Shown here: one piece after another, positions 1 through 64,000 of the stretch
How positions within the stretch are numbered: position 1 is the stretch's first letter
How the letters are laid out: the number at the start of each line of letters is the position of its first letter
Origin: Apostichopus japonicus
Lineage: Eukaryota > Echinodermata > Holothuroidea > Aspidochirotida > Stichopodidae
Assembly: GCF_037975245.1 (NCBI RefSeq)
Contig: NC_092582.1
Coordinates: 15,579,077 to 15,643,076 of the forward strand
Direction: 5' to 3'
Length of the DNA stretch: 64,000 nucleotides
Program-made: the position numbers and the translations under genes
The notes under the pieces: generated by a model
Database searches by the model: none
What the model saw: only the letters and a program-made list of their open reading frames with translations
What the model was told of the DNA's origin: nothing

Positions 1-414
1 AAAACAGCCATACAACCAGTACTAATTGACTACGGGATCTTGTACCAGCAACTGATTATGGGACATTATAACCTCTCCACGCACATAAACATCTTTGCAA
101 GATTCCATGGCCTTTGGTTCAACTAAGTGAATTATTCCCTTAGCACCGATTTGGTTAGATCTAACGTAGATAGCCTGACGCTATAGTGTAGCCTTACCAA
201 AGACTAAAAAGGGCCTAAGCAGTAAGCTAGGCCTGTCTTCCGAGACGGCTGTGTGGCGTATTTACACACAACATAATAATAATACCAGGCTTCTTTACCA
301 TTACACTCTTCTGTAAAAGTAACGATAATACTTGAGCTACGTACAAGTACAACCGAGCAGTTCTTGTTTGGATCCTTGTTGTACACTGTAACTGCTACTG
401 AAAGCCACAAGATC

Positions 415-585
415 ATGTCAGGAGTTGGAGGAAGTATGATAACTGAAGCCAATGGGAAGGGCATTCTGTACATGCATCTTTCACACCTCATAGTGAAACC
501 AGACTGTATAAGCTTGCATAAAGAGTGTATAATTGGTGGAAATTACCATGAAGTTCTTCATCAGCATACGTGGCTGAAGGAAAAG
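415..585 (+). CDS. Exon 1 of ACLY-like paralogue 1 (start codon exon)
   Basis: Encodes residues 1-57 and ends in donor AAG/gtaact. It was identified because its NGK and HTWLKEK segments line up with the YGK and YPWISNT segments of paralogue 2 exon 1, and because the exon ends in phase 0, as exon 2 needs. A second in-frame ATG lies at 436, so the first seven residues are less certain. Confidence 0.75.
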
Positions 586-3500
586 GTAACTGACTGCTTA
601 AAATGGTTAACCCTAAGTTATAGTTAAAAAGCATTTTGCTGTTACTGTATTTATGCAGGCTAAACCTAAAAAACCTGAACCAATTAATTGAAGTAAAACT
701 ATGTTAATAGGATGTTGTGTCCCGCTAGTTTTCAGTATGGGTAAAGAAGTCATACAGTATAACCATTCCTCAAAGAAATCCCAGATGCTATTGTCAATGC
801 AGAACAAAACTATATACAGTTGGAACAGTTTGCTGGGATCCATCTTTTCCAATGAAAGATTTAAGAGTGAATTTTTATCATGTTGGCAAATACAAATCCA
901 AGAACTACATGTTTGCTAATTACATTGTTTTCTTGGTAAAAGTTGAAGATATCAGTTACCGCATCATGTATGCTATTTGTCATGGAACACCAAACTATGA
1001 CTTTGGGTTGAACTTTGAGTCACCTTGTTCAGGGCCATGGTCTGACTCTGACAGTCAGTCATACAATCAATTGACAACTATCTATATATGTGACTAGGTA
1101 GTTTTGAAAAAATATATTTTTAGTGGAGCTGTAAAGTGTAAAATTGATTAAAGAACACCTGATTTGTTTGTAATTATATTATTTCATTCATTCATTCCTT
1201 CATGCATTCATTCATTCCTTCATGCATTCATTCATTCATTCATTCATTCATCCACTCATGCATTCATTCATTCATTCATTCATTCATTCATTCATTCATT
1301 CATTCATTCTGTCCAGTATAAATAGAAGTATAAGAATTAGAAATATAAAAATTAGCATTATGATTTACTTTTATCGTAGTTACTTTTATAGTATTTTATA
1401 CAGTATCTGAAAAATATAAACAAAGGTTCAAGTGCTTCTGTTCGAATTTGAGTGCTTCTGTGTGAATTTGAGCACTTCTGTTTGAAATTTATCTAAATGT
1501 ACTTGATTGAGTTTTACATGATGATCTCATTATGTAGGCATATTGTTTCCTTGCAATCTACTAATTTTACTGTGTACATAACATTTTTTGTATCGTGCAC
1601 ATGTGTTTTCACATGAAATAATCAAAGTATCAGAGTTATGAATCTACCCAACTTGTTTAGCATTTTATTATGTGATAAATTAAGTTATTTCTACTTATAC
1701 TTCATTATCCCATTAATCCTTTCTCTCCATTGACCTTTCAGAAGATAGTGGTGAAACCAGATCAAGGGATAAAAAGACGAGGAGCAGATGGGTTGATCAA
1801 GCTTAATGTGGACATAGATGGAGCAGTTCAGTGGTTAAAGGAATTTGAAGCTAAAAACAAGGTTCGAAAATTAGTTTCCACAGTATGTACTAATGACATA
1901 GTTTTTTTGTGGTCTATTTTTGTACTTAAGGAATATTTAACCCCTGGAATGGGGGGGGGGTAAGGGGGGAGAGGGGGATTGACAAAATTCTTTGAGTCAC
2001 ATCAATTAGACAATTAAGTGATTTCAAGTCATGACTTGTTACAACACTGACCCTAAGTCACTGAGTTGTATCATATTGTTTACAGTGTACAGGTTTAATA
2101 TCTTCTTGCTAAAAATGATTCTTCTCTTTACAGGACACTTCAGGCAAGAACATTCAACGGTTTCTCTTGGAGCCATTTGTTCCCCATGACCTGGAGGAGG
2201 AGCGATACTTTGCTATTTACTCAGAATTGGAGTGTGATGTTATTCTCTTCTATGAAAAGGGAGGCGTGGACATTGGTGATGTAGACTCTAAGGTAAATAT
2301 ATATAAATTCTTATGTACATGTATGATAAGCTCTTTTCTATCTATTAGTACTTATAAGCATTTTTTGTTTCAGCAATCCTGGCATAAAAATGCTGCCGTA
2401 GGAGAAGCAATGGTGTTAGTGGACCCTTAAAGGGTGTGAAGACTCGCGCAAAAAGAAACGTCTAATGCCGGTTATCTGACCTAGTTTCCAATGAGGTGTA
2501 ACAGAAGTGTTAGACACCGCCATCGATCCCAGAAAATACACACACAGCTTGCTACCGTGGGTAATTAGACACTAGTGTACAGTCAGTACATACAGCTGCG
2601 GTCAATACCAACAGCACAGTGTACAAACGATACAGCGATGGACATCTCAGGTCCAGCTAAAGATAACAAGGTATCACGTTTTATTACTGTCTGCATTTTG
2701 TAGCGACAAGAGAAAAACTTCACTTGCAAGCAACGGAAAGTTAACTTTTTCACAGGACGGCACATGGTTTGGGGCGAGTCTTCAATGCTTTAAAGAATTC
2801 TGAAGAAGCTGGACATGTATGTTGTAATTCAGTAACCACATGTTGGCTAAGTCTAGTAGTCAACTGGGTCAGTTTTGAATTATAAGTGAGGAAAACTTCT
2901 ACATGTGTTTTACAATTTTTTAGACAAGTGCATACCATGTTGCCTACCTTAAGAGTGACTATGTTGGAAAATGTAGAATCAGAAAATAATATCAAATAAT
3001 CAACACCAGGATTAGCTCCCACCCCATATGGGGATTGTCGTGACTTAGCTGGGCCACTGCAAAGACAGTTGATATTGTCTACTGGTTCACATCCAGCCAG
3101 GAAGGGTGCGGTTTATTGCTGGCCACAAACCTTTATCTTACAGACAAGCAAATTTCATATATTATTATAATACTTTTTGTTTTAATTTGAAGAAATAAAG
3201 GCATTAAATCCAAGCATGAACCAATCATTAAGCATTATCATTATTAAAGCCAAGGTTTTCAATGAATCTTGCAACTTGTAACATACAGTATGAGTACATG
3301 AAGTTGATTAAGATTACAAGTATCTTTGTTTCCGTTATCCAATGATAGATAGATAGATAGATGGTTTATTCAGCCACATGCATAAAAATACAATGGAAAT
3401 TGTTCAAAACACAAGAGCTCTAAAACAGACATGAAATTGAAACGCAAAGCGATGAAACACATGGGTTGGCAGGGTTATGTTTCAGACTCTACCCTTGGAG

Positions 3501-6500
3501 TGAAGTCTCATATAGTCACCCACTGTGGTAGCTACAGTAGGTTTAGTAAAGCATTGGTACTGCATGGTTGCAAATTTTATGTTTTTTTGAAACTGCGAAG
3601 ATATACTTGAGCTTGATTAATGCTCAGATACAGATGCCGACTTTAATGGAAGTCCTTTCAAACAAGGTGTTTACTCAAAGTCAGCCTCGGGTCAGGTTTG
3701 GGACAAATTCAGTAAGATAGCACTGATTGGTTATAGATTTGATTTGATTTATTTGTTTTTCCTCAGTGTACAAACTTTAAATAGTGATAAAAGTCATATT
3801 AATTAACACGAGTCAATGTACAATGAGAAGGGAAGTGATCTATAAACCCTTTATAGGTTATATGCAGGCTTAATTAGTAGAGTCACTTCCCGAGGAAAAA
3901 AAAACATTATAATTAGAATCACACACATTGTTACCTTTTTTGTTTTTGTTTCATTTGCAGGCATCTAAAGTTTGTGTCCCTCTGAAGGAGCCTTTGGATG
4001 AAGCTGCTCTCCATGACTTACTATCAGAGAGGGTCACCGCTGCTGATGAAAGAGTGTCAGTGTGCAAAATGAGTTTATTATGGACCGGCATTAAGGGGAT
4101 GATAGAATGGGGGGGGGGGGGGTGTAATGGGCAGATGGGCTTTTAAAAGCTATTCAAGTGGCAATTGCCTTATAAAATGTTTGAGTGCCACCTGGTCATA
4201 TCAGCAAGGGTTTGAGTGCCAATTGACCATTGGCTGCTATTTTACTCCCATTCCATGAATTTAAGGAATTTATGTGGCAAATAAGCAGCAATTTTTGGTT
4301 GACAATTTTGAGATTCTTAATACCAGAAGGCAACAATTGTACGTAACTACTGTATGAAGCTGCAATTGAAAAAAGCATAAACATGGAGTTTGTGATTAAT
4401 TTACTATTTTTGGGCAACCACTCATGACCAGCTCCAAACCTGTACAGCAGCTGTTCAGTGTGGAGCAAGAGACATCAGGTTATTACCAACTTCCCTAATG
4501 TCTTATAAAACCTCCCTGACATTGCTTTTCATGGTCAGTTTTTTCACCATTTTACCCATAATAAAAGTACACGTTTTGTGGATGATATTTGTTTCTGACA
4601 TAATTAGGATAATTTCTTTTGTTTCTCTTCCTCTTCAGGAAACTTTCAGAGTTTATAAAGGAGTTGTTTCAGCTCTATCGAGATCTTCACTTTACATATT
4701 TAGAGATCAATCCTCTGGGTAAGGTTTCTTACCCTCTGCAGGGAATAAATTTTATCCAGAACTAATGAGAAAAATGTTATCCATAATGGACAAATTGCTA
4801 TACCAGTGTAAAGATGTACAGTATAGCATATTTAAGGGACAAAAATTCAGTGACTTCAAAGTAGTCAGACAAAATTTGAACGCTAAGTTATCATGTTATC
4901 CCCTGTCTCGGTACTTGTCTGGTTATTTTGCTCAGTTTATTTTATACGTGGAACCTGTTTTTGTTGTTTGCATTATCCTTGTATATCTGCATGCTTTCAT
5001 ACAACTGGCATTGTTATCAACAATGAATATGCATATTGTAGGTTTCTTTGTAACAACAAATAGTCAGAGAAAAAGGCTATACGAAATTGAAAAATTGCTA
5101 TGAACTTGAAGGGCAAAGATAGTACAAACAAGCAAAAACTGTTCCATATATAAAATAAAATGACCAGACAAACTCATACAAGCAGGGATACAGGGAATCA
5201 CTCAATGTCCAATGAATTTTGTCCCATTAAATGCATTTTTGCACTGATTTGTAGCAGACTTTCTGTGGCAAAACACATTAGTTGTTAAATTCACTTATAA
5301 AATTCTATCTGCATGATAACAGGCTGAAACTCGTATTTGTGCAGTTTGTGGCTTATGCTCAATATTGTTACCAAACTTTCTGCTTGATGTGGTACTGTCA
5401 TAACTTACTTATTTCCATTTCATAAAGTTGTTGTTGATCTATTCCATATATAACGATCGATTCCATAAATCATTGATGCTTCTTATAAGGATTGTATCTC
5501 TTCTTCTGACACAAAATTCAGTTATTTGTATTTGTACAAATAATTCATCAAAAGGTAAATGTTATGATACTATGAGATTTTAAGTTTTTGCATGTGATTA
5601 TGACTTATTAGGAGAAAGTTCCAATGTGAGAAAATCTTCTCAATGTTTGGTTCTGGTTTTGTATTGTTTTGTGAAACTTCTGTTAGTACTGAGTTTTGCT
5701 CAGTTAGAATATTTATTGACTATACACGTCTCACTGGGTTAGATAAAATTTCTGGAAATTGCTTTGTTGTATTTAACTGTAGTCCATTCAGTAACATAAG
5801 GCTCTGTTAATCCAATCTGTCCCTGATCGCTTCTGAATTGAACCTCTCCTTTTGCTAAAAACTGCAGTTATTCAAAACTTGACTGTGTCCTGTTTATTTA
5901 GTTTGACAGTTTAATTTTGAGTTATTTGACAGTTATGTAACTTGTCCTGTTTAATTAATTTAATTTTGACAGTTCTTCAACTTGTCCTGTTTCATTTAAA
6001 AATAATTTCTGAAAAAAGTCACCAAATTGCGACGAGTTACGGTTCAAATCTTTTCATGAAACTGCTTTGATGTTAGGATGTTAATATTGCGCAAAGTCTC
6101 ATTTTTAGTGAACCAAACTTTTTTCCTTTTTAACAGTTGTTCGTGAGAAGATACACGTCTTAGACGTAGCAGCTAAACTCGACCGTAACGCACAGTCTCT
6201 TTGTAAAGATAAATGGAGTTCAGAGGTCCAGTGGACAAAGAAAGCTGGAAGGGAGCAGATAAAAGAGGTAAAGTAAGGGTTAAATTTATCATTCTTGAGG
6301 TAAACAGGGGGGGGGGGGGGCGTGAATAGGAGGTTGTAGGAGCACATAGTTCAAGATTCAGTGTTTAATATTTTGCAGATCTCATTGTCATGGCTGTTTG
6401 TGTTATTTTTAAGATCTTACTTTGTCAAACAGAATTGATACAAGTTTAACTTACTTCGTAGGTCTTGATTGTGAGTGAGAAAAAATTGGGAAGTGCACCC

Positions 6501-9500
6501 CACTTTTTGACTGTTAGATGGCCCTACAAATATTAGCAGTATAGTTACACATAGTTAGTAGCATGTTCTGAGGAACTATACTTAATTTCTCTACTATGTC
6601 CTGCCCACCCCTCCATCTCCACCCCTGCCCAAACCGTCCCCCCCTCCCGGGCCCCCACTCAGTACCACATTAGGAGGAAGTACACAATGTACAAATAAAG
6701 AATAAAGAAATTCATGACTAGAATGAGATTCAAACCAGTGACCTTTGATTTACAAGCCCAGCTCTCCATCAATTAACTTAGCCTTCAGTGCTCATGCATA
6801 TCCTTATATATAGCACCCCTTATATATCCCTTATATATAGCACCCTTTATATATCCCTTATATATCCTTATATATAGCACCCTTTATATATCCCTTATAT
6901 ATCCTTATATATAGCACCCCTGATCCTTATATATAGCAACCCTGATATATCCCTTATATATCCTTATATATAGCAACCTTTATATATCCTTATATATAGC
7001 ACCCCTTATATATCCCTTATATATCCTTGTGTATCCTTATATATATCCTTATATATCCTTAAATATAGCACCCTTATATATCACTTATATCTCCTTATGT
7101 ATCCTTATATATATCCTTATATATAGCACCCCTGATCCTTTATAGCACCCCTTATATATCCCTTATATATCCTTATATATGGCACCCCTTATATATCCTT
7201 ATATATAGCACCTCTTATATATCCCTTATATATCCTTATATATAGCACCCCTTACATATCCTTATATATAGCACCGGCCCTTATATATCCCTTATATATC
7301 CTTATAAATAGCACCCCTTATATATCCATCATATATCCTTATGTATCCTTATATATATCCTTATATATCTTTATATAACCTTATATGTCCTTATTTATAG
7401 CACCCAGCAAAGTTTTGATCTGCAGTCAGAGACTACAGCTAGACAAGTTTCGTGGAACCAGATAGGACCAATATGACAGCGCCCTCTGTCAATTTTTGGG
7501 CGTGACTGGAGAGCCCCATTGATGTTACAAATTTGATGTCATTCTCATAATTAATCTTTAAATTTATTATAGTGTTGCTGAAATTTCTCTTTTTAATTTT
7601 TTAATTTTTTTTATAGGAGAAACATATCAGTTCTCTTGATGCTACCTGTGCTGGAAGCATGAAACTGACTGTTCTGAATAAGACTGGTCATTTATGGGCA
7701 GTCCTAGGAGGAGGTGGCACTTCACTGATGCTGGCGTAAGACTTTGTCACTTTAGAACATGCTTTTGTGATGAACAGAGTCCGTAGAATCTGAATACTGC
7801 GCTTTGGAAAAGAGTTTATTTCTAATTAATGTCTGAGCGTGATCAATTTCAAAGACTATATTCATACAGTCAATCGCTCAGTCTGTGTGTCAGTATTGAT
7901 AGCCTTAGTGTGGCGGCGCTAAATTGTTTTGATTACTCTGATGAAACACCCAAAATTGCCGTCAGGAATGATGAAATTGAGCGTAGGTTCTAAAATGAGT
8001 CCATACCATACACTCATTGAGACACAAAAGATTTCTGGGTAATTGGATTAAATGGTCGATACAACCCTGTAGTAAAGTTAGGAACGAGATATTTACAGGC
8101 TTTGTTAAAATCTTACCACCTTTGAGATGAAGCTCCGATTCTATATTTTATAAGCAGATATCTGTAGATCAGAATACGATATGTTTTCTACCTTAAAAAT
8201 TGGAAGTTGTCGACATTTTAATGTTAACGAATTGTTTGAAATTGAATTTTTTAATTTTTTTTTTTAATTTCACCAGTGACACAATGGATACTATGGCTTG
8301 TCTGGAGGAACTGGCCTGTTATTCACAGTTCACCAAACTAGATGCTAATGAATTGTATGAACTCCTCACGACAGTAATTGGATTAATGTTGGAGGAGGAA
8401 AAAGATGGAAATGGCAAGGCTTTGATGATTGGCAGTATAGCCAATGACATAGTTACCATGATCGAATTGAAGAAGATGTCTGGAGAGGTGCGTATTTTAC
8501 AGTAGACCGTTGTATTTTCTTTCTATATAGCTCACATCCCACCCGCCCTTTCCATTTTATATGGCTCAAGTAGCGAGGTCATTACTAGGGGTGTTAGCTC
8601 AGTGGTTAACGCCGGTGCCTTTCAATCAGAAGGAACCCGAGTTCGAGTCACTCCGAGATTATTTTATGTCGTCCAGTTACAGAGTTGTTGACAATTGACA
8701 ATTCATAATCATGGACGTTAATTATGAATCTAAGAGACTGAAATCGGTCAGCTTGCGGCTTTGATAAGCCAATGTGGCCTCTTCGCAAGTTCCTGCTTGC
8801 AGGAGGATCTAACATACATACATACATACATACATACATACATGCATACACACATACAGTACTATGTATGTGACTATATCTACTATCATAACAGTTTCTT
8901 TTTAATTGCCTAAATATGGTGCAGTCTCTGTTAATTAGCAAAAGTATTTTGGATTACGGCATCTTCATCTTCACGCAAGATTTTTACCCGCTGTGATACT
9001 ACACTGGTTTGCAATATTTTTTTTTATACTGGCCCAGGGGTTGGGGTTAACTTAACATGATTCAGTTTGAACAAACAAAATTGGATCTTGCAGTTCGAAA
9101 CACGATTTTTAGTAGCTGTCAGGAGGTAAACAAAGCCTTACTTGATCGTGAAATGTGAATTGCAGCATTTTTTTAGCTAACATAATATTCTGCCTCGTAA
9201 AAGCGAAAGCATACATTGACAGCTTGCCGTAACTGGAGGATCTGAATATGCAAGTGGTTACACATAGCTTTGTGATAGGTCTAAGAAGCCATTTCACTTT
9301 TCTTTAGCGCTATGTGACGTGAAAACTGATAACTGATGATGTTAAACCTGCCTTTCAAAGTCCATGGTATTGCAAGGCGATACTAGTATTTTCTTTTTTC
9401 TGCATATTTTCAGCCATCTTCATTTGCAGTAATATAGCAGTAGGAGGTTGGACTTCTGGAAATCATTTCTTCATGATTTAGCAGCACTGTGATCATACTG

Positions 9501-12500
9501 TTCTTATATTATTTTAGACTTTGTCACTCAATTTAGCAGATAATAATAACGTTACAAAGCAATCAGTGAAAACGAACGTTAGCTTTGTTTCAAGTAGGGA
9601 CTCTATTATTTTGTTAACTATTATAACTATTTACTATATATTAACTATATATAACTAGTTATTATAGTTGTTATAACTATCAACTATATATTTACTATAT
9701 ATAACTATATTATAACTATTAACTATTATAACTATTATTTTGTGCAGCTTTGAGTGCTGTCTTCATTCACATTATGTGAATGAAATCTGTACCAAAGTTA
9801 TCCTCTTGTTTTTTCTTTTGACCCTCAGGGAATCTTTAGAGCCCTCGATGAGTACAAGGATAAACTGAGGGCAGCAAATATTTCATTGATTATTCGATCG
9901 AATGTTGGAGTAGTGAGTGAGAAGAATGAGAAGGTACCATCTGAGCTGGCAGAGCTAGGTAAAATGTGTACAGTAGGATTTATTTTTTTATTAAGAAATT
10001 GTGTCACGAATAGGACAAAGGCGGTGGCATTTGAAGCAATAAGGCTTAGCAATTTGGAGGTTCCGGGATCGATACCCGGCCGGGTCATAGTAAGGTAGAT
10101 TTTCCCATCTGAAATGACTTTCTAAATTGTAAAGATACCATATTTAAGTTAAAATGTTGAATTGGAAGCCACCCGGCGTGTAAGTTATAATCCATAAGCC
10201 CTTGCGGGTTTCTCCCACATTTGTGGTTGCCTAAGCGTCGTAAAAATAACCGATTATTATGATCATCGTGATTTCAAAATATTGAAGTTTGGGTGTTTGT
10301 CATTCTGACAAGGATTCTTGGCTTTTGTTTGTGCCATATTCAGTTTAGTATCAACAATGTAACGAGATATTTTGAAATATTATATGTTGTTACTTTACTA
10401 TGAAAATCAGGTAACCGCTTAAGGTCATACTTTTACCCACTCAGCCTAGGCCTAGCTTACAATGTTTTCATACCAGAAGTACCAATTAAATGTAACCATA
10501 GAAACTCAAGGGCTTAAAAAGTCTGTTTTGATAGGACTTTTTGGCTGAAAGGATAGATAGGGTTGTCACAGAACCCTCAAAATCGACCAAGATTGATTGT
10601 CCTGTTTTTCATAGTGAAAAACTCTGTCCTGGCCGAAGACATGAATGTCCTATTTTGTCCTGATTTTCAGGACTTTTGGTGGAGAACAAGTACGTCTCTC
10701 TTTTTGGATATAGTTATTACTGCAATGGCTTCACTACTGCACATATTTCTACATTAGCAGTAAATTTCCATTACAACTTAAATAACAATAATATATATCC
10801 TAGTACTATATCATGGCTGAAAGTAGGAACAGCAACCAGTAGTTATAGGATTGTAAATGTAGTTTATAGCATCACTAGTCTATATCGAAGAGAAATACTA
10901 GATAACATTAATACCAATCATACAGTACTTGCCACGGTGATAACAAAAAGTAGAACTAGTTTGAAATACTCAAGAGTTTTCTAAGTATATTATTCAAACA
11001 ATATGAGCTACTTCAGGCAGTGGAAATAAACTGTTTAGGGCAAAATGTACTTTTACTAAAGAAGATTGTTTGATTTGAAAGAAAAAAGTAGTCAAAACTG
11101 TTTCTGTTGATTGTTATAAATGCTGTCATTTCACAGGTATTCCCATTTTCGTGTTTGGTGGCGATGTTCCGATACGTGAACTTGTCAATTTTGCTCTGAA
11201 GAAGACCTCCGACCCTCCCTCTAATCAGCCAAGAGCAACTTATCAGGTATTATATGATTTGTGTTTATCATCAATAACTTCAAAAAGTACATGATGTGTG
11301 AACTCCATACCTGGAATGTTGATTTACCATAATGATACTGATTATAGGAACTCTATTGTTTGTGTGGCAGTCAAAGGTCATCTGAGGTCAGTCTGCAAAC
11401 TTTGTAACCATGATAACTATAAAAGTAAAGCTTGGATAGGCTTTACATTTGGTATGTTGATTGATCTGATTGAGTGCAATAGTCCTATTATTGCTAAGGA
11501 GATCAAAGGACATTCCAGTGCCAACACAAAGTCTGAAAACTTTGTAAACACTAAAACTCCAAAAGCAAAGCTAGGATGAATTTCATACATAGTATGTGTT
11601 TAGCGAGATAGAAGGGGTATACGGATAAACAAACGTGACCTTCACTCACCTCTTTATTGAGTTGGCTGCGCTGAGTATCATCACCTGTCGCACCATAGTC
11701 CGTTCCCGTATAATACAAGGGAGATAGCAATGAGTCCGGCCGCTGGACGAATTATAATACGTAAAATGATATGGATAAAATGGTAAAATAAACTACATCA
11801 GGTCCGATGAATTATGTTAATGAATTCCCCGCGCAGTGCACTGATAAATAATATAATGTTCACTCCATTCAAGAGATCGTTATTTCCGACGTAGAAATAT
11901 GATGTTCCGAGGAAGAAAAATCCAATGTAAACAGATAAATTAATGAGCGAACAACTCGCGAGAAATTTAGGTCCGTTCACGACGATAGATCGTAGAGTTC
12001 CTCCGTTAACAAGAGGGCGCTCGAGTATATTACAAAAGAAATGAAAAGGTAGTAAATACAGAGTCGCTACATCAGCCCCCTCGCAGATCACAAATCATCC
12101 AAAAGTGATCGATAAAGCACGAGACAAAATGTCAAACAAATATGAAATACCCATATATTTACATGGGATCCTCAACCATAACGCGCTGGCCAATGAACGT
12201 GCCTGCCAGAACGCGTTATTGCTCTGGGGTTGGGCGCAGCCTCATGCGATTGAGTCGTGGCTGCCGAGGTCGGTGTCGGTGTCGTCGATCGTTTCGGCAC
12301 TGGTTTTGCTGTCGTTGTGGAGTAATTATGGTTTGCTGGGGTGTCGTCAGGCTCCTCCAACATATACGCCACTTTCAATCGGTCGATCGATACAGCATCG
12401 TGTTTGCCGTTCATGTCCAGTACAAAGTACTTGTCAGTCCTCTTGATGACTCGATGTGGGCCACGGTATGGAGGTTGTAAAGGACGCTTCACGGTGTCGT

Positions 12501-15500
12501 CGCGTATCCATACGTGAGTGCATGTTGACAAGGCCTTGGTCTGTTGTGACGGGCGGGTATTCGTTCTAGTCTGCGTTGGAACTAGTTTAGCCATAGATCT
12601 CTTGAGACGGTCGGCATATTCAAAGGGGTCGAGTGACGATTCGTCTGAACTGGCGGTGACCAACTGACAGGGTAGTCGTAGTGTGGTACCAAAAACTAGC
12701 TCAGCTGCACTACATCCGATATCTTCTTTCAGCGTTGTTCGGATGCTGAGAAGGATCATGGGTAGGGTTTCTGTCCACTGGATGTTGTTACGTGCCTTGA
12801 GTGAGGACTTGAGGTGTCGGTGGAAGCGTTCCACGAGACCATTGGCTGCAGGGTGGTAAGCTGTCGTACGGATACGTTTACTTCCCAACAGTAGCGTCAA
12901 CTGCTTGAAAAGGGCGGACTCGAATTGTGCGCCTCTATCGGTCGTGATTGTCGACGGAGTCCCAAACATGGCGATCCACCTCGTGACAAATGCTTTCGCG
13001 ACTGTCTCGGCGGTGATGTCGGGAATGCAAATTGCTTCTGGCCATCTCGTGAAGCGATCAACAATGGTTAGAAGGCATCGGTAACCATTTGAAGGCGATA
13101 ACGGTCCAACAATATCGATATGGATGTGGTCGAATCGTGCGTCGGGTGTGGCGAAAGTACCGAGAGGTGTGACAGTGTGTCTATGAACCTTAGATTGTTG
13201 ACATCGCAAACATGCTTTAGCCCACTGACGGACGTCTTTGTTGATGCTCGGCCAGACGAACCGTTCCCTGATCAGGCGTTGTGTTGCACGAATACCTGGA
13301 TGGGACATCGAGTGAAGTGCGTCGAAAACTGCCCGGCGGAACGTAGCAGGTACGAATGGTCGTGCATTACCAGTCGACATGTCACACAGTATGGTGCCAT
13401 CCTTGGTCGGGAGAGGTACGTCACGAAGCTTGAGCGATGGTGACTCACGTAAGGCGATGATGTCGTCATCGTGCTCTTGCTGCTTGGCGATTTCTGCGAA
13501 GTCGATGGGCGTGTCAGAACGCGGTTGGTTTAAGGCGTTGACATGGACTCTGGAGAGAGCGTCCGCGACTACGTTGTCGACTCCTTTAACATGGCGTATG
13601 TCGTTGGTGAACTGCGACACGTAATCTAGTTGCCTTATTTCTCTCGGCGAGTAACGATCGGAACTTGCCTTGAGTGCGAAGGTTAAGGGTTTGTGGTCGG
13701 TCAGTACGAAAAACGTCCTTCCTTCCAAATTGTGGCGGAAATTCCGTATGGTTTGGTACGCGGCTAGGAGTTCACGTCCAAAAGCACTGTACCGAGTTTC
13801 AGTGGGGCTCAGCTTCTTGGAGTAGAAGGAGATCGGTTGCCACTGATCGTCGTGGTATTGTTGTAAGACCCCACCGATTGCCCCATCTGAGGCGTCGACC
13901 ATAATGCAGATGGGCTTAGATGGGTCAGGGTGTGTCAACAGTGTGGCGTTAGCAAGAGCAGTCTTACTAGCCTTGAAAGCTTCCGTCGCTTCGTCAGTCC
14001 AGATGATTGGCGCTGATTTCTTCTTCTTACCAGCCAGCAAGTTGGTTAGCGGCAACAACAATTTCGAACATCGAGGTAGGAACCGCCGGTAGAAATTTAC
14101 CAGTCCGAGATATTCCCGTAGTTTCCGTAGCATTGTTGGACGGGGAAAATCCTGAACTGCTGCTACTTTTTCCTGGAGTGGTCGGATTCCGTCGGCGTCG
14201 ACACGGTGGCCAAGAAAATTGAGCGCACTTACGCCAAAGGTGCATTTGTCGGGATTGATGACAACTCCGTACTCGTTGAGCTTGGTGAAAAGTTGCCGAA
14301 GATGGTGTTCATGCTCTTCAACCGATGCACTGGCGATGAGAAGATCGTCGATGTAAGGGTAGCAAAACGGAAGTCCTCGCGTGACCTCGTCGATGAAACG
14401 TTGGAATGTCTGAGCCGCGTTGCGTAGACCAAATGGCATCCTGATGAATTCGAAAAGGCCAAATGGTGTTGTTATCGCTGTTTTGCCCACGTCGGACAGC
14501 TCTACTGGTATTTGGTGATAGGCTCGGACCAGATCGATTTTCGAGAAAATCTTCGCGCCATTCAAAGAGGACGAAAAATCGTGAATGTGCGGAATGGGGT
14601 ATTGGTCCGGTACAGTAACGTTGTTGAGTCCTCTGTAGTCTCCACATGGCCTCCAGTCTCCCGATTTCTTCGGGACCATGTGAAGAGGTGAAGCCCAGTT
14701 GGAATCAGATTGACGGATGATTCCGAGTTGGAGCATGTGGTCAAATTCCTGACGTGCAATCTTCAATTTGTCGGGTGCCAGTCGACGAGCACGCGCCACC
14801 ACTGGTGGACCATTGGTCTTGATGTGATGTCTAACGTTGTGTTGAACAGGTGATTCGGTGAAAGATTGTCGAATGAGGTCAGGGAATTCAGCCAGTAGCG
14901 TTTTAAAGCGTTCGTCGGACTTCGGTGAGGCAAACATGATGTGGGAAGGGGCATGGTTGCTGCTTTTCCCATGGACACTGAGATTCGTGGTCTTGTCGAT
15001 CAGTTTGTAGAGGCAAACATCGACCAGGAGCTGATATTTCCGTAAGAAATCCATGCCGAGTATGGCTCTCGTGGTGTCGGCGACGATAAAAACCCAACGG
15101 TAGGTCCGTCTCAGCCCCAGATTCAGCGTTAACGATCTCATGCCGTACGTCTTGATCGGCGTGTCGTTGACCGCGAGTAGCTCGTGTGTAGCCGGTGTGT
15201 GTCGTCGGTCATTTGCCGTTGCGGGTAGGACACTTACCTCGGCCCCAGTGTCAATGAGGAAGCGTGTGCCGTTGTCTCTGTCGGTGACATAAAACAGGCG
15301 ACTTTCCCCTTGGCCAGCAAGACCCGTCGCTACTAGTCGCTGGCCGTGGAGTTTTCCGCTTTAGTAGCTCCTTTGTGGGTGCACGGCGGTCGGCAGTGAT
15401 TGGCATCGTCACCAAAGGTGTGGTGGTACCAGCAAATACCTCCAGTTGGTGTACTGTCACGGGACTTGCGGTTGTTATTAGACTTGGGGCGCGACTTCGA

Positions 15501-18500
15501 ACGACCACGACTTTGGTCACGTTGTTGTTTGGTCAGCGACGCCACCTGCTTCGTCAGTACGTCGATTTGTCGTTGAAGTTGAGCGATTCCGTCGCTCAGA
15601 GCTGGCGCTGTTGTGTTTTGCACCGCCGCCACTGTTGCAATCGGTTGCGGGATTACCACTTCCATAATTTTGTCCGCGAGAGCTGCCAATTCCTCGATGT
15701 TGGTGTTGTCACTGGTTGTGGCAAGGACAAGTTGCACATTTGTCGGCAGTCTCTGTACGAAAAGTTGCTTCAAAATGTTGCCATCGACGGTGTTGGAAGC
15801 AAGCAGCTGCTTCATTCTGCGGAGCAGTTGGGATGGCTTCTTGTCGCATAACTCTTCGGCCGTCAACAACTGATGGAGCCGCTTCTGCTCGGACGCAGTT
15901 GTGCGTTTGATGAGCTCCTTCTTGAGCGATTTGTATGGGTCGGCTGGTGGGGGTTTCAGGAGTATATCGCGCACCTCTTGCGCTACCTCGGGCTGCAACG
16001 AAGCGATGACATAAGCATATTTGGTTTTTTCGTCTTTGACCCCTCTCGTTGTAAATTGGGCTTCCACTTGGGCAAACCAAATATGGGGGTCGTTCGGCCA
16101 GTAGGGCGGTAGTTTCAGGCTGACTGCTGCCAGGGGGGTGGGTGTCTGGGCGGGTGTTTCGTCGTTCGTTGACATCGCTCGCAATGAGGCTACGCCCGCT
16201 ACCAAAAACAACCACTAGCGTTGGCAGGCAAACTAAAAACTAATCCCAAATCAAGCTAAACTATCGATATTATAGTATATTACATAGGCCAGTCAATTTA
16301 CTCGACGATTAGAGCTTTAACATGGAGGCAGTTGAACCCCTACACTATAGGTATATCATTGCACGGTACCATCACACTATGGGTATATTAAGTCATTACT
16401 ATCATAATACCCAAAAAAATATTTGTTCAAACCACTGCGTAGAATTCAGATTCCTGAGAATCCAGCTATATAATCATATTTCAGAATTCAGACTCAAGAG
16501 TCTCTAAAACAATGGTATACAGTGTTCCGAAACTAGCGCTGCCTGACTTGATCACGTCAGGGGTCACCACTTTAGCGAGATAGAAGGGGTATACGGATAA
16601 ACAAACGTGACCTTCACTCACCTCTTTATTGAGTTGGCTGCGCTGAGTATCATCACCTGTCGCACCATAGTCCGTTCCCGTATAATACAAGGGAGATAGC
16701 AATGAGTCCGGCCGCTGGACGAATTATAATACGTAAAATGATATGGATAAAATGGTAAAATAAACTACATCAGGTCCGATGAATTATGTTAACGAATTCC
16801 CCGCGCAGTGCACTGATAAATAATATAATGTTCACTCCATTCAAGAGATCGTTATTTCCGACGTAGAAATATGATGTTCCGAGGAAGAAAAATCCAATGT
16901 AAACAGATAAATTAATGAGCGAACAACTCGCGAGAAATTTAGGTCCGTTCACGACGATAGATCGTAGAGTTCCTCCGTTAACAAGAGGGCGCTCGAGTAT
17001 ATTACAAAAGAAATGAAAAGGTAGTAAATACAGAGTCGCTACATGTGGATCCATATTGTTGAGTACAAGCAAGAAATCTATTGTTGTCTGTGGAGGTCAA
17101 AGGTCAAAAGAGGTCATTGTGAATGCAGAATCCTTTTTGACATAGCAGGATATAGATGTATCAAAAGATTGAAGCACAATGGCCTTTACAACTTTCCCCC
17201 TACCCACACACCCTCCCCTACCCAACACACCCTCCCCCTACCCACACACCCTCCCCTACCCACACACCCTCCCCCTACCCCCACACTCTCCCCATGTGCA
17301 GCTGCTAGTTATTTCTAATACCTTCACAGAAAGTGAAATCATTTGAAATGTACTTTCATTTTAATACAAAGATATATTGTAAAGCCATATACCATGATGA
17401 AAGATACATTTCTTCCTTGTACTTCACCAGGTAGAGACACCAGAGGTTGGAAGTCCTCCATCAAAGTGTAAGAAGTATTGTCTACCCGAAGAGGAACTTA
17501 TTTTCAGCAAAGATACTAAGGTATGTTCCCTGCCTACCTATTTTCCAGTGACATTGGATTTTATGTTGGTGGTGTTCTAACACTGTCATAGGTGCCTTGC
17601 ATATTGGACAATATGCGCAAAGTGTACAACTAGAAATTGTTAGTGAAAGCTGACTAATAAAAGCCTTTTTCTTCTTGCTCTGATGAAACATTTCATTTGT
17701 ACAGTTGTATTAACATTGGAAGGTCGAAGGTGAATATTACAGATTAGCCCAGATCAAATAAACTAATCTTAGATCAAAACAGATCATTTCAAATCAAAGT
17801 AGATCATCTCCAATCAGTTTAGATCAAATACAGATCACATCAGGACATCGCTGATCAAATTTGGATCATCTCAGGTCCGGACATCTCTGATCATCTCAGA
17901 TAAAATCAGAGCATCTCATATCAGATCAGATCAGATCAGATCAGATCATATCAGATCAAATTGTATCATCTCAGGTCAGGTCATCTCTGATCATCTCAGA
18001 TCAGATCATCTCAGACAGATAATCTCAGATCAGATCATCTCAGATCTAATCAAATCAAATCAAATCATCTCAGATCATCTCAGATCATCTCAGATCAAAT
18101 CAGATCAAATCAGATCAGATCAGATCAGCTCAGCTTAGCATCCCTAACTGCAGAGGGTGAGAGATAAACCAAGGTTTTGTCCCGTTCATTCATTTTTTGG
18201 CCAGTAGAGGGCAGATAAAGATAAAGGGATTTTGTATTTATATTATTAAAGCAAACTGTGAAAGTTGCCTCAAAACCTTGTCCACTGGAACACTAACTTG
18301 ACAGAATTGCATACATAACTCATTTGAATTGAATGGAAATGAAACAATCAAATTATATGAAAATATGAAAAAGTGCCTCTTTTGTCAAATTATTCTAAGA
18401 AAAACTTACAATCAGTCAGTAAGAAATATTGTTTCTCTACTTTTTTTTGCACAATTTTCAGGTTGTTGCTGTTAACATGATTCCACCAGGTTTGCAGGGA

Positions 18501-21500
18501 ATGGTTGATTATGATTTCATCTGTGGCAAAGAGACTCCGTGTATCTCTGCTATAGTCAGGCCTTCCAGGTAAGGTGTATCCCTCTCTTTGTATCATGTGC
18601 CTGCATAAAGGTTGACTTAAGCCACAAAAGGGGGTGGGGGAAAGAAAAAAAAAATAATCAATTTTCTTATTACAGTTCAAAGACCCTGCTATCAGTCCAA
18701 GCTGTATACCTCTTAATCTTTTTAAAATAGCTCAAGATAAATGACCCATTGACACCTTAGGCTCATCAGTTGAAATGGCTGGACTACATATTCTAATACA
18801 CAAGTCAGTTTGACTAATGGGCAACTCAAAACTCGATAGAAAAAGAATAGACCTTAATGGACACGTGGTATTAAACATGTTCACAATGAATTTAAAATTT
18901 GAAAAGTGTTATATCATGTGTTATTTTGTGATGGAGTTTTAAACTTATCTGATCCTAACCAGAACAAAAAATACCTTAAGGTTGATGTAAGCTACAATAG
19001 AACATGTGTGGAACATGTTAACTGTACTCAGTTCCATCATAGTTTATACAAACTTTTGATTCTTAATTTTAGCAGGATAGAAAAGTCTTTTCAGAAATTG
19101 TTACAATGATTCTGATTGGTTGAGACTTGCCACAGGAAGAGACTCTGGCAAATGAGGAGTTCTGTTAGATTTTGCTTTAATGTAAGATTTTGGATGGTAT
19201 AAGTGTGTGATTTGTGCCACAAGGCGTTGACGTATATTTCCATTGATGGCTATAACAGAAAGTGATGTAATATTTTGCTGTTGGAATTTGCTGGCAACAA
19301 AGTTTGTTCAGCAGTCTGTAAAATATGAGGGATATTTCGAACACATTCTGTAAAACATATAGCTGTTTACCATGACTTAATGGTCTGTTAACCAATTATC
19401 TTGCATAATTAGAATTATCCCTGCAACAAAAAGTAAAGAAAACAGTTCAGTTTTTGAAATTCCATACTCTCTTGTTTTTTACTCTGTATTTCATGTTTCC
19501 TTGTTACTTTCCAGTAAGCAGAAGATTGAAGAATTTTCATGGGGTGAAGGGAAAGTATCAATTCCTGGTTAGTTTTTACCTTCTTTTAGTATCAAGGGAA
19601 GAAACCTTTGTGGGTAGCAGGTGGGATGAGGGGTGGGGATAGTGGGGTGGGTTGGGGTGTAAAGTATTGCTCCAACTATATGAAATTCTTGGCGTTTCCA
19701 TTGCAAGCATTAGCAGTTTAATTTGTTTTGATTTATGTGTTTTATTTCAAGGAGGTAGCAGATTTATTAGGATCATAGCTTTACCCTCTACATTCTTGAC
19801 TATCGATGAAGTACTGTAAGTGTTTTAACACCGAACATAATCTCATTTATTTACTCAGTAAGTGGGACAATAAACCTGTCAGTATTTAGATCCCAAACTC
19901 ATGGAGTGACTCACAAGTATGACGTTCAAATTTTGAGGAATTTACTTAATTTATTTATGTTCAAACTTCACTATTGGAAAGGTTTGTAATTAATTTGCAA
20001 ATTAAAATAGAATCGCCTGATATGATTCTAAATTTACACAACTCGATCCACTGGCCTAGAATTTCCCAATTTTTGTCACTTGTTAAATATGCCAGTGCTT
20101 GACAAAGTTCTACTGGCTAAAATCAAGTTCAACTGGTGTTTTTTTTTTCACATCAGTTACTGTTCAGGCTTATTGGAGCAGCCCAATAACATTTACTGAA
20201 AATAAACAGTAATACAGGGCTTATTGCTTAAGTACAGAAATCCAGCTGATTTTTTGACTGATGATCATTTACTATTTAATCACCTTTTTTTTGCCACTGT
20301 CAAAGAAAATGCAAGTGTCTTTTCTTTCTATTGGCAACTGGAGAAATCTACTGGCATTTAGTCAGTAAATAGCCTGAATTTCAAGGCCTGTTTCCTGATG
20401 GCTCAGATTATATTACACTGTAATTTCTTCAAGATGTCTTACTATGAGATTTTAATTGTACTTTTTGTTTAAAGATAAGAGCAACATGTACTACTGTACC
20501 TGGTCTTGAAGTTTTACCTGAGATGTCTAACCAAGGATGAAATCCGGCAAAATTTCTTTACAAGTCTTTGATATAAATAGCACAGTTTTCATATTTTCAG
20601 GTCACATTAATTTGATATTATTATCGTCATACCATTATTGACGATTTTCTCTTCCAGTTTTTACTGATATTCAAATGGCTCTGAAGTCTCATCCACAAAT
20701 CTCTGTAGTTTCAATTTGTGGTCCAGCTATGCCAGCTTACAAAGCAGCCAAAGATGCGATATTATATTCCCAGGTAAGAAAGTCATGAACTTCTACATTT
20801 TATCAAGAGTTGCTCAATGCTCAGTTGATCTTTTTTTTTTGGGGGGGGGGGGGTAGAGAGGATGGGATTTTTTAATAGTCTAGATCCATGATATTCTGAC
20901 AATGGTTTCGAGTCCTTATGGGGTGGCCACAAAATGTTGTGGGTCGCCAAAATAATTTGAAAGGAAGATAAACAGAAATTTGCAGATATTTATGGGGGAC
21001 ATGAGGGTTAAAAATATCAATATGAATATCAATTACTTTAATAGTTGCAAATATTTGCAATTTGTTCAAGTTAGCACCCCTTAATAACATAAAAAATTTC
21101 TCAAATTGAGAGAAGGGGGATCCTTCTCCTCTGTATGACCCTTGTCCAGGCCACAGTATTACCCACTGGAGGGTCGACAAGATTATGAAGGTGAAAATTG
21201 GGGGTCACCCAACAAACTTGGTTTGAATGCTAGAGGTGTGGGCAGTTCTTAAGCCTCTTCATGTCTTGGTGTAATGAGGTTTATGATCGTATGATGTCAA
21301 AGGTCATTTGAGGCAAAATCATGGACGATGCTATGCTCAGATAAAGAAATGTCTTTGGATAGTTTTGTACTGCTATTCTGACCATTTAACATGTTATGAA
21401 TTTTGTCTAGAGCATGTTATGTAATATGGACAGAGTTGATGGAGGGGATATTCTTGAATTGACACAAAACAAATATATATTGCACAGCTTAAATAGATAC

Positions 21501-24500
21501 ATTGACTATTTTCAATTAATCTATGGATTTTTTATTTTTCATAGATGAAGGCTATCATCATGATGGTCGGGGAGATTCCGGCCCAGATGATAAGAGAGCT
21601 AATACTCTTAGCTAAGGAGAGAAAGGTCATGCTGATAGGACCAACTGTGGTAAATAAGGGACTCTTACTATAATTATCATTCTAGTTTGTATTCTAGTTT
21701 CTGCTGTTCCATTTCTACCTGACGTAATAATGTCACATGCCAACAATGCAATAAGATGGACGTACACATCATTGAACATGAAAAATAATCGAAAAATATC
21801 CTGAAAAATCTGGAAGATGTTTTTCGGTTTCGTGATTTCGCAGATGTTATTAGGTCATTTTCTGTTTTTTGTTTGTTCAATGCAGAACCCCAGGGGTGTA
21901 ATGCTTCTTTAAGTATTAATTTGGGGGGGGCATGGGGGGTGGGGGGAAGGAGTTGTTTGGTAGTGAGAAGCACTACCATACAACTCGTCTCCACATAAAC
22001 ATAATGTGTATGTGTTGCTGTATTAGTATTACACTATTGCATGTAGATAATATGAATGGATTATACCACAATTCTTGTTTTAGATCATCTCTTGATTTTT
22101 TTTCTCAAAAAGCCTAAACACAGCTTACAGGTGAATATCTTGAAGCCCGGTAGCTTCATGTGTAATCTCAAGGGAGACATGGCTGGACCGATGTTGGACG
22201 CCATGGATCTTAAGCTCTACCGTAGAGGCAGTGTGGTCTTGCTCGCCAATTCTGGAGGACTGTCCAAGGAGCTCTGCGTGACGATTGCGAGAAATACAGA
22301 CGGCCTTTATCTCTGTCTCTCACTTGGATCCGGGAGGTGAGAGTTTGAAATTCAGAACGTTAGAGAAGAATTTGAAAAGGAGAGAAATAAAATAATGTGC
22401 TCATCTTGTAAATGCAACCCTACACTTAATACAGATAAAATCTAGCTGAAAGGTATATGTTATGTCCATCAGCATGTACAGTGGTGGATTCAGAATTTTC
22501 AAAAGGAAGGGGGTGAGGGGAGAGGGAGAGAGGTCCTTAGATCGTTGAATCTAACTCCCATGTATGGGGGGTCTGTACCTGGGCCCTTGCCCAGCAAAAA
22601 AAAAAATGAAAATTTTAGACTTAAAATGGTACATTCTGAGCCATATTAAAGCTATAAATCAATGTTATGATTTGGACTTCATACAGGTTGTGCTGTTAAA
22701 TGCTTTCATTTTTTTCTGTGGGTTAAAAAGAAAGGTGGAAGAGGGAGGGCAAGGGGTGTGGGGTAATGTAGGTTCTGAAATAAGCTGTGGGCCTTAGGGT
22801 ATCTTATAATATATCATTATCCTTATTGCTTTGTGATATGTATAGAGAGAAAGAGAAGCTTTGAAGGGTAATTGTGTTTAAGCATCTATTGATACTTAAT
22901 ACACAGTAAGTTGCAAGGTCTCTATGTAATAAAGGGTCAGCACAAGTTCTCTGCAGTGGTCAAGAAACTCCATGTTTTCACCGCTGAAAGGTTAATATAG
23001 CAGGTTTGTCATTGCAGGATGTGAGATTTTCCTCCTTCCAGTTTATATTCTAATGAATCTGCTGAGATGTCACATGTGAATTATAATCAACTATTTCAGT
23101 TCAAGTCCAATATATTCCTCCCTGATACATTTTTCATTTTCTCTCAGTGATTATTAACATGTCATTCCTTATCAAAGTGGCTGATACTTGGGTTATTAAT
23201 TTATAAGAGTATTTGCTAAGAATAAAAATATTTTTTTCCCCAAAAGTCTTGTAACTATGCATATTAATTTTGGCCTGAGAATGCATACTTTTTTATTGCT
23301 TTCTTGGCCTTTGGCTATTAATGATCATGTGTAGTATGATACACAGTAGATCGCTCACTGACCTCATGTGTAATATCTATTCCCTTTCGGACGGGACTTG
23401 TGATATCTCAGTTAACATTAATATGTACATTAAATCGTATGGTCTCCATATAAGTGGACTGTGGTTGAGAGTGGATCAAGTTGTATGGTTTCATGTCCAG
23501 GATCAAAACTTGGGTTACATTTCTCCATTTTTACTTTCTACTCTCCAGATTTCAAGGCTCAAAGGTTATGGATCATATCAAATATCTCCATGACAACCCA
23601 GCAGTCAGCATGTTTGTTCTACTAAGTGAGGTAAAGGAGAAATATTTTGAGATTGATCTGCGAGCAGCATGTCTCGTTCAAAACGAACCATTTGCCATAT
23701 TACGAACCATGCACTTCATAAGCAGATGCAACTATTGCCATAGCAACCATATGTTTTGTAAAGGGTTTTATTAGTACAATATCCATTGATACCATGCTGC
23801 AATAATTCTTGCTAAGTAGTAACCTTTCTTGCAAATGGCGTGCATTCGCAAAGGTCCACTGCCTGATGTTTTTTTTCCAAAATGTTGTTCTGTAAATTAT
23901 CGTGGTATGTTTGTTTTTCCATGTATCAGAAAATAATGTTTATTAAGGGTACTTTGCATCGATTGACAAAAAATTGTTAGAGTAAAATTCTCAAATTACT
24001 CCAGAAATAATGTAAACACTAGTTTCATTTCGGTCATAATTTCACCATGATCCTTACTCATGAATATTGAGTGCATCATTTCATCAGTAGGAAGAGGAGC
24101 CATGGGGATTCAATTGGAATATTCAGAGGGTATCAGTGCATCGATAAACAATAGTTTGCACACCACGTTTTTTAACAAATCATTTCAAATTCAATCGGAA
24201 TGAAAATGATTTCTGCGCTCCATTGGTTGAGTGAAGAATATACTGAGACATTTTTTTTTTTTTAATAATTCAAATATAAATTTGCCTGAATACCACAAAC
24301 AACAGCATGTTCAAAGACTTAAACCATTCAGTAAGAATAATTCAGTAAAATTTATTATTAAAAAAAAAAAAAATGTCTCATCTAAGTATATCCCTTTGTG
24401 AAATTTTCATAAATTTCACCAGTGATGTGCCTAAATTAGATTCATTTAAAGGCATCCATTAGAAAGGGTAGTTCAAAGGAAAGAAGAAGTTATACTGAGC

Positions 24501-27500
24501 ATAGGTTTTAAAATTTGCAAGGAAACTGTACATTATGTTTTCGAGATATCGATAGTTGAAAATGTCGCAATTTGTACCATAAGAGATCTTGAAGCAAACA
24601 GGTGTGATGTCATAGTTGCACACTGACAGCTACATGTTTTATTTTTTTCTTTATTTACTAACCTTATTGCTCTGAACTTTATTATGATAAGGCTCCAACT
24701 TTTCTCTAAGGGGTTTTGAAGCTAACAACCTCCAGTGACTGTAATGTACTCATTTGTTTAAAAATGCATCCCAACTTTTAAGAAGCAAATTGGATGTACA
24801 TTTTGCAAGGAAAACATAAATCAAAATTTTCAGTGTGCATCTAATGACATCACACCAGTTTGTTTCAAATTCAATTTATTTTCTTTCGGTGTATTGACAA
24901 TTTAACTGAACAAAACAGTAATGAATATACAAACTTATAAATATATACAAGGTTTACATCGTGAAAATTAAATTGAAAATAGACAACTTCACTTTATGGT
25001 ACCAAAAACATATCAACTTCATATGTTCCCATCTGGAAAAGCATTCATAGGAAGGGAATGCATATTTCTCCAGGATGCATTCTTAGTTTACATTCTTCTT
25101 TCATTAACCAAACCTACATTTTCCTCTTGGACTAACATTATAAAGGTTTTCTACTTTGTGTCAGATGTAAATTTCAAGCAAGCATATCAGATCGTCTTAT
25201 TTTCAGATATCGTTCTCACTAAATATTTCTGTGTCATTTTGTGGATCTTTCAAAGGTTGGAGGGTTAGATGAATATGAAGTCTGCGAGGCTTTGAAGGAA
25301 GGTAGCATTTCTAAACCGGTGATTGCTCATTGCATCGGAAAGAGTGTCTCACACTTCCAAGGAGAGGTAAGTATCAGTATTAGCAGCTAGCATATGAACT
25401 GTCTAATGAAATATACAACAATATTTCTCTCGTTGTAAAGAGAGAATTTTCTCGGTCTTGTTGGTTATGGCAACTACTGCCTGCCGAGACTCTTCCTTTA
25501 AAAGAATTGTTAGTAGCACACAATGCTGTCAAACTTTGATCATATTAAACTCGTAAACTGCAGTCTTGTAGTGAAGTTAGAAAGAGATGGGAATTTTATT
25601 ATCTACAACCTATGTCTGATTCTTCATTTCTTATTCTTGAGTCTGATTGGTGGATATGGTGTCATGTGATCATTCCTGAAAATGTTATTTTTTTGCATTC
25701 TACAACCCTTGCTATCCAAATATTTAAGTGCATTTGCCATTCTTAGCTTTTAACGGTTGATATGATTTCCTTTGATCATTCCTGAAAACCATAATATTTT
25801 GCAGAAAATTATTAAAATATTAGTCTTCATATATAACATTATTAGCCCGGCTAAGTCTCTGTTACAACTACTGCTGGGCCTCCACCAGAGAAACGATATG
25901 AAACATGTTGTCATATCTTTATTTGAAAGTATTTCTTAAACTCTCAAAATGTTCTTTCTGATGCACAGATAAATAATAACAGAACTTGGCAGCATAACTA
26001 ACATGATAGAAAGAAAAACACCTATAAAACAGTGTTGAAAATATTGTGTCATTTCTGAAAGAATTTCATGATTTTAACATTAATGGTCGTGGTGAAGGTT
26101 TCAAAATAAAATAAAATTCACTGCTCCATTAGTCAGAAGACAGGCAATGTATAAATTTTTTGTTTTCTTCTCTCCTGTCACACCTAGCCTGCTTTCTTTG
26201 GACACACTGGTGGAGGTATGGACATCAGGAGAGAGGCAGCTGAGATGAAAACCGAGGCCTTGAGAGAGGCGGGAGCAGTCATTGCAGACACATTTGATGA
26301 TATCGCGGATAAAATGAGGTAAGCTTTCTTATCGTATTTCAGATAGTTAGTACAATTTGAACATTAGTAGAGCTTGCATTGGTTTTGTAACTAGGAGGGG
26401 CAAGCAGGGATGGGGTGTGGGTTGGGGGGGTGTGGATGGGGGGGGATGGGGGTTAAGAGGGTGATTGCAGCATATCTCTCCACTGAAGCAACTCTTAAAG
26501 CAGTTGTTTGCAATTAGGAGCAAAACCTACCAGGTATTATACAAAATTAGGTTGCACTTGATCAGACTAAAACAAACAGCCCTACACATGATTTCACTAA
26601 TCTGAATATTACGTAGTACGTGTAAGTCAAATTTAAGCTTCGACCTTTCGAGATTGCTGCACTAAAAATTCAGTGAAAATGACACCATTCTATGCAATTT
26701 CCATATTAATACTCATTATATTTATTGAGTTATCTCTCGTTAAAAATGTTGAGGTGAATAAAATTCGCCAGATTTATTAACAAGTCCGTAGATTCTACAA
26801 ACTGCAATCAAAATTCGCAAGCCCCACCCAACAGATCATGCGCCAATCAAATCTTTTTTTTTTGTTTATGAACGTTAGGCCTAGGCTTACTTTCACTTTT
26901 GTGGCTAGCCTGTCTTTCTCTCGTTCTTACCGACGTAGCCTGCGATATTGTGTCATTTCATTCCATTGCAATGAATAAACAGGTGTTCTAAAATGTTTCC
27001 TCCGTGGAATTGCAAAAAGTGGATGATAGAAGTATAGGACGGGGTTAAAATCTTGGTCGGGCTGCATGTGTAGACTATTTTGTTTACATTTGTGTTTTAA
27101 ATGAACATGCTGACATGGGCGGTCGCAGGGATTTTACGGTAAATCGTTAGCGCCAAAAGACAAACAGAAAATAAATTTCTTTTGATTGTGACAGCTTATG
27201 TCCATTAAACCCACTTGGTCTGAGTGCATTTAGAATAAGAAACATTGAATCTACTTCGGAACTTGTTTTCTGATATTCATCAGCAAACACTTTAATATAT
27301 AAAGTGAATATATTAATCTACGACTATCTTCCAGCAGACACTTTCTCAATTTTGTAGGAATCACACATAAATAACAACAACATGAAAATTCCAGTAGGTA
27401 CTTCAGGCTCTTTATTCACATGATTTTCCCCTTCATTTTTGAAAAGAAAAAATTGTGCATTCAAGGTAAAGCACCATACTTTTGTGGGATTTTGAGTAAA

Positions 27501-28177
27501 AAAATGTCAAATATATAGTAAAAAATAAAATTCATAAAGAGGAGTCATAAAATATGTTAACAGGGAGAATAACTAATGTAAAAGGAAAAGAAAAAAGTTA
27601 AGATGATAGGATATCATATAAAATATCAAATAAAAATATCAAATATGTAAACCAAATCATCACAAAAATTGCCCTACTGTATCATTTAATTAATTTAATT
27701 CCCAATTCCCAATTCCAAAAATTAAAGAATACTTTTCTGAATTTTCAGCAAATAAAATAAACAATATTGATTGTTTTATTCGTAATTCTTCCATTTGTCG
27801 CCAATCCTGAATCCACTTAATCCAGACTTAATCCAAGTTACTTAATCTTAATCTTCACATCCTCCTTTGGTTTGACAACGGCTGATCTCCACCACTGCTG
27901 AAAGTCTAAATTAATTAATTTGAGAAGCCTGGCTGTTTCTGTTCTTCAAGTCAGCAAGCAAAGGCTTGAGGCTGAGATGGGAACAGCTGTTTTTCTACTG
28001 TCGAATAGTAAATAGTGCAATGTTTTGAAAATCTGCCAGCTGTTATCTGATCGGCAAGTCTTGCAAAAAAAAAAGGCGTGAATGGTTGATGGCCATCTTA
28101 GTGTGTTTGTAGAAACTTGATGAAATAATTTTTTTTTTATTGTTTGGATGCTATTGTTTCTTTTGTTCCCTATATAA

Positions 28178-28228
<51 letters not shown>

Positions 28229-28804
28229 AATATTAACATTATTGTAAAATATGGCAATTTTCTGGCTGGATTCCCTTTAAATTTTGTTTTGCTTGTACCA
28301 CATTTTCATCATTTGTGCTTGTTCAATGTTGTCAATGGTGTGAAGTATGTCTCAAAGCGGTTTTGTTTGAAACCAACACAAACATGCAATAGCTTCTACA
28401 TTATTTTACAACACAAGAAATGATTGACCAGTCAATAACGATAATAATTTGACGAATAACAGAATTTAAAAAATAGAAGATGATGAATTGCGGCAGGGTT
28501 GTGGGACAGTGGGGATGGTTGGAGGATTGGGGATGGTTGGGGGATTGGGGATGTTGGGGATAGGGGAGGGGGTGGGTATAGGGGGTGGGGGGAATGGGAC
28601 AAACTAATACACACAGAGTGGGAAAGATTTAAAGTGGCTGAGCTTTTCATCAAATAACCAGAAATATATTTTGATTTTAATTCTTGTAGAGAAGTGTTTG
28701 AGAAATTAAAAGCTGAAGGAAAAGTGACTCCCCAGGATCAGTCGGTGCCACCAAAGATTCCTGCGAATATGAAACCAAAGTACCTCCCGCCAGCCAGCTG
28801 TTGA
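415..28804 (+). CDS. ACLY-like acyl-CoA synthetase lacking citryl-CoA lyase domain, paralogue 1 (20 exons, 819 aa)
   Basis: Spliced gene assembled by eye. Exons: 415-585, 1742-1861, 2134-2292, 3961-4055, 4639-4718, 6137-6267, 7617-7735, 8277-8487, 9829-9958, 11137-11246, 17431-17520, 18462-18568, 19515-19567, 20658-20773, 21545-21649, 22113-22336, 23549-23630, 25256-25366, 26188-26318, 28690-28804. All introns are GT-AG, phases match, and the 2460 nt stay open to TGA. The protein resembles the first three quarters of animal ATP-citrate lyase: ATP-grasp (VVKPDQ at 60-65, LEINP at 203-207), citrate-domain-like module (SIAN at 345-348), CoA-binding module with a GPTV motif, and the FFGHTGGG phosphohistidine loop (His744). 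It ends about 75 residues after that loop, where ACLY normally adds a citryl-CoA lyase domain of about 280 residues. The family reaction would be ATP- and CoA-dependent activation of a carboxylic acid, probably in the cytosol since no targeting peptide is seen. ATG 415 is preferred because the first exon then aligns with that of the downstream paralogue. Substrate is unknown. Confidence 0.92.
1181..1309. repeat. (CATT)n microsatellite with CATG variants
   Basis: About 130 bp of imperfect CATT units in intron 1 of paralogue 1. Confidence 0.95.
1742..2292 (+). CDS. Exons 2-3 of paralogue 1: ATP-grasp nucleotide-binding segment
   Basis: Exon 2 (1742-1861) encodes [12 protein letters not shown], the conserved ATP-grasp lysine strand of ACLY and succinyl-CoA synthetase beta. 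Exon 3 (2134-2292) encodes the LLEPFVPH strand and the GGVDIGDVD turn. Both are phase 0. Donor 1 is AAG/gttcga, a GT donor with a weak extension; donor 2 is AAG/gtaaat. The 272-bp intron between them opens with a G-rich tract. Confidence 0.9.
2427..2793. mobile_element. TTAA-flanked non-autonomous DNA element, copy A (uninterrupted)
   Basis: 367 bp in intron 3 of paralogue 1. TTAA at both ends; imperfect terminal inverted repeats sharing TGAAGACTCGC near each end. The same family is present inverted at 50199-51411. TTAA duplication suggests piggyBac or Kolobok-type mobilisation. No transposase inside. Confidence 0.75.
6795..7401. repeat. TATATCCTTATATATAGCACCC satellite
   Basis: About 600 bp of imperfect tandem units built from CCTTATATATAGCACCCC and CCCTTATATAT, within intron 6 of paralogue 1. 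Confidence 0.95.
8277..9958 (+). CDS. Exons 8-9 of paralogue 1: citrate-site-like module
   Basis: Exon 8 (8277-8487) ends with the segment equivalent to the human ACLY citrate loop. SIAN is kept (345-348), but the next two residues are Asp349 and Ile350 where human ACLY has Phe and Thr. Exon 9 (9829-9958) carries the strand that in human ACLY bears Arg378-Arg379; here it reads IIRS, so the citrate-binding arginine position is Ser386. The 1341-bp intron holds a tRNA-like repeat and CATA and TA-rich repeats. Confidence 0.85.
8588..8660 (+). repeat. tRNA-like SINE head, copy 1
   Basis: Contains an A-box-like TAGCTCAGTGGTTAACGCC and a B-box-like GTTCGAGTCAC at tRNA-like spacing. A near copy exists at 54412-54475. 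Cloverleaf pairing is imperfect, so this is a SINE rather than a working tRNA gene. Confidence 0.65.
8811..8845. repeat. (CATA)n microsatellite
   Basis: Short run of CATA units in intron 8 of paralogue 1. Confidence 0.9.
9614..9740. repeat. TTATAACTAT-rich tandem repeat
   Basis: Degenerate units of ATTATAACTATTAACTAT in intron 8 of paralogue 1, a little before exon 9. Confidence 0.8.
10002..10255 (+). repeat. Probable SINE with tRNA-like B box
   Basis: GGTTCCGGGATCGATACCCG resembles a tRNA T-arm; a tail with TTGCGGGTTTCTCCCACATT follows. Only one copy is in the window, so the boundary is approximate. Confidence 0.4.
11376..11391 (+). promoter_or_regulatory. DR4-type pair of AGGTCA half-sites
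   Basis: AGGTCA-TCTG-AGGTCA at the start of intron 10 of paralogue 1. Tentative, as for the cluster at 17094. Confidence 0.2.
11599..12070 (-). repeat. 3' LTR of the Gypsy element (left side)
   Basis: 472 bp, matching 16571-17042 with one base difference seen (T at the GTTAATGAAT site versus C in the other copy). Begins TTTAGCG and ends GCTAC on the plus strand. Confidence 0.95.
12071..12084 (-). other. Polypurine tract of the Gypsy element
   Basis: Minus-strand GCGAGGGGGCTGAT immediately precedes the 3' LTR, the expected place for plus-strand DNA priming. Confidence 0.6.
12172..15360 (-). CDS. pol: Pol polyprotein of the Gypsy element (PR-RT-RH-IN)
   Basis: Open for 1062 codons from just after TAA (15361-15363) to the stop at 12172. 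There is no start codon until 15141, downstream of the protease motif, so it is probably made as a Gag-Pol fusion by a -1 shift. Order: aspartic protease with [13 protein letters not shown] (DTG around 15239-15253); reverse transcriptase with PYIDDLLIA (YIDD at 14344-14355); RNase H with the [10 protein letters not shown] and LTDHKPL motifs; H2C2 zinc finger [18 protein letters not shown]; integrase core HIDIVGPL with [10 protein letters not shown] and a later glutamate in [10 protein letters not shown]. All catalytic motifs I checked are present and there is no internal stop. Confidence 0.95.
15333..16175 (-). CDS. gag: Gag of the Gypsy element
   Basis: 280 residues from ATG 16175 (starts MSTNDETPA). 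The central part resembles a Gypsy capsid domain: [17 protein letters not shown] near residue 22, then the [19 protein letters not shown] region. A basic stretch follows, then one cysteine-histidine knuckle [18 protein letters not shown] (C-x2-H-x9-C-x3-C), the CHCC form rather than retroviral CCHC. The ORF ends inside the start of pol in a different frame. It would form the particle that packages element RNA. No frameshift or stop interrupts it. Confidence 0.9.
16551..16569 (-). other. Primer binding site, tRNA-Trp type
   Basis: On the minus strand, one base after the LTR, TGGTGACCCC followed by TGACGTGAT complements the 3' end of a eukaryotic tRNA-Trp (…ACGTCGGGGTCACCA, recalled) with one extra base. 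Confidence 0.75.
16571..17042 (-). repeat. 5' LTR of the Gypsy element (right side)
   Basis: 472 bp; would carry the promoter driving transcription leftward. Its near identity to the left LTR indicates a very recent insertion. Confidence 0.95.
17094..17116 (+). promoter_or_regulatory. Cluster of nuclear-receptor half-sites (DR1 and DR4)
   Basis: AGGTCA-A-AGGTCA (DR1) followed by AAAG and a third AGGTCA (DR4 spacing), in intron 10 of paralogue 1 just beyond the Gypsy element. Such motifs also occur in common invertebrate repeats, so function is unproven. Confidence 0.25.
17195..17292. repeat. C-rich minisatellite (CCCTACCCACACACCCTCC)
   Basis: About five imperfect units in intron 10, upstream of exon 11. 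Confidence 0.9.
17745..18135. repeat. GATC-rich tandem repeat (CAGATCATCT units)
   Basis: About 390 bp built from CAGAT, CAAAT and CATCT pentamers, very dense in GATC sites, in intron 11 of paralogue 1. Confidence 0.95.
23631..25255. other. Intron 17 of paralogue 1, no recognisable content
   Basis: 1625 bp of AT-rich sequence with short poly-A and poly-T runs. No ORF with homology, no tandem array and no clear element ends were seen. Confidence 0.6.
26188..28804 (+). CDS. Exons 19-20 of paralogue 1: phosphohistidine loop and early C-terminus
   Basis: Exon 19 (26188-26318) encodes [10 protein letters not shown] with His744, matching the catalytic phosphohistidine loop FGHAG of ACLY. Exon 20 (28690-28804) encodes a [12 protein letters not shown] helix and a proline-rich tail ending PPASC, then TGA. 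An AATAAA polyadenylation signal follows at 28988-28993. The 2371-bp intron contains a dispersed repeat, AT-rich sequence and a TA microsatellite. Confidence 0.9.
26625..27291. repeat. Dispersed repeat, copy 1
   Basis: About 660 bp alignable by eye to 49197-49836, sharing segments such as AAAATTCGCAAGCCCC and CATGTGTAGACTATTTTGTT. It lies in intron 19 of paralogue 1. Class unknown; no coding potential seen. Confidence 0.8.
28181..28226. repeat. (TA)n microsatellite
   Basis: About 45 bp of TA dinucleotides in intron 19 of paralogue 1. Confidence 0.95.
28495..28600. repeat. G-rich minisatellite (GGGGATGGTTGG)
   Basis: Imperfect GGGGATGGTTGG and GGGGATAGG units about 90 bases before exon 20 of paralogue 1. 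Confidence 0.85.
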
Positions 28805-28987
28805 AATTTACCTCATTGACACAAGCTTTGTGACCTTTTAATACTTTTTATAATACCTTTGATTTACATTCTACAAATTTTTCTTATTTTTTCTGCATTT
28901 AGTTTTTTTTCTTTCTTAAATTCAACATTTATGTATCTACTAACTTTACAACAAAGAGAGATACCGTCGAATTACGTTATGACTCAG

Positions 28988-28993
28988 AATAAA
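28988..28993 (+). terminator. Candidate polyadenylation signal of paralogue 1
   Basis: AATAAA about 185 bases after the TGA stop. No transcript data are available, so cleavage position is unknown. Confidence 0.5.
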
Positions 28994-29264
28994 AATTTTA
29001 AGACCTGATACACCTCGGCAAGAACTCAGGTCATAAGAAGACAAGGTACTGGCATCAACCTGTAATGTGAAATCATAAATTAAATTGCAATTTATCATCT
29101 CCATCTTTTAGTATTCATTTCCATCACCTACGCAACACTGATTTAGACAACAGTAATCACTTCTTCGTTATTTATAATCTTGACTACTGCTGGTTCGACA
29201 TTAACAGGAAAGGAAAGCATACAAGGTTTATGAGTTTGACCAAGTACTGTAACTGCGGAGGATT

Positions 29265-29364
29265 ATAATCATGTTTGTCAATGCATAATCATGTTTGTCA
29301 ATGCATAATCATGTTTGTCAATGCATAATCATGTTTGTCAATGCATAATCATGTTCGTCAATGC
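29265..29364. repeat. Five tandem copies of a 20-bp unit
   Basis: Unit TATAATCATGTTTGTCAATG (later copies begin CATAATC), exact or nearly so, in the intergenic spacer. Confidence 0.97.
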
Positions 29365-30554
29365 TCTTCCAAACTGTGGGTAATAATCCAAAATGTCTCG
29401 CCAAAAGTTTTATGGTTTGTAGGTGCTAGCCGGGTAAAACGGAAGACAATATGGTTTGACTGGTAAACAATGTTTCTGATGGAATCTGAAAGTAAAATTG
29501 TCTCCCTGTGACAAAGTGATTTGTGTCCTTAGTTTTGATCAATTTATGCGTGCCTTTGGTTACTTTATATTGCAGTCAATGTGCAATGAATTGAAATTGA
29601 ATTGGGCAAATTTGGGTGCTTTGGGGCTTTTTGGGGGATATATGGGATGTTTATGGGACATAACAGCATGGATCGCCAAGGACAAAGGTTCTAGCTACTA
29701 AGTACTACTAGACTCATTTGTTTCTTGCTGATGCAAATATTGATATGCATAACCTAAAAACCTCGTATGATACACTCTCCTTCAATTTGAACATATATTT
29801 CCTACTCTTTTTCTAATTCTCTCAAATTGGTTTTCATACAAAAAAATTAATTTTGTTTTTAAAAAATGTTACTTTTGACTCTATATGAATTATGACGGAA
29901 GTTTGGTACTGAAAAATATCTGAAATGAAAATGGTTTTTACATCACTAGTTTTTTTTTACTTATCTTAAAATAAGATTTCTTTAAGTATGTTGGCCTCAA
30001 CTTTCAGGCGAAATGGAGCAGATATGTAGTCTAACTATAGCTATGAACAGAATTAAATGGAATACTTTGATTCTTGTGTGTTTTTCACTTTATTTTATAC
30101 TTGCGAATATTTCCAGCTGAAATAAGTTAACGTTGCAATTATTCAATCTAGCCAAAAGTTTTGTTTGAACCAGGAAGATTGGACCATTTGTCATTGGTTT
30201 AATCGATCTATGAATGTCTCATCTGTTACAAAATGTTGTTTATTTGTAAAAAAAAAGGAATGAATTAGACAATTTTTGTTCTTAAGAAAATATCTTTTCA
30301 TCTTAATTATGTCTCATCGTTTAATTATTTTTATTTCAAGTGTTGTATTTTGCTCATATGAGTTGTTTGTTAATATGTTTCCTTGTTTGTTTCTTTGGTT
30401 TATTATTTTATATATTTTTTTGCTAAAGTGTCAGAATGCTTTCATTTCTGGTTCTATAATCCTTACCAAGTTCATTCTTTGCACAACTCTTGTATAAACT
30501 TGGAATGAAAAACGGTATATTTGTTTCAAAGAAAATATCTTTGCATTTAAAATT

Positions 30555-30595
30555 ATATATATATCTATATATATATATATATCTATATATATATA

Positions 30596-30631
<36 letters not shown>

Positions 30632-30642
30632 TATATACAAAC
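30555..30642. repeat. TA/TATC microsatellite
   Basis: About 85 bp of (TA)n broken by TCTA units. Confidence 0.95.
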
Positions 30643-31033
30643 ATACATACACAGACAGTCAATAATATCTACACACATTACAATACATGTGGCATATATT
30701 CACCTACCCGCACATATGTTTGATCGTGTCTTATGTAGATAGGCTTATAAGCACTAAACGTTAACCACTTTGCAAACATGTCCATATGGCCTATATAAAC
30801 ATTGCAAGTACTTTTCTTGTTTCAGAAGATAATAACTACACAAACTGGACAGAATAGATATATTGAATCCCGAATATTAAAATAATACTAATTGATTATT
30901 CGCAAGCATTCCTTGCAGTCGAGCTTGCCCTAAATTTTTTATTCACAGAACAGTGATATTACTAATTTTGCCTTACAAAATACCGCAATAATCTTTATTT
31001 TTATTTGGTTCTTGCAATACACGGCTGACTGAA

Positions 31034-31075
31034 ACCAATCAATTCTTTTGGTCTTTTTTGTCTACCATATATATT
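31034..31075 (+). promoter_or_regulatory. Possible core promoter of paralogue 2
   Basis: A CCAAT box (31034-31038) and a TATATATT stretch (31068-31075) lie 30-70 bases before ATG 31104. The spacing would leave a very short leader, and TA-rich sequence is common here, so this is tentative. Confidence 0.25.
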
Positions 31076-31103
31076 ACTTTTCGATCTGGGCAGTAAATAA
31101 AAA

Positions 31104-34100
31104 ATGTCGATTTCTGGGAGTTTAAGAGAAACTTACGGCAAACAATTACTGCATCAATATTTACATGGATTAATTGCGGACCCTCAGTGTGTGGCTGTAA
31201 CAAAATGGACGAGTTCATCAGAGCTCACTGAGAAATACCCATGGATTAGCAACACGGTAAGATATTATTTTCAATATTTTGTTACTTTACTTTCAATTTT
31301 ATTTTAGGGTAATTACTTTTATTTTCCAGCACGCCAAAATGCTCTCTCTGTGCCTCGAATGAGATTGTTGATACGCCACTGCATATTCCACTTATCACTT
31401 CTGTACAACTAGAAACCCTCCACCCCGGGCGGGGGGGGTGCACAGTTATTGATGGGCTTCTTGAATCGTTATTGCATTCGGCTTAATTCTTCGAAAACGC
31501 ACAAAATGGCATTATGTATACTAGTGATAATGTGCGACTGGCAAAAAGAAAATTGAGAATTTACCGGATCAAGATCACCGTTCCACCTGTCTTTAAAATA
31601 CCTCATAAGTGCCTGTTTTTGTTATAAAGTTTATGTACCCCCTCCCTCCCTCCCTCCCTCCCTCCCTCCCTCCCTCCCTCCCTCCCTCCCTCCCTCCCTC
31701 CCTCCCTCCCTCCCTCCCTCCCTCCCTCCCTCCCTCCCTCCCTCCCTCCCTCCCTCCCTCCCTCCCTCCCTCCCTCCCTCCCTCCCTCCCTCCCTCCCTC
31801 CCTCCCTCCCTCCCTCCCTCCCTCCCTCCCTCCCTCCCTCCCTCCCTCCCTCCCTCCCTCCCTCCCTCCCTCCCTCCCTCCCTCCCTCCCTCCCTCCCTC
31901 CCTCCCTCCCTCCCTCCCTCCCTCCCTCCCTCCCTCCCTCCCTCCCTCCCTCCCTCCCTCCCTCCCTCCCTCCCTCCCTCCCTCCCTCCCTCCCTCCCTC
32001 CCTCCCTCCCTCCCTCCCTCCCTCCCTCCCTCCCTCCCTCCCTCCCTCCCTCCCTCCCTCCCTCCCTCCCTCCCTCCCTCCCTCCCTCCCTCCCTCCCTC
32101 CCTCCCTCCCTCCCTCCCTCCCTCCCTCCCTCCCTCCCTCCCTCCCTCCCTCCCTCCCTCCCTCCCTCCCTCCCTCCCTCCCTCCCTCCCTCCCTCCCTC
32201 CCTCCCTCCCTCCCTCACTCACGTGAGGTTAAATCTTCCCAAGTTCCGCCACCTCGTTTGAAAGTTTGACAACAGTTCACTATAAAAGGTGCTTAAAATT
32301 TCAATTTTGTCCTTGTCATACGGTTTGGTGTTTTCAAGAAATTACGGTGTGGTGTTTTCAAGAAATTGCCCCAGAACAGTTGGGTTTCACATCTAAAAAA
32401 GCAATAAAAGCAAAATGGAACTGTTTAGCATGTATTGGGATTGCCGCTATGTTGAAGTTTGCTTCGACAATAAGCAGATAAAGACAAAAAGAGCCCCCCC
32501 CCCCTAATAAAAAGAATAAATATAACAAGTGCATGATACGTATATCGATTTCAATATTATTATATTATTTTCAGCGGCTGGTGGTCAAACCAGATCAGGG
32601 AGTAAAGAGACGAGGTTCTGAAGGTTTGATTAAGCTTGATGTTGATCTTAATGGCGCCCTGGAGTGGATAAAAGATATCACTGAAGACAACAAAGTAGGT
32701 TTTTTCATGAGTAGAGTGGAGGTGATTTGTCGGGGGAGGGGAGGGGAGGGTGGGGCAGGGGGGCAGGGTGGTGTGGGGGAGTGAGGAGGTGGGCGATCTA
32801 CATAGTATCACAATAGTAAAACTGAATGCGAAGATGATCAGTATGATGTGTCACTTTGCTAGATATGCCTCAAAGTGGAGCTAAATATAACGATAAATAT
32901 TTTTTAGTGTAATGATGATTGTCAAAGTGGGTTTTCGACCGAGTCACTCTGTTTCAAATAACCTGTAGGTATCATTTCAGTATAATACCTATTAACGTTG
33001 ATATTGTATATAAACACAACGACTAAGGAAGCTATGGCCCCATCTCCACTGTCGAATGTTGGAGCAAAATGGTTCAGCCAGGGAATCGGCTTCAATGACC
33101 ACAGGGCTCATAACATCCTTGATTCGCCTTTGGCCCTCCATAAAAGTTAATGCCCCAACCCTTATCAGTCGGGGAATTCGTAATCCCCCTTCCCCTCTTA
33201 TGAAATCGTATGCACACCCCTTGTGAATACCATAACCTCTCCCCGACGTTAAAGGGGCACTGTAATGGCAACCAATTTAACATTTTTTTTTTGAAATAGG
33301 AAATATTAAGTTTACCAAAAATAAAATCACAAAAAATAAGGAAAAAGGAATTAAATAAAATACCCATATCTTCGTCTTACAAAAAGGCTATGAAGATGTG
33401 ACTTTTGATCTACAGTTGCAAAAAAAAATCCAGCAACGATTATTTCATTAAACAACCAATTTCAGCCACCAGAATATCTCTATAATATAAAAAACCCCAA
33501 AAAACAACAACAATAGAATAGAATAGAACAGATCTGTTCAAACATATTATAATGACTTTAGGCACAAGTTCGGTCTTGACAGGTCAAAGACAAATTGAGA
33601 AATGAGTGCTTGTAAAATATCTATAGCCATTCTGGATTTCAAGATTTCAAGATGTTGAGCTTTATATTATGCTAAATCTGCGGAATGCTCCTTTAAGGCT
33701 AGCTTTACCATGACGTCGGTTCCTCGATGCAGGTATGAAAATGAATGTTAAACCATTGTTTCTAGAAATCGTCATATCTCAACGAAACCATGTCCTTTTA
33801 ACATCATATAGACAACGTGAGAGCACACTTGGATGGCTTACAACACCAGTTGTCCAAGTTGAAAAATTGTAGAATTGGTAATTGATGACATGAAACTCAT
33901 CTTGTCCTATTGAGTTTTGTGTTCTATTTGGGGGAGTTGCTCTATATGTGTTTTAGACTAAGTAGTCCAGTCGCTTTATAATTGATGGACATCGGATGGT
34001 TAACGGGTCATTCCTCAAGAATTAAAATTCTTATAGAAATACATTTTAGGACTGACAGCATTGCAGTTTTAGCCGTTTGTAAAAATATCAGAAGTAAGGT

Positions 34101-37100
34101 TGTGCCTGACAACATCCATTAAAGGTAGTCAGTATAGTCCCCTAATTATAGCATGATATAATTGTTAGAAGTTTTCAAAAAGTACTTTCCTGGAGGTCTT
34201 TACTCTCCAAAATGTTCTCATACATTTTTAAGGAACACACAAGATGACTGCAGAATTTGACCAAAGGTGACCATATTTGAATTTCTAGCATATTTAGGGC
34301 CAATACAGCATACCTTTAAGTTGATTTTGTCTACAGGAAGTTAATAAACGTTAATGTCAATACTTTTCAAATATGTGCTGGCACTTTTTTCAAAGCATTT
34401 TATTTATTGGCGCCATATTGCTTCAAACCAGCTCTCTCGTTATACGTTCTGTAACTTATTATCAGGTTAAAACAGCATATGGCTTCCAGATGGCTCAAAC
34501 AGGAACTTAATTGTAATTTCTGTTGTTTAAGCTAATGAGTAAAAGCTTCAATACACACCGTATATATGTCCAGTGGCCAGTATACTAATGCAATATTTCA
34601 GAAAGTATGCACTAGAAATACAAAGTGGTTAGAGAAATCATTGACCCTTACAAAGAAAAAGCACTGGTTCCAAAATTACGGCTGGAAACGTGTGCTTACA
34701 CTGAAAACCACAGGGTTTTTCCCCCGTAAAAAAAGTGTGATTTGGACACAGATTAAGACAGATTTGCCAATTTTCACTCATTGTCGCACATTACCACGAG
34801 GTGTCTCATGGGAAAAAGTGTTATCTCACAGAAGACAGGGTGGCACAGGAATCTGTGACAACCCCGGGGCAAGAAGTCCCATGCGTGGAAATGTGTGTAG
34901 TCATATACTGGCGAGGTTTTTTTTGTGGAATACAGAATTTTTCATTTCCAATTATTTTGGCTTGATTCGTCTCGGGATTACCACAGGTAGAAAACACACA
35001 TTTTCACACTTTGCCACATCTCGTGTCAATCTCCACGAGTTTTGACATGGTTTAGGCACGTAGGAAAACATGTGATTTTACCTTTTGAAATTGGCTCCAA
35101 AACCGAAAGTTCATACCACACTTGTTTATGTGGGTTTTGTTTTAGAGTTTTACTTGTCATCACGTGTGAAGTTGCCAGAGCTTGTTTAAACACATGTAAG
35201 TTTGTGATGGTCATTGTAGCCTAGTATAGGAAGTGTTTATTCTTGCTAATAACATTTTGTTGTCTTTCAAAATCAGTAAACTTCAGGCCGACTTTGCGAG
35301 TGATTTTGTTGTTATAAATAAAGGATGATTAATGAATCAATGATGGGACTAACAGACACACATCACATTGTACTGATGTGTGCACCGTAAGTTGCTTTAG
35401 ACTCAGGGCCCCTGCGGTCCCGAACCATGCATGGACTTCGCCCAGCTCTCAATTCCCCACTCCACCCCTCCCTCATTGCGTTATACGCCGCTCATATTTA
35501 GTGGTATACTTAAATTGCTTCTAGAAGAAAATGGTAAATACTGTATTATTGTGGAAAAAAGTGCTCGTAAAAATGATTGAGTAAATATATATTCTTTTTT
35601 ACGTCATTAAAAATCAAATACACACGGTGTTCTTATGAAGAATATACGTGAAGTGCCTCGTTCTTATGCTCAAGGAAATACATCTTCTGTTGGATAAATC
35701 CCCACGATTAATAAGATGGAAATCACTTTCAGGCTAATTTACATGACAATACCAACTCTTTGATTTGTAATTTCTTTCCATTGTTGACTTAAACATGCTG
35801 AGGTAAAAACTGAAAATTCCTTAACCACTGTGTGGTATTGTTAAACAAAATAGCTAGGCATGTAATCATTGTTGGAGATCAACCAAGGATAAGTTCTCCG
35901 TTATCCGTTCCGTGCTGCATACCACGATATTCTATACAGTTCACTGTACACACGAGGATAATGGGTTTCAGTGCCGTGTGGCCGTGACGTTTTGGTTCCC
36001 GCGGGGCGGGTCACATAAAAAGTACACAAGAGGAGCAGGAAAATAAAAACTGGTTGGAAGCAAAGGGCCAGAAAGAACCTCTACTATATACGGTACCTAC
36101 ATTGAGCCGATTTTGCAGGGTTGGGTATATAGCATGGGCGGATTGGTTTTTTCATCGACATGATTGAAACATTTCGCTGGGCGCATATTGGGACTACCCC
36201 ATGCTATTACACAACTATAATTCTGCACGGCGTTTGCTATCGCTGCATGTATAGTAAGATGATGTTGAACTAAATTGTTACAAATTTTTAATTTTAATAC
36301 AATTTCCCGCTGATTATAAGCAGGAATAAATCTTAATGATAAGATTGTGCGAACCTCCAAAAAAGTGTATATGTATACAATAGAAACTATTGTTGATTGT
36401 AATTAAGCATTTAAACTTACTGAAGAACTTCTGAAAAGCTCTGATAGAAAAGAAAATTCATTTCGCACCCAGATACTTGGCTAATCGACGTTAATCTTCA
36501 ACTAATTGGAATATGCCTCTTTTTATGTTTTTTTTTTGCGAAATATGAACAGTTTGAGAAATGAGTTTTGATTAAACCGTTGTTCCATTATTGTATCAGC
36601 TGCATATGATGTTATGGTAAAATGGTTTATTTGATATACAATTACGTTTCTAGGATTCATTGTATAAGCATCTGCAACAGTTTCTGTTGGAGCCATTTTT
36701 TGAGCACGAGGAGAAGGAAGAGAGGTACCTAGCAATATACACGGAGTTGGAGCATGACGTCATTCTCTTTCATAATGAAGGCGGCGTTAATATCGGCGAT
36801 ATTGACGAGAAGGTATACAATTTTTTACTTTTGTGAGTTACTGGGTTCTGAAAATTGTTTTTATCATCTCAGTAAGCACCATCCTTCTAGTGGGACTGAA
36901 TGCCCGTTGTAAAAGAAAGGCTGAAGGCCTAAGCATATGTGTGATGACGTAAGTTATATGTTGGATTGCTTATATGCAATTTAAACAAACAAAAAGCAAT
37001 TGTTCATGAATATTGGCGGTGGCTAACAAATTGCTCTAACGTGGTGATAGGCCAAATGATGATTGATTCGTTCGTTCGTTCGTCTGTTCGTTTATTGTTT

Positions 37101-40100
37101 CATACATACATACATACCAGGCGCGTATCCAGGATTTTCCAACCCGGGGGGCGCGAATTACTATCTAAGCGGAGCGCCACCATCGGTTGGCGCGCAGCGT
37201 ACAAGAAAATTTCTTGTTTTGAAACCCCCCCAGATCACCGGAAACGGCACTTCTCGGGCTTGAAATGACCAACCAGATGTACACTTTTTGCCTGAGAACC
37301 AGGTACTTCCTAATAGTTTTTTTTTTCCATCCATAACCTTTTTGAAGTTTGTCAACCCGGCACACATCATGTTCGACCTGATGGCATCTCCTGTGGGTCT
37401 TTGCTTTTGTAGGTGATTCTACGTCGCGGCCCACAATACCCGTCAGCCCCACTTTTCAAGGTTTTAAGCCCCATATTTGTTCAGAATTTGAAAATTCACA
37501 TTTCTCGTGAATAAACTGACTTGAAAACATACCCATAATCTTGTACAAAATTTCATCTATGGACAACCAATATAGAAAAACTTCCTTCAACCCCTAACAG
37601 ACCGGTCAAAATTGCACGAGTAGAGGGAAGTGTGATGCAGAATGTTGGTCAGAAATTTTCTAAAATTCCGACACAGTTAATTTATTGGTGTACAAACATT
37701 AAAACCTCTTATAACGGCTATTATAAAACTTGGTTGAAGGAAATGAAAAAATAGCAGATATTTCCTTCAACCGAACACTACACACATAGGCGTAGGAGGC
37801 GCGGCGGCAGTGGCGGAGCTAGGGGTATTGGTCAGGAGTGGCGAGAATGGTCTGTAGGAGCGCTTTCGACACTATCTAAGCGGAGCGCCACCACTGGTTG
37901 GCGCGTAGCGTACAGAAAATTTTTGAATAAATACACTCCCTAGATCGCCGGAAATGACCCTTTCCGGGCCTGGCTAATTTGCAGATAAACGAAGAATAAG
38001 GTGCCATCGCCAAATTACACCAACAAAATGTGAGAAATGTCAATAAGTAGATGAGAGCGCAATAAAAAAGTTAATAATCTAGAATAAGTAAAAAGTGGTA
38101 AAGAGCTGAAAAAGGCGCCAGCAGTCCATTTGAGTCCGTCAGGGGGGCATCCACCCCCCCCCCCCCGACCGTATGGACGCTCCGCCACTGCGCGGCGGGG
38201 GTGCAGCCCCTAATTCGCCATTACTAATGTAAAAGAGAGTTTTGACATAATTGGACCTCCATGCTTTTTATACATCTACATGAGACATGTCGTTGTTTAC
38301 ATTAGCATCCCGCGAAATACTGCGCAATTTGAACGGACCGTACGGTACATGATGGCATGCGATGTAATAATCGATGCTTGCTTATATGATATTGACATGA
38401 ACACGTTGAACGCGCGCTTAGCGCGCGAAAATTTTTGGTTATTTTTTCAGGCAAGTCGGACAGTTTTGAGGCTTTTCATCCTGGAACGCCATTTTCATGC
38501 TCACTGATATGATGTGATATCTGCTGTTTGCGTTACAAATTCGAACAGGCGCGTAGCGAGGAATTTGCCAAGGGAGGGGCGAAGCCTGTAGGCAAATTAT
38601 CTAAGCGTAGCGCCACCATAGGTTGGCGCGAAGCGTACAAGAAAATTTTGGCCGAAAATGCCTCCCAGATCGCTGGAAATGGCACTACCCAGGACCATTT
38701 GTTAGTGCGAAGCGTACAAGCAAATTTTGGCCGAAAATGTCTCCCAGATCGCTGGAAATGACACTTCCCAGGCCTTGTAAGTTGCCTCTAAGCACTTTCT
38801 ATTTTGAAATTACTTAGCGATATCATTTAAAAACAATGCTGAATGGGGGGGGGCGGGCGGTCGCCCCCATCCCAAAATGCGTCATGTTCCCCGACGACAC
38901 GGTCGAGTTCGAGACCAGCCACAGTTGGTTTCATAGCACAATTCTACACACGCGTTATGATAAACCATATATAGTACATATATAGATCATTAGTGAGAGA
39001 GGAAAATGGAAACGTCAAAAAATGGAGTTGTCGGTGTAAGGGGTAGGGTGAGTCACACTTTTACGAAATCATTGATCCGTCACTGGCTACCCTGATGTCA
39101 CTGTTCCTCTTTCTCTCCCCGGTGTCTTCGCGTTTTTCTTTTACTCCCTCCTTTTCTCCTTCTTCTCTCTTTCTTCTTTTTCTTTTCCCTTCCTTCCTCT
39201 CCTCCTCCTCTTTTTTCCCCTCTTTTTTCCTTTTTTTTTCTCTTTTTTTTCTCTCCTCTTTTTCTTACCCGGGGGGCGCGCGCCCCCAACGCCCCCCCCT
39301 GGATACGCACCTGCATACAAACACACATACACACGCACACATACGTGCTTATTTATATGCACGCCTATGTACGCTTTTGTATAAATAGAGCACTAAACTT
39401 TATCACATGTAGGAAACATGTATATTAGCAAACTTGGAAAGTCGTTCAATAATGCACATCGTAGTCTGTAGATCCGATAGAAAATCGTCTTGTTATCAAA
39501 GGATATATTAGAAGGAATTGCATTGTTTTGTTCATAAAGAAATGTGTTTTCTTTCGGATATGCCTTTACAGTTATCTCAACTGTAATTATAAGGTAGGGG
39601 AAGTTGTGATGGTATCCCCTATGTGATGCAGCAACATACAAGTGTGGGATGACTACTATATTACTATTCTTCTTTCACAGGGGTCACATGTTCGAATTCC
39701 CTTAAACCGAACTGTCAAAGAAGAGGAGATTCAGCATGCCTTACTTCTTGGAGTGCCAAAGAGGCAAAAAAGGTACACATTGGATCTGTCAAGTAGCTAG
39801 GCTAAGGAAGGGTGCGATGAGCAAGCTTTTTAAGAAAACATGCAGCATTGTGACTTGTTGACTTTGATAAACTTTTCAATGATATTTGACAATAAAATCG
39901 CATGACAATATAGGCCATTAAATAGCCACCTTTCATAATGACAATAAAATGTTTTGTCTTTTGCATGTGATTAATTAAATTTAGTGTTTGGGGCGACGAA
40001 ATGTTGAGAATTAAATTTAACGGCTTGATGAGGTGTCAGAAAATTACCTTTCTGACCCTCCTCCCTCTTGCCTTCTCCCTCCGAAGAGAAAAGGGAAAAA

Positions 40101-43100
40101 TGACCGACATTTCAAGCCAACTAATTCGTTTTTAACATTAATTGTTATTATCCGGATTTTCTCAACAGTCAGATTGCACATTTCATCAAAGAGTTATTTG
40201 GTCTGTACCGTGAACTACACTTCACTTACTTGGAGATTAATCCTTTTGGTAAGTCTAGAAATTTCTCTTTCTTCTTTTCTCGTTTTCCCGGGAAAATGAA
40301 AATAGTTTTCATTGACATCCGTATCTTGTATTTTCAGTTGTCAAGGAGAAAGTTCACGTTTTAGATCTTGCTGCCAACTTAGACTTAAGCGCCCAGCCGC
40401 TTTGTCAAGTAAAATGGGGAGACGATGTTGCTTGGACCAAGAAGCTTGGGAGGGACCAACTGGAGCAGGTAAGTTTTCATCAGACAATTTAACTCTAAAA
40501 CGTTTTGATATTAATATGATCCTGTTGGTTATGCGCAATAGTACTTGGAGGTGTGGGAACGGGGGGGGGGGGGCGAAGCTGATAGGACAGTGGCCCATAT
40601 ATTCAACATCACGCTATTTGCTCGACCATGTATGGTAGATATGAAATGTATGCTATAGCAAGATATATATTTGTGGGCTGCATTGGTCTCGACGGTGCTC
40701 ATTCTCACAGGGAATTAGATTTCTAACAGAAAGTGTTTCGATGCTTATGTTCAGATAAACCTCTAACAAAAAAACACCATAATGTACTGACTGACGTAAA
40801 TGAACGGTCTGGTAAGAAAAATATGTTAGCTAGCTTCCATTGATGTAGATTTATATCAAGCCTTAAAGGCAGATCTCCATAAACCAATTTCTCCTGTTAT
40901 AGTAAGAAGCCATCTTCTTTAGATATCACTTAAACAAGCCCTCCCGCTGCCTCTGTGTGCAGAGTGTGTTTGTTTTTTTCTTCCATTATGTTTGTGTTTT
41001 TGTACAAATTAATTTGTTTATTGCATTGACTTGCTTCCTCACTTACCTTACTCCACTCAAACCATGCACGCCTCTGTCTGCCTAACCTGCACAAATTTTA
41101 CCTCTGCGCCATCACCGAACTTCTTCCGTAAATACCCCCTCCCACAAAAATGTTGGTTTTCATGTTTTATTATAAAATAAACTACCAAAAAAAAAAATAA
41201 CACCTGATGTTGTGGATTTTATATAATAATTATATACTACTCACACATGTAATAGTTAATTCTTTGCTTTCTTGTTGTTTTATAATTAATTTACCTTATT
41301 AATTTGATCACGTGGTGTCTTCCATATCACAGGAAAAGACAATCAGTGACATAGATCGTGTCTCCATCGCGAATTTGAAACTGACCCTGTTGAACAAGAA
41401 AGGTCGTATCTGGACTGCCATTAGTGGAGGAGGCATCTCGCTACTCTTAGGGTAAGGTATTAAACCTTAAAGTCTTCTATCAGCTGGGCATACAAAGACA
41501 CAGAATGGTTTCCAATAGCGTAACTCATTGGTCCTGTGATTTTGTCTAATTGGCGCAGCTTTAAGTTTAATGGAATAGATCAAATGAACAGACTGAAATG
41601 GGACCCAGAAGTGTTGCAATTGCCGGCCCGAAGCGTCAAAACGCCGCGTCAAAATCATAGCTATACAAATATTGAGGGGGCACGTCTGAATCCCCTCCCT
41701 ACTCACGTCAGTGTTGGCTTTCCTGGAAGGTTTTCGTGTCCTCCGACAGCAGTTAATCCAAGGGAAACCACAACTTAAATGCTCAGTTATTGACCTAGAC
41801 GGTGGTATGGTGTATAAATCGTTGAAAAACAAACATGTGTTTCAAAGAATATATTAGAATCTAATCTTAAATGATTGTAATCGTTCTTTGGTTTGGGAGT
41901 TACCGTAATATTTTGAACTAAACCAATTTTGAGTAAAGCTCAGCACGGATTTTTGTTCATTTTTCATTGCCAATGTAATCGTTATCTTTCTTTTGTTTTT
42001 GCTGCATTAGCGACACTATGAAGGAGATGGAATGCCTGGATGAACTAGCTTGTTACTCACAGTTCTCTGGGCCAGTCCCAGCTCCGGAAATTTACGAGTT
42101 TTTCAAAGCTATTCTAGAGTTGATGTTGCAGGAGAAGTCGGAGAATGGCAAAGTTTTGTTTACCGGCAGTCAGGCTCTGGATGTGGTTACGATGATAAAA
42201 CTAAAAAAGATGCAGGGAGAGGTAAGCTCATTGGAACGCAATATATTTTTTACAGAGGGGTCCACTGTAGGGGGAACCAGTATAAATCCGTGAGGGTGGG
42301 GTGTGGGCCTGACAAGAGGGGCATGTATTTAAGGTAAAAGGAAATATAGACGAAATGAAGTGTTAACGTATTTCATAGATCGGTGAAGGTAGGTGCTCTT
42401 TAGTTCACAGACAAGTTCCGAGGGATTGGAATATACTGGAGTCTCCTCTTGGAATTGCAGGTTTTGCCAGAAATGGTCATACTAAAAGGTGTAAACATTC
42501 ATCTAGGTACACTTTAAATCGTTAGCTATAGAAGAAGCTTGTGTGAGATGACATTTGCTCACATCACAAATAAAGAAGGAAAAAGAGGAATTGGGTAGAT
42601 CTTGTCAATAAGAAGAAATAATGGAATCTTGCGAAAATTTTCTTGTGAATGTTGACATTTGCATAATCGGTGCAATAGACTTCTTATCCGTTTGTTTACG
42701 CAGTGATTTCCAAATAACAACACTAAACATTTCTGTTTGTCAAACTTGAACTCATCCATCTATCGTTTTTCTTCTTTTCTTCAAAGGGTATGTTCAGAGT
42801 TCTCGATGAATACAAGGAAAGAATGAGGGAAGCAAACATCTCGATAATCATTAGATCCACCGTCGGAGTAGTCAGTTCAAAGAATGACAAAGTTCCTGAT
42901 GAACTCTTCAACTTCGGTAAGCGCTCACGGGGAAACTGTTATGAATCAATTCACTGGATAGTTGTCTGGGGGGGGGGGAGGGATGGGGGTAGTAGGGAAG
43001 GGGTGAGCGGGCTAGAATAGATTAAGTTAGGGATGAAGGAATGTGTTAGAAGGTATAGCCTACTTTTTAAGGGAGAAGAAGAAACATGCTATTCTTATTT

Positions 43101-46100
43101 ATAGACTGGTTAAAACGGAGCAACACCTCATCTCAATACGGTTAGCATAATAAATTGAAGGGAACTTGCAATTAATATACACCACAAAAATCTTTTGTTT
43201 TTACAGGGTTTTGGAACCTTTAGACACAAATATTTATCATTTGCAGTTACAAAAATTGATGAATGTAACGTACCCTAATGAATCATTTAAACTTAGTATG
43301 AACTTCAGACGTTCATTCTTTGCGATAATTTTCATCGAAACATCTTGTAACCCTTATCTCTTCATAGGAATACCGATATACATCTTTGGTGGTGACGTTC
43401 CCGTAAAAGAACTAGTACATTTTGCATTACGGCAAAAAACCGTCCCTTTGAATGAACCTCGAATCTGTCGCACGGTTTGTATTAAACTTATCTGTACATT
43501 AAATTTTTTTGTTCTGTTCTGTTGTAACAAAAGGGACACCCCCAACCGTACCGGCCTCGGTTTGAAATTTTTCAAACGAGACTTTACTAACCAACCGAAC
43601 TAAGATTATATATGTAAAAAGCTGTTCGAACGATAACTCTTCGAGTTGTTTGTTCACTTCGTAATCGAAATGAATTTATAATATGGATTACATTTGTTGT
43701 CCAGAAACTTTGTGGATAGCATAGCGAAGTCTGAATATTACACCCATTCACCATGTTATGTCATCCAACGGGTGGGGTGGGGGTCAAGGATTTAAACTTT
43801 GGTGAATTGGAGGGTACTATATTTTGCAACTTAAGAAATTTCGAATGCTATGGAATGTTATGTCTTAACACATATACATGTTACCTGTATCTATTTATGT
43901 ACTTTGTAGTAGGATTTTTTAATATTTTGTCTGTCACTGGGGAGTGGGGAGGGATGAATTCCTGATTTTATTCTAGGGGGAATTTAAGTCCCCATTTGGT
44001 CTAAACTCAGTCTGTCTCATTAACTTCATCTTATCTTTGTTGTATCAGATGGATATTCCATCAAATTCAGGTCGAGTGTCCCTCCCTAAAATAAACAGTC
44101 CTGAAGAACTTTTGTTTACAAGAGAGACAATGGTAAGTTTAGTAAATGTTGCTATGATTACTTGTCGACGATTGAAATAACAAATATGTTAATTTAATAT
44201 TCGTATTGAATATGCATTCTTTTTTTTTAAACAAAACGGGATGAATTGTCAGAAGATATATACATTTTCAATTGGTTTCAATTGATAACTACATTAGTAC
44301 AATGTATATGCAATGAGTAAACTTTCGTCCAAAGCGAAAGTTTCACTGTGTTTAATATGGTACATGTAAATATAATTCAAGCCTTCATGATATCCTTTAC
44401 ATGTATGGAGTATAACTGTTGATATTGCATTATTATGATGTATGCTTGTCAGAGGGCTAACTAAATATGACCGTAATGGATCAAACATAACACAAGAGGA
44501 TTAAACAAGAAAATTAAACGAAAAGGTTGTGATGAACGTATAGCTCTCTCATAGGTTGTAACAAAACATTACCATTTTCTAATTTCTGTGCAATGTAGAG
44601 TTGTCTTTCTTATGAAGAAGTCAGTAGATGTGCTGTTTCGCCTTTTAGTGGATTACTATTTACCTAACACATAGTCTGTACGGACAAAACTGTGCCTAGC
44701 TTTTTAGTGTGGAATTACTAGACTATGGTTGATGGCCTAATGGTTTGGCAACAATGTTAATGCCTTGTTTTTGTTTTTCAGATTGTTGCCGTGGGGATGA
44801 TCCCGCCAGCGATTCAAGGAATCCTGGACTATGATTTCATCTGTCAAAAGAAGCGACATATGATTGCTGCTATAGTAAGACCTGGCTGGTAGGTCTTTAA
44901 TCAAAATGATTTACAAAACTTCTGTGCTGCTTTCTTTTGCTCACATAAATGAGACATGGACACAGAATGAGTGCGTTGTTTATCTTAGATGCATTTGGAA
45001 TTCCTCAAGTTTGTTTGACAAACGGCAAGGAGTAATCAAATCATGCGCTTTGCATGCAACAAATATTTTTAAAATATATTGTTCCATTGGGGTTACAATG
45101 TTGTTACATTTGCATTCGCCCTATACCGCCTTATATACCGGCCTAATTTAATTTCATCATTTTCTTCATTGCATTGGAAACCTTTCCCTTTATGAAAAGT
45201 AATTCCTTCAAATTCCTTCGAAGTTAAGATTTGCTTGCTTGACATTGGGGTTATTAGATACTCCCGCAAAGTCAGTCCACGCAGTCGTCATAAAAAAACT
45301 TTGCCCACAATTACCCTTTCCTAACAACTTCCGAACGATAATTATGAAGTATGGGCTGATGGTAAAAGTTTGTGCAGTTATATACAATATTTTAGGGAAT
45401 GTGAATAATTTGCATGTAAAATGTCAATATTAAAATTTCGACTATATACTCTAGTTTAATACTAAAATACTTCTTTTTGTAAAATAACAATCCTGGCTTC
45501 AAGGGGTATGTCCTAAATGAATTTTACGTAATTTAACCTACAACTTACTTGACTTAATTTCGTTCTATAGTAAACATCAGGAGGAACAATATTCTTGGGG
45601 TTCTGGTAAAGTTTCAATTCCAGGTAAATTTCATCCATCTGCATTTTCTAATATATTTTTCTGAAGAACTAAAACAAATATTAAATGGAATGTGATGTTA
45701 AATGTGTCCTGCACTGACTTACCTGGTTGTTTCCATATTAGAAATGGTCGACGTTTCAAGAAGCGCCGAATTGTATCTTGAATTTGACCCATTTTTCGCT
45801 TGTCCTCTGTTCCTGTCTTTTCATACTCGTTGTAAACAACTGAATCGATAATGTTTAAGCAGGTATTCAAATAATGTTTAATGTAAACAAAGATTTCTAG
45901 AGGTTAAATTTGAGTCTCGAATTCCATGAATGAAGAAAGTCTTATTGATAAGATACTTGTATCTGTAACTGCTGCACACTTAGCTAGTTAATGCAAGAAA
46001 AATTAAATTTATTTTGATGTAATTTCTGTTTTTTGCTTCACTCCGTTTGTAGTATTCCATGACGTGGATCGTGCACTGGATTCTCATCCCGAAGCTAGTG

Positions 46101-49100
46101 TTGTAGCCAATGCAGCCCCTGGACCTTATGCCTATAAAGTGGCATGGATGGCTCTACAGAAACCTCAGGTGAATAGTCTGAGAATGAGAAACAGTTCTAC
46201 CAGAAGATGAGCTGTTAGTTTAGTTTAGTAGAAAAAAAGGATCAGGAGGGACACTCAAGTCCCCATCAAGGACCCTATAGGAGAGAAAAAAATGAAGACA
46301 CAAACACTCAGACCCGATTACAATCCTTAAAGTGCTTGTCCACAGCATTCTTAAACCCATTCACACTACTTGTGAGCTTACTTTTCCATGCTTACTTTTA
46401 CTGCTAAGTTTGAAGTTACTGATGTCACTCCTTTCTTATATACCTGCCTTCACTTAACAATTTTTTTTAATTAGCCTAAATATGTTGGTTACATCTAATC
46501 ACCGCGACCATTCATTGCAGCACTTAAATATCTAACTGTTAGTACTTGAGTACATTTTTTCGTACTCAGAACTTTGTAATCGCATTATAAGTCTACCCTA
46601 AAAACCCCAGCATGAACAAACATCGCAATTCATGAATGATGGATGTTTTTTATTTCCCAAATAGGTCCGAGCAATGATCCTGATGGTTGGAGAAATCCCC
46701 ATTCAACAGATCAGAGAGCTAATCCTTCTAGCCAGACAAAAAAACGTGATGATTATCGGTCCTACAGTGGTGAGTAAATACATTAGGTATTTGTTGAGTG
46801 TTTTTTCTTTTTCTATTTCATTACTCTTATTCGTTTAGCGTCTCTCGTCAGATGTCCACTTACTTCATGACCAAGCAATTGCGAAAAAAAAATCAAAATA
46901 TATTGAACACGTGGCCTAGTTGAGGTGTGTAGGAAATTGGGTCTGCACGTCCCCAAGTAATAATAAACTAACAAAGTGAATGTACAAAAATAAAAATTGT
47001 ATGTTTCTAGTTGTAATCTTGGTTATTGATGGTGTCCTTAATTCTTTACCATGCAGAAGGTGTGTGTATGTTATATAAACTCTGTAAAAATGAGAACCTT
47101 ATGTCATTTAATTTCATCAGCCGAAGCATCGTTTACAAGTGAATGTTCTTAAACCAGGCGTATTCCGGTGCAATCTACTGGGCGACATAGGAGGACCCAT
47201 GTTGGACGTCGTTGATCTTAAACTCTATCGACCAGGAAGTGTGGTTATGCTCTCCAAATCTGGTGGTCTCTCAACTGAACTGTGTGTTGCAATCGCTAGG
47301 AATTCGGACGGCTTGTATTTATGTTTGTCTCTGGGTGGAGGAAGGTAAGTGGGAGAGACTCTCTCCATACGACTCGACGGTTTACCATTCCCCTAGGGCA
47401 GAGGTTCCTTAACTGGGGTGCATGAACCCCCAGGGGTAGCGTGAGTCCATCCCAGGGGGTTCGTGAGACGTTTCTGAGAGTCAAAACTAGAGTACTCTTT
47501 GTTGAACTAAAATCTGATATATAATATTGATATAATTTAGTAATGTACAAAAATCGTACCCATCGAACTCTTTTCGCGTTCCATACGCATCTGTTTCCAT
47601 AGTAGTACCGTACCGTGCATGTGATTAATAACTGAATTATGAAACGGACACAGGCCGCATGACTTTGGTGTATTTGCTGTACGCATCACAGTACGTCGTG
47701 AAGATAAAGAGCTGAGAAATTAAGTAACTGAAAGGTTGGCCAAAGTAATTATTATTATTTGGAAATTCCAGATGACCTCCATTTTACCCGACACAAAGCA
47801 AAGTTAGCATAAATTAGGATAAATTCATGCTTGAAAATTGCGTGAAACACGTAGTCACTAGCCTGTTTTGACATGATATACCATCGTGTGTGATGGGTGT
47901 TCGATGCCTAATACAATTCGTGATCTGATCTTGAAGTTTCCAAATAAATATTTGTTAATCTCTTGTTTTTTCATTACAATATTACACTATGAACTTTTAC
48001 GAAGCAATGTATAATATAATAATGACTCAGATCGCGTCTCGAAAAAATGGGGGGGGGGGGTTCGTGGGGGATAAAGTTAGGGAAACCCTGCCCTAAGGTT
48101 TGTTCAAAATTCGAGTATCAAAGTTTTATGCTGCTAGGCAAGTTTGTCTCCACTCTCTCACCTGCCTCTGAGAAAGAAACTATGCCTAGCAATCGTAAAA
48201 ACTTCCCTGCGAATATAATTTAAATGGTGTCTCATCCCACATCACGTTCTTTCCCTCTTCTACACAGGGATTTATGGAGTATATATAACAGCAAGTTTGT
48301 GTTCCTTCTTATGTCTTGCCTATGTATGGACAACGAACAAATCGTACTTTTAGATATCATCGCGGTATCTGTGGGATAACAAACCAAAGTTTACAAGAAC
48401 AAATGGCAACTACCCCACCTTATCCTATCTGTATTAAAAATGGCAGGACAGCTATGACACATTATATCACGGCCCTCGTGTAATTGTTCAGAATAATAGG
48501 AAAAATCCAGATAAAATGTTTCAGCCTCATCATAGGTCACTTCTTATAACTGTTCCTGCGCATAGCCTTGAATGAATGAGAAAACCATGAGATCGTTCAT
48601 CAAATGAAGATCACATTTGACACTAATGATTCTTTCTTTCTCCTTTCCATAGATTCACAGGATCTGGCTTCATGGATCATATAAAATATCTCCATGACAA
48701 CCCAGCTGTTAGCATGTTTCTACTTATTGGTGAGGTAATGTATTTTGTGACATACATATCAATACTATGTACCAGGTTCATGACAGAACCGCTCAAATTC
48801 ATAATAATTTAGGTCTATGCGACTTGTCAGTGGTATGAAACAAAATACATCTTCTTTGTATAAAACCTTGTCCCCTGTGTTCTCCTCAGGTTGGTGGACA
48901 AGATGAATATGAGGTTTGTGATGCAATCAGAAACGGGTCGATAACGAAACCGGTGATAGCTTATTGTATAGGTGCAAGCGTTTCTCACTTCCAAGATCAG
49001 GTAACACCTACATTTTTTTATCTCGAGTTGAGGGAAGCATTGGCCATCAGCTATTTCATCTATTCGTGATGACAGGTCTTGTGTTGCTGCCTCTGCCAGT

Positions 49101-51615
49101 CTGTTTAGACTTAGGCAATGCCAATATTTTTCGGGGTTGAATACTTATTTAATATCATAGTTAGGCGTCAATTTAAAGTCTCAGTACTTGTTTGGCAAAT
49201 TTAAACCTCGACATTTCCAGCTTACTGCACTAATAGCTTAATGAAAATGACACCTATCTATGCAATTTTCATGTCAATATTCATTATTTTTTATTTAGTT
49301 ATTGAGTTATTTTGAGCTGAATTCGCTCAAACAAAATTCGCAAGCCCCGCCCAACAGATCATGCTCCAATCAAATCTCTCTGTTTTTTTTACGGCCATTA
49401 GGCCTAGGACTTTCAATTTCGTGGCTAGTCTGTGTTAGGTCCCTTTTCTTGAATAGTATCTTTCTCTCGGCCTTACCGATGTAGCTTGCGAAATTGTGTC
49501 ATTTCCTTCCATTGCAATGACTGAACAAGTGTTTCCTCTAGGGAATTAGGTAAAACAAAGTAGACGATACGAGTTTATACGATTGCGTTAAAATCTTGAT
49601 CGGGCCGCATGTGTAGACTATTTTGTTTACATTTGTGTAATGAACATGCTGATATGGGCGGTCGCAGTGATTTTACGGTAAATCGTTCGCTCCATAAGGG
49701 CAAAAGGAAATAAATGTCTTTCTTTCGATTGCGACAGCCTTTCTCCATTAAACCCATCTGGTTAGAGTGTATTTAGAATAAGAAATATTGAAACTACTTC
49801 CGAATTTTGTTTTCCGAAATTTCATCAACAAACAGGTATTTAGACTTTAAAAGGGATATCCAAACGAACGTCCACGACATGTATCATTTTACAAACGTTT
49901 TGTTTCGTCATGTTTTCATCTTGTTGAAAGTCTCCCTCATTCCACCATATCTCGAATAAGGGCTATAGATCAATAAACTTTGAATATATTTACCGAGGAA
50001 TTTTTTTATTTTTATGCCGACTTAATTAGATGAACACTATTTTTAAACTTTTTTGTTCAGCCTGCTTTTTTCGGCCACACCGGAGGTGGTATTGATATGG
50101 AGAAGGAAGACGCTAGTGTGAAGAACCAGGCCTTGAAAGATGCAGGAGCTTTGGTCCCGGATTGCTTCGATGGTATCGCTGATAAAATAGGGTATGAATT
50201 AAGCTCATTGAAGACTCGCCCCAAACCGCGTGCGGCCATCTGAAAAAGTTAACTTACCGTTGCTTGCTAGTGACGTTTTGTTCGTGTCGCTACAAAATGC
50301 AGACAGTAATGAAACGTGATACCTTGTTATCTTTTATCTAGACCTGAGATGTCCATCGCTGCTATGTACACTGTGTTGTCGGAATTGACCGTAGCTGCAT
50401 GTATTGACTGTGCACTGAGTCTAATTACCGACGGTAGCAAGCTGTGTGTGTATTTTTTTGGATCGATGGTGGTGTCTAAAATTTCTGTTACCATGGGCGG
50501 CGATCCTGGGGGGGGGGGGGGATATATCCCCCCATGAAAATGGGTGGAGGGGATGTAATACACCATATCCCCCCCACCAAATGCCAGGGATAAGAATATT
50601 TTCATGCCTACATTTATGCATCATCGTGAATGTACGGCTCTTTTTTAGCTTCATATCTCGCCTACCATAAACACAGTATTATCTTTTCAAATAAACCGTC
50701 TTTATAAAGCAAGAATAGTTGACTGTAGGCTTCATTGGACCTAGAAACAACAAAATGTATTATTGCGCCCACGGTATTGATATAGTACATATATGCACCC
50801 TCATAGTATTCATATAGGCCCTTTAGTAGGCCTACACACGTACATGTTCCCTCGAACAGCTGAGAATCTCATGTTACCAGGGTAATGCTTAATACACGTT
50901 TCACCTGGATGCCCTAGCAATCGGTACCTAGGAATGTAACTATGTGTAATTGTGTATTGCATGTGTATAGGCCTATAATAGCCTGCATGAGGCCATTTTC
51001 TTCATCGAATAATATAAAAGAGCTCTCGAACATTCTAACGTAGCGCCTGAAACAAGATTGACAGGGGCAATTTACCAAAATAACACCAGAAATTGAAGAA
51101 AAAAAAAATTGGATCCTGATTATGAGATATTTCGGACATGATATCCCTATTTTAAAGTTGGGTATATGCCGCTTGGAAACCTCGGGAAGTGCCGTTTCCG
51201 GCCATCTAGAGGGTTTGTAAATCCCAAAATTTTCTTGTACGCTTCGCGCCAACTCATGGTGGCGCTACGCTTAGATAGTCAACAAGGTCATATCCCCCCC
51301 CCCCCACTCAGAAGTACGGATCGCCGCCCATGTCTGTTACACATCATTCGAAACTAGGTCAGATTACCGGCATTAGACGTTTCTTTCTGCGCGAGTCTTC
51401 ACACCCTTTAATCTAAGAACTAACAGCAAAAGTATCAAATTTTTCTAACAGTACTTTCGGTAATAAGAGGGACGTTTTCCATTTTATTTTGTTGCAGTGA
51501 GGTTTTTGACAAGTTAGTCAAAGATGATAAAATCAACCCAACATATTCTGCAGAAGCGGCACCGACCATTCCAAAAAACATGAAGGCATCTTATCGACCA
51601 CCAGCAGTTCTGTAA
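31104..51615 (+). CDS. ACLY-like acyl-CoA synthetase lacking citryl-CoA lyase domain, paralogue 2 (20 exons, 810 aa)
   Basis: Second tandem copy. Exons: 31104-31256, 32575-32694, 36654-36812, 39681-39772, 40169-40248, 40338-40468, 41333-41451, 42011-42221, 42787-42916, 43368-43474, 44049-44132, 44782-44888, 45571-45623, 46053-46168, 46665-46769, 47121-47344, 48653-48734, 48890-49000, 50061-50191, 51498-51615. The sum is 2433 nt, in frame to TAA. Motifs: ATP-grasp VVKPDQ (54-59), LEINP (196-200), CoA-binding SGGL loop, phosphohistidine loop FFGHTGGG with His734, and a proline-rich end PPAVL. Compared by eye with paralogue 1, exon 16 is about 77% and exon 2 about 60% identical in protein, while introns do not align. 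The C-terminal lyase domain is absent here too: the stop is followed by repeats, not by further homology. The citrate-site segment SIAN of paralogue 1 is SQAL here. It is probably an active synthetase with altered substrate, or a regulatory pseudoenzyme. Confidence 0.94.
31638..32215. repeat. Very long uninterrupted (CCCT)n microsatellite
   Basis: About 578 bp, some 144 perfect tetramers, in intron 1 of paralogue 2. It is pure pyrimidine on the plus strand and purine on the minus. Open reading frames across it (PPSL or GGRE polymers) are artefacts. Confidence 0.99.
33249..33696. mobile_element. Candidate TTAA-flanked MITE
   Basis: 448 bp with TTAAAGGGGCA at one end and, inverted, TTAAAGGAGCA at the other, in intron 2 of paralogue 2. 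No ORF. Confidence 0.5.
34119..34319. mobile_element. Candidate TTAA-flanked short MITE
   Basis: 201 bp bounded by TTAAAGGTAGTCAGTAT and, inverted, TTAAAGGTATGCTGTAT, in intron 2 of paralogue 2. Confidence 0.5.
34320..36653. other. Rest of intron 2 of paralogue 2
   Basis: 2.3 kb. A GTGTGG/CCACAC-rich section (about 34650-35200) contains a 159-codon open frame with no recognisable domain. Otherwise nothing was recognised. Confidence 0.5.
37808..38190. mobile_element. Non-autonomous hAT element
   Basis: 383 bp, ends CAGTGGCGGAGC in inverted orientation, flanked by a perfect 8-bp duplication CGCGGCGG (37800-37807 and 38191-38198). The 8-bp duplication and CAG terminus are typical of the hAT superfamily. 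It is nested inside the larger element at 37118-39313. Confidence 0.85.
38548..38775. repeat. hAT-derived GCGCCACCAT…GGTTGGCGCG modules
   Basis: Two adjoining copies of a unit containing GCGAAGCGTACAAG and a CTCCCAGATCGCTGGAAATG core. Related copies are at 37160-37265, 37870-37975 and, inverted, 51180-51280. Confidence 0.7.
39101..39268. repeat. Pyrimidine-rich simple sequence
   Basis: TTCTCTTTCC-type low-complexity tract inside the hAT-like composite element. Confidence 0.85.
42011..42916 (+). CDS. Exons 8-9 of paralogue 2: strongly altered citrate-site-like module
   Basis: The loop equivalent to human SIANFT reads SQALDV (338-343), and the arginine-strand equivalent reads IIIRS with Ser379 at the second arginine position. 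All three human citrate contacts that I recall (Asn346, Thr348, Arg379) are therefore replaced, while the ATP-grasp motifs and the catalytic histidine remain. Confidence 0.85.
49197..49836. repeat. Dispersed repeat, copy 2
   Basis: Relative of 26625-27291 in the same orientation, but in intron 18 of paralogue 2, on the other side of the phosphohistidine exon. The two insertions are therefore independent of the gene duplication. Confidence 0.8.
50061..51615 (+). CDS. Exons 19-20 of paralogue 2: phosphohistidine loop and stop
   Basis: Exon 19 (50061-50191) encodes [12 protein letters not shown] with His734. Exon 20 (51498-51615) encodes GEVFDKLVKDDKI and a PAVL end, then TAA. The intron carries a nested transposon pair (50199-51411). 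No exon resembling a citrate synthase domain follows before 54794. Confidence 0.9.
50199..51411. mobile_element. TTAA-flanked element, copy B (interrupted)
   Basis: Same family as 2427-2793 in opposite orientation, in intron 19 of paralogue 2. Both ends retain TTAA and the TGAAGACTCGC repeat. Its middle is split by the hAT-like insertion 50492-51332. Confidence 0.8.
50492..51332. mobile_element. hAT-like element nested in the TTAA element
   Basis: 841 bp, perfect 15-bp inverted ends CATGGGCGGCGATCC, flanked by an 8-bp duplication TCTGTTAC (50484-50491 and 51333-51340). The uninterrupted sister copy has the single site GTAACAGA near 2500. No transposase frame; the interior includes a GCGCCA/TGGCGC module. 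Confidence 0.88.
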
Positions 51616-52064
51616 TCTTGAAAAATTACTTATAGTAAAATAGTAAGATGCATTGGGTTGGAGGAAGGTAATTTATTTAAATATTTATAGAAAAAAAAAC
51701 TTGCAAGGAGTTACAATTTTCAATATATTACAGTCAAAATATAAATAGACAGGCGTTTTCCATTCCTCTTTTGGAAGGAATATTTTTATCAAAACTCCAT
51801 GTCTTCGTCGGGTTGCACTGCCTCGTAAGATTATGACGAAACGTGTAGTGCAACTCATCCTCAGTCTGTTCTTCAAACAGGTTGTGTACCGCATAAGTCA
51901 TATTTACATAGGTGTTACACAGAAGCTGCTATTCTCATGCAGTTCCAAATCACGACAGAGAACTTCAGAATGTGGTTTTGCATTTCAAGTAACTTTCCCG
52001 TGTTTTTTTTTCTTCATAAAGATCAGCTTAACCAGTAGATGGGCTTCCATGTGTGTGAATTGTT

Positions 52065-52318
52065 ACATCTCTATGTTCCGACGTCTCTTTGTTCCGACAA
52101 TATGCAATAATTTTTTTTGACCAACAATTTTTCTGACCATTTTTTTTTGGACCAACATGTTTTCTGACAAAAATTTTCGAGTCCGAAAAATTTAGGTCCA
52201 AAAAATTTAGTCCCCCCAAAAGATTGGGGTCACAAAGCTTACTTTTCTTGGTACAACCAAATTTTTGGATAAACAAAATTGATCCGAATTTTTTCTTTTT
52301 GTCGGAACATAGAGATGT
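52065..52318. mobile_element. Small TIR element (foldback-like)
   Basis: 254 bp with perfect 18-bp inverted ends ACATCTCTATGTTCCGAC. The interior repeats TTCTGACNA and GGNCCAA motifs. Confidence 0.75.
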
Positions 52319-52579
52319 CACCGTGTGAATTCACACAGAGTCATCTTTATTGTAGCCGCTGTACTGGAGAGATAGCATTCTGCGAAGAAACAAAGGATAA
52401 AAAAGAAGAAATATTGTATGCTTTGTTCACAGTGCTTGCACATGAAATGCGTATTTATCAAATGATGTGCATGCATTGCACAATCAATATATATACTATT
52501 CATTTCACGTTGTTTATGTGTAACAGAAAATTAAATTTGATATAGTACTAATTGTCTCGAGTGTCCTTATTTAATTATT

Positions 52580-52855
52580 TCTTTTTGAGATAGATTTTTA
52601 GATAGATTTGTGGATAGATAGATTTTTTAGTTTGATAGATTTTTTTAGATAGATAGATTTTTAGGTAGAATTTTAGACTTTTAGATTGACAGATTTTTGA
52701 CAGATTTTTAGATAGATAAACAGATAAATAGATTTTAAGATAGATGATAGATTTTTTAAATAGATAGTGTTTTAGATAGACAGATTTTTTGACAGATGAA
52801 CAGATTAGATAGTGTTTAGACCGATTTTTAGATAGATAGACCCCCTTCCCCTGTT
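52580..52855. repeat. GATAGATTTTT tandem repeat
   Basis: About 275 bp of degenerate GATAGATTTTTAGATAGA units in the spacer after paralogue 2. Confidence 0.9.
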
Positions 52856-54411
52856 AAACATTCATACATTGGTATCCCCCGTCTAACTGTTAAACATTTA
52901 TACATACATAGATTATCCCCATATCTATGTATAGGTATCCCCACCCCTTCTAAACATATATACATACATAGGTTATCCCCATATCTATGTTTTGATAGAT
53001 ACATTTATACAGACCCCTCCCCCTGTTAAACATTTATACATTTATACATACATGTATAAATAACCCCCTTTTTAAAAGTGTTTACATATAGATACATAGA
53101 TATCCCCGTCTCCCTTTTAAACATTTATACTTTTATACATACATAGATTATCCCCATATCTATGTATAGATATCCCCCACCCCTTCTAAACATATAGATT
53201 ATCCCCATATCCATGTTTTGATAGATACATTTATACAGACCCCTCCCCCTGTTAAACATTCATACATTTATACATACATGTATAAATATCCCCCTGCCCT
53301 TTAAAACGTTTATACAGTGGTATCCCGGTCTCCCTTTAAAATATCTAAACATTAATACATACACACATAGATTATCCCATATCTATGTATATATCTCCCC
53401 TCCCCTTTTAACAAATTATACATACATAGATAGATATCCCCCTCCCCTTTCAAACGTTTATACAGTGGTAATCCCTGTCTCCCTTTTAAACATAAAAATA
53501 GATTATCCCCCATATCTATGTATAGATAATCCCTTCCCCAATTTACACATCTATGTATAGATATCCCCCTCCCATTTTTAAAAGTGTTTACATAGAAACC
53601 CTCCTCCCTTTTACATATAGATAAATAGATATTCCCCTCCCCTTTAAACGTTTATACAGTGGTATCCCCGTCTCCCTTTTAAACATATATACATTTATAC
53701 ATTCATAGATTATCCCATATCTATGTATAGATCTCCCCTCCCCCTTTACACATTTCTACATAGATTAACCTTCCCCTTAGATAACCCATAGATAACCAAT
53801 GATACATACACCTCCACCTTTACACATTTATACATAGAGATTCCTCCCCTGTTTAACATTCATACAATGTTATGCCCCGTCTAACTGTTAAACATTTATA
53901 CATAGATTATCATTCATACTAGATTATCCCCATATCTATGTATATATAATCCCTTCCCTTTTACACATCTATGTATAGATATCCGCCTCCCCTTTTACAC
54001 ATTTATACATAGATTAACCTTCCCCTTAGATAACCCATTGATAACCAATGATACATAGATACATGTAAACATTTAGACATATATACATACATACATACAC
54101 CCCCACTTTTACACATTTAATAATAGATCACCCCCGCTCCTTTGACATTTATACATATTTACCTCCTCAACTTTTACATTTATACATAGATACTCCCCCA
54201 CTCCTCTCCTTTTTACATAGATACCTACTCTCCTTTTACAAAGATACCCCCTCTCCCTTTTTATGCATACCTCATCTCCTTTTACATTTATACATAGATA
54301 CCCCCACCCTCTCTTTTTGACATAGATACCTCCTCTCCTTTTACATTTATACTTAACTACCTCTCCACCCTCGCCCCCCCCCCCCGTCTCCTTTTCCATC
54401 TCCTTTTAGGG

Positions 54412-54475
54412 AGTGTTAGCTCAGTAGTTAACGCTGGTGCCTTCCAATCATAGGGTCCCAAGTTCGAGTCACTCC
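54412..54475 (+). repeat. tRNA-like SINE head, copy 2
   Basis: GGAGTG…CACTCC ends could pair like an acceptor stem; TAGCTCAGTAGTTAACGC (A box) and GTTCGAGTCAC (B box) match copy 1 at 8588. A poly-A run follows directly, as in a retroposed SINE. Embedded in the satellite. Confidence 0.7.
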
Positions 54476-54610
54476 AAAAAAAAAAAAGTCACTTAAAAAA
54501 AATTCATCAATAGATTCCCAACTCTCATTTTACAAATAGATACCCCTCTCCTTTTACATTTATACATAGATACCCCCCTCTCCTTTTACAGAGACACCTC
54601 CTCTCCTTTA

Positions 54611-54676
54611 AACTGGGGAGGGGGGTATTTATGTATACATGTAATACATGTATACATAAATACCCCCTCCCCAGTT
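54611..54676. repeat. Near-perfect 66-bp palindrome
   Basis: Arms of about 31 bp (AACTGGGGAGG…TATACATGT) around a 3-bp centre AAT, differing by one G. Could extrude a cruciform. Confidence 0.95.
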
Positions 54677-54794
54677 TTTTGTTTCCATAGTTACCTCCTT
54701 TCCTTTTACATAGATACCCCCCTCTCGTTTTACATTTATACATAGATCCCCCTCCTTTTACATATACAGATACCACACACCTCTCCTTTTACGT

Positions 54795-54925
54795 TTATAC
54801 TAACCTGTTATGGTTCCACTCTAGCCTTTTGCGGTGACACCATCCCATCATGAAGAAGAACGTTATTGATAAAAACACAGATCCTAGTGTTATAACGTAT
54901 GTTAAACTCGCAATCAGTTTGTTCA
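54795..54925 (-). CDS. Terminal exon of the ApeC gene: transmembrane anchor
   Basis: 131 nt following a strong pyrimidine tract and TTCTGCAG acceptor, in phase with donor CCAAACG/gtgagt at 55232. It encodes about 25 hydrophobic residues, then CHRKRLEWNHNR and a short end at TAA. A further possible donor (AG/gttagt) lies near the end, so an additional cytoplasmic exon cannot be excluded. Confidence 0.75.
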
Positions 54926-57900
54926 CTGCAGAATAAAAAGAGAGAGAGTAATAGAATCATCAACCATTCCAGACAAAGGGTTACATCATTATCCGCCCGT
55001 ACTTTATAACCCTAAAACAATGGAGTCATTAAATCATCAATTATACTAGTATACCACACATTATTACAGCTTTAACTATTGCAGACAACTCCCTGGAACG
55101 ATCGTACGTGATCAAACTCACCAAGTCGATTTATTACTATTATCGGATTACCCTCCCTCTCCCCCCGGCTTCTCCATTCCAACCCACGGGATCAAGTTGC
55201 CTGTTCAAAACCGAGCCCGCCGTGCAACTCACCGTTTGGTATGTAGTAACACATGTAGAAGACAGTTCCGTTTCCGAAGGGACCGCGTTCGATGTAAGGA
55301 TGGAGTCCTCCTTCGTGTTCAAGATGTGGCCATTGGATCCAGTCTAACCTGACTTCTGTGTTCTTGACTGGTTGGCACGTCTTACTATTGACTGGCATCA
55401 GATAAAATGGTTTCACGAAAGGCAGGGATATTTGACTACTGGACGGTTTGGTAGTCGATGGTGTACTGCAGCAGAATTCGATGCTGGTCTGGTTCGCATG
55501 TGTGATGAACGGGCCGAGGGGTGAGTAACGAGTGCTGCCGAACCCACCGGGTAAAGCGATGAATGGGTAAGAGCTTGTACCTGCGGAAATGAGAGACGAG
55601 TGATACGAGAAAAAAGAAAGAAAGAGAAAACCAGTTAACGTTGTCATGATCAAGTAGTGATTAGACGGACCATCTATGGGAAAACATTGACAACTGGACA
55701 GTTTCACAATTTTTAAAGATAAATGTTTGAAGAGCCGGGATCTGCCATCACAGACCACCTTAGGCCTATATTATGATCCATTTTGGCTGGTTTATAGCGA
55801 GTGTATACATTCAAACAGCTTGTCTGCCACCCGAGAGTAACCCTTTAACCAACCTCTTGTAATCAACTGGACATGTTTTCCCGCCAACCTTTCATGCATG
55901 GCCATCCAAGCCGTCATTAAATATAGTTCCCCAGGAATATTATTGGAGGTTTAACGGGGTCAACAACCCTCTATTCGTCCTCGCTTTTCTACTTTCTGAC
56001 TCTCCCTATTCCAGTATGGTGTGCATGTGGTCCTTTGTATTGTACTTTAGCCATCCAGCAAACACTTACTTTTTGAGCTCGTATTTAGGTATACCCGTTA
56101 AGATACAATGAACATTCGTCATTTGGCGTTGGCCCAATAACATGTGACGTCATAAGAGACCGAAATTAACCGAAACCGACTTTGAACACGAATCCAGACT
56201 TATCTTTACAGAAAAACAAAATAACAAAGATTTGAGCAAAACTAAAATACTGTACCCATTGCAGTCTTGTTAATTAGCCCTCTATATGACGTCATAGATT
56301 ATCCCGCAATCTTGTTTTTCTGTTGAATGGTTATATTTCATTATTAAATTACAACACTCTTAAAAATTTATACTTACACATCCGCTGACGTCGCAACAAA
56401 CAATATAGGTAAAAAGAAGTGTTACTTGTTTCATTCGCCGCTTATTACATTACCCGATCCGGGGTTGTGGAAATATATCATTTTACTCTTTTTCCATCAT
56501 CACCTTGTAATTTAAATCATGGCTATTCTACCAATCAGAAAAATCCACCATTCTCAATTTTCACCCACATTTTGTCGTATTTTAGCACAATTTTTTTTTT
56601 TGGCGGGGTGTCCAGGGCGACTAATTTGTCTAAACAGATGACATAAACCTCACCCATCAGGACATGTTCGTCAAAGCCAATCGCAGTAATTACGTTTAAT
56701 ATGTCTAACGTGGCAAGTTTCTTGAAAACTTGCACAACTATACGATCACTGCCAGAAGACGGAATTAAATTGCGAAAACGGCGCGACCAACTTACTCTGC
56801 AGCGAAAACCGCCTCCTTGGGAATTCAATTAAGACGAAGCAGATACCCAAAAGTGTCTACAGGGCAAAAGCACTAAATGAGAAGGAACTGCCCGAAGAAT
56901 TGACCCAGTTTCACAGACAAGAAGTTAGCTAAGAAGTTCATGTGTTCCGACCTTGGACGAGAAATGACATAATTATAACAAGGAGGCTGTATCGTCGTCT
57001 TACGGTTTCCCCTGGAGGCCACCCCGCCCCTTGCCCGCAGTATTGCGTGGAAAAAACTGCCCTAGAGCTACATATTATGCGCCCAACCAAAAAAAGTTTT
57101 AATCAGGGAATATGGAAACTCCCTGCTTGAACATCAGTTGCAGAACTTTGCTAAGGCTTTATCTGCAAAATGTTGATTTCACGAGATTTAGAAGATGAGA
57201 AATTTTATCATTTTGTTACAAATCGTAACATTGATGACATAAATATATTTTTTTTCATCTTGATGCAAAACGTTGAATTTCCTCAGTTTAGTTTGTTGCA
57301 AATTGTTAAAATATTATTATTTTTTTCGGGGGGGGGGGGAGGGAATTGCAAAGATCTTAACATTTTTATGGCACCTAAACGTTTTCATACTACCAGATTT
57401 CCAAAATGCTCCGAATACGGTTACAGCTAGTAAGAGTACCGATATTAACGCTATACGAACGACGAGTACGGACTCACTTTCAAGCATAAGACTTTTTTTC
57501 AAAATATATGATATCGAACATACCTGGTTCAAATCCATCCGGACATCGCCCGTAATCCCAATCAATACTGGTTGGAGTCATTTCCAATTTACCGACGTTA
57601 TAAATACAATATTGTCCTGGTGGCCAATTGTCCAGATAACCAGCTTTTCGTTCACCAAGATCGAATAACGTATCGTACGTATCCAATTCGTCGTATGATT
57701 GATAACGAGCTAGCAGAAAACAAAAAGAAAATATTAAATGTTAAAAATCGTGATAATGATATCAATCAATCAATCATGACTTGTCACCTTATAGGGACGT
57801 CCCCATGTATCGCTTCGAAGCGCGTGACCGAGGGACTTGTCTGTGTTTGCTTAAATGTCGGGAGATAGCATCGGTCGTTCATCGGTCATTTCTGATGAGG

Positions 57901-60251
57901 GTATGTGTCCCTATCTTCTACTAGTATATGATTTAAATCAGCGGGTGGCATACATTTAGGCCCACGACCCAAGATCTTCCTTAAGGACGGAATAACGAAA
58001 CATCAGACCCCCACGCCTCAGAATCGATGCTTAGAATACATCAAAAACCAGCTCTGAAAATTCTAGATAAATTTCCCGACGTCTGGATAAACCCCAACGA
58101 AACAACGAAGTTTTCGCTGGCCATTATTGGGTCGCACCCCTCCTCAAAAAAATCCCCAGAGATAACAAAAGTGAATGATTCTTGTACTGTTACGCAAAAC
58201 AAATATTGAAAACGACCCTTTCCAAATGGCCAAAATACTTGAACAAGATTTGCTCTGCCGTATCGAAGTACTTTCCACTAATAATGCATAATTTAAATTG
58301 TAATAGTTCAGAGGAAAAAATGCATTTTGTAGTGGATTTTAAGAAACTGCCCTCTCAAAACCTCCTCCATTGACCCTCCAAATGACCCCCAAAACCTCAT
58401 TTCCTAAACGCCACTACATATTTCAACACTTTCACCAAAAATTCAACGGTAGTTGAATAGTTGAACGAATAAGAACCAATTTAACACTGTTTCCATTCAC
58501 ATCCAGCCCAATGGATCGCAGTCTTACATAATACCATCATACGTATTACAAACGCAGACACTTACCTATCTCCTCCCAAACCACACACTTACTCATTCTA
58601 CCTAATATACCACATACTTTTTAGCATCTTACTAATTTCAAACATTTCAAAAAATACTGGGACAGTGCTTAAAAGTATCGTAGTCAAATTTATTTCAGGA
58701 CTAGTTTACAGCCCAAGACTAGAAATCGCATAACACCATAACGATTCGTACAGATGAAATTATCGCGGAATCAGTTACTATACTTCAGAATGGTAGATTA
58801 GGAAGGAGGTGGAGTATAGTAATGACCCGGAAGTGGTTCAGCAAGCACACAGGTTACTTGGTAGATGGCAAAATGCATCATCATTTGAGTGGAGACATGT
58901 AAGGGAGGAGTATTAGAAAATAAGTATACCCCAAAGGTGCAAATACTCACTTTCCTCGTATGGAACTGGTTCGTGAGGTATCGTATTCGCTGTGCCATTC
59001 CAAACACAAAAGGTCAATGTTATTGAGCTATTATCATGTACAGTATGTTGAATATTTGCGGACAGTGGATCACTGATAGCAGTTCGCTGAGTAATCGAAT
59101 CGTAAATGACCAGAATTTCCAACTCGTACCAATTATCTGCAAGGACGAGACAAAATAAAGAGAATGTGATATAGATGGCGTACCCATGGAGATTCCGTTT
59201 GTTCCATGATATAAAAAAGCACCCCTCTCTCACTTTGCCATAAAGGACACAAACGCAAGAAGTGTAAATCAAGTAAACCGATTATGAAAATTGGCCAAAT
59301 TTCTTTGTGCCAGTAGCACGCAGTACTATCATTTTCTTCTATTAAATGTGCAGCTTATGTAAACTGCTATATCTGTTTTAAGGCAAAGGGGTAGGGAAAG
59401 AGGGAGGTGAGAGACTGCTGGAGAGGGTAGGGGGTTGGGTTAACAGGAAGTGAGAATTTGCTAGATACTATGTTACTTCAATAGGACACTATCAAAAGAA
59501 CATTCGAACCTATGTTACAATATCCCCCCTACCACCACGCACAAAGTGGTTGAGAATCTCCGTTTTTTCACGTCTGAAACATTTAACTCAGTTTTACACA
59601 TCTCTGCATGCTTTACACTGCTAAACGTGATAACTTACTACAATTTTAAGTTTCAAACGGTCCATGATCAGAAAATCTCGACCTTGTACAACTAAATTCT
59701 CTCTTAAATACGTTTTCAAACTTTCTCATATTACTCGAATGTTACTTTTCTGTAATCTCATGCAGAATTCACTGGTAATTTCCATGACATGACAGTTTTA
59801 CTGCATTCAAACTGCATTATTTTGTACGGTACTGTATTAAACAAAATTGGCAAATTTCATGTTACTACTACTACGACAACGATTTGTCTTTCTTTTTGTC
59901 GGGGTGGGGATGGAGGGGAGTAGAAACGCCATTCCAGTTAGAATGTAAATAATGTCATACGGTCAACCACACCAATTTGGTATTTCTCGGATGTAATCGG
60001 TGTGTGATATCGAACCATTCATGCACAGCAAAACAATACACTACACAACACGAAAAACCCCAACAAAATACACCACTACCTCTCCCCTCCCCAGCCCCCC
60101 AAAATACAAACAAAGTATTTCCAAATTCAACATAAGACTACATAACTTAACAGTGTAAGTTATAACGTTATAATCAAATCATTTAAGTTACCTTGACAAC
60201 CGGCATATGGTGCAAGCAGTGCGTAAATGCTGTTGTTCAAAACTCCTTTAC
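54795..60251 (-). CDS. ApeC-domain (apextrin-like) membrane-anchored protein, 3' part of gene
   Basis: Minus-strand exons, 5' to 3': 60251-60192, 59136-58951, 57709-57524, 55580-55233, 54925-54795. Every splice is GT-AG with phase 1 junctions, giving about 303 residues to TAA. The protein is one divergent ApeC domain. The N-terminal half has YALLAPYAGC and FCVWNG; the middle has the hallmark NWPPGQYCIY; then FIALPGGFGSTRYSPLG, FCCST, LPFVKPFYLMPV, TCQPV, HPYIERG and MCYY. The last exon adds a hydrophobic helix (LIASLTYVITLGSVFLSITF) followed by basic CHRKR, a typical type I anchor. ApeC proteins bind bacterial wall components in amphioxus and serve in eggs and defence in other invertebrates; a cell-surface sensor is inferred. 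The signal-peptide exon was not found, so the 5' end is incomplete. Confidence 0.85.
55233..55580 (-). CDS. Main C-terminal ApeC exon
   Basis: 348 nt, acceptor TTTCCGCAG, donor G/gtgagt. It encodes the ApeC C-terminal half with FCCS, TCQPV and MCYY cysteines. If the downstream intron is kept, the frame runs 15 further codons to TGA at 55192-55194, giving a soluble form without the membrane helix. Confidence 0.88.
55581..57523. other. Intron of the ApeC gene
   Basis: 1.9 kb. No exon or clear element recognised. A 98-codon minus-strand frame at 56535-56828 has no known domain. Confidence 0.6.
57524..57709 (-). CDS. Middle ApeC exon with WPPGQYCIY motif
   Basis: 186 nt, acceptor TTTTCTGCTAG, donor CCAG/gtatgt. 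Encodes the signature WPPGQYCIY and RCPDGFEP of the ApeC family. Confidence 0.88.
58951..59136 (-). CDS. N-terminal ApeC exon
   Basis: 186 nt, acceptor CCTTGCAG, donor GGAAA/gtgagt. Encodes NWYELEILVIYDS through FCVWNGTANT, the first half of the domain, with several N-glycosylation motifs (NSS and similar). Confidence 0.85.
60192..60251 (-). CDS. Short upstream ApeC exon
   Basis: 60 nt, acceptor TTTCTTTCAG, donor CAAG/gtaact. Encodes KGVLNNSIYALLAPYAGCQ, matching the opening YALL-P-GC pattern of ApeC domains and ending in the needed phase 1. Confidence 0.8.
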
Positions 60252-60439
60252 CTGAAAGAAATCCAAGAAAATGATTAAGACATCATGTGTCTCACTTTAT
60301 ACTTTAAGCTTACAATAATGCTAACTATTCGGTACACGATGTGCGAAGATGCCGAAATAGAATTCAACTAACGTCGCAGAGCATGTTCCAACCAGGTTTT
60401 GGAAATCAGAGAGAAATGGGAGACATACTGTTAACACAC

Positions 60440-61490
60440 TACGTAGCAAAAATGTACTGTATCGTAATGCAATGTACTGTACTGAAATGTAATGCAATGC
60501 ACTGTAATGTAATGCAATACAATGTACTGTAATGTACTGTAATGCCCTGTACTGTAATACAATGTAATGTAATGCACTGTACTGTAATGTATGCAATGTA
60601 CTGTACTGTATGCAGTGTACTGTAATGTATGAAATGTACTGTAATGTATGAAAATGTAATGTAATGCAATTTACTGTAAAATATGCAATTTACTGTAATG
60701 TACTGTACTGTAATGTATGAAATGTACTGCAATGTATGTATTGTACTGTAATGCAATGCAATGTATGAAATGTACTGTAATGTATGAAATGTACTGTAAT
60801 GTATGTATTGTACTGTAATGTAATACAATGTACAGTAATGTATGTACTGTACTGTATGCAATGTACTGTACTGTATGCAATGTACTGTAATGTATGAAAT
60901 GTACTGTAATGTATGAAATGTATTGTACTGAATGCAATGTACTGTAATGTATGCAATGTACTGTACTGTACTGTATTGTATGAAATGTACTGTAATGTAT
61001 GTGTTGTACTGTAATGTAATGCAATGTACAGTAATGTAATGCAATGTACTGTAATGTATGCAATATCCTGTAATGTATGCAATGTACTGTACTGTATGAA
61101 ATGTACTGTAATGTATGAAATGTATTGTACTGAATGCAATGTACTGTAATGTATGCAATGTACTGTACTGTACTGTACTGTATTGTATGAAATGTACTGT
61201 AATGTATGTGTTGTACTGTAATGTAATGCAATGTACAGTAATGTAATGCAATGTACTGTAATGTATGCAATGTCCTGTAATGTATGCAATGTACTGTACT
61301 GTATGCAATGTACTGTACTGTATGCAATGTACTGTAATGTATGAAATGTACTGTAATGTATGAAATGTACTGTAATGTATTCAACGTACTGCAATGTACT
61401 GTAATGTACTGTACTGTAATGTACTGTACTGTATTGCGATGAACCGTAATGTAATGCGATGTACCGTAATGTATTGTAGGTAAATGTATA
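60440..61490. repeat. TACTGTAATG minisatellite
   Basis: About 1.05 kb of five-base-periodic units (ACTGT, AATGT, ATGCA, ATGAA) upstream of the most 5' ApeC exon found. Three long minus-strand open frames over it (rich in H, Y, T, I) are artefacts of the repeat. Confidence 0.97.
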
Positions 61491-64000
61491 AGTTACAGGG
61501 CCAGACATTCCGATCCTAAATTTTCAGCCAGACAGCCTAAATCTTGGCCCCGTTGTCTTACACCATCATATGACAAATGAATACCTTTAGACAACGGCAG
61601 AATTGCAGCTTGACATGTCCACATAGTACATAAACTATGTGTGATCTTCGTAACACGGGGAAAGACTATAAGACAGGATAATATATAGTTTATTTTAGGT
61701 CACGATATTCTTTCGATTTATACTTGTAACGATCTGATATGAACGTAAATCTGTCTTCTTGTGACAGTACATAGGATATAACTCATGCCGAGGAGCAGAT
61801 GAAAGAACATTACATTGGTGAGAAATGAACTTAATACCGCATGCAGGGAGACAATATCAAGATTGTATCCAACCGAAATTCTATATATCTTAGAAAATAA
61901 ATGTGCAGTGAGCATAACGGGTCACTCACTGTTAAGATTTTATCTTTGCTTTTTTTTTACATGTCATCAGCCAAAAAAAAAAAGGAGATAATATTTTACG
62001 TTTGTTTGAGGTTACAATCAATCTTCTCATTTGTCCTCGGCCGGTAAATTTTAGGGCCTGATTCATTTTCATACAGTGCTTGTAAAACCCAGAATTAATA
62101 TAATTCTTCTCGTCTCAACTGACTTACGTATATACCAGAAGAGTGTTATCACTTCTAAAAACGTTGGGAAAATATTTTACCCAACACTGGGTACTTATGT
62201 ATCATTTAACCATTGGATAAAGATTTGCCCCCAAAGAAGTCAAATTACGCCAGGTTAACTCATTATATTTGCCCAAAGGTGATACATTGGTCAAAGTTGC
62301 CTGCATTTTACTCTTTATCGAGCAAAACTTCAGTAACAGTTGGTTGGATACATGAGACCCAGCGTTGGGTAAAATATTTTGTTCTTGAGTGTAATAATAA
62401 TAATAATACTAATAACAATAATAATAAAACTTATTTATATATCGCATTATACCGGCGGTTTCAATCAAAGTGTATAGGGACTATGCATGATGTAGGCTAC
62501 TCTGGGAGAAGAGGCGGTACTCGGGCCTCCTTTCATGCAATGTTGAGGGGTGGGAAGATGGGGGGGGGGGGTTAATTACCCCAAACCGGTACTTGTATAA
62601 ACGCCTAATTAATATACGTGGCAACGGCTTAACGAACACTTTCATAAGAAAAAAACAGTCAAACTTCAAAAGGATATTAAGGATACGGTGCTTGGCAATC
62701 TCGTATTCAAACTTTGTTGCAGGATTCGCTGATAACAGACAAAACCACAACGATCCCAGTAGATGAAACCTCTACCGTGAACTTGAAGTTTTTATTACTT
62801 CAGAATGGTAAATTCGGAAGGATGACCCGGATGTAGATCAGCAAGGGCGCAGCTTTAAATCGCTACGAAGTTTGGCAAGTTATGTAAATACATGCATGGG
62901 AAGTGCATGATTTTTTTAAAGAAGACAGGTTTAAACAGGAAGTGACGTAAATTCAGCTGTGACAATAAAAGTACATTTATTTTTATCCAGTTTGTAAAGT
63001 ACTAGTGCATATGGTTTTGCTTATTGTTTCCTATTACACTGGTTAGATTAAGTAAAACACAATTCGCATTCAATAGTTGACACTCTCATTTTTCTCATGG
63101 TCTTTTGGTTTTGGTGCCCGTTTTATGCCAACTAAGTTTAAATTTCACGTCAACAGGTCGCTTTATACTACTGTTATATTTACTTCTCTAATGGTTCGCG
63201 GATTCCGACGCAAAACATTTTCCACAATTTCGTGTCTTCAGAAAACAATCGCCTTTGATGTACCCATCACCAAAATCCGACGGAGTGAGGCTAATTTTTC
63301 AGTCGTCACCAAAGTTTTCTTCGAATGACTTTCCTCACTTTTTGTTTAGTATGTATAGATGCAGACAATCGCCTTGCCCGCGGTTATACCCGACAGACTC
63401 TGGGAGGCCAACCCATCCACTTGGGATGAATAAAAGCTAGCCCAGCGTGGATAAGCACCATCGATTTGCGACAAGGAAGCCTAACTTTACAATCCCTTGA
63501 CTGAATTAATAGTTTTGTTTAAATTAAAAAGGACGCAATTTCAAAATGGATTGTGTCGTGTCTGTCAAATCTATCCTGGACAAAATCGATAGATTTTAAA
63601 GACGATATCGTCGGATCGTAAATAGTCGACGTAGCAGCAGGACTTGTATTTCACACGATTTCCGACCATCTGAGTTATTGTCGAGGTCACGACGTATCGG
63701 GTAATTAAGTCTTGGAATAACTCGGCTAAAGTAATAAAGACATGAACCGTTTGGCGAGGGAAAGAAAAGGAACCCTCGGAAATGTTTCAAGTGATCGTCT
63801 CTGCAACAACTCATGAGGTTGAGATAACAATATATCTTCGTTTTGTTTTTCTATTTAATATTTACTTTTATTTGTTAAATCTTACATTCAATTAATGTCT
63901 CAACGTTTTGCAAAGAAAAAGGAGGCTGGGTTAACTTTGGATCCTTAATCAACTAATAATGAAACTCTTAAAGGAATAACGAAGGCAGGGATCAAAGACA
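61491..64000. other. Right end of window, no gene recognised
   Basis: 2.5 kb. It contains an AAT microsatellite (62391-62428) and a segment (62745-62850) similar to an ApeC intron segment (58735-58850). No convincing exon on either strand; the ApeC 5' exon could lie here or beyond. Confidence 0.6.

Follow-up and report, generated by a model that had tools for sequence, protein, structure and literature searches.

The sea cucumber Apostichopus japonicus carries a tandem pair of genes for ACLY-like proteins without the citrate synthase homology (CSH) domain, which belong to a family inherited across three echinoderm classes. On balance, we favour the reading that this family constitutes an ACLY-derived ADP-forming carboxylate synthetase (producing acyl-CoA or acyl-phosphate) with a changed acid substrate, because the three classes have retained the ATP and histidine parts and show the same changes in the acid site and at the catalytic residue E599. 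The substrate acid is probably not citrate, and the reaction probably involves no carbon-carbon bond cleavage. From the sequences, we infer that the proteins are catalytically active and may use CoA.

Gene Structures of the Tandem Pair

A tblastn search with human ACLY against the window, i.e., the whole 64,000-nucleotide stretch of DNA analysed here, detected two colinear exon series on the forward strand. Both genes were modelled by splice-aware alignment to human ACLY, followed by manual refinement of exons 15/16 and the linker. The initial annotation had described a tandem pair of ACLY-like genes with 20 exons each, and we obtained two complete models of this kind, with GT-AG boundaries at 38/38 introns and no frameshifts, internal stops, or lost splice sites across the 20 + 20 exons.

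415-28804, forward strand: gene 1, ACLY-like without CSH (CDS 2460 nucleotides, 819 residues, 20 exons)
31104-51615, forward strand: gene 2, ACLY-like without CSH (CDS 2433 nucleotides, 810 residues, 20 exons)
415-585, 1742-1861, 2134-2292, 3961-4055, 4639-4718, 6137-6267, 7617-7735, 8277-8487, 9829-9958, 11137-11246, forward strand: gene 1, exons 1-10
17431-17520, 18462-18568, 19515-19567, 20658-20773, 21545-21649, 22113-22336, 23549-23630, 25256-25366, 26188-26318, 28690-28804, forward strand: gene 1, exons 11-20
31104-31256, 32575-32694, 36654-36812, 39681-39772, 40169-40248, 40338-40468, 41333-41451, 42011-42221, 42787-42916, 43368-43474, forward strand: gene 2, exons 1-10
44049-44132, 44782-44888, 45571-45623, 46053-46168, 46665-46769, 47121-47344, 48653-48734, 48890-49000, 50061-50191, 51498-51615, forward strand: gene 2, exons 11-20
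22113..22130, forward strand: gene 1, insertion PKHSLQ opening exon 16 (family-specific)
47121..47138, forward strand: gene 2, insertion PKHRLQ opening exon 16 (family-specific)
28690..28804, forward strand: gene 1, last exon with in-frame stop (PPASC end)
51498..51615, forward strand: gene 2, last exon with in-frame stop, ending PTIPKNMKASYRPPAVL before the stop codon (PPAVL end)

The two genes are identical in intron positions and phases (19/19) and equal in length for 15 of the 20 exons, and their products share about 57% identity. The dN between them is 0.34; dS is saturated, and hence no dN/dS can be given. Similarity to human ACLY far exceeds chance expectation (E about 1e-163), with identities of 35% and 36% for the two proteins in the models before final correction. 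A short insertion, PKHxLQV, opens exon 16 in both genes and was missed by alignment to human ACLY alone. In the models before the exon 16 correction, Pfam assigned PF24948, PF16114, PF08442, PF00549, and PF13607 to both genes (ATP-citrate synthase ATP-grasp, Citrate_bind, ATP-grasp_2, Ligase_CoA, and Succ_CoA_lig), with E-values of 4.5e-71 and 7.6e-72 for PF24948, and found no citrate synthase domain in either protein.

Loss of the CSH Domain

Both genes cover the full synthetase half of ACLY and stop in the linker ahead of the CSH domain, 75 (gene 1) and 76 (gene 2) residues beyond the phosphohistidine, in line with the initial estimate of about 75. The PPASC and PPAVL ends also stand as first given, and the database models P0001 (PPAVL end) and P0006 (PPASR end) use the same last exons as ours. 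P0001, an NCBI model from A. japonicus, is 98-99% identical to gene 2 across 80% of the gene 2 length. In the automatic model P0002, exon 19 is extended into the following intron and the last exon is missing.

The lack of the CSH domain had been proposed to be natural. Indeed, tblastn with human ACLY found no CSH exon within the window, and when the whole genome was searched with an ACLY query, the CSH portion of this query matched only the true ACLY on contig C18 and nothing on C22, the contig of the window. A genome search with PF00285 detected a signal solely at C18:19.38 Mb and failed to recover the known ACLY CSH exons at C18:0.3 Mb. Because it therefore cannot exclude short CSH exons, the genome search with the ACLY query is the better test.

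Origin from ACLY

The ordinary full-length ACLY of the A. japonicus genome, expected elsewhere from the outset, resides on a different chromosome from the window (C18:306752-336302, minus strand; 26 exons modelled, including the CSH part). With gene 2 as the query, 41/41 genome matches (E ≤ 0.01, best candidates scored) belonged to the window genes or to this ACLY. Each window gene has 17 of its 19 introns in common with it, in the same phase and no more than eight alignment columns apart; for 14 of these, the column is identical. The eighteenth intron, in the unalignable linker, has the same phase and lies 10 columns off, and one intron (column 557) is absent from ACLY. Because no fewer than 17 introns per gene coincide with those of the true ACLY, the genes arose by duplication and truncation at the DNA level. 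Retroposed or decayed copies are ruled out by the introns and the open frames, as is an origin from a bacterial citryl-CoA synthetase by the sequence distance and the introns common with ACLY.

Exon 19 of the C18 gene is followed by the CSH exons, and the corresponding last exon of the paralogues apparently runs on for about five codons before it stops; in gene 1, it extends about five codons (counted by eye) beyond the site at which ancestral ACLY had its exon-19 donor. Translation would end a few codons beyond the old exon-19 splice site, with the 3' CSH exons lost. We envisage that this old echinoderm family descends from a duplicate of an ordinary ACLY gene that lost its 3' CSH exons, and that the remaining acyl-CoA synthetase half was repurposed, probably retaining acid activation and changing the acid substrate.

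The ATP-citrate synthase phosphopeptide described from A. japonicus (PMC6037860) derives from the true ACLY and is therefore no evidence for expression of the window genes.

An Echinoderm Family of CSH-Less ACLY Relatives

Three protein searches (best 120 rows each, the first two scoring 8000 candidates) identified CSH-less ACLY relatives in eight echinoderm species from three classes, sea cucumbers, urchins, and starfish, some of them as partial models. Besides the A. japonicus genes, the members are as follows.

Holothuria leucospilota: 680 residues, incomplete model
Lytechinus pictus: 825 residues
Strongylocentrotus purpuratus: 680 residues, N-terminus missing
Diadema antillarum: 824 residues
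Asterias rubens: 827 residues
Patiria miniata: 819 residues
Acanthaster planci: 769 and 520 residues, on two scaffolds

We counted ten family rows, leaving out P0001, P0002, P0006, and P0040 because these are alternative models of the A. japonicus pair. The initial annotation had suggested a search for CSH-less homologues without PF00285 and had argued for a stable gene family instead of a broken copy; PF00285 occurs in none of the members, and the frames are open in relatives across the eight species; their absence from related species, named at first as grounds against the proposal, was not observed. In one of these searches, members of at least 648 residues scored 1064-1464 bits, compared with 832 for the best ACLY among the matches listed. 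No member from outside the echinoderms was among the matches listed (best 120 per search), and hemichordates, crinoids, or other groups may still have them. The C-terminal tail IP[AKS]N[ML]K is present in 8/8 family rows reaching the C-terminus and was not seen in ACLY. We considered P0133, which has a CSH domain and scored above ordinary ACLYs, as a transitional form and excluded it from the family because it carries the ordinary ACLY motifs AEGVP and GGIKPGCF. Among the results listed in searches of the open-licence literature, there was no description of the family.

In phylogenies with ACLYs, the family forms one clade with 100/100 support in both trees, one with 30 rows and one with more starfish (26 of 33 rows, with P0182 among the seven omitted). 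Within it, both trees set the starfish apart from urchins and sea cucumbers, matching the species tree. Gene 1 falls outside the pair of gene 2 and Holothuria (support 100/96 with 30 rows and 99/97 with 26 rows), and an exclusive pair of gene 1 and gene 2 is rejected (AU p = 0.015). The split between the two genes predates the Apostichopus-Holothuria split, and a recent duplication private to Apostichopus is disfavoured. A topology uniting the family with the A. japonicus ACLY in a single clade could not be rejected (p = 0.113), and one in which the metazoan ACLYs group to the exclusion of the family has a marginally better score than the unconstrained tree (p = 0.562). The stem branch of the family is long, with 1.49 changes per column. 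Gene 1 has evolved at roughly three times the rate of gene 2 (branch lengths 0.81 vs 0.27), and its end branch is the longest of nine family rows.

Conserved and Replaced Active-Site Residues

The order of ATP-grasp, citrate-binding fold, CoA-binding, and CoA-ligase/phosphohistidine domains known from the ASH half of ACLY is preserved in the family. For each domain, we read the columns that are invariant in 23 ACLYs in the ten family rows. The ATP-grasp domain keeps 30 of 51 such columns in every covering row and has lost two in all, whereas the citrate-binding domain keeps 10 and has lost 21 of 58. The corresponding numbers are 8 kept and 10 lost of 39 for the CoA-binding domain, and 32 kept and 18 lost of 73 for the CoA-ligase and phosphohistidine part. 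Fisher tests on such columns assume column independence, which does not hold.

26203..26205, forward strand: gene 1, phosphohistidine codon H744 (human H760)
50076..50078, forward strand: gene 2, phosphohistidine codon H734 (human H760)
21569..21571, forward strand: gene 1, G573 codon at the position of human catalytic E599
46689..46691, forward strand: gene 2, G563 codon at the position of human catalytic E599
8434..8448, forward strand: gene 1, rebuilt citrate-site loop S345...D349 (human G342-N346), alignment uncertain by one residue
42168..42182, forward strand: gene 2, rebuilt citrate-site loop S338...D342 (human G342-N346), alignment uncertain by one residue

The phosphotransfer set, consisting of K58, R65, R66, E201, N203, D216, E718, and H760, is intact in every covered family row, including the ATP-grasp catalytic residues and, with E718, the phosphohistidine loop, whose H760 is retained in 7/7 rows covering it. 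In contrast to ACLY, the catalytic E599 is replaced by glycine in 10/10 members, and the following residue, invariantly glycine in ACLY, has become E, D, H, or Q. The family also differs from ACLY in an insertion after the GPT/GPS/GPC motif and in its own C-terminal tail.

N346, T348, and the R379 region are presumably the citrate-contacting residues of ACLY. In 9/9 covered rows, C, Q, S, and D take the places of N303, E306, G342, and N346, with an alignment uncertainty of one residue around N346. R379 is S or T in the six urchin and sea-cucumber rows and is retained only in the 4/4 starfish rows; R576 is retained in three of the four starfish rows and is K in Asterias. As starfish retain R379 and mostly R576, the change of the citrate site is graded. 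G309 is retained in the covering rows except gene 1, which has a gap there. F347 is lost in the family; a published ACLY study ties movement of this residue to catalysis.

Divergence alone can be gauged against split-subunit ACL chains, of which we used 17 beta and 17 alpha chains, hand-picked from the listed matches, some near-identical, and the few named ones from bacteria and archaea. The control beta chains share 33-49% identity with human ACLY in the ATP-grasp domain and 55-66% in the citrate domain, compared with 38-52% and 31-38% in the family. They retain 46-57 of the 58 invariant citrate-domain columns, vs 19-24 in nine family rows and 14/31 in P0182. N346, F347, T348, R378, and R379 are retained in 17/17 beta chains, and E599 in 17/17 alpha chains. 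For the CoA-binding domain, full family rows keep 16-23 of 39 invariant columns vs 27-35 in the alpha controls, and for the phosphohistidine half, 38-51 of 73 vs 56-69, the alpha controls not being distance-matched. Pfam detected CoA_binding (PF02629, cut-off 22.3 bits) in Patiria P0132 (27.6 bits) and Acanthaster P0138 (27.4 bits), and not in Lytechinus P0004 or either window gene (models before the exon 16 correction).

Possible Functions of the Family

With its ATP-grasp, phosphohistidine, and CoA-ligase domains, the family resembles ADP-forming acyl-CoA synthetases in Pfam assignment and fold. Unlike succinyl-CoA synthetase and other such enzymes, it has the beta-alpha order in one chain with an ACLY-type citrate_bind domain. 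Moreover, glutamate E105 of human succinyl-CoA synthetase (named in PDB titles), which we take to be the equivalent of ACLY E599, is replaced in the family; mutants of E105 have reportedly been studied.

Several observations weigh against the carboxylate synthetase proposed above: the loss of E599 could mean lost activity, the CoA-binding domain is degraded, the phosphohistidine half is less conserved, and gene 1 is fast-evolving with a gap at G309. The main rival, a possible but more tentative one, is that the proteins are non-catalytic or nearly so and serve as regulators that bind ATP, perhaps with histidine phosphorylation, and form no acyl-CoA; such a regulator would be a sensor or a partner of the true ACLY. 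The absence of E599 throughout the family, the degraded citrate and CoA domains, the long stem branch, and the long end branch of gene 1 agree with it, as does the missing CSH domain, the tetramerisation part of ACLY according to one study (PMC10115795). Against it stands the phosphotransfer set, intact in every covered row. The acid site has family-specific invariant residues in place of the old ones, a pattern more suggestive of a newly formed binding site than of decay.

According to the same study, the isolated human ASH half makes citryl phosphate from citrate and ATP and cannot bind CoA alone (PMC10115795). On this ground, the carboxylate synthetase would not necessarily be able to carry out a CoA reaction in the absence of CSH. 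We regard it as doubtful that the family left CoA chemistry altogether, with phosphate passing from ATP to the histidine and an acyl phosphate of a new acid reacting with a non-CoA acceptor. The substrate might then be less acidic, with an amino or hydroxy acid, for example, positioned opposite the invariant aspartate, and the family would be an echinoderm-specific acid-activating enzyme made from half of ACLY.

The initial annotation had likened the pair to bacterial citryl-CoA synthetase (CcsA/CcsB) fused into one chain. Such an enzyme would convert citrate, ATP, and CoA to citryl-CoA and pass it to a separate lyase. The domain layout, G309, and R379 of the starfish members fit such an enzyme, and the genome contains one citE-like (HpcH_HpaI) gene, on C21. 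We nevertheless consider it unlikely, and the CcsA/CcsB comparison was not supported: the window proteins are far closer to human ACLY (1e-163) than to 6hxq_A, a small subunit of the CcsB type (6.8e-22), and the family is a single ACLY-derived chain that has not retained the citrate site. Citrate-site residues conserved in 23 ACLYs and 17 beta chains are replaced, including R379 in urchins and sea cucumbers, and E599 is lost. No lyase gene adjoins the pair, and the C21 gene is presumably, as its simplest identity, the usual animal CLYBL. Degenerating copies or a gene-model artefact, with dying genes or unused last exons, would accommodate P0002 and the fast evolution of gene 1 and are very improbable given the open frames and canonical splice sites of both genes, the same last exons in the independent models P0001 and P0006, the C-terminal tail common to urchins and starfish, and a gene split older than that of Apostichopus and Holothuria.

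The echinoderm classes are several hundred million years old. Over this time, the ATP and phosphohistidine machinery has been kept, and CSH, E599, and the citrate site were removed together. In this family, the isolated ASH half of ACLY exists in a natural and long-lived form. The division of labour within ACLY thereby becomes directly accessible to testing, and a new acid-activating reaction may come to light in echinoderms. The isolated ASH construct is central to the debate whether the CSH module has a catalytic or an allosteric role (PMC10115795). Databases label the CSH-less family proteins ATP-citrate synthase, a label that would mislead metabolic reconstructions.

Divergence between the two ACLY-like paralogues

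In the tree, the end branch leading to gene 1 has a length of 0.81, whereas that of gene 2 is 0.27, indicating that gene 1 has evolved approximately three times faster. The residue corresponding to human G309 is absent from gene 1 (415-28804). The two paralogues may have split functions between them.

Family members in Acanthaster planci, and the separate protein P0133

Two distinct proteins of the echinoderm ACLY-like family lacking the citrate synthase homology (CSH) domain, P0138 and P0182, are found in Acanthaster planci, and both models look incomplete. Their location on separate scaffolds suggests a second duplication of the family in this species. P0133, a CSH-bearing protein of 1020 residues with ordinary ACLY motifs, which was kept out of the family, carries two consecutive ACLY-type C-terminal stretches, each with a CSH-like part.

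Repeats and a retroelement within the introns

12172-16214, minus strand: ORFs of an LTR-type retroelement, within intron 10 of gene 1
31640-32220: (CCCT)n repeat in intron 1 of gene 2, nearly perfect and some 145 units long

The retroelement encodes a gag-like DUF7041, an aspartic protease, a reverse transcriptase, an RNase H and an integrase, and its 1062-residue ORF is open.

Surroundings of the gene pair

L039:1705-3695 (a sequence with its own coordinates, at most 10 kb upstream of the window), minus strand: two ORFs matching flavin-binding monooxygenases (FMO-like)
55195-55770, minus strand: an ORF downstream of gene 2 that matches the ApeC (apextrin C-terminal) domain at E 2.1e-15
60478-61474: 19-base unit in about 54 tandem copies, with several minus-strand frames open across the array

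Both FMO-like ORFs are probably exons of a single gene.
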